DNA from: Hydrangea macrophylla
Lineage: Eukaryota; Streptophyta; Magnoliopsida; Cornales; Hydrangeaceae
Reading direction: 5' to 3'
NCBI GenBank assembly: GCA_033977485.1
Contig: CM066988.1
Coordinates: 28,252,501 to 28,316,500, forward strand
DNA length: 64,000 nt
Position numbers and translations under genes: made by a program. Of this stretch, positions 1-64,000 are shown in pieces. Under the pieces are notes generated by a model. The model searched no databases. It was not told the DNA's origin and saw only the letters and a list, made by a program, of their open reading frames with translations. Positions within the stretch are counted from its first letter, which is position 1. Each line of letters begins with the position of its first letter.

Positions 1-1740
1 CAAATAGTGTATCTGGTATTAAAATTAAGTACCCGGGGCATGAGTACCCTTTGGGCTAGCCATTTTAGTAGTTTGGGTTACATTCTGGGCTTATATGGGT
101 CTCTTTTGTGAGCCCATAAGAAGAAAAACGGGATTATTAATATTTATGTGAGTGTTATAATATATATTGTGTGTGAATTATATGTATATACATAGATAAG
201 ATATCCTAGGGTTAGTTAAAACAAAAGAAGAAGAAAAAGAAAGAAAGAGAGAATAGACGTGAGATAGAGAGAAAGAGAGAAGAGGCAACCCCAGCCACTT
301 AGAAGAAGAAAAAGAAGAAAAAGAGAAGAGAATGGAGGAGGCTTCATTAGCTTTATTCCAGAGAGTTCATCATCATCAACATCATCTTTCTTTTCCCATG
401 TCGGTGACTAAACATTTAGATTTATAGGGTTGATTCATAGTTTTGATTGATTTTCGATTTATATGTTCATTGTAGTATAAATAAATTGTATGGATGGGTG
501 TTTACATAGATACAGATCTATAGTGATATATGCATATGTATATACATATATATATATCAAAGGTTGGATATGAGTTATTTAGGAAATTAAAGAAAAAAAA
601 GACTAACACAAATTAGGATTTGGGTAAAATTGAAGAAAACTCTCAGATTTGTTTTAGAAAATAATTCGTATTAATTCATATATTTGTTGTTAGTAAAATC
701 GTATGCACTAGTCAATGTAAAACGCGATTCTGCACGTTTTTTGTCTAATGGTGTTTTTTCCAATTCTACACCGTTTGGGCAGAAAATTCATATTACAGTA
801 GCAGAAAATGTCAACTCCGAATTTCAAATTATGTCTATGAAAATTGTTAGAGATGTTTCTTTGTGTGGAATTATTATGAGGATCAATTTCAACCAAGGTT
901 GGTTTTGGGGCTATTTAATATAAGATTTGTTTGGGACAGTTTTAAAAAGCACTGTTGAGTGCTGATTTTAAATGCTATAACTTATGCTATGTGCGGTATT
1001 AAATGATGATTGTGGAAATACTACGTTAAAGACGTGAATAGAATTTTTGCGCAAAGGCCTTATCGTGAATAATCGGATAATGATAATCCATTGAATAAAT
1101 GATAAATTCCCAAAGTGGTCAATGACGTGATTAAACTCTCATGAATGGGTACGTATGTGAATTAACGTAGATGGTAAAAAATGGTTTCAAGTTCCTTAGT
1201 GTTCACCACTCCCCGTTGTGTGATATTTTTTTTTTGGTAGCTTGACTTGCTGAGTGTACCCTTTTACCAGTGGCTTCGTGATCAAGCTGGCCTAAGCCTT
1301 ATGCTTGGCTTCATTTATAGATGTCTAGGCATATTGACCAAACTTGTGTTGTGTATACCTGGTTTGGTTGATACCCCAACCAAACTGGCACCAGAGTGGA
1401 CGTTGGTAGTATTTCCGGGCATACATGGGATATATGTGTGGGCTGTACCATGGAGGGTGCCCAAGTGGTGATGCTAGGAAATTGAATAATGAATCGTTCA
1501 TAAAAAGTAAGTTAACCATGAATAGTGTGACCTTAGTGGTGAACCTAGGGTGAAGAAAAAAAATGACAGTGATTGTAGAGCGTTAAATGCAAATGGATAA
1601 ACTGTTGCCAAATATGAAATTGAAAACTCGAAATGGTTACAATGGTATAACGCAAAAGAAATTGATTAAATGATTTGGTATTGGAGAATTGCTTATTATG
1701 ATAAGGATTTGTGCTAACTCTCGAGTTGCAGGATGGTGGG
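1..1740. repeat. L0, LTR-like remnant, left part
   Basis: This stretch continues at 25439 on the far side of element A. It looks like the interior of a long plant LTR rather than a gene. An AT-rich TATA-like run lies near 165-190, followed by a GA-rich leader at 220-335, similar in style to the leaders of the Tekay-type LTRs near 48.9 and 59.6 kb. No conserved protein domain is visible in any frame. Short frames at 684-923 and 1247-1471 show no recognisable motif. Bases 1736-1740 (GTGGG) are the left copy of element A's target duplication. The family and the left end lie outside the window, so the LTR identity is an inference from style and context. Confidence 0.45.
332..427 (+). other. 31-codon leader frame in L0
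   Basis: A short ATG frame opens directly after the GA-rich leader of L0 and ends in TAG at 425-427. It contains a His-rich stretch (HHHQHH). Such short upstream frames are common by chance in retrotransposon leaders. No homology is recognised and coding is not claimed. Confidence 0.12.
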
Positions 1741-2643
1741 TGATGTTGTCAAAATCAAGTTCTTATTTAACCCTATTAAAAATGTAGTATGTTGAAAGTA
1801 GGGTGTCGAGTCCACAGGGATTACAATGTAATAAGGCTTGTTGGGTGCTTAACAACTAATTATAATGCGAGGAGCAATTAACAAACTAAGAAATAAAATT
1901 TGAGTCTTTGCGACTTCGAGATTGGTTTAATTTGTATAAGACTATACTACAATGACTATTTAGTAAGAGAGGGAATAAACTTTGAGTAAATCTAAGTTTA
2001 ATTGACAATTGGGGGTTTTGTAAAAGGAGAAATTGAGGTTGGGGAGCATTCCCCACCTTGGACCAACCAACACATGACTCTCATACTTGTAGTACATTCT
2101 AGAGTAGAAAATCCCACTGTGACAAACTATCAAACATATGGTAGTCAATCAACATGTTAGATGGATATTCTAATGCAATACATGGGTATGTGGTTAGAGT
2201 TAAGAGATTTAACTACTTCCAATGCTTGACATTGGAAGTGGGGTCTCAAAACATCCAACTATACACCCATGAACTCTAGAAGATACTACAAAATGTGAGA
2301 GTCCTACAATAAAACACACTTGGGTCCAATGGTGGGTTTATGATCCCCAACCTACATGATCTAGCTACTCATAATCGTAATCACAACAATATTAAAGAGA
2401 GAAAGTATACCAACTAGGGTAACCCATAATGAATACCATAACAATGCCAAAAAGTTCTTTAACAAAAAGCTTCAAGATATTCAATACAATCCCACTCTTC
2501 TCTCTCTAACACTAAATGAAGGTGAATGATAGGTAATTGAGGAGTAAAGGTGCAGAGAGATGAGGGGATTTGAAGGAGGGACTGTTTACAACTAAAACAA
2601 TACAAGAAAAATAAGATAACCCTAAATAAAACTTATCTCTAAC

Positions 2644-2651
2644 TATATATA
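2644..2651 (-). promoter_or_regulatory. TATA box of LTR A
   Basis: TATATATA on the minus strand lies 58 bp downstream of the nearest GATCGATC palindrome. A matching run lies near 24890 in the split 5' LTR. Placement fits the core promoter of the LTR; the transcription start was not determined. Confidence 0.5.
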
Positions 2652-2708
2652 CTACATACACAAAATGACAAAGTTGTAATTAAAAAGGGGGCAAAATACA
2701 GCAGCCGC

Positions 2709-2957
2709 GGATCGATCCCTTCTTAACGCCGGATAGATCCACCTTTAATCTGGGAAATTACTGGTTTCTCGAGAAGATGCGGATCGATCCGTTCTTCTTA
2801 GCCGGATCGATCCATTTTGGGCTCATTGTCGCAGAATGTCTCAGGAAGATCGCGAATCGATCCCTTCTCAATGGCAGATCGATCCGCTCTTTTTGAAACT
2901 GGTAGTAATTCCTTAAGAAACACGCAGATCAATCCCCTCAAAAGTGCAGATCGATCT
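2709..2957. promoter_or_regulatory. Phased GGATCGATCC palindrome array, LTR A (3' copy)
   Basis: Eight near-palindromes of the form GGATCGATCC (variants GGATAGATCC, GAATCGATCC, AGATCAATCC, AGATCGATCT) start at 2709, 2731, 2781, 2804, 2854, 2876, 2926 and 2948. The spacing alternates 22, 50, 23, 50, 22, 50, 22, a super-period of about 72 bp. The sequence between sites is not repeated to the same degree. The array lies directly upstream of the LTR TATA box on the element's strand. A binding-site or enhancer role is inferred. Confidence 0.8.
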
Positions 2958-3194
2958 GCCCTTCCTGAAATCTCTTCTTTTCCCCTTTTTACAACATGAA
3001 TGCTACAAGGGTTAGGTTTCACTTCACCCAAGCTTGCACAACCTACAAGAAAGAGATCTTTATTAGCTCAACGAGAGTAACAACAAGAACAATCGAAAGC
3101 ACAATTTATCCATTAAATCTCCGATTTAAGTAATGATTCGTGTCCACTAAGCGATAAATCATGAAGTTAAAAATACAATATTGGGCATGAATCA

Positions 3195-3208
3195 CACCCC
3201 CCAACTAG
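3195..3208 (-). promoter_or_regulatory. Polypurine tract of element A
   Basis: On the minus strand this reads CTAGTTGGGGGGTG and abuts the 3' LTR. It is the plus-strand priming site for reverse transcription and is typical of Athila-like elements. Confidence 0.9.
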
Positions 3209-4839
3209 CATGTTGCTAGTCTCTTAGCAACAAAGCTAAATACCAAGAGATTTAAGAATAACCTTGCACAACAAGTTATTTAAAATGAAAGATAAACCGT
3301 TTTCGTGGGGAACACGATTGCATTGAGCATATGTAACAAGCCGTTAAACCTCTAGGTTACCCGTAGATGTGGAGTGTTGTCTCCGGAGGGTTCTTGGAAT
3401 GATACCCACAAACATCTTGTTTTCTCATGAAAGTTACCCACTATCTAACACCGACACTCAACATAGTCCCAAGAATTTTCAAAAGATCTTAGCACATGAC
3501 ACGTAAATCTAAAAAGTCATCAAACTATCAGGATTATTAGTTAAACTTCATTAAGCTCAATCTTGGATGCGTGTGTGGTGTGAAGTGCAAAACTACAACT
3601 ATCAAGAAGATTGCAATGCTTTAATAATCCAAATTTTGTTTAAAATGCGCTTTAACTCAATTTTCACCAGTATTACACTCAAAACATGAATCACTCAAAA
3701 TGGGTAATACATTTAGGGCATGCGGGCAAAAAGAGTAATGAAAATGGATATTAAAGCCACGCATATGCCAATGATGAAAAACGTAAGCGTGAAAAATGAG
3801 TGAAAATTATTCTCATGAAAGATACTATTCACTAGAGGATGTGGAATAACTCTAACTACTTGTCACATCCGTTTCAAACTCCATATCATACAACTTGAGG
3901 ATCAATTAGGCCCTTGAGGAGGTTGAAGAGTGCAAAAGTGATGTTAGGTGTAGAACAAGGGGAAATGAAGTGAGATGTTTGTCTACAAACTTTGGATTTA
4001 TTGGAATGCATGGACACAGAAGATCACAAGAGATGAATCATCCACAAATATTTCTTTGAAGCTCAAAAAGAGAAGAACAATTGACTCTGAAGCTTTTTTT
4101 TTTTTTTTTTGCTTTTATTTTTGTTTTTATTTTTGTTTTTTTTTTACTTTAGATATATATATACTTAACTTCTTTTCCTTTATTTTTCTTTGTACTCTCA
4201 CAAAAAGACGATTCAATCTCTTTTACAACGTTACAAACACGATTCATACAAGGGCATCCCAAAAATGTAATTCCAACGTGGTTAAGTGAAGGACGGGTAT
4301 GTGTGGTTGAGGCTAGCAATGGTAAAAGGAAGGACCTAAAATAATTTTCTCGGACAATGTGATTCTTAGTTCTCCACTACAACGACAAGCAAGCAAGAGT
4401 TTTGTATTCCACAAAAAGATTCCTCTGATGAACAATCAAAGCAAGAAGATGAGATTATCTACGACTTATCTCAAAAAGAGAGAATTAAAGTATTAACACT
4501 CAACAATGGAGAAAATGATCTAACGCTCACAAGGGTAAAGTCTCCACATATGTTTTAAATGATTTTCGGGTAATAATTGCAATAAACATCATCCTAACAC
4601 AAGTAGTTATACAGCGTGCTAGATAATCCAAGATTTGAAATTCATGAAATTTACTATAATCAAGATAGTAATAGAACTAATGGGATTCACAAGTGTCACA
4701 TACTAAAATCGGGAGAACACTTCGAGGCATGCGTCATCGCTTGGCGTTAGAATAGGCCAACTATACCACAGTCATTGGAACCATGAATATTTTTTTTAGA
4801 GCAGATGAGATTAAAATTTCAATGAGATAAGAAGCCTCT
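3209..4839 (-). other. Element A non-coding 3' region
   Basis: This is non-coding DNA between the internal G-rich tract (4840-4856) and the 3' polypurine tract. It holds the conserved hairpin block at 3303-3393 and a long T-run at 4089-4145 (A-run on the element's strand). No frame with a recognisable domain is present; the 104-codon frame at 3975-4289 reads through the low-complexity T-run. The corresponding gaps in B (20721-22503) and C (40684-43557) are also non-coding. Confidence 0.7.
3303..3393 (-). ncRNA. Conserved hairpin block, copy in element A
   Basis: On the minus strand this matches blocks at 22267-22378 (B) and 43383-43497 (C), although the three elements have unrelated-looking LTRs. 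It starts 96 bp upstream of the polypurine tract. Visible hairpins are GGAG-ACAACA-CTCC, a TTACAT...ATGCAA stem, and TCGTG-TTCCC-CACGA. GGAG/CTCC here replaces CGAG/CTCG of B, and T-A in the last stem replaces C-G, both pair-preserving. A role as an RNA (or DNA) structure acting near plus-strand priming, export or packaging is inference. I do not know a named family for it. Confidence 0.6.
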
Positions 4840-4856
4840 CACACCCCCCAACTAGG
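4840..4856 (-). promoter_or_regulatory. Internal polypurine-like tract, element A
   Basis: On the minus strand this reads CCTAGTTGGGGGGTGTG, nearly identical to the 3' polypurine tract. It lies after the accessory frame and is preceded by GAGGACAATGCA. Element B has the same arrangement at 20690-20720. It may be a central or secondary polypurine tract. Confidence 0.55.
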
Positions 4857-5204
4857 ACTGTGCATTGTCCTCAATGAGACTATAAAGTGTAAGGGGAAGA
4901 ACAATATTATTGGAAGTCGCCAAGCAGAGCTTGCGGTAATAGATTGTGCCTGCAATGTTAGAATCCAAGAAAGAGAAGAAAAAGATAACAAGTAATGTGA
5001 TCTAGCACAATAGTAAAATTGTAAGCATAGGCCAAAAATCACATACACACATGTCCATAAAACATCCAAAGTCAATCCAACTAAAACCCTGAAATAAGAT
5101 AACATAATCATCCGAACACAAAAGTACAACTCCCAGTCTAACAAGATGTACATAAACACACCCTAGCAGAAACAACAAAAATGAAAAACGAGCACTCCTC
5201 CTAA

Positions 5205-6083
5205 CTAATCCTCATCATCTTCATCGCCGCCATCATAGGGGCCCGAACCACTAGCTCTACCATAAGCACCAGAACCACCAGCTCTGCTATACGCACCAGA
5301 ACCACCAGCTCCGTTATAAGGGCCTGGACCACCAGCTCTGCTATAAGGGCCTGGACCACTAACTCCACCATATGGATCACGGAAGTAGTCTGGGACATCA
5401 GCGTCCATGTACTGCATACGGAAAGAGTCGGCCTAAAAACACATCATCATGCTGATGTCCCACCGATAGCTCATACTGAACCCATAAAACTCCCCCCGCA
5501 GGACACGAATATATCCCCGAATCCCTGCAATCTCCTAGCTCTGTTGTCGCTGCTCTGTACTCAAAGTCTCGAAGCGGCGATGTAGCTCAACCATACCCAG
5601 CGCAGACACTGACTCTCCCTCCTCTACCTCAGCTTGAGCCCCAGATGGGCCTTCCTCCACCCTGGCTCTCTTAGATGCGAACCTAACCTTTGCGTCTCTA
5701 CGAATTAGCGTCGTCCCATTAATTGGGGCAGGCATTACTTTCAGGACATCGGACGCTAAGGCCGCGCACCCATGGGCGGTGCACAGCCGAGTAACAAGAG
5801 TCGCGAAGGGGAGGCTAGCAGTGGCAGTAGTATCATTCGACGCCACGATTATGTTAGAGATAATAAGGCTCGCAAAGTCAATACGGGTGGCAGGGTCGGT
5901 AATAGCATATAGGAGGGTAGAGTGGTCCCCCCCTGATAGTCTTGTGGCGAGTGGGCCACACCGCAGTAGTAAAAATGATATTGCAGTAGCAGTAAAGCTT
6001 GGTGAAAGAAGATGGGACAATCTGGTCCCCGATCCACTCGGTCTGTCGGCCCGTGAACTAGGTGGCGATGATATCCAAGTCAA
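5205..6083 (-). pseudogene. Element A accessory frame, C-terminal part (broken)
   Basis: This continues the accessory protein that begins in 6088-7176, in shifted frames. The 5535-6083 frame carries the rest of the conserved domain (a Leu-Tyr-Ala-Ile-Thr-Asp segment, then an LPF-x-x-LVTRLC motif), a basic KRAR patch, an acidic stretch and a helical MVELHRRFETL segment. The 5205-5417 frame is the tail, built of 9-residue units such as GGSGAYSRA and ending GDEDDED. The same order (domain, basic patch, helix, low-complexity tail) is seen in element B at 18824-20282. At least two frameshifts and several stops break it. Function is unknown; families of this type sit in the env position of Athila-like elements. 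Confidence 0.6.
5233..5367 (-). repeat. 27-bp coding minisatellite
   Basis: About five tandem 27-bp units each encode nine residues of the type GGSGAYSRA or GGPGPYSRA on the minus strand. They form the Gly/Pro/Tyr-rich part of the accessory protein's tail. Units differ by a few substitutions that mostly keep the Gly, Tyr and Arg-Ala positions. Confidence 0.75.
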
Positions 6084-6087
6084 TCCT

Positions 6088-7176
6088 CTACTCTAAGTTA
6101 TCCAGGTAAGGCTCAGGGTTCTCCACATGAAGCAACCCCATAAACACAGCTAAAGTAGCAGGGGAGACTGGGATGCGGACACCCCAAACATAGGACTCGA
6201 AGGTGCGGGGGGTGGTGGTGACTAAGCTGGCGAAGAAAATCCTAACCCAATTCTCGTTGTACTGACCCGAATGCTTCAACTGGGGTAGCCAGCGACGGTC
6301 CCTAAATATACGGACCACATTGGTAGGGAAATAAAAAATCGTACTAAGGCGCTCGGGGAGGATGCATTTCTTAACCTTAAAGAAATTATTAAACCACTTC
6401 TTTTCAGTTTTGGAGCAAAAATTGTCGTAGCCATGAGCGGGGCTGCACTCAGTTTTGTTGTACTTAAGTGGATTCACCATGGTTCCAGAAATATCGAAGA
6501 AATCCTGTACCAAAGAGTCAACAAGAGAGATTTCATAAATATTGTCAACATTTTCCTCATCAAGATTTGGTTGCTTAAAGAGTGAGAAGATGTTCACATC
6601 CACAGTCATATTTGCAAAGTTTAAGCGCATGAAACCATTCCTACAATTAATTAATGCATTAACAGTAGCATGGAACGGCCGCCCTAAAATGATTGGAATC
6701 TGCGATTGCTCATTGACAACGGGTTGCGTGTCAAGCACGATCAAGTCCACCGGATAGTAGAAATTACCCACTTGGACTATAACATCTTCTATAATGCCCC
6801 GTGGCATCTTAACGAACCTAACGGCCATTTGTAAGGTGACACGGGTCTCCTTAAGCTCTCCTAAGCCTAGTTGGACATACACCGAATAGGGGATAAGATT
6901 CACTCTAGCACCCAAATCAAGGAGTGCTCTATCTATATGGTGTTGTCCAATCACACATGCTATAGTAGGATAATCGGGGTCCTTATATTTGGGTGGAATC
7001 TCGTTAAGGATAACGGAGCTCACATGTGCGGCCATGTAGGCACTCTTTTTGACATTAAGCTTTCTTTTAACGGTGCAAAGATCTTTGAGGAATTTGGCAT
7101 AGGCCGAAACTTGTTTAATTGCCTCTAAAAGGGGGATATTAATTTCAACTTTATTAAACAATTCCAAAAAACTCAT
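6088..7176 (-). pseudogene. Element A protease fused to accessory domain (RT/RH/IN missing)
   Basis: The 362-codon frame starts with an FLELFNKVEINIPLLEAIKQ-type pre-protease segment (residues 2-21), close to element B's EFLELFKQVKINLPLLDAI. The aspartic protease follows, with active site ALLDLGARVN (about residues 84-93) and ILGRPF near 163. From about residue 265 the frame is no longer pol. It carries a post-integrase accessory domain of the Athila type (NWVRIFFASL, then RGV-like VWGVRIPVSPATLAVFMGL), resembling what I recall as the plant 'Transposase_32' family. RT, RNase H and integrase are absent with no stop at the junction. The frame ends at 6088 and continues out of frame in 5535-6083. 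This is a deletion derivative, not a designed fusion, unless other copies share the junction. Confidence 0.75.
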
Positions 7177-7204
7177 TATTCTTGGTGTTCTCGACCTTCT
7201 TTTT

Positions 7205-7902
7205 TCACCTTTGAGGTAATGGTGGAGTGGGGTTAAAAAATTCTTGGTTCATGTAGTTGAGGGCTTTAGAAAAGTCCCCATCCATGTCGACCACATTTGG
7301 GATCAAAGTGTCCCCACTATCAAGTTCGGCCTCTTCTCCAATCGGATTATTGCTAATTGGTGGTTCTTGGGGAGGCTTTTGGACCTTGTTGTCCACGACC
7401 TTACTACTTCGAAGAGTGGTGATTCCTTTTAAGTGCTCAACGGCGCCATTGGGGTTTGAGGTTCCACCATTAGATTGTCCTTTGGGATTTTGGAAAGGTT
7501 GAGCGGGAAGCTTTCCCTTGTCAACAACTTGTTTATTTGAAGTAATTGAGCCAATTGAGCTTGTAAAGCTTGCATGGATTGAGCATGCGATGATTGCATT
7601 GCTCAAATGGATTGCTCAAGTTGGCTCATTCTTTGGGACAAGCCATGGTTTTGATCTTCAAAGCTTTTCTTGTAAGGGGGCACATAAGGGGTTGAGTGTT
7701 GAGGCGCCCCTTGATTTTGGGTGAATGTGGCCCTTGAGATTGAGGAATGGATGGACCAAAGTTTGGAGGGGCATACGATGATGGTGATGGTTGATGCGGA
7801 TAGTATGGTTGTGGAGGGGCATTGGGTGCTACTGTTCCCCTTTATTGTTGTGGTAATTGTGCCCCGGAGCACTCCACCTTTCGGGAGGATTGTAGGCATC
7901 AT
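7205..7902 (-). pseudogene. Element A gag-protease linker (frames broken)
   Basis: Two overlapping frames (7603-7902 and 7205-7606) carry the low-complexity linker between nucleocapsid and protease that is typical of Athila-like polyproteins. Visible pieces are a VPPYKKSFEDQ segment, a Gln/Leu-rich helix, LPAQPFQNPKG and the ITTLRSSKVV motif (compare VTTLRSGKVI in element B). The frame shifts near 7605. There is no catalytic domain. Confidence 0.65.
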
Positions 7903-8152
7903 TTTGAGAAGGATTGAACCTAGGCCTAATGTTCATCCCGAGCGCACATGCTTGCTCCAGAGCTTGATTTTGAAGGATAGGAAGAACGAGGCACTCATTA
8001 GTTGAGTGTTCCGGATCATAGCACAAGTAGCAATTCAAAGGATTTATCGGTGCGAGGATCGGGGGAGGAGTCGGGACCATAGTGACCTTTTGAGATTCCA
8101 AGGCCTCTACTTTCCTAGTGAGTTCAGAAATGGATTCGGCCTCACTCGACAC
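7829..8152 (-). pseudogene. Element A gag C-terminus with zinc knuckle
   Basis: The 107-codon frame contains a short coiled segment (SISELTRKVEALE) and one CCHC-type knuckle, CYLCYDPEHSTNEC (about residues 41-54), where the nucleocapsid part of Athila-like gag normally lies. It follows the capsid part after a stop at 8222 and about 70 bp. RNA binding is the family role. The rest is Pro/Asn-rich. The copy is broken from its neighbours by stops. Confidence 0.7.
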
Positions 8153-8221
8153 TTAGTAAAGATTATGATTTAACAGGGCTACGGTGACCGGTAGGGTTCG
8201 GTCATGAGGGTTGGATGTACC

Positions 8222-8869
8222 TCACCCACGTAAAGTCTCATAAACATATTCTAAATGGGTTTCGGCTTGCTCAGCTTCGAGAGTTAAGAAACTCCCAGAG
8301 CACATGGTTTCGATTAATTGTTTTGTATTGGGTTGTAGCCCCCCATAGCAAATGGAAATTTGAAAGAATTTGTCAAAGCCATGGTGCGGGCATTTCCTAA
8401 GGAGATCCTTGAATCTCAACCAACACTCAGCAAAGGTCTCGTGTTCTCCTTGGGAGAAATTTTGAATTTGTTTGACCAATGCTTGTGTTTTGTGCATGGG
8501 GAAAAACTCCTTATAGAATTGCTTTTGAAAAGGAGGTGGTGCATGCGGCAGGTACATGGGTGGAGGTGTGGGGTTATGTTGGCCCCATTGCTCCCGATGG
8601 AAACGATCCATGGGAGTTTTGCCTTCCATGGCAAACGTAGCATGATCTGAAAATGCGTCAACTACTGGCTCTCGGTAGCCGGTACTGTGCAAATTTTGGG
8701 TGAATGATGGTGAAGAGGTGGTCGAAGGCCGCCAAAACGACCCACTACTACTACTGCTAGAACTAACATTATTATTAACTGCAAAGGGGTTAGTCATACC
8801 TGCATTGCTCGGATTTGACATTGTAAGAGGTTGTCGATTCTCACTTAAAGAATACTCCTTCAAAGACAA
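8222..8869 (-). pseudogene. Element A gag, capsid part, internally deleted
   Basis: The 215-codon frame begins 82 bp downstream of the primer-binding site. Residues 1-90 are Ser-rich leader. From about residue 113 it joins the second half of the retrotransposon gag domain (QKQFYKEFFPMHKTQAL, then FAECWLRFKDLLRKCPHHGF). The first half of that domain (the LRLFPFSLKDKAK-type segment seen in B and C) is missing, so this copy has a second large deletion besides the loss of RT-IN. It ends ETLRG at 8222. It is unlikely to form particles by itself. Confidence 0.7.
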
Positions 8870-8950
8870 TCAACAAGAAAGCAACAAAGATTAAAAGCAA
8901 AAGTAGAATAATTAGAAACTAAGCGACCTAAGGTTGTTGCCAATTTCAAT

Positions 8951-8967
8951 CCCCGACAACGGCGCCA
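8951..8967 (-). promoter_or_regulatory. Primer-binding site of element A (tRNA-Asp)
   Basis: On the minus strand this reads TGGCGCCGTTGTCGGGG, complementary to the 3' end of plant tRNA-Asp(GUC) with one mismatch. It starts 3 bp inside the 5' LTR. It fixes the element's orientation and end. Confidence 0.9.
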
Positions 8968-8970
8968 TTT

Positions 8971-9486
8971 TGATGTTGTCAAAATAAAGTTCTTGTTTAA
9001 CCCTATTAAAAATATAGTATGTTAAAAGTAGAGTGTCGAGCCCACAGGGATTGCAATGTAACAAGGCTTGTTGGGTGCTTAATAACCAATTATAATGCGA
9101 GGAACAGTTAACAAACTAAGAAATAAAATTTGAGTCTTTGCTACTTTGAGATTGGTTTAATTTGTATAAGACTATACTACAATGACTATTTAGTAACAGA
9201 GAGAATAAACTTTGAGTAAAGCTAAGTTTAATTGACAATTGGGGGTCTTGTAAAAGGTGAAATTGAGGTTGGGGAGCATACCCCCACCTTGGACCAACCA
9301 ACACATGACTCTCATACTTGTAGTACATTCTAGAGTAGAAAATCCCATTGTGACAAACTATCAAACATGTGGTAGTCAACCAATATGTTAGATGGATGTT
9401 CTAATGTAATATATGGGTATGTGGTTAGAGTTAAGAGATTTAACAACTTACAATGCTTGACATTGGAAGTGGGGTTTCAAAACATC
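8971..9486 (-). repeat. 5' LTR of element A, inner segment
   Basis: This is the U5-side part of the 5' LTR, homologous to 1741-2256. It is cut at 9486 by element B; bases 9482-9486 (ACATC) are the left copy of B's target duplication. The LTR resumes at 24487. Confidence 0.92.
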
Positions 9487-9740
9487 TAACAAGCGAGGGT
9501 ATTTGTAAAATACAACCGCGCTAAAAGAAGAAAATGTGCTAAATTATTTCACAATTCCTTCATTTATCTACAATTTGAATTACAATGCTAGTTTGCACAC
9601 AATTGGATTAAACTATGATAAGTTGTTTATTTTGGCTATAGTTTGTGCAGATTACTGTTGCTGTGTGAAGAATGGGATGAGAAAGATAAAAGGGAGTGCT
9701 GAATTTGAATGAAGACAAGTAAAAGATGAAAAGTAAACCT

Positions 9741-9849
9741 CGATCGATTGAAGACCATTCGATCGATCGAACGTTCGATCGATCGAGAGAAGATCAAGCA
9801 TTCGAAGACTCCAGAAGTTCAATCGATCGATAGATATTCGATCGATCGA
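9741..9849. promoter_or_regulatory. TCGATCGA palindrome array upstream of TATA, 5' LTR of B
   Basis: CGATCGATCGA-like sites start at about 9741, 9760, 9776, 9821 and 9839, with a half site TTCGAAGA near 9802. Spacing is mostly 16-19 bp, or 27 and 18 around the half site. The last site ends about 70 bp upstream of the TATA run. In the 3' LTR the centre of this array has been replaced by integrase sequence. Confidence 0.75.
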
Positions 9850-9919
9850 ACATGGCTTTTATCAGATTTTACGCGCACGTAGCAGAAGTGGGATTTTAAC
9901 CCTAGCATTAGGTCTTAAC

Positions 9920-9927
9920 TATATATA
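9920..9927 (+). promoter_or_regulatory. TATA box, 5' LTR of B
   Basis: TATATATA lies downstream of the palindrome array. The matching site in the 3' LTR is at 23308-23315. It is the probable core promoter of the element; the start site is not visible. Confidence 0.55.
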
Positions 9928-10340
9928 CTCGTATTGTATACGTCCATAAGGACGCCCACTTTTATTTTCATCAGTTTATAGAGAGTAGAGAGATTTACTT
10001 TGTTTATTTTGTAGGTTTTCATCAAGGATACACATTGTTTGGTTTGGATTTCCCTTACTTCAATACAAGTTTTTGTTTGTAGGTTATTTTGTTTACGTTC
10101 TGCACTTAGTTTATAGTATTATATCTTGTTATCCAGTAGTCTTGCATGTTAGTTATAGTTATACAATTAGTTTCCATAGATTCATTGCAAAAATCACAAA
10201 CAAACACGCCTTTAATGGAACTTTACATTAAAAATGAATCTGAGACACTCTAGACAATGTCTGAGTAGTCTCCAGGTTGGCAGATCATGAAGAAACCGTG
10301 ATCTCAAGCCTCTACCATGCAGCAGTATAATTCCTATGTT

Positions 10341-10456
10341 CGATCGATCAAGAAGGCTCGATCGATCGAAACAGAGATACAGTCGAGCGATCGAAGTCAG
10401 TTCGATCGATCGAGGGATGAAGATATTCGATCGATCGAAAGCGCGTCCATCGATCA
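10341..10456. promoter_or_regulatory. Second TCGATCGA array, transcribed part of LTR B
   Basis: Sites start at about 10341, 10359, 10384, 10403, 10428 and 10449, average spacing about 21.6 bp. They lie downstream of the TATA box, so they would be in the transcript. The 3' LTR copy (23729-23838) has one fewer site, consistent with recombination between units. Confidence 0.7.
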
Positions 10457-11121
10457 AACTCTCTGATTCTTGAGGACATTCGATGAATTATTCCTAGACT
10501 TTCTGCTTTATTAGATTGTTATCAAATTGTCCCCAAACGCTCAGTTTGTCAAAACAGTCTGTGAACTTTAAGCCTTGAGGCACTTTTTTTCAATATATTT
10601 TGCAAACCACCCTTAATGCTAACACCATTGTAGGTGAGAGTCAAAACTATTGTTTTAAACCGCTTTTGTGTATTTCAAACTTAATTGTGATGATATGGTC
10701 GCGGTCATGAAAGGACTATAGATTCTTTATCCTAAGAGAAATACGGAATACTGTGGAGAGTGTGCTCCATTGAGCTTCAACGTAACTGCATGGTAGATGG
10801 CTAGGTCGCGGTGGATTCGTGTAATCCCAACATTCCTTTTTAGTATGAATGACACGTTTTAAATCATTGCTTTAATTAATTAGTTAGTAATTAGTTTAAT
10901 TTAGTTTAAATCTTTAGTAGTTGATAAATTGTGGAACTTTGTGTTCTACACTCTTTTAGAATACTGATTTTTATTTTCTTGTTTGAGATTAATCTGAGTA
11001 ATTAGTTTAACACCTTCCCTGTGGGATCGACCTGGACTTAACCAGACTGCTACTTGCACGATTACTTACACTTGGGTATAGCAAACAAGCGCACAGAAGA
11101 ATAATTCTCGTGTCAAGTTTT

Positions 11122-11139
11122 TGGCACCGGTGCTGGGGA
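11122..11139 (+). promoter_or_regulatory. Primer-binding site of element B (tRNA-Asp type, degraded)
   Basis: TGGCACCGGTGCTGGGGA lies 6 bp after the 5' LTR. It matches the 3' end of plant tRNA-Asp at 15 of 18 positions. Confidence 0.8.
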
Positions 11140-11244
11140 AGGCGACAAGCTAACACTTCGATTACCTCAATCTATTCATACCTTTCTCTATTTTTCTTTT
11201 TCTTTTGTTCTTTAGATTAAAAACTACTTAGGGTCTTTCCCTTT

Positions 11245-12320
11245 ATGTCCGATAATTCCATCGAAGGAATTTACGGGAACCCATTCTATTTATCCAACTC
11301 ATCTAGTTCTACTAACCCCATAGTTACACCTAATGATTCAATGGCGGATAATCAAAGTGAAAACGATGACAATGTGGTTGTACCAATCGACGATTCACTT
11401 CGTCCTTTGTGCGATCTCATGACACCTGAACACGCGCCTAGGCCTTCTTGTATCCTCATTCCACCCCATGTAGGCGAATTTCAATTTCGCAATGGAATGA
11501 TTCAACTCCTTCCTACCTTTCATGGAATGGAGAGCGAGAAAGCGTATCTTTATGTCATGGATTTTGAGGATGTTTGTAAAACTTTCTCACAGAACTTTCC
11601 TGTAGACATGACATGTTTAATGCTATTTCCTTTCAGCCTGAAGGATAAAGCAAAAGCGTGGTTACTCACCTTGAAGCCGAACTCCATCTACACCTGGCAT
11701 GCGATGAACACGGCTTTCCTGAAGAAACTCTTCTCACCTCGCATGACCACTGAGCTTAAACGACAAATAAATTCTTACAAACAAAAGAGCAATGAAACAT
11801 TCACCCAAACTTGGGAACGTTTCAAGGATTTGCTACTCTCATGCCCACATCACGGGTACAAGAAATGGTAAACCATCAGCTACTTTTATGAAGGATTAAA
11901 TGGTAAATCTAAGAAATTGGTCGAGACCATGAGTTCAGGGCCATTTCTTCGTAAAAACACGGAAGAAGCTGAAGCTCATTTTGAGTGGTTAGCTGAGCAC
12001 GCCCATGAGTGGTCAAATTCAGACGATGTCCCACGCTCACAGATATCCTGTGTGGAAGAAAAAGTTTATACCAACTAAAAAGTGAGGATCATCTGATGAA
12101 TAAGTATGAAGAACTAGCAAAGAAAGTCGAAGAATTGGGTAAAGGAGAGAGTTCTAGGCAGTTTTTGCTTGAAGAACCATGCGGCACATGCAGCATGCTA
12201 GGACACACAACTCAATACTTTCCCAATCTGCTGTATTTTCAAGAAAAACCCCCCATGGAAATGAATGCCATGCAAGGGTATAGGGGGGCGGGGAATTCCT
12301 ATAATAATTATAATTCATAA
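11245..12320 (+). pseudogene. Element B gag
   Basis: The frame opens at ATG 11245. A low-complexity leader is followed by the retrotransposon gag (capsid) domain: FHGMESEKAYLYVMDFE (near residue 93), LFPFSLKDKAKAWLLTL, then FTQTWERFKDLLLSCPHHGY. A stop at 11869-11871 sits in the conserved capsid segment directly after this motif. The frame resumes to about 12005, then shifts into 12009-12320, which holds a coiled Lys/Glu segment and one CCHC-like knuckle (CGTCSMLGHTTQYF, last Cys lost). The protein would form the particle and bind the element RNA. It is inactive as it stands. Confidence 0.8.
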
Positions 12321-12519
12321 AATAACAATAGATGGAATCACCCCGGGTTCGATTGGAAAAAACAATGCGGGGACTCAAAACCAATATCAACAACAGCCCT
12401 ATAGTAACAATAATCAATATCATTGGTAATGCAACCGGCAGTCCCAGCCATTCCATCAAAATAGAGCAAATAACTATAACAACGCTCAACCCCCTAATAA
12501 TTAACAAGCAAATGTTTAT

Positions 12520-14049
12520 GTGCCACCTCACAAAAAGGTGCAAGAGGGAGATCCACTCTCTAACGCGAATTTAACACAACAGCTAATTCAAATGATGAGT
12601 AAAATATCCGCGACATTAGAGAGAATGGATGCACGTCAAGAGGGGTCGAGTGGAACATTTCCTGCTCAACCACTTCAAAACCCTAAGGGATACAACAATG
12701 GTCCCCCTAATCATGAACAGGCAAAAGCCGTGACAACTTTGAGAAGCGGCAAAGTCATAGAGAAAAACATGCCTCATTTTACTTCTGTGGATTATGAAGA
12801 GGAAGAAGTGGTAACTAAAAATAAACCATCTACTCAAGAAGAGGAGCCGTCCAGTAATGACAAATCCTTAGAATCAAACGAGGATGCTCCTAAAGAAGTA
12901 GAAGTTGAGAGAAGGCCTGGAAAGGAGCCCATTAAGGATGAATTACGTAAATGCCCTTTCCCCGTGTCTTACCCTCAAAGGCTCAAGAAGCCCCAACACG
13001 AGGCAAAGAATCAGGAGTTCTTGGAGTTGTTTAAACAAGTTAAAATTAATCTCCCACTCCTTGATGCAATCAAACAAGTGCCAGCCTACGCTAAGTATCT
13101 AAAAGATTTATGCACGATCAAGAGGAGGCAAAGTGTGAAGAAACATGCATATGTCGCTTGCCAAGCAAGTGCAATCATCCAAAACGAGTTGCCTCCAAAG
13201 CTTAAAGACCCTGGCACCCCAACTGTCTCGTGTAGAATTGGGAATCAAAGGATAGACAACGCACTCCTTGATCTAGGAGCTAGCGTAAACTTGCTGCCCT
13301 ATTCAGTATATAAACAACTAGGGTTGGGTGAGCTCAAACCCACCCGAGTTGCATTGCAATTGGCAAATAGGTCGGTCAAATATCCTAAAGGAATACTTGA
13401 GGATGTTCTGGTACAGATAGATACATTTGTCTTCTCGGTCAATTGTGTGATTTTGGACACCAAACCTGTGTCCAATCCGTGCTCACAAATCTCGGTGATT
13501 TTTGGACGTCCATTCCTCAACACCATTGATGCCACAATCAAAATAAGGAGTGGTATCATGACCATTGTATTCGGGAACATGACTTTAAATGTCAAGATTT
13601 TTTCAAATCCCCGACCCGAAGAATACGAGGACGAAGAAGAAGTTAACTTCATCGAAACAGTCATCGAGGAAGAGGCTGATCTTGTAGAATACAAAGATCC
13701 TTTAGAGGTAGTTGTGTCACAATTTGATGCTACTAATCAATGTAACATTTCTACCCCATTGGACGCTGCCTTAAATCATGCCTGCCTCATGATGGAAACT
13801 AAGGAGGAAGATAGAGATGAATGCATGTGGGTCACACCATATGAACCCTTGCCTCCAAAAATGAAGTTGACCATGCCGTCAAACTTTCAGTTTCCTGATT
13901 TGGAATTAAAGGAGCTTCCAAAAGAGCTCAAATATGCTTTTCTAGGAACTGAAAAGACGTATCCTGTGATAATCTCATCCACGTTGAATTTAGAACAAGA
14001 GGATAAGTTGATTCAAATGCTCAAACTGCACAAGGAAGCATTGAGATAG
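12520..14049 (+). pseudogene. Element B gag-pol linker and aspartic protease
   Basis: This is the longest open stretch of the element (509 codons). It has no ATG at the edge and is read as a continuation of gag-pol. Order: Asn/Gln-rich linker; VTTLRSGKVI (near residue 71); acidic linker; CPFPVSYPQRLKKP; EFLELFKQVKINLPLLDAI; protease active site ALLDLGASVNLLPYSVY (about residues 247-263); ILEDVLVQ; VIFGRPFLNT near 328; an acidic segment; then the RT approach PLPPKMKLTMPSN and LKYAFLG. A TAG at 14047-14049, within the conserved Leu-Arg-x-x-Ile-Ala-Asp segment, separates it from RT. The protease residues look intact. Confidence 0.85.
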
Positions 14050-14736
14050 ACTATTGCCGATCTAAAAGGCATAAGCCCATCTATTTACACCCATAAGATA
14101 TATCTGGAGGAAGACACTAAACCATCGTGACAAATACAGAGGCGTATGAATCCCAATATCCAAGAAGTCTTAAAACTTCTAGACATTGGGGTAATATACC
14201 CTATCTCGGACAGCTCTTGGGTTAGTCCAACTCAGGTGGTGCCCAAAAAGGCTGGTATAACAGTTATCCCAAACAAAGAGGGCGAGTTAGTACCAACACG
14301 CATCCCCACGGGATGGCGGATGTGTATTGATTACCGAAAGTTAAATACTGTGACCCAGAAAGACCACTTTCCATTGCCATTCATGAATCAAATGCTAGAA
14401 AGAGTGGCAGGTCATAAATTTTATTGCTTCTTGGATGGATATAGTGGCTATAACCAAATCAAAATTACTCCTGATTAGGAGAAAACGACTTTCACTTGTC
14501 CATTCGGTACATTCGCCTACCGCCGTATGCCTTTCAGCTTATGTAACGCACCTGCTACCTTTCAGCGGTGCATGTTAAGCATATTAAGTGATATGGTCAA
14601 ACAGACACTCGAGGTCTTTATGGATGACTTCTCAGTGTTTGGCCATAGTTTTGATAACTGTGTAGAAAACCTTGAGAATGTGTAAGCGAGATGCGAGGAC
14701 AAACACTTAGTACTAAACTGGGAAAAGTGTCACTTC
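14050..14736 (+). pseudogene. Element B reverse transcriptase (stops)
   Basis: This is the RT domain of the Ty3/gypsy type. Visible motifs are WVSPTQVVPKK, WRMCIDYRKLN, the first catalytic block FLDGYSGYNQI, FTCPFGTFAYRRMPF and the second catalytic block FMDDFSVFG (14617-14643). Stops at 14476-14478 and near 14683 interrupt it, both where a Gln is normal, as expected from C-to-T change. RT would copy the element RNA from the tRNA primer. The catalytic aspartates are still present but the frame is dead. Confidence 0.85.
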
Positions 14737-15379
14737 ATGGTGACCAAGGGACTTGTGGCCACATTATCTTTGACAAAGGTATCCAAGTCGATAAAGCAAA
14801 AAATTGATATTACCTCAAACTTACTGGTCCCCCGTACAGTTAGAGACATCCGATCTTTTCTGGGAGACGTAGGATTCTATCGACGCTTTATCCAAAATTT
14901 TAGTGCCATCGCCCGACCACTGTGCCAACTCCTAGTCAAAGACGCACCTTTTGAATGGTCAGAAAACTGTCAAATATCTTTTGATGCACTAAAAGAACAC
15001 CTTACCTCCGCACCGATAATACAGGCACCCGATTGGAGTCTGCTATTTGAGTTAATGTGCGATGCTAGTGACTATGCCATTGGCGCAATTCTGGGACAGA
15101 GGAAGGACAACAAGCCGTATGTAATCTACTATGCCAGTCGAACACTTATTGAAGCTCAAATGAATTATACGACTACTGAGAAAGAGTTATTGGCAATAGT
15201 ATTCGTGCTAGACAAATTCAGGTCTTACCTAATAGGGTCCCCAATAGTTTGTTTTACAGATCACTCGGCCCTCAAGTACCTGCTATCTAAGAAAGATGCA
15301 AAACAGAGGCTTATCCGCTGGATACTCCTACTCCAAGGAATTTGATATCACTATAAAGGATAAAAAAGGAGTATAGAAT
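14737..15379 (+). pseudogene. Element B RNase H
   Basis: The region begins with the RT connection (VRDIRSFLGDVGFYRRFIQNFS) and continues into RNase H: ELMCDASDYAIGAILGQR, YYASRTLIEAQMNYTTTEKELLA, CFTDHSALKYLL. The order and spacing are those of Athila-like pol. Its end (ADHLSRL) is reached only after a frameshift near 15340 and a stop at 15374-15376. It would degrade RNA in RNA-DNA hybrids during reverse transcription. Confidence 0.85.
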
Positions 15380-16880
15380 GTGGTCGCCGATCATTTATCT
15401 CGTTTGACATTCACTGACAACACTGAGCCTGTACCTATAAAAGATGAATTCCCAGACAAGCAACTGATGGTTGTCCCCAGTTTGCCTTGCTACGCGGATA
15501 TAATAAATTACCTTGTAACAGGCGAGACCCCAAGCCATTGGTCAAATCAGGATAAGAAAAGGTTCCTTTCGTTCGCACACCATTTCTTCTTTGATGACCC
15601 TTACTTATTAAAGTATTGTGCTGATCAGTTCATCAGGCGTTGCGTTCCGAATGAGGGCATAACTGTAATTTTGGCCTCTTATCATTCTGAAGCCTGCGAT
15701 GGCCATTTTGCCTCCCAAAAGACCGTACACAAAGTATTGCATAGCGGTTTCTATTGGCCCACCATGTTCAAAGATGCCTATGCTTTTTGTAAATCGTGCC
15801 AGCGATGTCAAAAGCTTGGTACACTTTTAAAAAGGAATTCGATGCCCTTAACTCCCATCATCACAATAAAAAAATTCGATTGTTAGGGCATCGACTTCAT
15901 GGACCCGTTTCCTAAATCTAATAATTATGAATATATACTCCTTGCTGTGGAATATATATCAAAATGGGTAGAAGCGATGCCGACGAGACGCAATGACCAT
16001 AAAACGGTAATATCTTTTCTTAAGAAAAATATTTTATCACGTTTTGGAACCCCAAAATCCCTAATAAGTGACCAAGGGAAACACTTTTGCAATAGGCTTT
16101 TGGAATCACTACTCAAGAAATACGGGGTGAACCACAAGATCGCTCTAGCCTACCACCCACAAACAAACGGGCAGGTAGAGTTGGCTAACCGTGAAATCAA
16201 GCACATATTAGAAAAGACGGTTAGTTTCAACAGAAAAGACTGGGCCTATAAACTGACTGATGCTCTTTAGGCGTACCGTACTGCTTACAAGACAAATTTG
16301 GGAATATCCCCATATAGGCTAGTGTATGGTAAGGCATGTCATCTCCCCGTTGAAATCGACCACAAAGCATATTGGGCGACACGCTCATTAAATTTTGATA
16401 TTAAAGAAGGAGGTCATCTCCGGAAACTCCAGCTGGCAGAATTGGAAGAAATCCGACGAGACGCATATGACAATGCCAAACTTCACAAGGAAAGGTTGAA
16501 GGCTCGCTATGATAGAATAATTTTTCAAAAATCTTTCGAGCCTGGGCAGAAAGTTTTACTATACGATTCACGCCTTCATCTTTTCCCAGGAAAACTCCGA
16601 TCTCGGTGGACAGACCCTTCACAGTCAAATCTGTCTTTCCACATGGGGCTGTTGAGTTATTTAATCCTAAGAACGACGGAAGTTTCAAAGTCAATGGCCA
16701 AAGGGTAAAACCGTTCTTAGAAGATTTCCAACCACAGGTCGAGCACATCCAACTGAATGAGCCCGACTATGCTTCCACCGAGAACGCTCAAGTGCATTTT
16801 AACAATGTTGTTGTACTTTTTCTTTTTACTGTTTCTCGTTTTGTTTTGTTCTTTTGTTTATTTATTTCTTTTTGAGTGTG
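15380..16880 (+). pseudogene. Element B integrase (three fragments)
   Basis: Fragment 15380-15886 ends RNase H and carries the HHCC zinc domain (SEACDGHFASQK, then CKSCQRCQK). After a stop at 15884-15886 (a Trp is usual), 15887-16270 holds the catalytic core: GIDFM with the first Asp, LISDQGKHF with the second Asp, and GQVELANREIKH with the Glu. Another stop replaces Trp at 16268-16270. The last part, 16298-16880, has [18 protein letters not shown] and the C-terminal segment FPGKLRSRW, then shifts frame to VKSVFPHGAVEL and QRVKPFLEDF. No chromodomain is present, as expected for Athila-like elements. A near copy of part of the zinc-domain region sits in the 3' LTR. Confidence 0.85.
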
Positions 16881-16904
16881 ATCTTGATCATAATCTGCTA
16901 TTCC

Positions 16905-16921
16905 ATTTCTATCTCCTACAG
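16905..16921 (+). promoter_or_regulatory. Splice-acceptor-like site before accessory frame 1 of B
   Basis: Pyrimidine-rich sequence ending ATCTCCTACAG at 16921 is followed 10 bases later by the ATG at 16932. Two further accessory ATGs in this element have the same arrangement. Splicing is inferred. Confidence 0.5.
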
Positions 16922-16931
16922 GCTGTCCAAC

Positions 16932-17546
16932 ATGAGAGATGACGATGTTCACTCGATTGGGTCATGGGCTGATTTAGAATATCAGAACCCTCCGTGGACT
17001 ACTGATGAAATAGCATTCTGCTTATCTCCATACCAAGGGCCAGGAGCCGAAGACGTTGTTGACTTAACCAACGGATACATCCCATACGATCCTGCTCTTC
17101 TCCAGATCAACCCATTTGAGCACATAAAACTCCCTGAAGAAGAGGGAGAACCAGAGGGATATGCTGTGTGAGAAGTCGATGACGCTCTGATGGAACAGTG
17201 GGAAAATGACTCAATGTGGGAGCCATGGGAAGAAGAGGACTTACAGGATGTGGTGCCAGAACGCCATAATGCTATATTCACATATGTGGATGACTTCCTG
17301 GTCATCCATGTGGTTCCCTACATTTATGTCCATTTGACCTATTTGTTGTTCCGGCTTCAATGCCCTCTACCTGCTAGTGCACCTGGGGATATCAGGCCAA
17401 TAGTGAGGTTAATTCTTGGTCACATTCCTTTCTTTTTCTTTTCGTGTTGCTTTATTTATTTCTTCTTGTTTGTTCTTTCTTTTGCTCTAGTTAATTTATT
17501 TTCTTCATTTCCTTTTTGTTTCCCTTTGTCAGGAATATCACTATGA
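16932..17546 (+). pseudogene. Element B accessory frame 1 (acidic)
   Basis: This ATG frame lies 10 bases after a splice-acceptor-like site. Residues 1-79 are acidic and contain NPPWTTDEIAFCLSPY and ALLQINPFEHIKLPEEE. An in-frame TGA at 17169-17171 interrupts it, after which the same frame stays open (MEQWENDSMWEPWEEEDL, then a hydrophobic YVHLTYLLFRL). The final 45 codons are pyrimidine-tract translation and probably intron: GTGAGG at 17408 could be a donor for the acceptor at 17532. Element C has a frame with the related motif SPEDIAFILAP at 41366-41440. Function is unknown. Confidence 0.5.
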
Positions 17547-17854
17547 ATCCACCATTTCCACCGTTGTACCTTCCACATCAACTCTTTCACGAATTCGGAC
17601 CATACATAAGGTCCCCGGGTACTCCATCGCAAGAGAAATGTCTGATGCGCAATTACACTCCGTTATCCTTGTCTCCATCCAGATCCCCTATTGTCGGTGG
17701 AATCAATTCCTTAGAAAGTTCAAACTTGCTCGATGATGTCCTCGCTGCTTTCCGCTTGTTCTGGGAAAGGGAATCATCAAGTTCAGACTCTACACTTGAA
17801 GTTCTGGCGGAGAAGGAGGTTGTGGAAGACGAAATCTTCCTGCTTGAAGAATAG
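17543..17854 (+). CDS. Element B accessory frame 2
   Basis: This 103-codon ATG frame starts 10 bases after a strong acceptor-like site (CCCTTTGTCAG ending 17532). It is uninterrupted. It contains LYLPHQLFHEFGPYIR, then LLDDVLAAFRLFWERESSSS, and ends in an acidic tail with the terminal residues LLEE. It has no recognised domain. It may be a separate small protein or the second exon of frame 1, but joining the visible donor and acceptor would put it out of frame with frame 1. Confidence 0.4.
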   Translation: MNPPFPPLYLPHQLFHEFGPYIRSPGTPSQEKCLMRNYTPLSLSPSRSPIVGGINSLESSNLLDDVLAAFRLFWERESSSSDSTLEVLAEKEVVEDEIFLLEE

Positions 17855-18182
17855 TGTTTCACTCCAATTGTTTTATGTCATTTCATATTTCTTTCATCAA
17901 TTGGAGTGTATTCTTATACAAAGTTTTGTTATTTTCAGTTTTATTTTAGTTTTCTTTTTCAATAAGATTTTAAAGGCCATGTGGGGGCAATGATATTACA
18001 AGTGGATGTTATTTTAAGGATTTATTTATATAAATTTGCAATTTTCTACTATGAGGATGATGTTTTTGGGTTACATGACTTACCAATGAACTGTTTATCA
18101 CTATTCTGTATGTGCAGACCGATGTTGGTTAGTTGGGGGTGTTTAATTTATTAATTATATGATCTTGTAGAACTTTAGAGTT
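17855..18182 (+). other. Element B spacer with two G-rich tracts
   Basis: This non-coding, T-rich spacer contains CATGTGGGGGCAATG (17979-17993) and AGTTGGGGGTG (18131-18141), the latter identical in core to the polypurine tracts of A and B. I see no gene in it. Confidence 0.45.
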
Positions 18183-18291
18183 CGATCGATCGACCATTTC
18201 TCGATCAATCGAGATCATCAGAACCTCGAGCGCTTCAGCAGGGCTCAATCGATCGAAGGTTCGATCGATTGAACCATCTTGAGCGATCGAA
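18183..18291. promoter_or_regulatory. Internal TCGATCGA array 1, element B
   Basis: Sites of the LTR motif type start at about 18183, 18202, 18227 (weak), 18247, 18262 and 18282. This is the motif of B's own LTR, placed internally about 540 bp before accessory frame 3. A plain LTR fragment is unlikely because the flanks do not resemble the LTR. Confidence 0.65.
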
Positions 18292-18644
18292 ACCTATTTT
18301 TAAACGAGGCGTCGTTCAGTACCTTCCTCAGTCTATCTTCTTCTCCCTTCCTCGAGCGATTGAAGACAGAAGGGGACTCACGCGTTTCTTGGCCCCCCAT
18401 ATACACCATCATCAATTGAGGAGCATGCTGGGCCCTCTGATCATCATCATCATCACCCTCATCCTCTACTCGGCGTGTCTATCGAGGTTTAGCCCTGAGA
18501 CCCCCTCATTGATTTTTTCATTTCAAATTCGTGTGGGGGTGCCCCCCATTGGCTATTTTAATCTTTTTCTTCCTTGTCTTGTTATATTTTTTATTTGCGG
18601 GTCTTTTCCGTTCTCATCCCTCGTGACTGCCACTTTGCTGTGTT

Positions 18645-18743
18645 CGATCGATCGAACCCAGCATCCTTTCAATCGATCGAATAAGTCTCGAGCGATCGAA
18701 CCTGCGATGTTCTCGATTGATCGAACATGCTTCGATCAATCGA
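18645..18743. promoter_or_regulatory. Internal TCGATCGA array 2, element B
   Basis: Sites start at about 18645, 18671, 18689, 18713 and 18733 (spacing 26, 18, 24, 20). The array ends about 80 bp before the ATG of accessory frame 3. No clear TATA box follows. Confidence 0.65.
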
Positions 18744-18795
18744 AGTGTGACAGTTTAATTTTCCTTTTTGGTTTCCCTATTTTAATTTTTCTATG

Positions 18796-18815
18796 TTTGA
18801 TTCTTCTATTTCAAG
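18796..18815 (+). promoter_or_regulatory. Splice-acceptor-like site before accessory frame 3 of B
   Basis: A T-rich tract ending CTATTTCAAG at 18815 is followed 8 bases later by the ATG at 18824. This is the third such arrangement in element B. Confidence 0.4.
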
Positions 18816-18823
18816 GCTACACA

Positions 18824-20282
18824 ATGAACCCTATCATCGGGTATCCTAAGCTCAAGCCATTCGACCTTACCATACCCGACCCTATACCCGATCACGGGTT
18901 CAGAAACGAAAAAGACCGGGTATGGTTCACCAGATATTTCTAGTTGCGTAAGGTCATGCTCGAGCGACCCCTCAAGACAGCATGGCTGGCTACTCCTTGG
19001 TATCTAGCCCGGCTACGCGCTATGCCACATCGGTACACGCTCCTCTCCCAGCCTAAGCACGTTAATTTATCCTAGATCAGGGAGGCGTGTGCGGCGATGA
19101 TCAAGGATCCAGTTGCTCCGTTCACACTCTGCTCATTCTTCCGTGGCCGGGAGATCATTTTATGTCCGGCCACTGTCTCTGCTGCTCTTGGGGTACCCGA
19201 GGTACCTGATTGTGTTTGTCCGTATTACCCCGACACACCGCTACTCTCCCCGACTATTATTATCAGAGAGATCACTGGGAGTGCTCTTCCGGGCTGGGAT
19301 GGCGAGGCCCTTATTCATGACTTCTACCTCACTGATAATTATCATATGCTGCACCTCACCCTCAGCATTTGCCTCTTAGTGATATCTTATCGGGAGAAGA
19401 TTGCAGCTTGGTATGCACGCGTGTTGTATGGGATTGGGACACGGCAGCCTGTCTGTATTCCTCGCCTCTACATTGATTTCATAAGGCACCCCACACGATA
19501 CATTCAGGCCAAGAACCAGAAAGGGTGCTTGGGCCATTCACAGGGTTATTGAGCAGGCGGGTCTACTTCTATTAGCGGGTAATGTGACTGGCCAGTCTCG
19601 TAGCCGTTTTGGCGAGACTACTTCCCGTCGGACTGAGGCATAAAAGAGAAAGAGGCAGGGTAAAGGCAAGGCGAAGGTTGGCGAGAAGAGGAGGAGAGGA
19701 GGAGGCACTGACACGGAGGGTGTTGCTTCTGGGACGCCCACAGAGGCTGAGGAGCATGATTCTGAGGAGGAGATGGATCCTATTGAGGAGGTTGCCAGAT
19801 TTGAGCTGAGACAGAGATCTCAGGCTCGTACCCAGGGAGAGTCTTCTTCTGCGCCTCTCTCGACTATTCATGAGTTTCTATTGGAGGAGATAGAGGCCAG
19901 GATTAGACTTGAGGGTAAGGTTGATCATATGACGACTCTGCTAGAGGCAATCTTGATACAGATCGGAGTCGACCAGGCAGTTCATGTAGCTTCTACACCA
20001 CCACCCAGCGATCCACCTACAGCTGCTCCTGCCGTTTCCACCGACCCACCTACCTCAGATCCTATAGTTCCACCATCCACCACCGGTCCATTATCTGCCA
20101 CTCCACATTCCCAGATTGATCCTACAACTTCCACATCATCGTCGACACAGCCTGCTAAGGAGATACCACTTCCACCTCCTCTTGTTGTGGCCGACACACC
20201 CTTATATATTCCAGCTGCCACGATCACGAGTGACCCAGCAGCATCGACTGTTACTGAGGTTGGGGGGTGGGGATGCTCCTGA
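18824..20282 (+). pseudogene. Element B accessory frame 3 (env-position protein)
   Basis: The frame begins MNPIIGYPKLKPF and runs through in-frame stops at 18941 and near 19072 to 19552. It contains ATVSAALGVPEV, AWYARVLYGIG and a domain that parallels element A (NWVRIFFASL...SPATLAVFMGL) and element C (CLIRLFCQNL...LNPDNIVTSLQLP). After a frameshift near 19550 comes a basic, nuclear-localisation-like patch (KRKRQGKGKAKVGEKRRR, 19650-19700), a helical segment FLLEEIEARIRLEGKVDHM, and a Pro/Ser/Thr-rich tail to 20282. Total length would be near 480 codons. No signal peptide or convincing membrane span is seen, so it does not look like an envelope protein. Function is unknown; the basic patch suggests nuclear entry or nucleic-acid binding. 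Confidence 0.6.
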
Positions 20283-20705
20283 TGTTTTTATTGAGATATT
20301 ATCGGACGTAGCCGATGATGTCTAGTTTCTGGGGATCGGTGTTGTTGATTGTTTTTGGTCATTGTTGTTGGATTTGGATGTGCTGGTTGGTTGTTGGATA
20401 TATTTTTGGATACTGTTGGGATATTTTGTATTGTTGGATGCCTTGTATATTTTGTATTTTAGTTGCATGGTGCATATTATCACTGTCCTGTTCTTTCATT
20501 TTTTTTTTTTATATATTTCCAGTGATTAGTTCCATTTTATGCATGGATTCCATACTATATATTTCATATTCTTTTGATCTCTACTGCTTGGAGTTTGTAT
20601 GCTTTCTGTGTAGGGTGTTACACTTGCTATTCTTATGATGATATATATCAGGTGATATCTCTCTATCTATTTTTGAAAATCGCCTGCTGAGGACATTGCA
20701 ATTTT

Positions 20706-20720
20706 CAGTTGGGGGTGGGA
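20706..20720 (+). promoter_or_regulatory. Internal polypurine-like tract, element B
   Basis: CAGTTGGGGGTGGGA is preceded by GAGGACATTGCA, matching the block at 4840-4870 of element A on its own strand. It marks the end of the coding part. A second plus-strand priming site is possible. Confidence 0.55.
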
Positions 20721-22266
20721 TATAGATAGATAATCACCTGTGCACATTAGTTCGTAGTAATCTGGACCATTCTATCTATTGTGTATGTCATACAATTTCC
20801 ATTAGCAACTAAAGTAAATTACAAAAATTTCACATTCAACAACTTTGCAAAGTTTTCAAACAATTAAGTAAGTTTTTGAATTAAATTGGTAGAATAGTTT
20901 TGAATATTCACTTCTATTCTGTTATTAAGCAATGACACAACCATTTTATTCTCATCCTTTTATGAATTAAGTTCACGCGTTTTTCTAGTTTCTCTAGGAT
21001 GAATGCATATGGTGATCATTCTTGTATCCAAATTATTTGCACGTGTTAATAGCTGTGCAGAAAACTTAAAGTAAGAGTTAATACAACTTTCGTACTTTAA
21101 AGAATGAAGTAGTGAAAACTAGTTACCCTTAGTGAGCTTTTGAATCCAATCTTCAATTCTGAGGGAATTATCACATTAAAACTCGAATTGTTTTTCTTGA
21201 ATATGCCGATTAAATTTGTTGAATAGTCTCTAATTCTTTCATTTTGGCTTCTTAGTAGAGGAGAACGTTCAGGATTTACCAACTAAACTCAACGAACTTG
21301 TAAGTGTTAAAAATTAAGAAGTTGAGAAAATGATTTAAGCCATCGTATTTGCCCCTTGCTTTCTCAATTTATCTATATCGACATCTCTGAATATGCATTA
21401 TTTTTAACCCCACACCTAATAAATAATGCCGAATCCATGATTAAATTCTAAATCCCTAATCATATACTTTGACCTCAATATACCCCATTGCACACTCAAT
21501 GTGATTAAATTGTTGAAGTATGAGGAGGGAACAGTGGTGAGAAGGGCTGCATATAAATATATATAAAAAAAAGGGAGAAAAGGAGAAGCAGGTTATAAAA
21601 AACAATTGATGATATATATTTATATGTATGGAGAGGATGGTTGGAACAAAGTGAAGAAATTACTGAACACAGCCACATGCTGAAAATGTGCAATTTCTTA
21701 CCCCTCTAATTTCTACCCTACTAAATAAAAACCAAAAAGTCAAAGCCTTAATGATTCTCAACATCTTACTTTAAACATGAACGTGTAAGTTGAGTTATCC
21801 GCGGTATTTCGCTCCTCTAGTAAGTGGTATTCCGTTCGTGATACTATACACTCTAAAATGTTCGTCTTCTATAGAGTCGAGTATGGAAGCATTAGTATCC
21901 GAAAAATCAGTCCTATCAAAGCTTCCATACCATGTGCAATCATTATTAGCCAAGTTTCTGTGGGATGTTCATTTTTGAGTTTAATAACTGTGTGAGGATT
22001 GAGTTGAAACTACAAGTTCTGAGAGTATGATAGTCTAAACAAACTCTAAATAAAGTTCGATGTATAGGTGTTAATTTCACACACACACATATATAGGGAT
22101 GTGATGCGTATGTTGTTTTTATCTTGGTGACATGAGGAACATGTGCATTTCTTTCATGGTTTGAATGAGGATGATGTGTTTTGTAGAGCTAAATTAATAG
22201 TTGAATGGAAGAGAGTGTTTAGAAGTTATTCTATATCTTTTTGAGCTTAAAATTAGAGAATTTTGT
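20721..22266 (+). other. Element B non-coding 3' region
   Basis: About 1.5 kb of AT-rich DNA holds no recognisable frame. A short CA/TA microsatellite lies at 22079-22097. Position and length match the non-coding regions of A and C. Confidence 0.6.
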
Positions 22267-22378
22267 GGGTACATTCACTGCAAACCCTCACGAGACAACA
22301 CTCGTCCACTAGGGAGAACCGAGGGGTTTAACGGCTTGTTGCATTTGCTAAATGCAACCGCGATTCCTGCGAAAGTGA
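22267..22378 (+). ncRNA. Conserved hairpin block, copy in element B
   Basis: The block starts GTGGGTACATTC and includes AAACCCTC pairing with GAGGGGTTT (one bulge), ACGAG-ACAACA-CTCGT (22290-22305), TTGCATTT-GCT-AAATGCAA (22339-22357) and CGCG-ATTCC-TGCG (22359-22371). It ends about 125 bp before the polypurine tract. Copies in A and C keep the pairing through paired changes. A structured RNA is inferred. Confidence 0.6.
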
Positions 22379-22503
22379 GTTAGGTAGTTTCTTTCATGTT
22401 ATTTTAGTTTAGTTAATCTGGGTCTAATTTATTTTAGTTTTTCTGTTATAGTTGTAGTTTAGCTTGTTTTTATTTTCGTTCTATTGCTAGGGACTAGCAA
22501 ATC

Positions 22504-22518
22504 GCTAGTTGGGGGTTG
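22504..22518 (+). promoter_or_regulatory. Polypurine tract of element B
   Basis: GCTAGTTGGGGGTTG abuts the TGACAAGC start of the 3' LTR. It is the plus-strand primer site. Confidence 0.9.
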
Positions 22519-24486
22519 TGACAAGCGGGGGTATTTGTAAAATACAACCGCGCTAAAAAAAGAAAATATGCTAAATTTTTTCACAATTCCTTCATTTATC
22601 TGCAATTTGAATTACAATGCTAGTTTATACACAATTTGATTAAACTATAATGATTAAACTATAATAAGTTATTTATTTTAGCTGTAGTTTGTGCAGATTA
22701 CTGTTGCTGAGTGAAGAACTGGACGAGAAAGATAAAAGGGAGTGCTGAATTTGAATGGAGACAAGTAAAAGATGAAAAGTAAACCTCGATCGATTGAAGA
22801 CCATTCTGCCTTGGTACACGGATATAATAAATTACCTTGTTACAGGCAAGACCCCAAGACATTGGTCAAATTAGGACAAGAAAAGGTTCCTTTCATTCGC
22901 ACGCCATTTCTTCTTTGATGACCCTTACTTATTTAAGTATTGTGCTGATCAGTTCATCAGGCATTGCGTTCCGAATGAGGGCATAACTATAATTTTGGCC
23001 TCTTGTCATTCTGAAGCCTGCGGTGGCCATTTTGCCTCCCAAAAGACCGCACACAAAGTATTGCACAACGGTTTCTATTGGCCCACCGTGTTCAAAGATG
23101 CCTATGCTTTTTGTAAATCGTGCCAGCGATGTCAAAAGCTTGGTACACTTTTGAAAAGGAATTCGATGCCCTTAACTCCCATCATCACTCCAATCGTGCC
23201 AGAAGTTCAATCGATCGAAAGATATTCGATCGATCAAAAATGGCTTTTATCAGATTTTACGCGCACGCAGTAGAAGTGGGATTTTAATCCTAGCATTAGG
23301 TCTTAAGTATATATACTCGTATTGTATACATCCATAAGGATGCCCACTTTCATTTTCATCAGTTTATAGAGAGTAGAGAGCTTCACTTTGTTTATTTTGT
23401 AGCTTTTCATCAAGGATACACATTGTTTGGTTTGGATTTCCCTTAGTTCAATACAAGTTTTCATTTCTAGGTTATTTTGTTTACGTTCTGCACTTAGTTT
23501 ATAGTATTATATCTTGTTATCCAGTAATCTTGCATGTTTGTTATAGTTATACAATTAGTTTTCATAGATTTATTGCAAAAATCACAAACAAACACGCCTT
23601 TAATGGAACTTTACGTTAAAAACGAATCTGAGACACTCCAGACGATGTCTGAGTAGTCTCCAGGTTGGCAGATCACGATGAAACCGTGATCTCAAGCCTC
23701 TGCCATGCAACAGTATAATTCCTGTGTTCGATCGATCAAGAAGGCTCGATCGATCGAAACAGAGATACAGTCGAGCGATCGATCGAGAGATGAAGATATT
23801 TGATCGATCGAAACCGCGTCGATCGATCGAACTCTCTGATTCTTGAGGACATTCCATGCAGTGTTCCTAGACTTTCTGCTTTATTAGATTGTTATCAAAT
23901 TATCCCCAAACGCTCAGTTTGTCAAAACAGTCTGTGAACTTTAAGCCTTGAGGCATTTTTCTTCAATATATTTTACAAACCACCCTCAATGCTAACACCA
24001 TTGTAGGTGAGTGTCAAAACTATTGTTTTAAACTGCTTTTGTGTATTTCAAACTTAATTGTGATGATATGGTTCCGGTCATGAAAGGAATATAAATTCTT
24101 TGTCCTAAGAGAAATACAAAATACTGTGGAGAGTGTGCTCCATTGAGCTTCAACGCAACTGCATGGTAGATGGCTAGGTCGCGGTGGATTCGTGTAATCC
24201 CAACATTCCTTTTTAGTAAGAAAGACACATTTTAAATCATTGCTTTAATTAATTAGTTAGTAATTAGTTTAATTTAGTTTAAATCTTTAGTAATTGATAA
24301 ATTGTGGAACTTTGTGTTCTACACTCTTTTAGAATATTGATTTTTATTTTCTTGTTTGAGATTAATCTGAGTAATTAGTTTAACACCTTCCCTGTGGGAT
24401 CGACTTGGACTTAACCAGACTACTGCTTGCACGATTACTTACTTAGGTATAGCACACAAGCTCACAGAAAAATAATTCTCGTGTCA
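22519..24486 (+). repeat. 3' LTR of element B with captured integrase segment
   Basis: This 1,968-bp repeat matches 9487-11115. It is longer because bases 22807-23198 are a near copy of integrase sequence at about 15485-15862, replacing some 50 bp of the palindrome array. It also carries a short duplicated ATTAAACTATAAT near 22640-22670. It keeps the TATA run (23308-23315), the second array (23729-23838, one site fewer) and the CTCGTGTCA end. ACATC at 24487-24491 is the right target duplication. Confidence 0.93.
22807..23198 (+). pseudogene. Integrase zinc-domain fragment captured in LTR B
   Basis: The fragment encodes the region before and through the integrase HHCC domain (frame 22995-23273: SEACGGHFASQKTAHK, then CKSCQRCQKLG). 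It aligns with 15485-15862 of the same element but differs at scattered positions, so its source may be another family member. Both edges fall inside LTR sequence (left of it GAAGACCATTC, right of it AGAAGTTCAATCG). Template switching during reverse transcription, or later conversion, is likely. It cannot act as an integrase. Confidence 0.85.
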
Positions 24487-25438
24487 ACATCCAACCATAC
24501 ACCCATGAACTCTAAAAGATACTACAAAATGTGAGAGTCCTACAATAAAACACACTTAGGTCCAATGGTGGGTTTATGATCCCCAACCTACATGATCTAG
24601 CTACTCATAATCGTAATGACAAAAATATAAAAGAGAGGGGAAGATAAAGTTTACCAACTAGGGTAACCCATAATGAATACCATAACAATCCCAAAAAGTT
24701 CTTTAACAAAAAGCTTCAAGATATTCAATACAATCCCGCTCTTCTCTCTCTAACACTAAATGAAGGTGAATGATAGGTAGTTGAGGAGTAAAGGTGGAGA
24801 GAGATGAGGGGATTTGACGGAGGGAATGTTTACAGCTAAAAAAATACAAGAAAAATAAGCAAACCCTAAATAAAACTTATCTCTAACTATATATACTACA
24901 TACACAAAATGGAAAAGTTGTAATTAAAAAGGGGGCAAAACATAGCAGCCGCGGATCGATCCCTTCTTAGGGCCGCATCGATCAGCCTTTAATCTGGGGA
25001 ATTACTGGTTTCTCGAGAAGACGCGGATCGATCCGCTCTTCTTAGCCTAATCGATCCATTTTAGGCTGATTGTCGCAGAATGTCACAGAAAGATCACGGA
25101 TCGATCCCTTCTCAATGGCGGATCGATCAGCTCTTTTTGAAACTGGTAGTAATTCCTTAAGAAACACGCAGATCGATCCCCTTAAATGTGCGGATCGATC
25201 CGCCCTTCCTGAAATCTCTTCTTTTCCCCATTTTACAACATAAATGCTACAAGAGTTAGGTTTCACTTCACCCAAGCTTGCACAACCTACAAGAGAGAGA
25301 TCTTTATTAGCTCAACGAGAGTAACAACAAGAGCAATCAAAAGCACAAATTATCCATTAAATTTCAGATTGATGTAACGATTCGTGTCCACTAAGTGATA
25401 AATCATGAAGTTAAAAATACAATATTGGACACGAATCA
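24487..25438 (-). repeat. 5' LTR of element A, outer segment
   Basis: This is the continuation of the 5' LTR after element B, homologous to about 2252-3194. It includes the second copy of the palindrome array (sites at 24953, 24975, 25025, 25048 and onward) with the same 22/50/23 spacing as the 3' copy. It ends ACGAATCA at 25438, followed by the GTGGG duplication. Confidence 0.92.
24953..25205. promoter_or_regulatory. Phased palindrome array, 5' LTR of A
   Basis: The first four sites start at 24953, 24975, 25025 and 25048, matching the 22/50/23 spacing of the 3' LTR copy. Some copies have lost the palindrome (GCATCGATCA, TAATCGATCC) while others that are decayed in the 3' LTR are intact here. 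The ancestral array was therefore more uniform. Confidence 0.8.
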
Positions 25439-26295
25439 GTGGGCCCAATAACCATTGTATGCAGGCAGGCTATGGCTCACTATATTATTTAAGAGTAAGT
25501 GTTTCTTTTTTACTTTATGGGTGGAACAAACTACCGCCGTGACTTGGGGAAAGTACCGCTTGTCCTCACTCATGTGTGGAACTACAGTTTTGCCTATAAT
25601 TCTGTATATGCTTGTGGTCAAGAAAGGAAGGGAGCCCAGTAGATTCCCAACCTCAAGGAAATTTATTGGGTATTATTATGTTAATTGATTATTGTTGGAT
25701 TGGAGTCAAGGGGACCATGAATGATCCTTCAGACTGAGGTGTGTTTACTCATACCAGTGTTGTTATACAATACTAACCCGTGTGATGTTTATCACGCAGG
25801 GCCATTTCCCGGGAAACACAGTTGTTTTGCATATTAAGGAGTAGACCGGTATGATTGTTGGATTGCATGGATTTGCTTGAGGACATGAAGACTTTTACTG
25901 TTCATTTACTGTTTTCATTTATTTGGCATTGTGGGCCATTATTTTAGTTGGTATTGGGACGTTTAGTAGCTCTGACTAGAGATTGTAATAGAGGTTATTC
26001 TTCAAAGCTTGAATTGTAAATAAAAGATTTTTATTATTAATGAGAATTTAGAAATGTTTTTTTTTTTGCTTCCGGTTTTCAATATAAGTGATTTAGTTGT
26101 TGTAGCTATAATAAAATATGTTTGAGTATTTTCGGAACCACATAAGTGGTTTTTTTTATTTAAATGGAAATATGGTAGTTTTGTTTTAAAAATGATAAAT
26201 GGAGATTTATTACAAATGTTTTAATCAAGTTTTAAATAACATCTATTTCCATTAAAAAAGTTTTATTAGGATGGGCATCGTGGTGTTCACTTCGA
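25439..26295. repeat. L0, LTR-like remnant, right part
   Basis: This continues 1-1740 across element A. It includes a GGGCCATTTCCCGGGAAACA block and a run of AT-rich sequence with polyadenylation-like AATAAAAG near 26020. No frame has a recognisable domain; 25455-25688 is open by chance. The right edge against the truncated LTR of element D is not marked by a target duplication. I place it near 26295 because homology with the 3' LTR of D starts around 26300. Confidence 0.4.
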
Positions 26296-27069
26296 TAGTT
26301 GGGCAGTCGAATAGTAATCGCTAGGCGACGATAGCGACATGATCATTCCACTCTAAGCTAACGGCGTTACACTGGTAATGTAACAAGTCACATGAGTTAG
26401 TGATGGTGTCTGGGTAAAGACGAATATATCAATACTATATTGTATTGTCACTATCTCACTCATATTGTCATATTATATGCTTATTAAATGTTTAGTTCAA
26501 GATATTCGTTGTACTTGTATATTATTGCTTGTATTAGGAGTGATTGGTTAGACCTACTCACTTAGCCTCAAAAGCTAACGGCTTTACTGCCCTAGACCTA
26601 TTATGTCTAGGTTATAATGGAGAAGCTTATCCAGGCCACCATGAGGAAGAGTATCCCGATCCTCGAGAAGGGGACTATCAGGAAGGTGACCCCGAGGGAG
26701 ACTATTTAGAAGAGTACCCTGGTGAAGGGAATGTATATGTCAGTTGAATAGAAGAATCTAGTCTATTATCATATTAGGACTTCCTTTATGCTTTAGAAAT
26801 ATCTTTTGTCTCTTGTAATAACTTAAGTGGCATCGATTGCCCAAACTTATATTTTTGTGGTTTTCATTTGGAACTATTGTAATAGCCTAGTAGCGAACAC
26901 TAAAAGTTTCTGCATGAATACCATTAGATGTTTTATGATTTCTTCTTATGTCATAACCATGTTAGAATACTTGTAAGGACATGTTAGTCTTATGTAACTA
27001 GTCATGGCTTACGGATCTAGAAAGGAAAATTTTATTTCTCTCTAATTTTTGCTACTTTAGGGCATGGGA
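26296..27069 (+). repeat. 5' LTR of element D, truncated
   Basis: This is homologous to the last 0.76 kb of the 3' LTR (from about 55560). The upstream 3.3 kb of the LTR, including its promoter, is missing. It ends near ATGGGA at 27069, where the 3' copy has CGTAACA. It contains an acidic open frame (26544-26747) that is also open in the 3' copy. Confidence 0.75.
26544..26747 (+). other. Acidic frame inside the D LTR
   Basis: About 66 codons without an ATG at the edge, rich in Glu, Asp and Tyr (YPDPREGDYQEGDPEGDY). The same frame stays open to the same stop in the 3' LTR (55794-55994) despite many differences. Most differences change the residue, so selection after insertion is not indicated. 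It may reflect coding in the ancestor, or chance in a GA-rich stretch. Confidence 0.25.
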
Positions 27070-27076
27070 GGATTTA

Positions 27077-27097
27077 TGGTATCCGATCACTAGATTT
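27077..27097 (+). promoter_or_regulatory. Primer-binding site of element D (degraded, initiator tRNA-Met)
   Basis: TGGTATCCGATCACTAGATT begins 7 bp after the LTR. It resembles the TGGTATCAGAGCCAGGTTT initiator-Met site with several changes. Confidence 0.55.
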
Positions 27098-27196
27098 AGT
27101 TCTGCTCACTGACTATCCGACACTCTTAAGTTAAGAATCTTAAGAAACTCTAAGGATAGTAACCGAACAAAAATAGTTTTCTTCCTAACAAGTTGT

Positions 27197-27694
27197 ATGG
27201 AGTACCAAAGCAAACATGACGCCGAAGGTAGAGAGTATAGAACTCTACATATAGGAAGGTCACTTATCGATGTCCAGCCCGTATTGGTGTCACCATCAGG
27301 CACAGTGCCCGTAAAAGATAGGAAGGCTGATGAAATTTTCTCCCTTAGGAAATATGTCCCTGAGAATGCTCATCATAGGGTTATAGCACTACGCACACTG
27401 TCTATAGAGGCGGATAAGATCTCTCACACTTCTGATAACTTTATGAAAGTTGATCAGGGAGAATCACAGACTAAGATGATACCTCTTCAAATCCCCGCCA
27501 ATCTAAAAGAAAGTTCACATGATGAAGAGATGGAAATAGATCTAGCTGAAGAAGATCTAATAGAGAAAGGGACATTGTATTTGTATGATCCTGACTGGCG
27601 TATAGGTTGGGATAATGAACGATGGATGGCATGGACCCCCTCCTCCCTAGAGGAGATTGTAATTTTTGGAGAATTTTTGCAACTAGAAGACTAA
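27197..27694 (+). CDS. Element D pre-gag frame 1, unknown
   Basis: This 165-codon ATG frame lies between the primer site and gag, where chromoviruses normally have only a short leader. It is charged and has no recognised domain. Visible features are IGRSLIDVQPVLVSP near residue 20, an acidic stretch EEMEIDLAEEDLIEKG near 115-130, and a Trp-rich end (DWRIGWDNERWMAW). An AT-rich trailer with AATGAAAAC follows. It could be an element-acquired gene, like the extra frames known in some plant gypsy lineages. It is open, whereas most frames of this element are broken, but the length is modest. Confidence 0.4.
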   Translation: MEYQSKHDAEGREYRTLHIGRSLIDVQPVLVSPSGTVPVKDRKADEIFSLRKYVPENAHHRVIALRTLSIEADKISHTSDNFMKVDQGESQTKMIPLQIPANLKESSHDEEMEIDLAEEDLIEKGTLYLYDPDWRIGWDNERWMAWTPSSLEEIVIFGEFLQLED

Positions 27695-28019
27695 ATGACC
27701 TAGTTCGTTTACCTTTTGATTTGTGCTGTGTCAGGATTGTAATCCCACATTTTGACATAAATATATGTAAAAACTTGTATTAGGATTTCCTCTCTTGTAA
27801 TGTCTTTCTTTCTAATGAAAACCTACCTTTTTTTCTTTTAAACTGGATGTCTATCTATATTTGTAATATTCGTCTATATAATCCTCCTTAGATATGCCTA
27901 AATAATGGATATGAGATTGATCACTAGATGGTAAACCTTAAGATACTTTGAACTAGTACCCATACTAAGATAGTTTCTTTTATGGAACAGGAAACATAGA
28001 ACCCACTTACATGCTCTAC

Positions 28020-29165
28020 GACTTCAGAGGATGTCTAATCTTTATCGATCGTATAATGCCGGTGAACCCTAACACGTATCATCATAGGATCCAGCAAATC
28101 GCTAAGGATGGGGGAAAAGAGAAACATGTGGCTTGATAGTTGATATGAGTAGACATAATATCAATGACCCAGAAATCTTATGCCTAGAAGCTATCTATGA
28201 TACTGAGATCATCAAGAAGGTTCATGATAAGATGATTAAGTTACTCAAGGACCTTCAAGATTTCCATAGGATGTATACCAGTGCTTATCCGATGCCCCAT
28301 CGGCTCTAGTATTCCCCCAACAACCCCCTCCTTTCCAAGGAATACCTATGAACCAAGCACAATTCCAACAACCAGGCTACAATGTCAACGATGACTTCAA
28401 GGGACATAAGATTTACCCTGATGGCATCAAACCAACCGATCCTAAGGGATTCCTAGAGAAAGTAAAACTAAAAGCACATCAACGACTTCGAGGCGGGTTG
28501 AGAGTCCAACAACATTTGTGCCACATCTTTGACCCACACCGACTTTAGGTTGAAGCTATTCATACCTTATATACCAGGGCTAATGTACGAAGAGATAAGG
28601 AAATTAGAAATGGATAACAATATCTTCCAACCACTAATGAACCAGATACTACAAGAACCATCACTCCACCCAGAGGACAACCTTGACTTGACTGTTGAGA
28701 ATATCCCCACAAAAGTAGTACCCCACAGTAGAACAGCCTGCTGCAAACCTTAGTAATGCAGTTATGTCTGATGATGAATTGGAAATGTATTTGGAGGAAG
28801 AGGACGATGAAGAAGAAGATCCTAAAGAAGAGGACCCTGAAGAGGAAAATCCCGAGAAAAATGAAGGAGAAGAGGAACCTGAATAGGCTGTACGCCTTCA
28901 TCCTATCTGGGATGTCATAGCTAATGATGAAGAGCCCGAGATGGCTCCATTGATTGTTGAAATCCCGGCACCACACTGGGCAGGCCCTCATTCTATGTGG
29001 CCTCAACCCATAGTAGAAATGCCCGTGGATGATGATGACGACGAGGATGAGGAGGGTAAAATGGACATCAAAGAGTAGGACATGGGTGAACCCAATTTAG
29101 ATGAAGATAAACCTCATGACTCCCACATGGGAGAGATCACATCTGAGTCGGATATGGATAACTAG
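28020..29165 (+). pseudogene. Element D pre-gag frame 2, unknown, acidic tail
   Basis: This is a second broken frame before gag. Pieces include MLYDFRGCLIFIDRIMPV (28009-28062), NQAQFQQPGYNVNDDF (28351 on) and an acidic tail from 28765 (DDELEMYLEEEDDEEED, later DDDDDEDEEG), ending at a TAG near 29165. The frame shifts several times. An AT-rich trailer with a polyadenylation-like context follows (29170-29340). No domain is recognised. Its acidic character resembles the post-integrase frames of B and C, but no shared motif is seen. Confidence 0.35.
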
Positions 29166-29449
29166 TTTAAATTTTATTTATGTTTATGTTTACTTGGGTT
29201 AACAACCCCCTTGATTGTAAGAATACATGTAATAGGGTAATATCCGCACTTTTGAACTCATGTATTCTAGGAAGACTCTAATTATGTAACTGTTATCCTA
29301 TTTATAAAAGAAGACGTTTTAGTACCATTCTTGTTTCAATGATTGTATTGCTTACTTATTTGTTATATAAACATATTCTTAGATACCTAGGTAAACCCTG
29401 TATGTAAGATTTATAAGTAGAATACTTCTGTAGGTAAATTAGACAACGA

Positions 29450-30511
29450 ATGGCAGAAAGACCAAGAAGAAACAAATGTATAGGTCCTAAACCCCATTGG
29501 GGGAGTATCTGAACCTATTCCTATGGAAATGGACCCCACTGGAGTGTTTGGCACGTTCCTACAATGCCTAGAACACATTGGGAACAACCACAACCCCAAT
29601 AACAACAATGCCAACAACAACCTTGTAATCCCACCTACGCCATAGGTTGGAACGATTCTGTGGAATGCGCCTGCACAAATTTAATAGAATGACTGAACTA
29701 TGTAAAGCAGAGCAATGGCTTTGCGGGATAGAGATAATTTTTGATACATTGGGATGGTCTGAAATTGAGAAGCACCGATTGGCTACCTACCAATTGACTT
29801 ATGCTGCAGCCAATTGGTGGGAGTCAGAAAAGGCAACATTAGGAGGATTTGCACAAAGGATGACATGGGAAGCATTCAAAAAACTGTTCTTGGAAAACTA
29901 CTTCCCCTATATTAAAAAGGAACCGAAAGGAAAAAGAGTTTATCGATCTGGTCCAAGGGAATCGAATGATACGAGAATATACAGTGCAATTCGAGCATGT
30001 TTCTCGATTCGCAAACCACATGATCGATACCCCAGAAAAGAAGAACTAAAATTACCAGTTGGGACTTTCCTTACCTTTGTAAAAGTTGATGTTTGGCCAC
30101 CTGAACTAAAGATTCAAAGCTTTAGTGGGAATGGCCCATGGCATTGAGGAAATTACTGGCCACGAATAGAAAAACTTTGTGAATCGACCACCCCCTCCAA
30201 GGTTCAGTCAAGGACAAAGGCAAGCCCACACTCGTAACCAAGGATACATGAGAAACAGGAATGGCAAAAAGAAGCCACAATAAACCCCTTTCTGAAACAA
30301 GCCAGCTATGCTGTTGAAACCGGCTCCACCCTTGGGACAAGCAAGGACAACGAATGATAACCGCAGAGTCTGCTTTAACTACAGGATCCCTGGACAATTG
30401 TCTAAGGATTGTCATGCCCTAAAGAGGAATAGTCGAACAGATGTGGTCTACTTTAATGGCTATAAGAAAGGATACCTGGCTAAGGACTGTAGGGTACCCC
30501 GAGGCGGTTAC
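29450..30511 (+). pseudogene. Element D gag, cut by element C
   Basis: The frame starts MAERPRRNK at 29450 and shifts soon after. The capsid domain is in 29647-30147: FDTLGWSEIEKHRLATYQL, ANWWESEKATLG, MTWEAFKKLFLENYFP. A frame after 30308 holds two decayed zinc knuckles (CFNYRIPGQLSKDC and YFNGYKKGYLAKDC), in which conserved Cys has become Tyr and His has been lost. Element C is inserted right after the second knuckle. The protease continues at 44861. Confidence 0.8.
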
Positions 30512-30689
30512 TGATTGGCAGTGAACAAGTCCTAATTACACGCCTTAATTCACATTTGGTAGCACTTCTTATCCTGTTTTGTGTACTTTTACTTTATTTT
30601 CTATTTTTTTCCAGGTTTTAGAAGAAAGCGAGAGTTCCAGGCTAAAAAGGGTGTAAAAATAGAAAAAAAGAAGAAGAAAAAGGCACCTC

Positions 30690-30760
30690 ACATACGCGGC
30701 CTGCTCGTGTAAATTACCATAATCGCGATCGCGTAGCCTACTCTTGCGACCTGTACAAAA
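30690..30760. promoter_or_regulatory. CpG-rich motif pair in LTR C
   Basis: Two related segments, CGCGGCCTGCTCGTG and CGCGATCGCGTAGCCTAC, lie about 30 bp apart, 130 bp upstream of the TATA run. The 3' LTR copy (43752-43812) is more CpG-rich (CACGCGCGCAGCTCGCTCG). The same motif type recurs inside the element at 36955-37420. Confidence 0.55.
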
Positions 30761-30890
30761 ACCCAAGTTGTGTATTTCAATGAGTTGAAGGCCCCTATGC
30801 AAATGAAATTACCTAATTACGTCCAAAAGGTGAAATATAGCAGTTTCAGACAGATTAGGTTTACAAAAGCTTTCCTAATCCCTCTACAAC

Positions 30891-30898
30891 TATATATA
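30891..30898 (+). promoter_or_regulatory. TATA box, 5' LTR of C
   Basis: TATATATA is followed by a short leader. The counterpart in the 3' LTR is at 43933-43940. Confidence 0.5.
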
Positions 30899-31820
30899 GA
30901 TCATTCTAAATCAATTATAGGGTACACACATCAATACATCCATCATACCATACAAGTTTGGAGGCAAGAGAAGAAGAAGATCTAGTTTGAAGGTTTCTGA
31001 TGGCTACAATAAACTTCATCTCCATGTTTTCATCAACTATGTGCAATTAAACACCTATTCTTGGGTTTCAATGAGACCCTAGCTATGTAAAGGGGGATTC
31101 TTTGCTTTCTTTCTTTAGGATTTTGTATTTTTTGGTAGTAATTGTATATTTGAGGATTACAAATATATAATTGGATTTCGAATGTTAATAATCAATAGTA
31201 TTTTTGATTTATTCTTATCTTGGATTATTCCTTGTGCTCATTGAACCTAATATTTCTTGATTTCTGTGATTGATAGAAATATTTACATACAATTGTGCTT
31301 ATGTGATTCCGATGTTTACATCTTTTATGACTCATGGTTAGGGAAGATGGGTTGTGCCACACCCTAGTTATTTCTAGACAATTCATGCCAACTGAAGATG
31401 AGATATGCTTAGGTTAAACTAGTGATATCTTCTGCTCAATACTATTGGGCTTGCAGCTATGATAGATCTTAACTATCCAATCATAGAACTTAAAGTATGA
31501 AGTGTAAACCTCTGATGCATAGTTATTGGTAGATTTGTAATCCTAGATCTCATTCACTCATATTAAAACAATCTTAAATCTTGCATTCATTTACTTAGTG
31601 TTAATTTTAGTATTCTATTTCATATTCCATAGTTTAATTCATAGTAGTAATCAAGTCAACAATCAATCAAATTTCTGTTTTCTAAAACTAAATAGATTTA
31701 GGTTTTATTAATTAGAGGATTAAAATAATCAATCTCTGTGGGTTTGACCTTTACTTCTGCACTGCAAATCTTATAAAGTAAAGTATACTTTTGTATCTTG
31801 ATTTTGACGAGATCAATTTT

Positions 31821-31838
31821 TGGCGCCGTTGTCGGGGA
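31821..31838 (+). promoter_or_regulatory. Primer-binding site of element C (tRNA-Asp)
   Basis: TGGCGCCGTTGTCGGGGA matches the 3' end of plant tRNA-Asp at 17 of 18 positions, 5 bp after the LTR. Confidence 0.92.
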
Positions 31839-32330
31839 TTGCAATCTTTTTGCCATTAATTTTTAGAATCTTGATTTAGTTAGTTAGTAAATATTAGGCT
31901 AGATTTTATTTCCTTTATTTTTTAGTTAAAGTTTTCAAGTCGCTGAAATTATCCTTTGTTTGTAGCTCTCAAGTCGTCAAATCATAAGTGAAAAGTGGAG
32001 TAGCGGTGCACATCAACGGAGCTTATGCGAATTCTAAAAAAAAAATTGCAAGAAAATGAAAAAATACCAAGTAAATCTATTGTGTTTTTAATTTTGCATC
32101 AAGGCACTGTCAGTCAGGGCACTGAAACGCATTACTTGCATTAGCTTAGGTGTGGTGCGAGCACATGCATTTGCTAGGAAACCCGGGGTGCTGGGCTTTG
32201 ACACGAATCACTACATAACAGGATAATTGCATGCATCATAGTAGTGTTGTGTGCATGTTTGGATATTTACATAATTTATTCTCTTATTTGGTGAAGTCAA
32301 TCTTTATAGTAGTGTTAGTTTCTTTAGTTT

Positions 32331-33240
32331 ATGTTTGGTACCCGTTCGAGTAAACCTAAATTACATTCGCTTAATCTTGAACTCGAACGAACCCTTAGAG
32401 TCCTTGGCTCCTCAACCCAAGCTTCTAGAGCTCGGTTGATGTTAGACAACGAATCAACACCTAAACAGTCGTCTTTGTTTGAGTTCAAAATCCAAAGCAC
32501 TGTTAATTGTTTAAGGAAAACCAAAACTATTAAGATCGACCCTATTCTAATGGCCGATTTTGGAAATAACAGGAATAACCAAAATAATGGAGGCAACCCT
32601 AACATACCTTCGCCTCTGCCTCTAAAAGATTATTTTACTCCTACCTCTTACGCGCCACCATCATGTATAGAGTTACCAGAGGTGACTGCATCTCACTTTG
32701 AGATCAAGTCATCGACCATTGCACTTCTTCTGTCTTTCCATGATCGCGTTAAGGAAGATCTGTATCATCATTTAGGTGAATTTCAAGACGTATGTGCTAC
32801 ATTGAAAATTCAAAATTTAACTGATGATGAACTAAAATTGCGTCTCTTTCCATTTTCTCTTAAGGATAAAGGTAAGTATTGGCTCCAATCTCTTGAGCCG
32901 AACTCTATAAGAACATGGGATGGGTTACATACTACTTTCCTACAAAAGTTTTTCCCCATCACTCGAACTAATCAAATTCAAAAATCTATAACGAACTAAA
33001 TAATGCAAGATGGTGAAACACTTTACGGTACGTGAGAACAATTTGAAGAACTTTTACGCTCTTGTCCTCATCATCAAATCCCTAAATGGCAATTAGTATA
33101 AGTTTTCTATGAGGGGCTGGTCCCCTCTCTATGCAACACAGTCGATGATGTTTGTGCGGGGACATTCCTCCACAAAAGTGCCGACGAAGCTTGGAAAATA
33201 TTTGAAACTTTAGGTGAAAATTCAATGCATTAAGCTGTGT
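32331..33240 (+). pseudogene. Element C gag
   Basis: The 222-codon frame 32331-32999 carries the capsid domain: FHDRVKEDLYHHLGEFQDV, LRLFPFSLKDKGKYWLQSL, TTFLQKFFPITRTNQI. A stop at 32997-32999 and another near 33031 (in QDGETLYGT-EQFEELL) interrupt the second half, which continues to about 33240 (CPHHQIPKWQL, VFYEGLVP). The leader from 31840 to 32330 has no gene. The protein would build the particle but is broken here. Confidence 0.8.
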
Positions 33241-34130
33241 CTATACGTCCCCAGAGATATCTTCCACCGCAACCTAAACGAGAGGCTAAGGTTGAGTCAG
33301 GTCATTCAATTAAAATTCAAGAGCTATTTAGGAACCTTGACCAACTAATGATGATGGGCTATATGTAGGCCCCACCCCCACTGATATATGTTAATTATGT
33401 TCCGATCCATCTCATTCTACACTTGCATGCACGTCTGCTTCAAAAGTTTTTGAATTTGTGGAACAACATATCAATGTTGTTCAATAATTCCAAAGACCTA
33501 ATTATAACCTTATTGGTTATGAACCAGACATGACATGGAGACCTCACCAAAACCTCTCAAGGAAGTCTACTAGTGAAGGACCATATTCAAAACCAGAGAC
33601 GACAAACTTTCTGAATGCATATAGGCCTCAACCTTATCAATACCAGCAACCGCTTTTCCGTGCTAATCCTCTAAGGGATAAATCTTTCAAAGAGAGTTTG
33701 GCATCTTTAAAAAATGTAGAGCTCCAATCTCAGTCACAGTCTCAACTAGTTAACTCCCATACACAATCTATTGCTAAATTATAATCATAAATAGGACAAC
33801 TAGAGAATACGTTAAATCGTGGTAATGAAGGGAAGTTATCGAGTCAACAAGTTCAAAATCAAGAAGGGCAATATGAAGTAGGTACAGCAAGTGATCAAGT
33901 AAATGCAGTTTCCACAAGAACAACTGAGCATCCTGAGGAGGTCACACCTCCTCCCGAACCTAGAAAAGATAAAGTAAAAGAAATCGCTAAAGAACAAGAT
34001 GTGAATAATAATAAAGTCACAAAGGATTCTAGCCCTTCGGTACCAAATACATCTAACACAGCAAGCCCATCAAATTACGTGCCTACAATGCTATCACGTT
34101 TGGAAATATGACCGTTCGTCTTAATGTATT
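33241..34130 (+). pseudogene. Element C gag-pol linker with protease deleted
   Basis: Frames here carry the Gln/Ser-rich linker (LQSQSQSQLVNSHTQSIAK), a Pro/Glu-rich stretch (TTEHPEEVTPPPEPRKDK) and then, without the DLGAS protease core, the end of the protease region (FGNMTVRLNVF at about 34098-34130). In element B these two landmarks are separated by about 300 codons including the active site. The junction lies near 34070-34085. The nucleocapsid knuckle is also not visible. Confidence 0.6.
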
Positions 34131-35300
34131 CAACTCATCAAATCGACCTCATAGGGATGATGACGAGCTGGATTGTTATGCGATAGACTTAGTTGATGAG
34201 TTAGTAGAAGAGCCAGCCCCTTTATACACTAACCAAAGAAGCCTTAGAAGAGTGTTTATCAAATTTTAACTTTAACAATTTTGACGTTGATAAATCCATT
34301 GAAGAATTGAATAACCAAATGGAATTACTAAACACGACAAGCATATTTCCATGGATGCCCAAGATAGAGGTTCTTCCCCATCTTGCACATGAGCCTGTAC
34401 TGCCATCCACTGAGTGTCCACCGACGTTGAACTTAAACCGTTACCAAATTCTCTTAAATGTGCATTTTTAGGAACCAATACTACACTCTCGATCATAATA
34501 GCTTTGAATTTATCTATGGACCATGAGATTCAACTATTAAAAGTCCTAAGAGATCATAAGAGAGCTATTTGTTGGATGGTAGCTGACTTAAAAGTAATTA
34601 ACCTGTCTGTTTGCATGCATAGAATAAACTTAGAAGAAAACGCTAAACCATCTAGAGAAATTCAAAGACATCTTAACCCTAATATGAAAGAAGTAGTCAT
34701 GAGAGAGGTTATTTAACTTTTAGATGCAAGTATAATCTATCCGATTTCTGATAGTAATTGGGTTAGCCCCACGCAGGTTGTCCTAAAGAAATCGGGCATC
34801 ACGGTCGTGCCAAATGCGAAAGGGAAACTTTTTCCCACCCGCCAAACTACTAGTTGGCGGGGATGTATTGACTATTACAAACTTAACACTATGACTCACA
34901 AAGATCATTTCCCTCTTCCGTTCATTGATCAAATCTTGGAACGTCTATCTGGTCAAAGTTTCTATTATTTTCTAGATGGACACCCTGGTTATAACCAAGT
35001 ACCTGTATATCCTGATGACCAAGAGAAAACAACGTTCACATGTCCCTTCGGAACCTTTACATATCATCATATGTCGTTTGGCTTGTGCAATGCACTGGCC
35101 ACTTTTCAATGGTGTATGATGGCAATCTTTTCAGATATGGTTGAAAAGTTTTTGGAAGTATTCATGTGCGACTTTCTTTTTTTAGTCCTATGTTTGAAGA
35201 GTGTCTACAAACGAAGGTCCTTGCCCATTGTGAGGAAGCGAATTTGGTTTTAAGTTGGGAGAAGAGACATTTTATGGTTCAAGAGGGAATAGTCTTGGGT
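34131..35300 (+). pseudogene. Element C reverse transcriptase
   Basis: Visible segments are LKPLPNSLKCAFLG, NWVSPTQVVLKKSGI, WRGCIDYYKLN, FLDGHPGYNQV (first catalytic Asp) and FTCPFGTFTYHHMSFGLCN. The second catalytic block is FMCDF at about 35161-35175, where one of the paired Asp residues of FMDDF has become Cys, so polymerase activity is not expected even apart from the frameshifts near 34717 and 35175. Confidence 0.8.
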
Positions 35301-35985
35301 CATGTCGTATATATATAAATGTGGCATAGAGGTTGATGAAGAAAAAATTGAATTGATAGATAAACTCCCGCCACCGTCTTCCATCCGTCAAATTCGTTCA
35401 TTTCTCGGTCATGCCGGATTTTACCGTCGATTTACTTTAGCAAAATTTCTAGACCCTTTTGCAATTTGCTTGCCAAGGACACCCCATTTGTCATTGATAA
35501 CGAATGCCTTAAAGTTTTTAAAACATTGAGAACTTTACTTTCCACGGCTCTGGTTATCAAATCACCTAATTGGACTCTTCTGTTTAAATTAATATGCGAT
35601 GCATCTGATTACGCCGTTGGAGCCATTCTAGGTTAGAAGGTTAATAAAGTCCCTCAAATTATTTATTATGCTAGTAAGACCCTTAATGACGTGCAATTAA
35701 ATTACACTACCACTGAAAAAGAATTGCTAGCGGTCGTGTTTGCCCTCGATAAGTTTTGTTTATACCTATTAGGGTATAAAGTTATTATCTATACTGACCA
35801 CGCCGCATTGTGTCATCTCTTAAATAAAAAGAAATTAAACCTCGTTTAATCCATTGGATCTTACTCCTTCAGAAGTTCGATTACGAAATAAGAGATAAAA
35901 AGGGATCTGAAAATGTAGTTGTTGACCACTTGTGAATTCTGGTTGATTCTAATGATATTATTCTGCTTCAGGATTTATTTCTGGA
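35301..35985 (+). pseudogene. Element C RNase H
   Basis: The RT connection IRQIRSFLGHAGFYRRF is followed by RNase H segments LICDASDYAVGAILG, YYASKTLNDVQLNYTTTEKELLA and IYTDHAALCHLL. A stop falls at 35635 and frameshifts near 35520 and 35845. The order matches element B. Confidence 0.8.
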
Positions 35986-36956
35986 CTAACAACTATTTGC
36001 GTTATCTTATGTAAAGTGTTCGTGGTTTAGCGACATTGTAAATTACTTAGCTATCGCATATATCCCCCCTCAATTGTCTCGACAAGATAAAGATCGATTT
36101 TTCTCGCAAGTTAAACATTACTATTGGGACGACCCACTTTTGTTCAAGCATTGTTCTGATCAAATCATACTCCGCTATGTCCCAGAGAGTGAATTTACCT
36201 CCATTTTAAATTTCTCTAACTCTTTCGAATGTTGTGGTCACTTTGCTGGTCCTCAAAAGCGGGTTATATTGACCAAACTTGTTCAAAGACGCTCATGAAT
36301 TTTGTCAAAAGTGTGTGCGTTGCCAACAAATTGGTGATGTATCACGTCGTGACGCAATTGCCTCTCACACCTATTCTAATAATTGAAATTTTTGACGTGT
36401 GGGGCATTGATTTTATGGGACCGTTTTCGTCATCTTTTGGTTTTGAGTATATTCTAGTCGTTGTCGACTACGTTTCCAAGTGGGTGGAGGCAGTAGTGAC
36501 GAAAACGAAAGACCATAAAGTAGTAATACAATTTATAAAAGATAATATCTTTTGTCCTTTCGGTACACCATGAGCTATTATAAGCGACGGCGGCACACAT
36601 TTCTGTAATCGTCATTTTGAAGCCCTTGTTCGAAATTCCATTACTCACAATGTAGGAACTGCGTATCATCCTCAAACCCAAGGGCAAGTTGAAGTCTCTA
36701 ATAGAGAAGTAAAATGCATATTACAGAAAATGGTACTACCGCACTTTGGGCCTACCGCACTGCGTACAAAACTCCTATTGGGATTTCCCCATATCGATTA
36801 GTGTTCGAAAAAGCTTGCCACTTACCTGTTGAATTAGAGCACAAATCGTATTAGGGCGTTAAAGCCTTTAATCAAGATATAAAATCAACTGGATGTCACT
36901 GAAAGCTTCAACTACAAGAACTTGAAGAACTAAGAAACGAAACCTATGAGAATATC
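35986..36956 (+). pseudogene. Element C integrase, 3'-truncated
   Basis: The zinc-domain part is damaged (ECCGHFAG, with the downstream Cys pair displaced by a small deletion). The catalytic core is recognisable: GIDFMGPF with the first Asp, [11 protein letters not shown] with the second, [12 protein letters not shown] with the Glu. It ends after LEELRNETYENIA, where CpG-rich array sequence begins abruptly. About 70 C-terminal residues present in element B are missing. Confidence 0.8.
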
Positions 36957-37420
36957 GCGCGCGCGGCCTGCTTGCACAATTTTGTCTCTTAGAGAATTTT
37001 TTTGAAATTGAATTATAGATGCCTCAGATTCATGTCGTGCCTCAAATCGCGTGCGTGAGGGCATATCGCTCGAGCGACCCGCTCGCGCAATCTCTTGCCT
37101 TAGAATTTTTCTTTAAAAAGCTTTACAATGACCCTCAGTTTCACATCACAGAGGGACTCGTGTGACCTTCCCCCTTGCCTAAAGGGCTATTCAAGCCCTA
37201 ATTTTTCAGTTCCTTCTCTTTCTTTTCATCTTCTCTCTTTCTCGTGATTCCCTCTCTCCTTCTATCCCTCAAATCGCACGTGCGAGGGGCTATCGTTCAA
37301 GCGGCCCGCTCGCGTGATCCTGTGCCTTAAATTTTTTTTCATGTGCCTTTACAACAACCCTCAGTTCTACCTCATGGAGGGACTCACACGCACGAAGACC
37401 ACTCGCGTGGTCCGCTCGCG
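36957..37420. promoter_or_regulatory. Internal CpG-rich repeat array of element C
   Basis: Copies of a unit with CGCGCG or GCTCGAGCG then GCTCGCGCAATC start near 36955, 37068, 37292 and 37400. Each of the first three is followed by a T-rich segment and CCCTCAG or CCTCAG. It includes palindromes such as TCGCACGTGCGA (37274-37285). About 230 bp (37040-37260 and 37265-37500) are an imperfect tandem duplication that includes the downstream CCCTAATTTTT and CT-rich parts. The motif type is shared with C's LTR. Confidence 0.6.
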
Positions 37421-37437
37421 TGATCCCCCTGTCTGCC

Positions 37438-37445
37438 TATAAATA
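37438..37445 (+). promoter_or_regulatory. TATA box of a putative internal promoter in C
   Basis: TATAAATA lies 18-40 bp after the last CpG-rich motif and is followed by a CT-rich initiator-like tract (37483-37530). The first half of the tandem duplication has lost the TATA (GCCTAAAGGGCT at 37176). It could drive a subgenomic transcript of the accessory frames, or derive from an LTR of a related element. Confidence 0.5.
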
Positions 37446-37499
37446 GGGCTGCCTAGCCCTAATTTTTTCAAAATATTTTTTCTCTCTTCTCTCTCTAGC

Positions 37500-39179
37500 T
37501 CGCAATCTCTCTCTCACTCTCGTTCCCTCCCATGACCCTCTCCTCCCCCCATTAACCACCACCAACCACCACTATAACTCCACCGCCGACCACTGTCAGC
37601 CAGCAATCACCATCGCCGACCACTGTCGGCCAGCAACCAACACTGCCGGACGCCACAATCGCCGCTACTGTCACGTTTAGCGGCCAAGATCTCCCTCTCT
37701 GCGTTATCTTGTTCCCTCTATATAGGTATAGAGATATATATATATACATACCTATATAACCAGATAGTGAAACATGCATATACATATAAAGGCACATCCA
37801 TAAAAACGTAACCCTGGATTTATAAATGTACACACATTGATGAAATTTTAGGGTTTTGATTTGGGGCTTTTGAATATTAACATATGTATATACATATGTA
37901 GGTACATACATATATATATTTTCAACTCTATACACTAACCTAACCCCCTGTACCCAAGTACACACATTCACACAATAAACCCTAGCTTTTCAGATTGGAT
38001 AATATAAATTTGTCCACTCACAGGATTGAACTCGTACACACAGACCTTCACTCATTAATCTCTTTCAACCCTAACCCTAATCAATAGACATTTAGGAGAA
38101 TTTTGTTTACCCTATTTTCCTCACTATTTTTTGAATAGATGTTCGATTTTGAGTTAGTATATATGAATTTTAGGTAAGTTCCCAACTTGGTCTTAAAATT
38201 GGTTCTCCAAGGTTGCTCCGGAGTCGATTTGTCAAGATCATTCAAAAATGAACTCTTATTTTTCGTAATTCTCATGTTTTCCAAATAAAGAGTAGTTAGA
38301 GTACATTAATTCTCATCCAAAACATACCCATGACCTAATTAGTGCATGCTCTCAATTTGCTAAAATTCATCCTACATACACATTCTAACCAAGGGTTTGT
38401 TTTGTATTGTGTTCCTAGAATACATTTAAAAAAAAACTCTAGAACATCTTGAATCATTGTCAAATTTTGAGTTCACATTCATTCAATGTATGTGCACTAT
38501 ATTCTAATCTCTTATGTAAGAAGCACAATTATCATCCTGAGGTCGTTAAAATCAAAATTGAATCCGAGCTTTTCCAATTTAATACTTTCAAAGGGAACTC
38601 AATTTTTGAAATTCTTTAGTCCGACCTTCACTTTCTGAGTTCACATACAGCAACGCCATGACACATACTCGTTAACATTAACTAGGTGTCTCAACTAAAA
38701 TTTTGGCAAATGAGAAACTTTCAAATATGTCTACATTGCTCACTAAACACGCGACAAGTACCTTGTGACTTGCCGCAATGTGTGTGCCCTTGTCGAGACT
38801 ATGAGTGGGAAGGGGGTAGTCCCTTCTCACAGCTGCTAGATGTTACCTGTGGACCCTACTTTATTTTATTTACAGTACTATATTGATTGTATCCCTTGCC
38901 GAGATTTCTTTCTTTGCAGGTGACTCTTCCCTTTCCCTCTCCTGTGTCCCTTTTCTTTTTCTTTTTTAGGCATTAGACCAATTTTAAAGTAGACATTTTC
39001 AAATTTTTTCTTTTATACCCACACCCACCTTTAACTATGACCTAAAGATCAGTCAAATCAAGGTCTCGCTCCTAACCACCTCAAAACAAATAAAAAGGAA
39101 AAGAAAAACAGACTGACCCTAACCCAAACGACGTATCGTCCAAATACGCCACCCGCGGTCTCAATTTGAGACCGCCATT
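37500..39179 (+). other. Element C untranslated stretch
   Basis: This is a leader-like region. A Pro/Thr-rich CACCACC stretch (37550-37660) is followed by AT-rich DNA with a TA microsatellite (37736-37752) and an acceptor-like TTTCTTTCTTTGCAG ending near 38920. No recognised gene is present. Confidence 0.45.
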
Positions 39180-40205
39180 GACGCTGACTTCTTCGATGCC
39201 AGGTGGGGTCATAACACCTTGAGCGCCCAAAAATTGGCCCCACAGCTCTTTTTCTGCAACCCTAACCTAATCAGCTACCCCTGCCTCATCCGTCTGTTTT
39301 GTCAAAACCTTCGCTACCATAAAGAATCACTGAGCCAACATGCCTACCTAAGCACCACCACAAATAGCCATACCATTACCCTCAACCCCGATAACATCGT
39401 CACTTCCCTCCAGCTCCCCTCTCACACCTACGAGGTCCCAAAACTAAACGTCTTATCCAGATTACACCATTTCACCCATATCACCCAGGACAGACTATAC
39501 GTAGATCATACATAGCATGGTAGATGTGGTTCGTTGACCACGTCTTCAAATGTAACCTTTACCCTTTACACCACGAACAGGAGAAAATAAAAGAGATTCA
39601 CCATGCCCTCCACGCTTATATCGCGGGGACTAGTTTTACCCCGATCTGATCATCATGGAGGGCATGCATATAGATGGCCACATCATCGACCACGCCATCA
39701 ACTTTAACTCCTTCTGCCTTATCCTTGAACAATCACAATGATCCTTAGATCTAAAGCATTTCCTATACCTACAGATGAGCCGGTCGATAGACGAATCCCG
39801 AAGTTCACTTCCACCGATTGGAAGTTGAGCCGAGATGAATCAGTTATAAAGGTTAGGAGGGCTAAGGATTAGGCCCAGGCATGTTAGGAGTTAGTGGCAC
39901 ATCATCCACCTCCGCCTAAGGGTACACCATATGCCTGGACCTACGACGACATTTGGGCCTTTAGAGTTAAGACCCTACGGCTGTAATCATACATGCACTC
40001 ATATTTTCAGCTGGCTAATCCTGATCACCTAGAGGATATCTTAGCCCAGGTAGAGGATTCTTATCAGTCGTCATTTCCATGACCTGTGCAGTAGACTATT
40101 AAGGTGGCTAGTAAGGAGAAGGAGGATGCTGAGGTTGGTGATGAAGGAGGTGATGATGAAGGCTTGAGTGATGGTAATGGCCAGGGGCTTCTAGGTTAAA
40201 GTTGG
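39180..40205 (+). pseudogene. Element C accessory frame 1 (env-position protein)
   Basis: The frame holds PCLIRLFCQNLRYHKESL and ITLNPDNIVTSLQLPSHTYEVP (39219-39515), the same domain core as in A (NWVRIFFASL...VSPATLAVFMGL) and B. After a stop at 39513 and a shift it continues in pieces (FTSTDWKLSRDES, then GTPYAWTYDDIWAF) to an acidic tail (EVGDEGGDDEGLSDG) ending about 40200. It is heavily broken. Function is unknown. Confidence 0.55.
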
Positions 40206-40668
40206 TATTAGTTGAGGGGGATGATGACTAGGAGCAGGTGATAGACATCTTTTTTACTTTTTACTTGTATTTGATGGGTAGGTATCAGACATTCTCAAAC
40301 ACTTCGCATGTATATTATTTCATTTTCTTACTATTACTTTTCATTTGCATTTTCTTTTCGTTCTTAGGATTCTGATGCACCCAGCTTTGACCGGTTTAGT
40401 TTTTTTTTGTTTTTCTTTTCATTTTTTTCTTTGGGTCTATAATTATTATTTTGTCTCCCTTCTTTTCTTTCAGTTTCTTTTTGGTATGATTATATTCCCG
40501 AAACTTACATTAGTCACACAGTTAGCTTTACTACTTATTGGTTACGCATCTACATCCATAGTTATTTAATTAATCTTGTGAATTAAAAACTTTTGCGACC
40601 TTCATAAAATCATTAATTGCGGTCACATCTCGTTCCCCATTACACTATATAGGAATCTATTAGGTTCA

Positions 40669-40683
40669 GGTTTGGGGGAGGTG
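40669..40683 (+). promoter_or_regulatory. Internal polypurine-like tract, element C
   Basis: GGTTTGGGGGAGGTG lies after accessory frame 1. It resembles the element's own 3' polypurine tract (GTAGGTTTGGGGTG) and occupies the position seen in A and B. Confidence 0.5.
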
Positions 40684-40825
40684 CTGCCCAAGATTTCTTT
40701 AATATTAGAATTATTCACAGTAATTGAAACATTATGCTTTTTATTGATGGACATTCTCAATAACCAATAACGTTAATTTGTTATTTTTGTTTTGTTAACA
40801 AAAACTAATTTAATTGTAGTTTTTG

Positions 40826-40842
40826 GTTAGTTCTTGTTTCAG
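40826..40842 (+). promoter_or_regulatory. Splice-acceptor-like site before acidic frame of C
   Basis: GTTAGTTCTTGTTTCAG ends at 40842, followed by GTTTATG. A similar TTTTCGTTCTTAG ends near 40367. They parallel the acceptors of B. Confidence 0.35.
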
Positions 40843-41044
40843 GTTTATGTTTTTAGCAATCTATACTGCTCACCTCTATCCTCTATTCATACTTTCAAAC
40901 TACTATAGACCACCCTATATCTCCTCCATCTTTACCTGATAGGAACTCTAGTGAGTCGAGTCATCGTTCCGACTCTAGTTCATCTACTGATGATACCTCA
41001 CCTAGATCACAAGTACCTAATCCAAAGCCTACAGTCCAATAGGT

Positions 41045-41695
41045 TGTCCCGATTGTGATCCTTGGTCCTTGTATCCTCGTCGTCCTCGCGTCCCCATACC
41101 TATTTGTTTCGAATCTTTGGACAGCGAGGACGATCTGTTCGGTGATGACCCCACATATTTTGATGGTCCCTATGGTGCTCCACCTACCACTTCTGAGTCT
41201 TTTTCTTCTTCAGATTCGATCTAGTCCTTAACCAATGATGATGAGGATGAGGATGACGAGGAAGTTATACAGAGTCTATGTGTTATTCCATCGCGTGAGG
41301 CTATCGAGACCACTGTTACTTCGCCCGAGGTCACATATCCTTATCAGGATTTACCGGATTACGTTCCAAACGTTGTTAGACAGCAATCGGGACACTCGGA
41401 TTATTCCCCTGAGGATATCGCTTTCATTTTGGCACCCTAGGACAGTTTTGAGGAGGATGACTTAGCTCTAGAGCTGACTAAGGATGAGGATGAAGAGATA
41501 GAGCCGCCTTTCGATCCCGCGAAGCATCCAGGCTAGGCGTTGATTGATTCTTATATACGCGATACCTCGCCTCGTTCTTCAGATGCTTTTAGGGGTGTGG
41601 ATGTGATGGTCATCAACACCATGGAGTACATTCATGTCATTGTCATGTTCCCACCGGCATAGGGACATGCGGTGACTAGGCTTAGGGGAGTATAA
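41045..41695 (+). pseudogene. Element C accessory frame 2 (acidic)
   Basis: One reading frame runs from about 41045 to TAA at 41693-41695, interrupted by four TAG codons (after SSSDSI, after AFILAP, after AKHPG and after VMFPPA). Every one could be CAG changed by one C-to-T. It encodes an acidic, Ser/Pro-rich protein: SLDSEDDLFGDDPTYF, NDDEDEDDEEVIQSL, then HSDYSPEDIAFILAP, and a C-terminal VDVMVINTMEYIHVIV. The DIAF block is similar to WTTDEIAFCLSPY of element B's frame 1. Function is unknown. The regular C-to-T stops suggest an intact protein before silencing. Confidence 0.55.
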
Positions 41696-43382
41696 TGGAT
41701 CTTTGTTTAGTAGGAGTAGTCATTTAGTTGATGAGTAGTAGTTTTATTTTGTTTCGTTTATTTTCAATTGTTAATAGTTTAGTAGTTAAGAATTTTTCTT
41801 GTTCAATTTCATTTCAATTTTTCATTTTCTTTATTCGTTATTTCCTTTATTCATTGTAAAAAAGAAAAAAATTTGAACTAGTAATAGTAATATTAATAAA
41901 TAAAGTATGAATTTTAATATTTTCAATATTCAATTTTGTTCTTAATTGACTAGATTTCTTTGAAAACTTGAGGTTAAGAGAGTACAAAATCCAATGTCTA
42001 CTAAAGCTATGAAGGTATGTCTTAAAAGTTATTTGTCGTTGGAATCATTGTTTTATATCTTGAACTCACATACTTTTTTATGCACGACACGTAGTCATAT
42101 GGATGCATGTTGATATTGAGTTATAATATAGCTTGGATTTTTAGATAGTACCATTGTAGAGACTAAACCGGTGAGCTTTAGAGCCTTTCATCCTTGTTGA
42201 GGGTTTTAAAATAACTTTATCGAATCTTATTGGCAAAGCGCATTATCTTGTTGATTAGTCTCAATATTTCTTTATTTTGATTGAAAGTCGAGTTAGTATT
42301 GTAATTACCATGTTTAATAAAATATAAATACATTTCCCTTAATATCGTAGCATTGAAAGATCATGTGACCTTAGGAGATGATATTAGGCCATCCTTCAAT
42401 TTAAACCCCTTTTTGGCCTTTGAATTACCCATTACAATAATTTTATACTTTTGTTAGCCCCTTTAGCCTTAAAATAAGCCATTTTCTTTGTTCACCCATT
42501 ATCCTACCCATTTCGATATAGAGTTTGCTACTATATAAAAATACCTAACCACTGTCCAAAAGTGGTTGAAAATGGTTGTCCATTAAGAAATTGGGCTAAT
42601 AATGACTAGTAGAAAGAAGAGTAGTGAGTAGAATGAAAAAAAAAAGTGATATAAAGAAAAGTATATATTAGAAAAAGGATCGAAAAAAAAAGAGATTGAA
42701 AAAAACAAGAAAGGAAAAGGAAAAAATATATGAAGTAGTAAATGAGAAATAAATAGTCATTGCGGTAAAAGCTCTTGTATTACACGTTACAGCCAATCAT
42801 ATCTACCTTTACCTTTCTTTTCTAGCTATAACCCGTGGCCGACATTATAACCCTTTTTAAAAGTCCTATTTGATCCTAGGGAAACATGAGTTGAATATGA
42901 AAATGATAGAAGAAGGGAATAAAATATGGTAGTGATAATATTTACTTGACAATCAATATTTGTTCGTAAGACTATTATTCTTCTGTGTCATACGTTGTTT
43001 TGTGTCATATTCGAGATTAATTTATTCCATAAACAACTATCTCCCTTGCATATACATGAGTGATTATACCTGTTTCGGAATGTTTCATTTTTGAGTGTGA
43101 TTAACAACATGAGATTTGTGGTCGAATAGTTATCCGAGTTATATTCCAAGTTTATGTTCCACGCGTATCCACTTGATTACCATTCACACACATGCGAGTT
43201 TTTGATATGCTCTATTGATTCTTTCGATATATATGTTCGAAATATTTTTATGATTTAGGTGGATGTATGATTGTGTTACTCTCACTAACTTAAAGTTTTA
43301 TTTGAAATTCAGTTAGGCAAGAATGATGAGAATGTTGAAATTTTTAATAAATTTTTTTCTTTTTACAAGTTAATAAAAATGG
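41696..43382 (+). other. Element C non-coding 3' region
   Basis: About 1.7 kb of AT-rich DNA with an A-rich stretch at 42640-42730. No frame has a recognised domain. It precedes the conserved hairpin block. Confidence 0.6.
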
Positions 43383-43497
43383 TTGTGGGTGGTTGAAGAG
43401 AACCCTCACGAGACTTCACCCGTCCAACTAGGGACACCTAGAGGTTTAAAAGGCTTGTTGCACATGCTAAGTGCAATCGCGATCCATGCGATAATGT
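43383..43497 (+). ncRNA. Conserved hairpin block, copy in element C
   Basis: It begins TTGTGGGT and includes GAACC(C)TC paired with GAGGTTT, ACGAG-ACTTCA-CCCGT (one mismatch), TTGCAC-ATGCTAA-GTGCAA (43457-43475), and TCGCG-ATCCA-TGCGA (43477-43491). The C-G pair in TTGCAC/GTGCAA replaces T-A in element B. It ends about 60 bp before the polypurine tract. Confidence 0.6.
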
Positions 43498-43557
43498 AGT
43501 AGGATTTTTATTAGTAGTTTGATTTTTCTATTCTTTTTGCTCAAGGACTCGTAAAAT

Positions 43558-43571
43558 GTAGGTTTGGGGTG
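43558..43571 (+). promoter_or_regulatory. Polypurine tract of element C
   Basis: GTAGGTTTGGGGTG abuts the TGATCGGG start of the 3' LTR. Confidence 0.85.
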
Positions 43572-44860
43572 TGATCGGGAGTGAACAAGTCCTAATTACA
43601 CGCCTTAATTCACATTTGGTAGCACTTTTTATCTTGTTTTTGTGTACTTTTACTTTGTTTTCCATTTTCTATCAGGTTTTAGAAGAAAGCGAGAGTTCCA
43701 GGCTAAAAAGGGTGTAAAAACAAAAGAAAAGAAAAAGAAAAAGGCACCTCACGCGCGCAGCTCGCTCGTGCGAATTATTAAAATTGCGCTCCCATGGCCC
43801 GCTTGTGTGACCCGTACAAAAATGAGCTAAAGACCCCTACACCAACGAAATTGCCTAATTACGTCCAGAAAGTGAAATATATCAGTTTCAGACAGATTCG
43901 ATTTACAAAAGCTTTCCTAATCCCTCTACAACTATATATTGATCATTCTAAATCAGTTGTAGGGTTACACACATCAATACATCCATCATACCATACAACT
44001 TTGGAGGCAAGAGAAGAAGAAGATCTAGTTTGAAGGTTTCTGATGGCTACAATCAGCTTCATCTCCATGTTTTCATCAACTATGCACAACTAAACAGGTA
44101 TTCTGGGGTTTCAATGAAACCCTAGCTATGTAAAGGGGGATTCTTTGCTTGCTGTCTTTAGGATTTTATGTTTTTGGATAGTAACTGTATGTTTGAGGAT
44201 TGTAAATATATAATCGGATTTTGAATGTTAATAATCAATAGTATTTTGGATTTATTCTTGTCTTAGATTCTTCCTTGTGGTTATTGAACCCAATATTCCT
44301 AGATTTCTGTGATTGATAGGAATATTTACATACAATAGTGCTTATGTGATTGTGATGTTTACATCTTTTATGATTTATGCTTAGGGAAGATGGGTTGTGC
44401 TACACCCTAGTTATAGGTAGACAATTCATGCCAACTAAAGATGAGTTATGCTTAGGTTAAACTAGTGATATCTTCTTGTCGATACTATCGGGCTTGTGGC
44501 TATGATAGATCTTAACTATCAAATCATAGAATTGAAAGTAAGAAGTACATACCTCCGATGCATAGTTAGTGGTAGATTTGTAATCCTAGAACTCATTCAC
44601 TCATATTAAAACTATCTTAAATCTTGCATTCATTTACTTAGTGTTAATTTTAGTATTCTATTTCCATAATTCCATAGTTTAATTCATAGTAGTAATCAAG
44701 TCAACAATTAATCAAACTTCCATTTTCTAAAACTAAATAGATTTAGGTTTTATTAATTAAAGGATAAAAATAATCAATCTCTATGGGTTCGACCTTTACT
44801 TCCGCACTACAAATCTTAGAAAGTAAAGTATACTTTTATATCTTGATTTTGACGAGATCA
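43572..44860 (+). repeat. 3' LTR of element C
   Basis: This 1,289-bp copy of 30512-31815 includes the CpG-rich motif (43752-43812) and a TATA run (43933-43940). It ends GACGAGATCA, then GTTGC, the target duplication. Confidence 0.94.
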
Positions 44861-45424
44861 GTTGCTATGGAGGATCTACATAAGGATAGACTCGCCTTAA
44901 TGCTATCATCCCCGAAGAGGAAGGATGTAACGCAGAAGAGTATCAGGATTTGGAAGGTACTCTAACCCTATTTAACAGTCAAGTAAAAGCTTTGTTCGAT
45001 GCTGGCATATCAAACTCCTTTATTGCAATAAGAATCATAGAATGATTAGGCTTAGTACTCAGACGTTGGACGTAGCTCTAAACGCTACATCACCCCTAGG
45101 AGTGAGTGTTAAGTTGGGAAAAATATGCAAGGACTACCCTCTAAACTGAAAGATTAGAATCTCTCCACTGATTTGATAGTTTTGTCAATGGAGGAATTTG
45201 ACGTGATCTTAGGAATTGACTGGCTCTCGAAATACCATGCCAAGTTAGATTATGCTAGCAAATCAATATCTTTTTCAGTACCCAAAAGCAAACCTTTTAA
45301 TTTTACAAGCAATCCCTCGTACGATGTTGTTCTCACCAACTGCTTGGCTACCATTGGAGCCACGAGTGATGAAATGCCTATTGTCCAAATCCCCATAGTC
45401 CGAGATTTTAAAGACATTTTTTGA
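44861..45424 (+). pseudogene. Element D protease
   Basis: This continues gag after element C. LEGTLTLFNSQVKALFDAG carries the active-site triad as DAG (about 44960-45010). After frameshifts, 45173-45424 has MEEFDVILGIDWLSKYHAKLDY, the conserved second half of chromovirus protease. A stop at 45422 replaces the last residue before the RT approach. Confidence 0.75.
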
Positions 45425-46150
45425 GAAGTTAAAGGACTACCACCCGAGAGAGATATTGACTTCTGTATTGAGTTGATTCCTGGAACCTCACCAATATCAA
45501 AAACACCATACGAATGGACCCAATGGAAATGCAAGAACTAAAGATGCATGTACAAGAACTTGAGGACCTCAGATTCATTCGTCTGAGCACTTCACCATAG
45601 GGAGCACCGGTAATGTTTGTCAAGAAGGACAAAATGCTTAGACTCTATATCAACTATAGAGAATTGAACAAGGTTACAATCAAGAATCAATACCCACTAC
45701 TGAGGATTGACGATCTTTTCGATCAGTTACAAGGATCTATAACATTTTCAAAGATAGATCTGCGATCCCGAAACCATCAACTATTTGTTCGACCTGAGGA
45801 TATATCCAAAATGGCCTTTTGATCCAAATATAGACACTATGAATTCCTGGTTATGCCATTCGGACTGACCAATGCCCCAACGGTATTCATGGATTTAATG
45901 AAACGGATCTTCAGGCCTTACTTAGATCAATTCATTATAGTGTTTATAGATAGAGGCAGAACACAAAGGACATGTAAAGGCTGTACTTCAGACTCTACGA
46001 GATAATCACTTGTATGCGAAGTTTAGTAATGCGAGATTTGGCTAAAGAAAGTCAAGTTTTTAGGACATGTTGTCTCATGAGAAGGAATAGCAGTAGATTC
46101 ATCAAAGATCGACGTTGTCTTAGATTGGAATAGGCGACCACCCCAACAAT
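45425..46150 (+). pseudogene. Element D reverse transcriptase
   Basis: Chromovirus RT in several frames: [57 protein letters not shown] (first catalytic Asp), [15 protein letters not shown], and FIIVFIDR where the second Asp of the paired block is lost. It is heavily frameshifted. Confidence 0.75.
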
Positions 46151-46700
46151 GAAAGTCAAAAGTTTCCTTGGTCCAGTTGGATACTATCGGAGATTTGTGG
46201 AAGGATTCTCCAAGATCTTAGCTCCACTTACTAGATTAACCAAAAAGACCTAAAGTACAAATGGAATGACAAGCATAAATGCGCATTCCAAGAGTTAAAG
46301 AAGAGATTAACCATAGAGCCAATGCTTGCAATACCGAAGAGTAGTGGATAGTTCACCATATATAGCGATGTATAATACCAAGGACTTGGATGTGTGCCAA
46401 TGCAAGGCAGAAGAGTGATAGTGTATGGATCACGACAACTAAAACCATATGAACTTATCTATCCTATGCACGATCTCGAACTAGCTGCAATCATCTTTAC
46501 AGTCAAGATTTGGAGACACTATCTCTACCAAGAGAAATTTGATCTATTTTTAGATCACAAGAGCTTGAGATACCTGTTCTCCCAGAAGGAGCTGAACATG
46601 AGACAGGGACGTTGGATGGAATTGTTAAAAGACTACAATTTCCCTGTACAATACCACCCTAGTAAAGAAACTGTTGTTGCTAATGCACTAAGCTGAAAAC
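46151..46700 (+). pseudogene. Element D RNase H
   Basis: The frame 46394-46696 reads VIVYGSRQLKPYELIYPMHDLELAAIIF, then HYLYQEKFDLFLDHKSLRYLF and LKDYNFPVQYHPSKETVVANALS, the standard chromovirus RNase H end. The first catalytic segment, upstream, is frameshifted. Confidence 0.78.
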
Positions 46701-48240
46701 CCCACAAGCTCATTTTATCCTCTCTCATGGTTAAAGAGTGGAAACATTGGAGAATTTAGCCAAATTTGACCTTCAGAATACTGAGTCAAGTGATGGATGA
46801 CTTTTCGGATGTCTTGTAGTGCAACCAATGCTTATAAGTCGTATCCTCGAAGCTCAAGGAAAAGACGAAGGACTTCAATAATGGTTTGAGAAAGTATCAG
46901 CAAAGTACCCCACCATATGGAATATAGGAGCAGATGGAGGATTCAGATGCCGCAATCGACTTTGTGTACCCGATAAGGACAACCTGAGGAATGATATATT
47001 GAATGAAGCACACAAGTCAAGAATGACCGTTCATCCTGGAGGAACAAAAATGTACAAGGATCTGAAGAGAAACTTTTGGTAGGATGGAATGAAATGAGAA
47101 GTAGTAGATTATGTATCCAAGTGCATAACCTGCAAACAAGTCAAGGATGAACACCGAAAACTAGGAGGACAGTTACAACCATTACCAGTTCTTGGATGGA
47201 AATGGGAACACATAACGATGGATTTTGTTGTAGGAATTCTAAGATCACAATAGAATCACGATGCTGTTTGGATGATCATACATCGACTCACCAAATTGTC
47301 TCATTTAAAACTTATAGCATGACTTACCCAGTCGAGAAATTGAGCAGAACGTATAGACAATGAGTTATTCGACTACATGGAGTGCCGGTGCCAATCGTGT
47401 CCAACCGTGATTAACACTTCACTTCAGGATTTTGGGAAAGCCTACAAATAGCACTAGGAACTTCGTTGAAGTAAAGTTCAGCTTATTACCCCCAAAACGA
47501 CAGACAGACTAAGAGAGTCAATGTAGTAATGGAGGACATGCTTCGAGCCTATCCGATAGATTTTGAATGTTCATGTGAAGAGAACCTACCACTGATAGAG
47601 TTCGCATATAGTAACAGCTACCATTCGAGCATAGGGATGGCATCATTCGAAGCTTTATATGGAAGACCGTGCTGATCGCCTTTGTGCTGGGCAGAAGTTG
47701 GTGATGACATTCGAGAGACGAATGAGAAGATCAACATCGTCAAGGAAAAGATGAAAGCAGCACAGAGCAGACAAAAAAGCTATGTAAATAAGCATGAAAA
47801 GGACTTAGAATTTAGAGTTGGAGATCACGTATGCCTAAAAGTATCCCCTGTTCAAGGTGTTGTCAGATTTGGACAAAAGAGAGGAAAGCTTATGACACAT
47901 TACATCGGACCTTCTGAAATTCTGGAACGCGTGGGAAAAGTTGCCTACAAACTTTCACTACCACCCAAGATGTCAAGATACATAACATTTTTTATGTCAG
48001 CATGCTAAGGAAAGTCATACATGACTCGTCTCATGAGATCAACTTCACAGATATCGAAGTGAACAACAATGTAACTTTCAGTGAAGGACTAATGAAGATT
48101 TTAGAATAAGGAGTTAAGAAGCTGAGGACCAAGAAGATCCCTTTAGTGAAAGTTCAGTGGAAGCACCATGATGAGCGTGAAGCCTCTTAAGAACTAGAAT
48201 CAAAAATGTATTAGAAATTTCCTGACCTATTCAATATATA
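46701..48240 (+). pseudogene. Element D integrase with chromodomain-like tail
   Basis: Pieces of the zinc domain (AHKSRMTVHPGGTKMYKDL, then CITCKQVKDEHRK) and core (WEHITMDFVVGI) precede many stops. The frame 47682-48008 has the C-terminal part LEFRVGDHVCLKVSPVQGVVRFG and YIGPSEILERVGKVAYKLSLP. After a shift, about 48005-48240 reads LRKVIHDSSHEI, then IPLVKVQWKHHDEREAS, the diverged chromodomain region of Tekay-type chromoviruses, thought to guide integration to heterochromatin. It is non-functional here. Confidence 0.78.
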
Positions 48241-48270
48241 GCTAGCTCTGATTCCTGGGACGGAATCTTC

Positions 48271-48286
48271 AATAAGAGGTGGATGA
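48271..48286 (+). promoter_or_regulatory. Polypurine tract of element D
   Basis: AATAAGAGGTGGATGA immediately precedes the TGTAATACCC start of the 3' LTR. Confidence 0.8.
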
Positions 48287-48918
48287 TGTAATACCCGCAA
48301 AATTTCATAGTATTAATAAAATGGTTTCCCTATATTTAGTTTTGTATTTTCATAACCTTATACGAATTATAAGTAGTTATGATTTAATAACTTAGACTGT
48401 AACTTACAAACTCGTAAAATCTGTGCAAAACCAAGACTGCACGGCATGCAATTTTAAACAAGAAAAAGATCACACCAATTTGGGAAGCTAATACAACTTA
48501 GGATACCACCTCACCACCTTAAATCCATTCGATGAACTACCAACCCAAACACCCCCTATACCCTCCGGATTACCACCCCACCACCACTTAACCCACCGGA
48601 CAACCACCCCTACCCCAATCGTCGGCCTCTATTTCCCTCCCAAGTACACACCACCTAGATCAATCCCTATCAACCCCTCTCATAAATGCAGATATGCATA
48701 TCATCATATGCATGTGTGTATGTATACCAGATGTGTGTGTATATATGAGGGAATATAAAGAGAGATAGTCACCGGGAAGGAGAAGAGAGTAAAAATACTC
48801 ATTTACACATACACTGCCCCCCCCCCTCCCCCGCCCCCCACTATCCTCTGCTTTCCTCACACACACCCTCAGGACACACACACACTCACAAAAAGAAGTG
48901 GAGAAGAAGAATAAAACT

Positions 48919-48963
<45 letters not shown>

Positions 48964-50568
48964 AGAGAGAATCGAGACTGATTGGTAAACTCCTACACCC
49001 TCCTTATTTATTTCTGTATTTTTTGAGCTCTCTGAGCCCTCACAAAGCATACATGCACACATGCATGCCCCTAAATCAGAGCCTAAGGCTCTTTGCACAA
49101 CCAGACGCCATTAGAGCACCACCTTGGAGCATGATTTTCCAACCTTGACCAAAGCTCATGAAACCTATATCAAATGAACCTTAGTACCCCATTAGACTCC
49201 CAGAGTAGCAGCTTTTGGTTTAGCAGAGCCAAACATGGCCTACATGCCATTATCGTCTTAAAACCACAAAAGATTAATCTACTAGTCCAAGCCTTAAACG
49301 AATGAACCAGTCTTCCATCTCCCTGTATGTTGTAGAGGACCCCATTCCGGTACTCTTGGCATTAAAAACATGTATTTCTATGGATAGGGGAGTGAGATAT
49401 GGCTTCTCAGTCACCCGGGACTCACCAGCGGTGAGCGTCACCAGAGAAGAAGGTGATAACACATTAAGCTTTGTGTTATAACAATCGGGTAGGGCCGAGT
49501 ATGGGTACGGGTTAGTATGTATCTGTATTTGGGTTAGGATCTCAATTCGTTTCGAGTTTAATTAAACCCATGGATCTTTTACATGGCACGACGTCGTTTT
49601 GACATTGGACCAGAGTTGGGTCAGGTTTGGGTAAATGGGGCGGACCGTGTGGTGTGTGTTAGTGAATCCCGGTGTGGAAGTGAGTACCGTTCGGGTCAGA
49701 TATTCGGGTTGGGTTATATTGTATCTATATATGGGTAGTTTGTTTAGGACGGGCGGATCAGGGTCTAACCTACTGGGTCACCTTTGGATTTTTTTGTGTG
49801 TAGAAACGGTTAATCCGTTTTGAACTGGGGGTAACCCGCGAGTTAATTATTATTATTATTAATCACTATTTATAGACATGTTTTATTATATGTTTAAAAG
49901 GTTTTAAATATATATTTAGTATGTTTAAATTCTGGAATATTATTTAACATATTCTGGAATTTAACATAATATATTTACATATTATAATTATTATTTATTT
50001 AGTTTAAATAAACAATAATTATTAGTTATTTTCAATAAATAGATACACGTTATTATCTAGTATTCCCAATTATTTAAAAATAGTTTTAAATCCCAAAACT
50101 AAGTTTTAAGTATTCTAAAATATTATTTTAAATTATATTTTTATATTCTACTATTATATTATATTAAGTATATATCATACGTATTATTCATTTAGTTAAA
50201 ATAAATTATAAGCATCAATTTTAAATTAAAATAATTAGGTAATAAATACCTATTTTAAAATATAAAAAAATTATATTAATTACCCCAAGGCCTAATGCCG
50301 TGGGTTTATAAAGTATTATTTACAAAACTCCAACCAAAGTATTTTAATTATATATATAAAGGTCTGTTTGGTTGTCTCTTAATTAATTTAAATACCAAAT
50401 GGACTCTGAAAATTGCGAGAAAAATACCACTAGCCTATTTTAGGCCTAGAATTTAGTAAAAATATTTCTAAGGACCAATTGTTCGTCTGAAATATGTTTT
50501 ATAATTATAGGACGCAAAAGTCTGCCATTATGTGATTAAGACTTCAATAATTCATAGTAATTAAACCG
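48287..50568 (+). repeat. 3' LTR of element D, first part
   Basis: It starts TGTAATACCC and is cut by element F after 2,282 bp. It contains a TATA-like GAATATAAAG (48751-48760), a long GA microsatellite (48920-48962), two C-rich runs (48816-48840), and AT-rich DNA from 49850. Unlike the other families, no palindrome array is seen upstream of its TATA. Confidence 0.85.
48920..48962 (+). repeat. GA microsatellite in the D leader
   Basis: About 20 uninterrupted GA units in the transcribed leader of the D LTR. Similar but shorter GA-rich leaders occur in L0 and E. Confidence 0.9.
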
Positions 50569-51151
50569 TGATACACCCAAAATCAGCCAATTCCCGAGCA
50601 ATTCTATTCTGTAACTACTAGCAAGTATCATTCCGAGCGGTTTGGACCACCCAATACCTCTCGAGCGGTTTATTCACGACTCGTCCAACAGGTCGGGGAG
50701 ACCGCACAGGCACAACCATTGCAGGGACAGCTCATCTAGGCCCACAGGCATGATCCCGAGCTTTCCGGGCAATTTCCTACTCAAGCTAGAAGACTAATGG
50801 AAAGTGCAAACTATTTTCTAATCCAATTAGGAAACCCCCACTAATAATGTCAATCACTCCTAATACAATTAGGAAACTTACTTGATTGGTGTCAATCACA
50901 TACTAATTGGATTATATTTCCTTATCCATGTACGAGTAGGTCTCTTGCATCTATAAAAGAGACCTCTCACCCCCTATTAAAGGGGCCGACTTTTCAGTCT
51001 ACACAGCACCTCTATAGCATTCATCAACATGCCCGGCCGGCCTACGGTTGCTCCAGACTTGTTGGTTTACTACAGGCCCCTGGCTCTTTTACAGTATAGT
51101 GAACGTACTCAGACACAGCCGTGGACCTAGGTTCGTTCATTAACAGGGCCG
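50569..51151 (+). repeat. 5' LTR of element F
   Basis: It includes TATAAAAG at 50952-50959. Upstream of that are near-palindromic CTAATCCAATTAG-type sites at 50818, 50860 and 50903 (42 and 43 bp apart), with weaker related motifs between them at 50840 and 50881. Confidence 0.88.
50818..50914. promoter_or_regulatory. CTAAT-CAATTAG array upstream of TATA, LTR F
   Basis: Sites CTAATCCAATTAG (50818), CTAATACAATTAG (50860) and CTAATTGGATTA (50903). The interleaved segments both contain TGTCAATCAC. The 3' LTR has the same arrangement near 54168-54265. Overall step is about 21 bp. Confidence 0.6.
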
Positions 51152-51159
51152 CGGCAGCC

Positions 51160-52200
51160 ATGACGTCTGAGCAGATCAGCGCGACCCTGACACAACTCTT
51201 GGAGGGCCAATGTCAAATTCAACAACAGATCAAAGCCCTATTGGCCCAGCAAAGCCGTCCTCCAGTGGCTAGGAAATGACTCGAGAACGTTGCGCACGGC
51301 CGGGAACTGATCTTGACCAGACGACGTGCCCGAGCCAACCCATCCCTCGTTGAGGATGCCAGAGACATCCACAGTAGACGTACTGCCCGAGAGGAAAGGT
51401 AGGAGCATACAGCTCAGGAATCAGTCCAGGGTTCACTCGGTCAAGAGTCGAGTAGTCCCTCGGCACACGATGAACCGGAGTCATAGCTAAGCCTGATCCC
51501 AGAGGACAGTACTCGCCATGAAGAAGAAGCCTCTTCTACCGACCCGACCAACCCCTCAAATACCGGTCAGGAAGAAGTGGAAGCCTGAATCAAGGACTTA
51601 CAAAAGCAGATTGACGGAGTGGCTAAAAAGCTTGGTCAAAACTGTGCTCAGAATCAAGCCAATACCGAGACAGAGTCACCATTCTCTAGCCAGATCATGA
51701 GATTCTCCATCTCGCACTAATGCAATCGCCTGGATTCATATAATGGCTCGGGGAGCTCGGTCGACCATGTTCGGACCTACAAAGCTCGGATGGCCCTGGC
51801 CACCCAAGCCGACGAGCTATATTGCCTTGCCTTCCCCAGCACCTTGAAAGTCCCGGCCGCCCAATCGGTCCGCAGTTTCAAGCAATTCAGCAAGCAGTTC
51901 ATCAACCAGTTCATCGATATGCATGAACAGCCAAAGCCTGACATGCAGCTACTGACGGTCAGACAACGGAATAATGAGTGCCTCAAGGAGTTCACTGACC
52001 GGTTCAACCAACAGAAGCTTCAAATCCACAATGTGAACGAGACAATCGCCATTATAGCCTTTTGCTCGGGAGTTCAACACATCAAGTGCGTCGCGTCACT
52101 CTATAGAAACCAATCGGAAACCTTGGTTGAACTCTTTACGAGGGTTGGATGATACATCAACACTGAAGAATTCCTAAAGACCAAAGACCCCGGATAAATA
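51160..52200 (+). pseudogene. Element F gag
   Basis: It begins MTSEQISATLTQLLEGQ at 51160, nine bases after the LTR, and is broken by a stop near 51278. The capsid-like domain is in 51700-52152: YNGSGSSVDHVRTYKARM, YCLAFPSTLKVPAAQSVR, FKQFSKQFINQFID, LLTVRQRNNECLKEFTDRFNQQKL, as in gag of Tat/Retand-type elements. The Trp usual after the FPSTLKGPA segment is absent. It would supply a structural protein for particles, with pol borrowed from autonomous relatives. Confidence 0.75.
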
Positions 52201-52284
52201 AACGACGAGCCTTCCAGCAGTAAGCGGAAGCGAGAACAGCCCGGGGAGAGCAACGCAAAGAAGTCCAACAGCCCTGCCCCGACC

Positions 52285-52745
52285 TCTTGTTCACAGTAGT
52301 CCGGGTCAGGTAGCCCCGACCGGACCTCCAGCTCATAACAAGCGGTGTCCGGCAGTCCTGACCTGACCTCCAGTTCACATTAGTTAGAATCAAGCAGTTC
52401 TGACTTTGCCTCCAGCATAGAGAAATAAGGAGCCCGACGATCCTGATTCGACCCCCTGTCTCCATCAGCTTCCGACAGTCCCGACCAGACCTCCAGCTTA
52501 CAACAAGCGGGGTCCGACAGTCCCGACCCGACTTCTACCTCACAACAAGCGTGGTCCAACAGTCCCGACCGGACCTTCAGCTCACAACAAGCGGGGTCCG
52601 ACAGTCCCGACCCGACATCTAGCTCACAACAAGCGAGGTCCGACAGTCCCGACCGGACCTCCAGCTCACAACAAGCGGGGTCTGACAATTCTGACCCGAC
52701 CTTGAGCTCACATCGGTCAAGATCAAGTAGTTTTGACTTTACCTT
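52285..52745 (+). repeat. 42-bp tandem repeats in F
   Basis: Units of 42 bp such as CTCACAACAAGCGGGGTCCG encode 14-residue repeats of the type QQAGSDSPDPTSSS in the gag frame. A longer unit ending IEK-stop-GARRS occurs twice (about 52425 and 52755), giving a two-level repeat. The array extends the gag tail. Confidence 0.75.
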
Positions 52746-52872
52746 CAGCATAGAGAAATAAGGAGCCCGACGATCCTGATCCAACCGCCTGTCTCCATCA
52801 GACTAGATGAGCCCGACAATACTGGTACCTGCCTGATCACCACATGAGGCTACACCGATTGTTAGAGAGCTC

Positions 52873-53075
52873 TTGTAAAGACCTCGGGCCTAACCCCGAG
52901 GCATCTAAAGACCTCAAGCCTAACCCTGAGGCATACAAAGACCTCGGGCCTAACCCGAGGCATCAAAAGACCTCGGGCTCCGAACCCAGGCACAAAAGAC
53001 CTCAGGCTCTGAACCCAGGCACAAAAGACCTTGGGATCACACCCGAGGCGAAAGACCTCGGGGTTACGTCCAAGG
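52873..53075 (+). repeat. Hairpin-forming tandem repeats in F
   Basis: About seven units of near 30 bp, each with AAAGACCTCGGGC and a downstream CCCGAGGC, so that every unit can fold on itself (CCTCGGG/CCCGAGG). Later units lose the pairing. No coding claim is made; the frame 52844-53104 simply reads through it. Confidence 0.7.
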
Positions 53076-53099
53076 CACTGGCTTCACTTAGATCCTACC

Positions 53100-53800
53100 G
53101 ATGATGGGGGCAAACCCCCTAGGTGGCTGATGATGGCAAGCTTCAAAAGACCCTACAACCACTATGTTGTAGGTCGGTTACCTACAGTCATAGCCTTTGT
53201 AAGACCCTTGTCTTAGCAAAAGCTTGGGGAGTAAGACGGCGTAATGAACTAAACAGGCAATCATACCGGGTATCTGCAGGCCTTACGAATAACCAAGTCA
53301 AAATCTTGGGCAACCCGAGCACCTACAGTACTCAGAGGCATTAACTCCACATAGGTCTAAATCGACGATAGAGGTGACTAAAATCTCTTAGGTTGGCCAC
53401 GATAGAGGAGTAAAAAGACCCTAAAGAAACATGATTTAGGTCGACTCCACTAACATGGTCAAGCTCTTCTCCCAACAGTCTTGACAAAGGCTGGCTGGGC
53501 AGAAGAAAACCATCCTGGGGAGTTAACATAAGAGGACCCTAAAGTAATATGCTTTAGGTCGGCTTTTCAAACATGGTCAAATTCTTTTGCCCACAACCTT
53601 GACGAAGGTTCATGGGTAGAAGATAGCCATCCTGGGAGCTAATTCAAGAAAAGACTCCGTAGTAGGCCGAGTCTCAACTCTCGGTCACTTCCCGAGCATT
53701 CAAAGACTCCGAATTAGGCTGGGTCTCAACTCCCGGTCAATTCCCGAGCACTTAAAGACTCCGAGTTAAGCTAGGTCTCAACTTCTAACCAGCTCCTGAG
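53100..53800 (+). repeat. Diverged longer repeats in F
   Basis: Three copies of a unit of about 150 bp begin GACCCTA-(CAACC or AAG) and contain TTTAGGTCGG-like complements, ATGGTCAA and CCATCCTGGG (near 53150, 53410 and 53535). Three copies of a unit of about 58 bp follow, starting AAAGACTCCG and containing GGTCTCAACT and TTCCCGAGCA (53645-53790). They lie between gag and the polypurine tract. Confidence 0.6.
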
Positions 53801-53917
53801 GAATCACAAGGCTTAGAAGCTCAGAGGCAGCTTCCCCGAGCACTCAGACTGGTATCAAATAGATTTCCAAACTTGCCCCGATATAGCATCCAGACAGCCT
53901 TGGAAATGGGGGGCGAC

Positions 53918-54501
53918 TGATACACCCAAAATTAGCCCATTCTCGAGCAGTTCTATTATGTAACTGTTGGAAAGCATCATCCTGAGCAGTTTGGTCCACC
54001 CAATACCTCCCGAGCGGTTTATCCATGACTCGGCCAACAGGTCGGGGAGACCGCACAAGCATAACCCACCACAAGGACAGCTCATCTGGGTGTACAGGCA
54101 TGATCCTAAGCTTTTGGGGCAGTTTCCTACTCAAGCTAGAAGACTAATGGAAAGTGCAAACTATTTCCTAATCCAATTAAGAAACCCCCACAATTGATGC
54201 CAATCAATCCTAATACAATTAGGAAACTTACTTGATTGGTGTCAATCACATCCTAATTGGATTATATTTTCCTATCCATGTACGAGTAGGTCTCTTGCAT
54301 CTATAAAAGAGACCTCTCATCCCCCATTGAAGGGGCCGAATTTTTAGTCTACACAGCACCTCTATAGCATTCATCAATATGCCCGACCGGCCTACGATAG
54401 CTCCAGACTTGTTGGTTCACCACAGGCCCCCGGCTCTTTTACAGTATAGTAAATATGCTCAGACACAGCTGTGGATGTAGGTTCCTTCATTAACAGGGCC
54501 G
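53918..54501 (+). repeat. 3' LTR of element F
   Basis: Copy of 50569-51151 with TATAAAAG at 54302-54309. The end is ambiguous by a few bases. Confidence 0.88.
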
Positions 54502-56315
54502 AACGACATACAAAAAAAAGTCTCTCTCTCCTTGATCTACTCTACTTTACTCTTACCAATTTTTGGCATCTTCAAATCGTAACCTAGAAAAATACATGGT
54601 CAGTTCCTAAACTCCTAGAATGATGTATAGATCTATTTTCCGAAGTTTAGTGTCTTTTGGACTCAGTCAAAAATACCACTTACTCTTAGGATCCGCACTA
54701 TATAGGAAACCCAGCCTTTTATATGACGGATTCTGATGTAAGTCTAGTAAATGGTGTTAGACTTAAAATGATGTCTAGATCATCATGTTCAGGTTTAGGA
54801 ATCCATCTAGCATAATTTCCATTATGCCCTTGTTAGCAGTATGTATAATCACCGTTCTATGTATTGATATGAATTATAGAGACCGAAGCTACACTTTCTT
54901 TTCACGAACTCACATCGAGGTGAGTCGTCCTAACTCACTTGGTATATTATAGAAATACTCCATGTGTAATATATGAATATCCCATTTGTCCTGTGTGGAC
55001 ATATTTGATGAGTATTGTATGTGCTTAAGTTAAGGCTAACTGCTTATATGAAGCGCATGTCTAGATAACTATACTCGATGCTCAATTGATAATTGTTATT
55101 ATGATTCATGCTTGTTATATTATACGTCATACACTCGTATGAACACTCATATGAATGTAGTCGAGTAGTGATGTCAAAGTCAACGTCTGCATGGTTAGTC
55201 GAGGAGACTAACCCAATTATATAGTCATACATGTTTGAGTGGACCGCAGAGGTCTGAGTAGCACAGTCAAATCAATGGGAACAACGATAAATGGTATTGG
55301 GTCCTGTTAGCCATCGATAGCTAAAGTACCCATTCGAATCTATGGAATTAATCATAAGTTGGTGGTTTATAATGTTATTGGGCCCTGTTAGGCACCGATA
55401 GTGAAATGTCCATCTAGGTCTTGAATACAATAGTTACCAATTATAATGCTATTGGGCCATAATAGGCGACGATAGTGCTGTAATTATTCTATTCTTCAGG
55501 CAAGGTCACAGGGACCTAAGAGTAAAGTGATTACACTCTTTCAAACCAAAACTACTATTTGGCCATGCTTGGCGATGATAGTGATGCGATCATTCCACTC
55601 TAAGTTAACGACATTAAACTTCCAATGTGACAAGTCACATGAGTCAGTGATGGTGTCTGGGTAAATCCGAATATATCGATACTATATTGTATTGTCACTA
55701 TCTCACTCATACTGTCATATTGTATGCTTATCAAATATTTAGTTCAAGATATTCGTTATTCTTGTATATTATTGCTTATGTTAGGAGTGATCGGTTAGAC
55801 CAACTCACTTAGCCTCAAAAGCTAATGGCTCTACTGCCCTAGACATATTACGCCTAAGTTATAATGGAGAAGCTTATCTAGGCCACTATGAAGAAAAGTA
55901 TCCCGATCCTCAAGAATGGGACTATCAGGAAGGTTACCTCGAGGGAGACTATTCAAAAGAGTACTCTGTTGAAGGGCATGGATATGCTAGTTGAATAAAA
56001 GAATCTAGTCTATTATCATATTAGGACTTCCTTTATGCTTTTGGACTATCTTTTATCTGTTGTAATAAAGTAAGTGGCGTCGATCGCCCGAACTTATATT
56101 TTTGTGGTTTTCATTTGGAACTATTGTAATAGCCTAGTAGCAAACTCTTAAAGTCCCCCATGAATACCATTAGACGTTTTATAATTTCTTCTTATTTTAT
56201 AACCATGTTAGAATACTTGTAAGGACAGGTCAATCTTATGTAACTAATCATGGCTCATAGATCCGGAAAGGAAAATTTTATTTACCTCTAATTTTTGCTA
56301 CTCCGGAGCGTAACA
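54502..56315 (+). repeat. 3' LTR of element D, second part
   Basis: This continues the D LTR after element F. It includes four imperfect copies of a segment with TATTGGGCC and GGCGACGATAGTG (near 55294, 55376, 55450 and 55556), then the 0.76 kb shared with the truncated 5' LTR, including the acidic frame 55794-55994. It ends GGAGCGTAACA at 56315. Confidence 0.82.
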
Positions 56316-56830
56316 TGTATTGTTTATAAGTTGCTCATTTTAACGTGTGATCACCATATACTTGCAAATGTGGGGTCACAAATATATTGAAATGTGTTTT
56401 GCAGGTATGGAAAATATTGAGTATAATTTATTTGCCTTGTGAATTTGTTGAGCTCATAAATACAAATACACAGGGTAACCTTGGATATAAATTGAAGATG
56501 ATTAAATGTGATAACTAATGACCTAAGTCAAGATGACTATTGGATTCATATTCACTGGAACTTAAAGTTAATGTCTTTGAGATCTAGCAAATATAAATAA
56601 GATTAATTTGTGTATGAATTTCTAGAAATCAATGTTGAAAAATAACAAAAGTTGGTGTTCAAGGACAAGAGAGGAAATGGTGTACGCTTGAGTAATCACT
56701 AAAATAATGGCTCAAAAAATTTGATAAAGTTGTGGTGTCAAATGGGTTTAAAATTAATTAGTGTGACAATTATATGTCCGAAGCACGAAAACATGTTATG
56801 TCATTAGTTTCCTCTACAATTCATTGGAAG

Positions 56831-57415
56831 GTGATAGTTGGGGCTCTTGAATATTTGAGACAGACCCCAAACTATATGGATTACATTTCACAAGATATTC
56901 AATAGCATTTGGAGTGTACATAAATGCAAAATGGATATTTGATTTAAAAAGACTGAAATTCACAAATGGATATGTCTTTACACTTAAAGGTGCAGTTGTG
57001 CCTTAGAAATCCTCTAAGTTTGCATTGCCTGATCAACAATGGAATTGGGATATATTTTTTTAAATAATCCAAGAGAGAATGCAAATTAGCTTCGCCTTTT
57101 CTTAGAGGATACTCCAAGTTGGACAAAACTTATTGTCATAATTTTTGCATTGTGCTAGCCAATCGACAATTAGAAAGGCACATAATAGTATGGTAAGTCT
57201 TGACATATAGTCATAGACTATACCATAGAACAATTGCTCTCTAATGGAGTTATCTCTATTGTCTATGTAAAGTCAAAGGATAAAATAGTGAATCCACTTA
57301 CAAAAGGCCTAACGTGAGAGCAAGTGGAAAGTTCATCGAGAGGAATGGGATTAAAGCCTATGCACTAAACATGAGTCATCATAGTGGAAACCCAACTTAG
57401 CTGACTGGAGATCCA
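56831..57415 (+). pseudogene. Element H copia RNase H and pol C-terminus
   Basis: Readable in several frames: VIVGALEYLRQTPNYMDY, NGYVFTLKG then KSSKFA (the copia GYVFTL-GGA-SWKSSK block), and near the end NPLTKGLT-like sequence with VERSSRGMG-like and MSHHSGNPT, the typical copia pol terminus. More than five stops and frameshifts are present. It is a dead fragment, older than most elements here judging by decay. Confidence 0.75.
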
Positions 57416-57960
57416 AAGATCTAGGTTAAACAGGAAAACTAAATTATGAAGTATTAGATGAACACTGACAAGAATTATATTTTCCTCCTCCCATTTCAAA
57501 GATGAGTTAGTGTTAATCTGCTGCAAGTAAAAGGATAAGATACGCTTTTAATGGTTTCTATACCTTGGAAATTATCCAAGTGGGGTATTACAGGATACTC
57601 TTCATAGTAACCACATACATGAGTAAGAAGGGGTCTCTTCTATAAGAATTTGAAGGCTGAATTCTCTAAAACACTTATGGAACAAAGAGGTGTTCAAGGC
57701 CTAAACGAACATAATGTGAGAACCAAATATGTAAGAAGAAGGGCTGTGTGTATTCTATTATCTAGGTTTACACAAATGGCTGGGAGTTTAAAGACAATCT
57801 AGTCCACTCACCGGCTAGTAAATCCGATAGTTTATCACTAGGGCAAGTTCAAGGCCACTAGGCTACTTATTTTGAAGCAATACTTCTTCGTCGATACTCT
57901 AACTAGTGTCGGCATTTTTATCTGCATTATTATTCAACTATTTTCTTTTATGTGGAGGAT

Positions 57961-58390
57961 TGTTGGAAAAATTTGAATGAGAAATTGGTTTTTTATTTGA
58001 ATGGATTTTTGGTCATGCCAAACAAACCCTTAGCCGAATGGATATGATTGTTGACGAACAGTTTCCTTTCGAAAGGTTGTGACTGTTGACAAATAGTCTC
58101 CTACAACCTATATATATGGGTCATGTTCATTCATTTTAATATAGAATATGGAATATCTATCTCTCTCTTTGCATATAAGAGTTCTAGTCTGTTTGAGTAT
58201 TATACATTCGTTGGGTTTTGCATATTGTAGTGCAACTTGCATAGAACTATAAATCCATTCTATCTTGGGACACAATTATTCATCAACCTTGTGCACTGAG
58301 AGGGAGCAAATTCGTCTTAAGGAATCAGTGTTAACATTAGGCTCGGATTCTTTCTCAAATTTATTCTGTATTTATTTTCATCTCTAGTCA
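57961..58390 (+). repeat. 3' LTR of copia element H
   Basis: It starts TGTTGGAAAAATTTGAATG right after the polypurine tract, has a TATA-like CTATATATATGG near 58108, and ends near CTCTAGTCA at 58390. The end is a guess by the CA rule because no second copy is available. Confidence 0.6.
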
Positions 58391-59156
58391 GTAAGTATTT
58401 CTAATGTCAGATTTATACATTTATACACATACACATAAATTTTGGATAACAAAAAGTTCAATTTCAAAGCCAAACGCCCTAGGTCAAGAGAGAGGAAACA
58501 AGTGTCCCAATATCCACGCTAACCTAGGAGCCAACCAAATTGATTTTTATTTTTTATTATTATTTTTGCTTTCCATAACAAGTCTTCTAAGTGTTTGAAG
58601 ACCCAACTCTTGTGGAATCAGGTCATCCCACAACTGAGCAGTTTTGTTTTTTGTTTTTGTACCTGAGACATTGTGTCACAAGTGGTATGGCTGGCTTCTC
58701 CCATGGGAGAGGCCAATGTTAGACTCATATATGATTCACTCCCTTTGGTGAGTTTGTTTGGGATTTGTACCCCCCCCCCCCCACCTTGTATGTGTGTGCG
58801 CCACTGTACGATTTACCCTTAGCAAAAAAAAGTAGTTTTTTGGGTAAATTAGCGATTTATCCAAATTAGAATAAATTAACATGTTTATTAAGGACCCTTA
58901 GCAAAGAATCTTGGCCATAGGTCCACACGTGTTTCATTTAGCTTATACGCCCCCCCAAAGGCTCTAGAATTTTCTAGAGAGGTATGGATGAAGAACATGA
59001 CCAATATTTCTTTGGCAAATCACTGAGAATCGCTCATTGTTCAAAATCTCAACCAAAAGTTTAGTTTCATATTCAAAAACCATTTTCGTTCCCCCTTAAA
59101 AACCTCAAAATTCTTACTTAATGCCACAAATCAATCTTTGAAATAGTCATCCAAAC
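58391..59156. other. Unassigned DNA between H and E
   Basis: I see no gene or element end here. It has a C-run (58769-58783) and a short inverted TTCTCCCATGGGAGAG (58698-58713). It may be host DNA or a decayed repeat. Confidence 0.5.
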
Positions 59157-59224
59157 TATAATACCCCATAGTTTTAGGTATATATCCCTAGTACTTTTCT
59201 TACCTTTGGGTAAGTGTGCATCCA

Positions 59225-59395
59225 AATCGATTGGCATCATATACCAATCGATTGCCACTTTTGAGAGTCCAATCGATTGCCTTCATCCCAATCGATTGCT
59301 ATTTTAATCGATTGGATGGTTTCCCAATCGATTGCTGCTGACCTGATCCATCACGTGGCACATTCCAATCGATTGGTACTAGGTGCCAATCGATT
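59225..59395. promoter_or_regulatory. CAATCGATTG array upstream of TATA, LTR E
   Basis: AATCGATT cores start at 59225, 59246, 59271, 59290, 59306, 59326, 59367 and 59388 (steps 21, 25, 19, 16, 20, 41, 21). Most are flanked as CCAATCGATTGG or CCAATCGATTGC. The last site is 62 bp upstream of the TATA box. Confidence 0.8.
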
Positions 59396-59456
59396 AAGAG
59401 TAGATGGACTTGGCCACCTCAATTGTTTTGTGTGGTTGTGATTGTTTCCCCCTCCC

Positions 59457-59464
59457 TATATATA
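59457..59464 (+). promoter_or_regulatory. TATA box of LTR E
   Basis: TATATATA is followed by a second TATATATATATG and a GA-rich leader. It lies just downstream of the palindrome array. Confidence 0.5.
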
Positions 59465-59883
59465 CCCTCTCCCTTATATATATATGTTTCCTGTGTGTGT
59501 GTGTGTGTGTGCTTGAGAGAGAGTGAGAGATTATATACTCTTATATATATACACATATTATATATATATATACACACACACTCTCGGGTTAGAGAGAGAA
59601 GAGAAGAAGAAGAAAAAGAAAGAGTAGAGAAGGACAGAGAAAAGAGGAGGAGAAGAGAGAGAGAGAGCAGAGAAGGAAAAGAGATAGATCACTCACCATA
59701 GCCACCACCGCAGAGCTCGGGATACTGTCACCGGAACACTGGAGAGAGGTGAGTTTCATTAACTCACTTAAGAGATTAATTTTTGGGATGTTTGTAAGTG
59801 TTTAATATCGTGCATGGAAAAGGAAAGAACCCCCAACGTTTTTATATATAAAACTAGCAGTTTTGGGGAAGAAGACAGAGTCC

Positions 59884-60050
59884 AATCGATTGTAATTATA
59901 TCCAATCGATTTCCATTGGATCCAATCAATTGGATAGTTTCCCAATCGATTGACATAGTTCCCACTTGATTAGTATGTCAATCGATTGATATTTTTCCCA
60001 ATCGAATGGCATTGTTTCCAGTCGATTGCCATGTTTGGTCAATCGATTGG
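59884..60050. promoter_or_regulatory. Second CAATCGATTG array, LTR E, 20-bp period
   Basis: Cores start at 59884, 59904, 59924, 59944, about 59964, 59980, 60000, 60020 and 60041. Steps are 20 except one of 16 and one of 21. Some sites are decayed (AATCAATT, CTTGATTA, ATCGAATG). It lies about 420 bp downstream of the TATA box. Confidence 0.8.
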
Positions 60051-61663
60051 ATACAAGCAGAATGTCATTTTATATTATTTAATGCTTATGATATATCAGA
60101 CTCGTTAATAGTTATACCCTATATTGTTGTGATATGTGGATAAGATATATATGTGCTATGTTAGGACTAGACTTACATACAGTGATCATTAATATTACAA
60201 GATGAATTATTCTATGTTAACTATTGATATGAGATGAACTGTTTAATTGTTATATGACGATATTGGTGAACTAAATAGTAAATAGAACACGACTGCATGT
60301 TAATGACCAGAAAAGGGTAGATATGATGAATACAAAGCATGTGGTAATTCTTGTATCTAGAGTAATGCATTTCATAACATGTGGTCAGCATACTTGGGAT
60401 ATTTGTATGAAGAGATGAGAAGAATATGATTAGAAGTGGGATATTGTATGAAGTGATGAGAAGAATACGATATGAAATGAGAACTGTCATTTATGCAGAA
60501 CATGAGATATGTGCACTTTGGATCTGTGGGATCAACGACTAATGAGTCGGATGGACATGGGATGGTTAGAGTTCCTAGTGCGCCTCTCACTGTTGAAGAT
60601 GTCTAATGATGCGTATGCACTGTTTAAGATGTCCAGTGTACCGTTGAAGAAATCCGGCTAGTGCTCTAATGTATTCTCAGCCGTGTAGACGACCAGTGAG
60701 GGTATACACATTGTTGAAGATGTTCAATGTGCCATTCTATTATTTATAGATAGGTGGTACTGTATAGACGATCGGTAACCCTATTAAGGGATCGTCGGAC
60801 CTACTGCCTAATCGGGTGATTTTGATTGGCATTATTGTTTCAACGAATGGTTACAGAGATGGATAGAGATATGAATATGAGTATGAATATGGTGAATGGA
60901 TATGGAAATGGATATGAATATGAGAATGGTTAGTAAAAGATGATGTTTAGTGTTGGATTTAGCGTCCCGACGTAAAGGTAAATGCATGGGTCGTTGCATG
61001 GGTTACATGCATGGATTTGGTGAATATGTGATGAGATATTTATACCATGATCTTTATTATTAATTTCATTTAATATGTTTCCTGCTATCATTGAATTCAT
61101 GTATAGTTTCATGAGACCTCTGCTATGTTCGTGAGTGATGTCATTGTTAAGAGATTAAATGCGTTTTAAGATACTGAACAATAACGGTGAGGAGTGTTGT
61201 TTAGTGTACTCACTCAGCTTCGTATCCAAATTTGATGGCATTTGTGCCCTAGACATTCCAATGTCTAGAGCTTGGCAGGTCTTGAGGACGAAGACTGATG
61301 TTCTACCGGACTTGGAGCTGAAGGCTTGAAGATGAAGGCTTGCTACTTTGTATTAGTTAGTTTGTATATATGTTGTAGTTCTTCTGTTAATTATTGTTAT
61401 AGGCTTCAGACTCTAAGCCAGCTATTGTAATAGTTTTAGTAGACTTTTATAATTGGTACTTGGTCATTTGTTGCTTCCAAACCTTTTAAATTTTCTGCTA
61501 TAGCCTATGATTATGTTAATAAGATATGAATATCATCCTCCCTATCATTATATTTGTTGGTTTGAGTAGATGACAGTGCGGTTATTCACCAGTCACGAAC
61601 CTACGGGACCAAAAAGGAACTTGTTTTCTCTATTTTTGCTTCTCTGAGGCGTGACAGGGTTTT

Positions 61664-61683
61664 TGGTATCGGAGCCTAGGTTT
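61664..61683 (+). promoter_or_regulatory. Primer-binding site of element E (initiator tRNA-Met)
   Basis: TGGTATCGGAGCCTAGGTTT, 7 bp after the LTR, matches the plant initiator tRNA-Met 3' end with few changes. Confidence 0.85.
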
Positions 61684-61739
61684 TAGTTGTTAATCGCTTG
61701 TCTTTTGTGCTTAGAAACTGAGTTCTAAGTTAATGTCGA

Positions 61740-63084
61740 TAGCATGACGATTAGCCCAGATAAGACGGAGTTGTTATCCTGTCACTCAGACAAAAAGTTA
61801 GATGAATCCATCTGAGGATATTTCTTTGGAAGGTAGTAACTGCTAGAGCCGATAAGAAATCCTTAGAGCTATTCGTAGCTAAGTTCACGGAGAATAAGGC
61901 GTTGAAAGTTTGTTGTGGGAATATGGATCATAAAGTGTAGAGTGCCGTTGAATTTTAGACACTAACAAATTCATGAGCGAACCTTGAACAGTCGGCATGA
62001 CCTAGAAGTAGAAAGAGGTTATGGATAAGATTATCCTACTACCTTGAACCACATGTTAGTTGAGCAATATTCATATGTCTGGAACCTGGGAATAGAAATA
62101 GAACGTTTTGATTTGACATTACGAGTAGAACCTATAGTTTCGTAACCCTTGTCTAGAGCATAGATATATTGGAGTACACCTGGTAAGCTGAACAATGGAT
62201 TCGCCCGTTAGAATTGATATTTGAGACACTTGAATGTACTGATACTGAGAAAAGACATTTGGCCGTATTTCAACTGACATTCTCAGCAGTAGATTGGTGG
62301 GACGCAGTAAAAGCTACGATAGGTGAAGAAGCTGTAGGAAGAATGACGTGGGAATCATTCAAGACCTGATTTCTAGAAAAGTACTTCCCAGAATATGAGA
62401 AGAACAAAAGGGAGGTAGAATTCATACAATCAGTCCAAGGTAGTATGACAATACCAAAAATATACAACTCAATTTGAGAGACTATCATAATTTGCACTGC
62501 ATATGATCGATACCCCAAGAAGGATGGTCAAAAGATATCATCAGGGACTAGTTCCACATATCCGTCATATGAGTATAGGACATTTAGAACAATCTTTCGA
62601 AGCTCTGGTATAAATGGCAGAGAAACTAGAAAACGACACTCAAATTAGTGAAGGTGAACGATCTGATCTAACATTTCCAGAGTACGATCAGCTTCTCTTA
62701 ACGGATCAGAGAGGAAGGGATAGTCAGATTGTGTTGGCAGCTAACCAAGTTCAACAAGGAAACACAGAGAGAAGCTACATGGGCAACCGCCAGAAGCATA
62801 AGAGATTGGGGAATGACAAAAAAGAATCAAAACCAGTGGCGACTCTAACACAGCATAGAGAACGAGATGTCTACTACAATTGTGGAATACAAGGACACTA
62901 TTCCCAAGAATGTATAGTATCAAGGAAATCTAATGGACAAGGAATACGATGTTTTAACTGCGGTAAAGTTGGTCATGTCCGTAAGTTCTGTCCAGAACTA
63001 AAGATGCAACACAATATTCCGTCGAAGCAAATATCACAAGGGCAGACTGTAGACACCCCGATTTTGACCGACCGTCAAATTTAG
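61740..63084 (+). pseudogene. Element E gag
   Basis: The N-terminal part is unreadable to about 62160. Then come EQWIRPLELIFETLECTDTE, DWWDAVKATIGEEAVGRM and FLEKYFPEYEKNKREVEF (capsid), with stops near 62368 and 62474 and a frame change near 62510. The frame 62614-63084 has two zinc knuckles: YYNCGIQGHYSQEC (first Cys lost to Tyr) and CFNCGKVGHVRKFC (intact). It ends TDRQI-stop. It has the same domain order as gag of element D. Confidence 0.78.
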
Positions 63085-63334
63085 GAGAGCGTCACCTCCA
63101 CGTCCGATGATGATAAGGACTGAAAGATTCGAAGTATTCCAAGCTCTTCAGAAAGTTCTCCAAACGCAATAAAATTTCACAGAAAGAAGGAAATACCAGG
63201 TATTTAGGAGAATTCAAGTATAAAACATCACTTTTGGAAAAAATCTTCGAAAATTAGTTTCTTTGAGAAAATGGAGGAAAGAAAAGACCTAAAAAGGGGA
63301 AATTCAACAAAAACCGGCACACGGCAGTATTTTG

Positions 63335-63417
63335 CGGCACTCAGTGAGTGCCGAACGGCATTCGGTGAGTGTTGAACGGCAGTCACAGAATGCTGGCCCG
63401 GCATTCACTGAGTGCCA
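63335..63417. promoter_or_regulatory. GGCACTCAGTGAGTGCC array 1, element G
   Basis: Units CGGCACTCAGTGAGTGCCG and variants start at 63335, 63356, 63377 and 63399 (steps 21, 21, 22). The first is a perfect 19-base palindrome apart from its centre. Confidence 0.8.
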
Positions 63418-63523
63418 CCGACATTTTCTGACTGTGGTTTTCTTTTAAAGCTGTATTTTGTGGTACAATACGTATATGTGTGCGGATAAAAAAAATAAAA
63501 ATAAAGTAAGGTTGGCAAAAATG

Positions 63524-63630
63524 CGGCAATCAATAATTTGGCGCGGCTCTCAGTAAGTGTCGTGCGGCAGTCATGGAATGCCGCAGCGGCAATCACGTAG
63601 TGCTGCAGCGGCATCCACTGACTGCCGCAG
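63524..63630. promoter_or_regulatory. GGCACTCAGTGAGTGCC array 2, element G
   Basis: Related units start at 63524, 63544, 63565, 63587 and 63609 (steps 20, 21, 22, 22). The array ends about 130 bp upstream of the TATA box. Confidence 0.78.
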
Positions 63631-63757
63631 AGGACTTTTAACTGCCGCCCTATGCAGCAGTCTGTCTATTTTTAGGAAGTATGTATTGTACCACTAAATG
63701 AGATATTTACACCTGTCTTTTACTCCGAATTCACTGAGAATACTTGGTAATTTTTTC

Positions 63758-63765
63758 TATAAAAG
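63758..63765 (+). promoter_or_regulatory. TATA box of element G
   Basis: TATAAAAG precedes a GA-rich leader with a run of G. Confidence 0.55.
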
Positions 63766-64000
63766 AAGGAGGATCTTCCTTGAAAAAGGGGGGGGGGGAA
63801 GAGAGAGAAGTAGTAGCTATGATTACAACAACACATATTTGAGAGAGATAGAGAGCTTTGGAGAGCTTGAAGAAGAACTTGGAAGATCTTCAAAATATAG
63901 AAATTTGAGGATAGTCTTGGAGGTGACCCTCTAATCTTAGTTGTGTTTTCTTTCTTTTGAGCCTCTAATCTTCAAGGCATTTAGTTTTTCTTTATTAAGT

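Follow-up and report, generated by a model that had tools for sequence, protein, structure and literature searches.

A block of about 114 nt, placed shortly before the 3' polypurine tract (PPT), is shared by three LTR retrotransposons of Hydrangea macrophylla and has kept its base pairing across several families of elements. We are highly confident that this block is a selected, structured, cis-acting RNA. Our preferred reading, to which we assign a probability of roughly 0.4, is that it lies in the non-coding 3' part of the transcripts of Athila-type Ty3 elements, about 50–150 nt upstream of the PPT, and most likely serves export or protection. The block would act at the RNA level and, on the model of the CTE/RTE elements of simple retroviruses, would recruit a host factor for the nuclear export or protection of the full-length, intron-containing RNA.

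The window, by which we mean the whole stretch of 64,000 nt that was analysed (assembly GCA_033977485.1, contig CM066988.1, positions 28,252,501–28,316,500, forward strand), holds three nested LTR retrotransposons, A, B and C (Table 1). All three are probably Athila-type Ty3 elements, a lineage marked by gag, protease, RT, RNase H and integrase in this order and by an env-position ORF past pol. LTR divergence (K2P) is 0.056 for B and 0.107 for C. B contains gag, an aspartic protease, RT, RNase H and an integrase zinc domain, in that order (Pfam, tblastn), followed by ORFs downstream of pol that match no Pfam family; the 120 best matches listed for its protease ORF include relatives at 41–51% identity, and the entries that carry an organism name come from plants. 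Gag and RT were detected in C, and tblastn added RNase H and integrase. A is non-autonomous: gag, protease and an env-position ORF are still present (Pfam), PF20167 follows the protease with a score below Pfam's cut-off, and tblastn found no match in A to the RT, RNase H or integrase of B or C. The primer-binding site (PBS) is of one type in A and C and of another in B, and their primer may be tRNA-Asp, as in Calypso and Diaspora. A figure legend on Diaspora names tRNA-Asp as primer (PMC1142308).

Table 1. Positions in the window of the three elements, their polypurine tracts and blocks, and the modelled parts of the B block
Feature	Positions	Strand	Basis or remark
Element A, pieces flanking the B insertion	8971–9490 and 24486–25438		blastn
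Element B, both LTRs	9491–24487	+	blastn; sits in 5' LTR of A
Element C, both LTRs	30512–44863	+	blastn
A, PPT hairpin and polypurine tract	3197–3221	−	3' LTR boundary ~3196
B, PPT hairpin GACTAGC..GCTAG, then polypurine tract	22492–22516	+	3' LTR from ~22517
C, polypurine tract with degenerate PPT hairpin	43546–43569	+	3' LTR from ~43570
Structured block of A	3299–3411	−	covariance model 113.1 bits; blastn
Structured block of B	22263–22376	+	covariance model 127.2 bits; blastn
Structured block of C	43383–43495	+	covariance model 110.4 bits; blastn
B, 5' motif UUGUGGGU	22263–22270	+	little changed (0–3 inferred substitutions per column); unpaired in model
B, P0: AAACC (22282–22286):GGUUU (22325–22329)	22282–22329	+	RNAalifold; 98% paired
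B, H1: ACGAG (22290–22294):CUCGU (22301–22305)	22290–22305	+	
B, H2: CUA(g)GG:CC.UAG	22309–22323	+	4-nt loop; one broken pair in B copy
B, GGCUUGUU	22333–22340	+	little changed (0–2 inferred substitutions per column); P0–H3 interval
B, H3: UUGCAU (22339–22344):AUGCAA (22352–22357)	22339–22357	+	7-nt loop ending GCUAA
B, H4: CGCG (22359–22362):UGCG (22368–22371)	22359–22371	+	

Each element carries one block, in sense orientation. The covariance model that placed them was trained on 23 copies, A, B and C included, and its next-best match in the window scored only 9.1 bits (E 1.3). The sequence-only reading had described a block of about 90–110 bp aligned across the three elements despite unrelated LTRs, and self-BLAST of the window agrees: A (3301–3412, minus strand) matches B (22262–22374) at 77% (E 6e-16), A matches C at 77% (E 7e-9) and B matches C at 83% (E 2e-16), whereas the LTRs show no match among themselves at 1e-8. 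The locations given there hold as well, with edges a few bases off. Identity among the three blocks is 77–83% in the blastn core and 70–74% over the full length (they differ from one another by 27–30%), and the alignable coding DNA of the same elements is 59–63% identical; for B and C, the block reaches 71–83% and pol 59% over 2.6 kb. The block is better conserved than the coding DNA of its own elements. Every copy analysed comes from the host genome of 2.2 Gb, in which the block-core pattern matches 13,681 times and its reversal, as a control, 27 times. The block occurs in families with unrelated LTRs, and between distant family pairs it is 71–90% identical, with flanking windows mostly at 30–60%. 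Matches containing the block are shorter than 300 nt in 16 of 21 family pairs; the closely related C and C2 have 89% identity in the block, with an upstream flank at least as conserved.

In A and B, the block follows the env-position ORFs and precedes the PPT. From the end of the block to the PPT motif there are 94 nt in A, 132 nt in B and 67 nt in C, which bears out the proximity proposed earlier and makes the proposed range of 60–125 bp slightly narrow. A TT(T/G)GGGG motif lies within 220 nt of the block in 80 of 94 block-selected copies, at 49–131 nt (median 70). In the opposite direction, the PPT-hairpin pattern has 7236 matches genome-wide (control, 0), and the block is present at all 20 of the first listed sites and at 19 of 20 sites of rarer PPT-hairpin types. 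A third sample of 20 rare types gave 14 full blocks, two partial ones (L130 and L138) and four elements without a block (L137, L139, L142 and L143). Samples selected by PPT and by block both place the matches before polypurine tracts.

The block is modelled as a closing stem, P0, that encloses hairpins H1 and H2 and is followed by H3 and H4, and RNAalifold, unprompted, predicts the same stems. P0 is nearly invariant, leaving little for covariation to show, and its pairing is equalled in 67 of 300 nulls. H1 is paired in 96.8% of cases against 81.1% in the null (0/300), with two compensatory branches (14/300), and reads CGGAG:CUCCG in the A family. H2 is paired in 96.6% against 83.5% (1/300), also with two compensatory branches (11/300), one of them from a single copy. 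The final UU of GGCUUGUU forms the opening two bases of H3, which is paired in 97.2% against 89.2% (12/300), shows no double-change branches on the final tree and reads UUGCAC:GUGCAA in some of the C family. H4, CGUG:CACG in the A family, often has failing pairs; it is paired in 86.7% against 74.9% (18/300), with two compensatory branches (58/300) and with C-A (32 and 13) and U-U (17) mispairs among 119 copies. The paired changes that had been read from A, B and C in H1, H3 and H4 are real: among 120 copies, CG and GC occur in 92 and 13 (H1), UA and CG in 92 and 17 (H3), and CG, UA and UG in 53, 42 and 22 at the middle pair of H4. These variants are fixed family by family. H1 variants beginning with G or T gave 122 matches; among the 100 listed, inspection by eye put most down to wobble or to a single change.

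The proposal of a structured RNA kept by selection across elements gains its main support from the larger alignment. Across 119 unique copies drawn from several families, pairing is kept in 95.2% of pair cells, compared with 84.6% for nulls simulated on the tree (0/300), and six compensatory double changes fall on the tree where the null gives 1.7 (1/300). This alignment excludes a truncated copy (L039), two partial ones (L130 and L138), two chance matches (L001 and L055), identical rows, and the misaligned L066, which alone had supplied two of ten compensatory branches. The covariance searches covered 100 and 31 sources, with L004–L009, L043–L050, L055 and L090 left out. Covariation of single pairs inside the structure is borderline (E 0.04–0.13; best E 0.04 of 26 pairs), and over all column pairs none is significant, six non-paired column pairs outscoring the best true pair. 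The structure shows no shortage of pair-breaking changes relative to the null (93 against 91.6; 118 of 200 nulls as low). Support thus holds for the whole structure, not pair by pair. Pairs with two strict Watson–Crick types show no clear excess (6 against 4.0; 40/200 nulls). Folded singly, the A, B and C blocks do not surpass their shuffled versions (z −0.8 to −1.6), and the covariation term of their three-sequence alignment is about zero. The block is also non-coding, as each of the six frames is open through it in just 0–6 of 101 copies, and a search with a translated frame spanning it gave no match.

Nuclear export of the CTE type stands first among the functions we consider, ahead of packaging, stability or priming; we hold it tentatively and by analogy. 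Retention of the block in A, where neither RT, RNase H nor integrase gave a match, fits a cis-acting signal. The CTE of MPMV lies between env and the LTR, and the IAP RTE is reportedly an RNA transport element of a retroviral type. The block shares with these and the SERV-K1 element a non-coding, structured nature, its position, past the env-position ORF and short of the 3' LTR, is reminiscent of export elements in retroviruses, and CTE/RTE elements likewise belong to viruses without an export protein. SERV-K1-like viruses, in the account excerpted here, carry a non-coding piece of ~750 bp between env and the 3' LTR, and the title of that paper speaks of a novel RNA transport element (PMC11379458). 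The MPMV CTE, in the section we cite, is 150–175 nt long, against 114 nt for the block, and recruits NXF1 (PMC7551171). A CTE is one long stem-loop, whereas the block has four small hairpins and a plant host. Plants are not known to have NXF1, so CTE-type export there would need another receptor. Env splice acceptors have been predicted for Athila and BAGY2, in a passage of PMC2829016, so that the full-length RNA would contain an intron. In the env-less Diaspora just 128 bp separate the pol stop from the PPT, according to part of PMC1142308, less than block plus spacer in the Hydrangea elements.

The alternative nearest to export, though on balance unlikely, is a packaging or localisation signal, in which Gag or nucleocapsid would bind the folded block and load genomic RNA into particles, with 5' sequences perhaps contributing. 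A cis-acting block kept in the non-autonomous A would suit this, but the block would also be present in spliced env RNA and could not alone select the full-length form. By eye, no loop palindrome for dimer formation is conserved across the rows (the H3 loop is palindromic in some copies only), and no complementarity to the 5' leader is common to A, B and C; a 13-nt GU-rich match, equalled by 1 of 200 shuffles, occurs in A only. The best GU duplex with the leader was reached by 1/200 (A), 83/200 (B) and 200/200 (C) shuffles, with no common site. Ty3 is described, in an excerpt of PMC11381356, as having a cis-acting 3' UTR region, part of which belongs to the minimal mobile element, and the 3' half of a bipartite PBS. 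The block is likewise in Ty3-type elements but, unlike that system, has no convincing complementarity to tRNA-Asp (a 9-nt GU-rich duplex, about as expected by hand estimate), and a role in 5'–3' cyclisation or as a bipartite PBS is unsupported.

Less probable again is that the block stabilises the RNA, guarding a transcript whose 3' non-coding tail is ~2 kb long against nonsense-mediated or exonucleolytic decay. Its compact stems close to the 3' end, ~2.0–2.1 kb past the last ORF of at least 150 aa in A and B, speak for this; against it, no Rfam family matches the block at gathering level, permissive Rfam searches with the B and C blocks gave matches at chance level, and the conserved single-stranded GGCUUGUU is left unexplained. 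A helper of plus-strand priming that steers RNase H or reverse transcriptase to the PPT would account for the closeness of the PPT, and a Sirevirus stem-loop at the PPT has been proposed as an RNase H signal (passage in PMC2829016). We consider this reading improbable, as many elements already have their own PPT-adjacent hairpin, the block–PPT distance varies almost threefold, and a PPT-like internal site in A at 4851 (minus strand) has no block nearby. Mere descent or conversion between elements, with no selection on structure, is disfavoured as the least probable: the 40 B-block candidates that were scored, out of 1432, are 97–100% identical, lineages are few and from one genome, and single-pair statistics are weak, but pairing exceeds phylogeny-aware nulls, identity peaks at the block in 6 of 7 family pairs, compensated variants are family-specific, and the divergence among A, B and C and the shortness of most matches argue against recent conversion.

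Returning to export, it is possible, though rather doubtful, that the block represents an undescribed RNA family marking a plant retrotransposon lineage, a host-factor-recruiting module that would do in plants what export elements do in retroviruses. The block has no Rfam match at gathering level that would tie it to a described RNA family, though Rfam may not include the CTE itself. Retrozymes, said to be hammerhead ribozymes in plant LTR elements, are likewise structured RNAs in such elements, and the block matches no ribozyme family in Rfam. Close to the 3' LTR, Sireviruses too carry conserved non-coding motifs (multiple PPTs and an inverted repeat), but they are Ty1/copia elements whose inverted repeat, at the terminal PPT, resembles the separate PPT hairpin and not the block some 50–150 nt upstream (both from parts of PMC2829016). 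The siRNA854 region of Athila6 resembles the block as a proposed stem-loop in an Athila element, but is a small-RNA source of other sequence, the block's hairpin stems being 4–6 bp; Athila6 RNA is expressed in Arabidopsis ddm1/met1 mutants (excerpts of PMC3276544). None of the literature matches listed described the block. The block pattern had no match in the viral contig collection and one in the genome contig collection, inside an apparent ribosomal protein gene by eye and rejected as chance. The B block matched nothing in plasmid and phage collections, a protein-guided scan of viral sequences found no relative, and an integrase-motif pattern search gave no match. Variants of GGTTTGTT gave 205 matches genome-wide against 88 for the control, with no new families evident among those listed.

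LTR retrotransposons make up a large share of many plant genomes, and to our knowledge little is known of their cis-acting RNA signals besides PBS and PPT. A short, abundant, structured RNA at a regular site offers a handle on the export, protection or packaging of Athila-type genomic RNA, and its covariance model would aid annotation by flagging the 3' ends of Athila copies that are degraded or non-autonomous. Were the block an export module, one 114-nt RNA, whose core has ~14,000 matches in a single genome and which a non-autonomous relative also carries, could show how the unspliced RNA of plant endogenous retrovirus-like elements leaves the nucleus with no viral export protein to carry it.

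Some further pairings were noted. An outer long-range stem of UUGUGGG with the 3' side of H4 was rejected, as 99 of 300 nulls pair equally well; single-sequence folding of A and B prefers it. GGGU:ACCC, an alternative to P0, has pairing reached by 7 of 300 nulls and no compensatory change, both strands being nearly invariant. UUGUGGGU could alternatively pair with ACCC or with the 3' side of H4. By eye, the H2 loop in relatives is often GNRA-like (GUAA, GGAA).

The block of about 114 nt that precedes the 3' LTR in three nested LTR retrotransposons of the window, A (minus strand), B and C, is a conserved, non-coding, structured cis element, situated on the sense strand before the polypurine tract (PPT) in this genome. 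The sequence-only reading had held that the block aligns among the three despite unrelated LTRs, and this is borne out: blastn matched A 3301–3412 (minus strand) to B 22262–22374 at 77%, A to C at 77% and B to C at 83%, and self-BLAST of the window found no match between LTRs of different elements. The other relevant self-BLAST matches were one A–B coding stretch (67%) and an integrase piece in the B 3' LTR. Over their full length the blocks differ by 27–30%; alignable coding DNA of the elements, under softer alignment scoring, is 59–63% identical.

Coordinates of the elements and related features in the window
Feature	Position	Strand	Evidence or remark
Element B	9491–24487	+	both LTRs, self-BLAST; inserted within 5' LTR of A
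Element A 5' LTR, split by B	8971–9490 and 24486–25438	-	self-BLAST
Element A 3' LTR	1741–3194	-	self-BLAST
Element C	30512–44863	+	LTR pair, self-BLAST
Internal PPT-like site	4851	-	found in window elements
Internal PPT-like sites	18133, 20709, 40671	+	found in window elements

Across seven pairs of element families (3-kb loci) the block is 71–90% identical; in the four pairs furthest apart, most flanking 100-bp windows fall at 30–60%. Flanks reach 74% in C/D (block 83%) and 79% in A/A2 (block 90%), and the closest pair, C and C2, has no excess, with the block at 89% and 11 of 13 upstream windows at 81–95%. The match holding the block is shorter than 300 nt in 16 of 21 family pairs, besides weaker separate matches. 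Conservation as part of a coding frame, the alternative raised beforehand, finds no kept frame: each of the six frames is open in only 0–6 of 101 copies. A covariance-model scan of the window found nothing above 9.1 bits outside A, B and C, so the window's two other LTR pairs (26320/55567 and 50569/53918) lack the block.

In the 2.22-Gb genome (19 contigs), that of a plant judging by its content, the core pattern GGTTTAAN{1,3}GGCTTGTT has 13,681 matches versus 27 for the reversed pattern, and a stricter block pattern 4,098 versus 0 for its control. That blocks sit before PPTs holds well beyond the window: a PPT–LTR junction motif lies within 420 nt in 35 of 38 block-picked loci, and TT(T/G)GGGG follows at 49–131 nt (median 70) in 80 of 94 block-selected copies (pooled 120/134, which includes 40 copies selected by PPT). 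A second conserved feature, a hairpin GACTAGC..GCTAG immediately before the PPT, is present in A and B and degenerate in C. Searching for this hairpin as GACTAGCAAN{2,6}YTAGTTNGGGG (7,236 genome matches, control 0) sampled loci independently of the block, which was present in all of the first 20 sites listed and in 19 of 20 rarer hairpin types; the exception, L111, keeps the DNA immediately after the block and has other DNA in its place. A further 20 rare PPT types, the third sample, comprised 14 with full blocks, two with partial blocks and four with none. L139, which lacks the block, is a very short derivative: a C-type PPT follows LTR-end and PBS-like sequence (by eye), and hardly any internal region lies between. 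A tandem array of ~1314-bp units (L042–L050, contig C4, ~2.595–2.639 Mb) has a block in each unit and a PPT motif downstream in several, and is apparently a satellite that arose from a C-like element's 3' end.

In the structural model, a closing stem P0 (AACC:GGUU) encloses hairpins H1 and H2 and is followed by H3 and H4; the H2 loop is often GNRA-like and the 7-nt H3 loop ends in GCUAA. Single-sequence folding is unremarkable, and A, B and C alone give an alifold z of -2.9 (10/1000 column shuffles) with a covariation term near zero; covariation would not have emerged from these three sequences by themselves. RNAalifold on 23 copies, with no structure supplied, recovers P0, H1, H3 and H4 in addition to part of H2. 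In 33 copies 95.3% of pair cells pair, versus 25–38% for slid versions of the structure. Double-change cells exceed all 500 letter shuffles both in these copies and in 23 family copies; the count of pairs showing such a change stands out less clearly, being reached by 114/500 and 40/500 shuffles, respectively.

The phylogeny-aware null was a home-made simulation on a FastTree tree that kept the number and kinds of substitutions per column, and all statistics come from related copies of one genome. Support for paired changes of the kind proposed from the three elements holds for the structure as a whole and not for single pairs. Initially there were 10 compensatory branches versus 2.4 in the null (0/200), two of them contributed by a single misaligned copy (L066). 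With this copy removed and the tree rebuilt, the remaining 119 copies gave 6 versus 1.7 (1/300 nulls) and 95.2% pairing versus 84.6% (0/300). In the analysis that gave 10 compensatory branches, pair-breaking changes were as frequent as in the null (93 versus 91.6), as expected if most substitutions followed insertion. Among 120 unique copies, four of 26 tested pairs reached E 0.04–0.13 (two in H1, one each in H3 and H4); when all column pairs were tested in 101 copies none was significant, and six non-paired column pairs outscored the best true pair, so single-pair scores are still dominated by related ancestry. The observed pairing was reached by 0 of 300 nulls for H1, 1 for H2, 12 for H3, 18 for H4 and 67 for P0. 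H1 and H2 are thus well supported and H3 and H4 moderately so; P0 is too invariant for a covariation test. Among pair states found in at least 10 copies, G-U accounts for 158 cells spread over three pairs; C-A also occurs, in 45 cells belonging to the two outer H4 pairs, as does U-U in 17, so H4 is short.

Two single-stranded motifs stand out. UUGUGGGU, at the 5' end of the block, has 0–3 inferred substitutions per column and GGCUUGUU, between P0 and H3, has 0–2, compared with means of 3.6 for paired and 5.0 for unpaired columns; both may be protein contacts. Variants of GGTTTGTT are rare genome-wide (205 matches versus 88 for the control). UUGUGGG could form a long-range stem with the H4 3' side, but this is not favoured, as 99 of 300 nulls pair equally.

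We infer that the block acts on the transcript, and our first choice for its predicted role is nuclear export. Export is preferred because the block lies downstream of env-position ORFs and upstream of the 3' LTR, because env splice acceptors have been predicted in Athila and BAGY2 (excerpts of PMC2829016), and because non-autonomous A keeps the block. It is also preferred because in Diaspora, an env-less relative, only 128 bp separate the pol stop and the PPT (excerpts of PMC1142308), which, going by the published distance, would leave too little room for the block plus a spacer of the usual length. Such a role would parallel the MPMV CTE (PMC7551171) and the SERV-K1 element (PMC11379458), as excerpted; the worm element Cer1 instead uses an encoded protein for export (PMC10309623, in excerpt). 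Packaging through the block is the main rival: minimal mobile Ty3 includes part of the Ty3 3' UTR (excerpts of PMC11381356), but the block would occur in every transcript. Roles in stability or priming are less likely than either.

None of the Rfam 15 families matched the block at gathering level, and titles, abstract openings and passages of the papers listed, from a mainly open-access literature, yielded no description of such an element. By a term search, PMC12218528, on new structured RNA classes in plants, names neither transposons nor retrotransposons, and neither gypsy nor LTR.

B codes for gag, aspartic protease, RT, RNase H and the zinc domain of an integrase (Pfam, tblastn), and C encodes gag and RT (Pfam) with RNase H and integrase (tblastn). 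A has gag and protease, its protease ORF continuing into an ORF that resembles PF20167, a match short of Pfam's cut-off; tblastn at 1e-3 with the B and C sequences for RT, RNase H and integrase gave no match in the A internal region, so A looks non-autonomous. A 3195–8970 (minus strand) is a deletion derivative in which these two ORFs are joined. LTR-pair divergence (K2P) is 0.065 for A, 0.056 for B and 0.107 for C. Gene content and internal PPT-like sites appear to fit Athila-type elements, and an extra PPT in Athila4/Calypso was published previously (PMC2829016, in excerpt). The sites at A 4851 and B 20709 have a common context, GAGGACA(A/T)TGCA..AGTTGGGGG. The primer binding site of B (11116–11150) is unlike those of A (~8950, minus strand) and C (31820); A and C seem to use different tRNA primers from the related B. 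Finally, a 388-bp piece of the B 3' LTR (22801–23188) is 94.6% identical to the B integrase region (15477–15864) and is not aligned in the B 5' LTR (self-BLAST), possibly reflecting a template switch or conversion.
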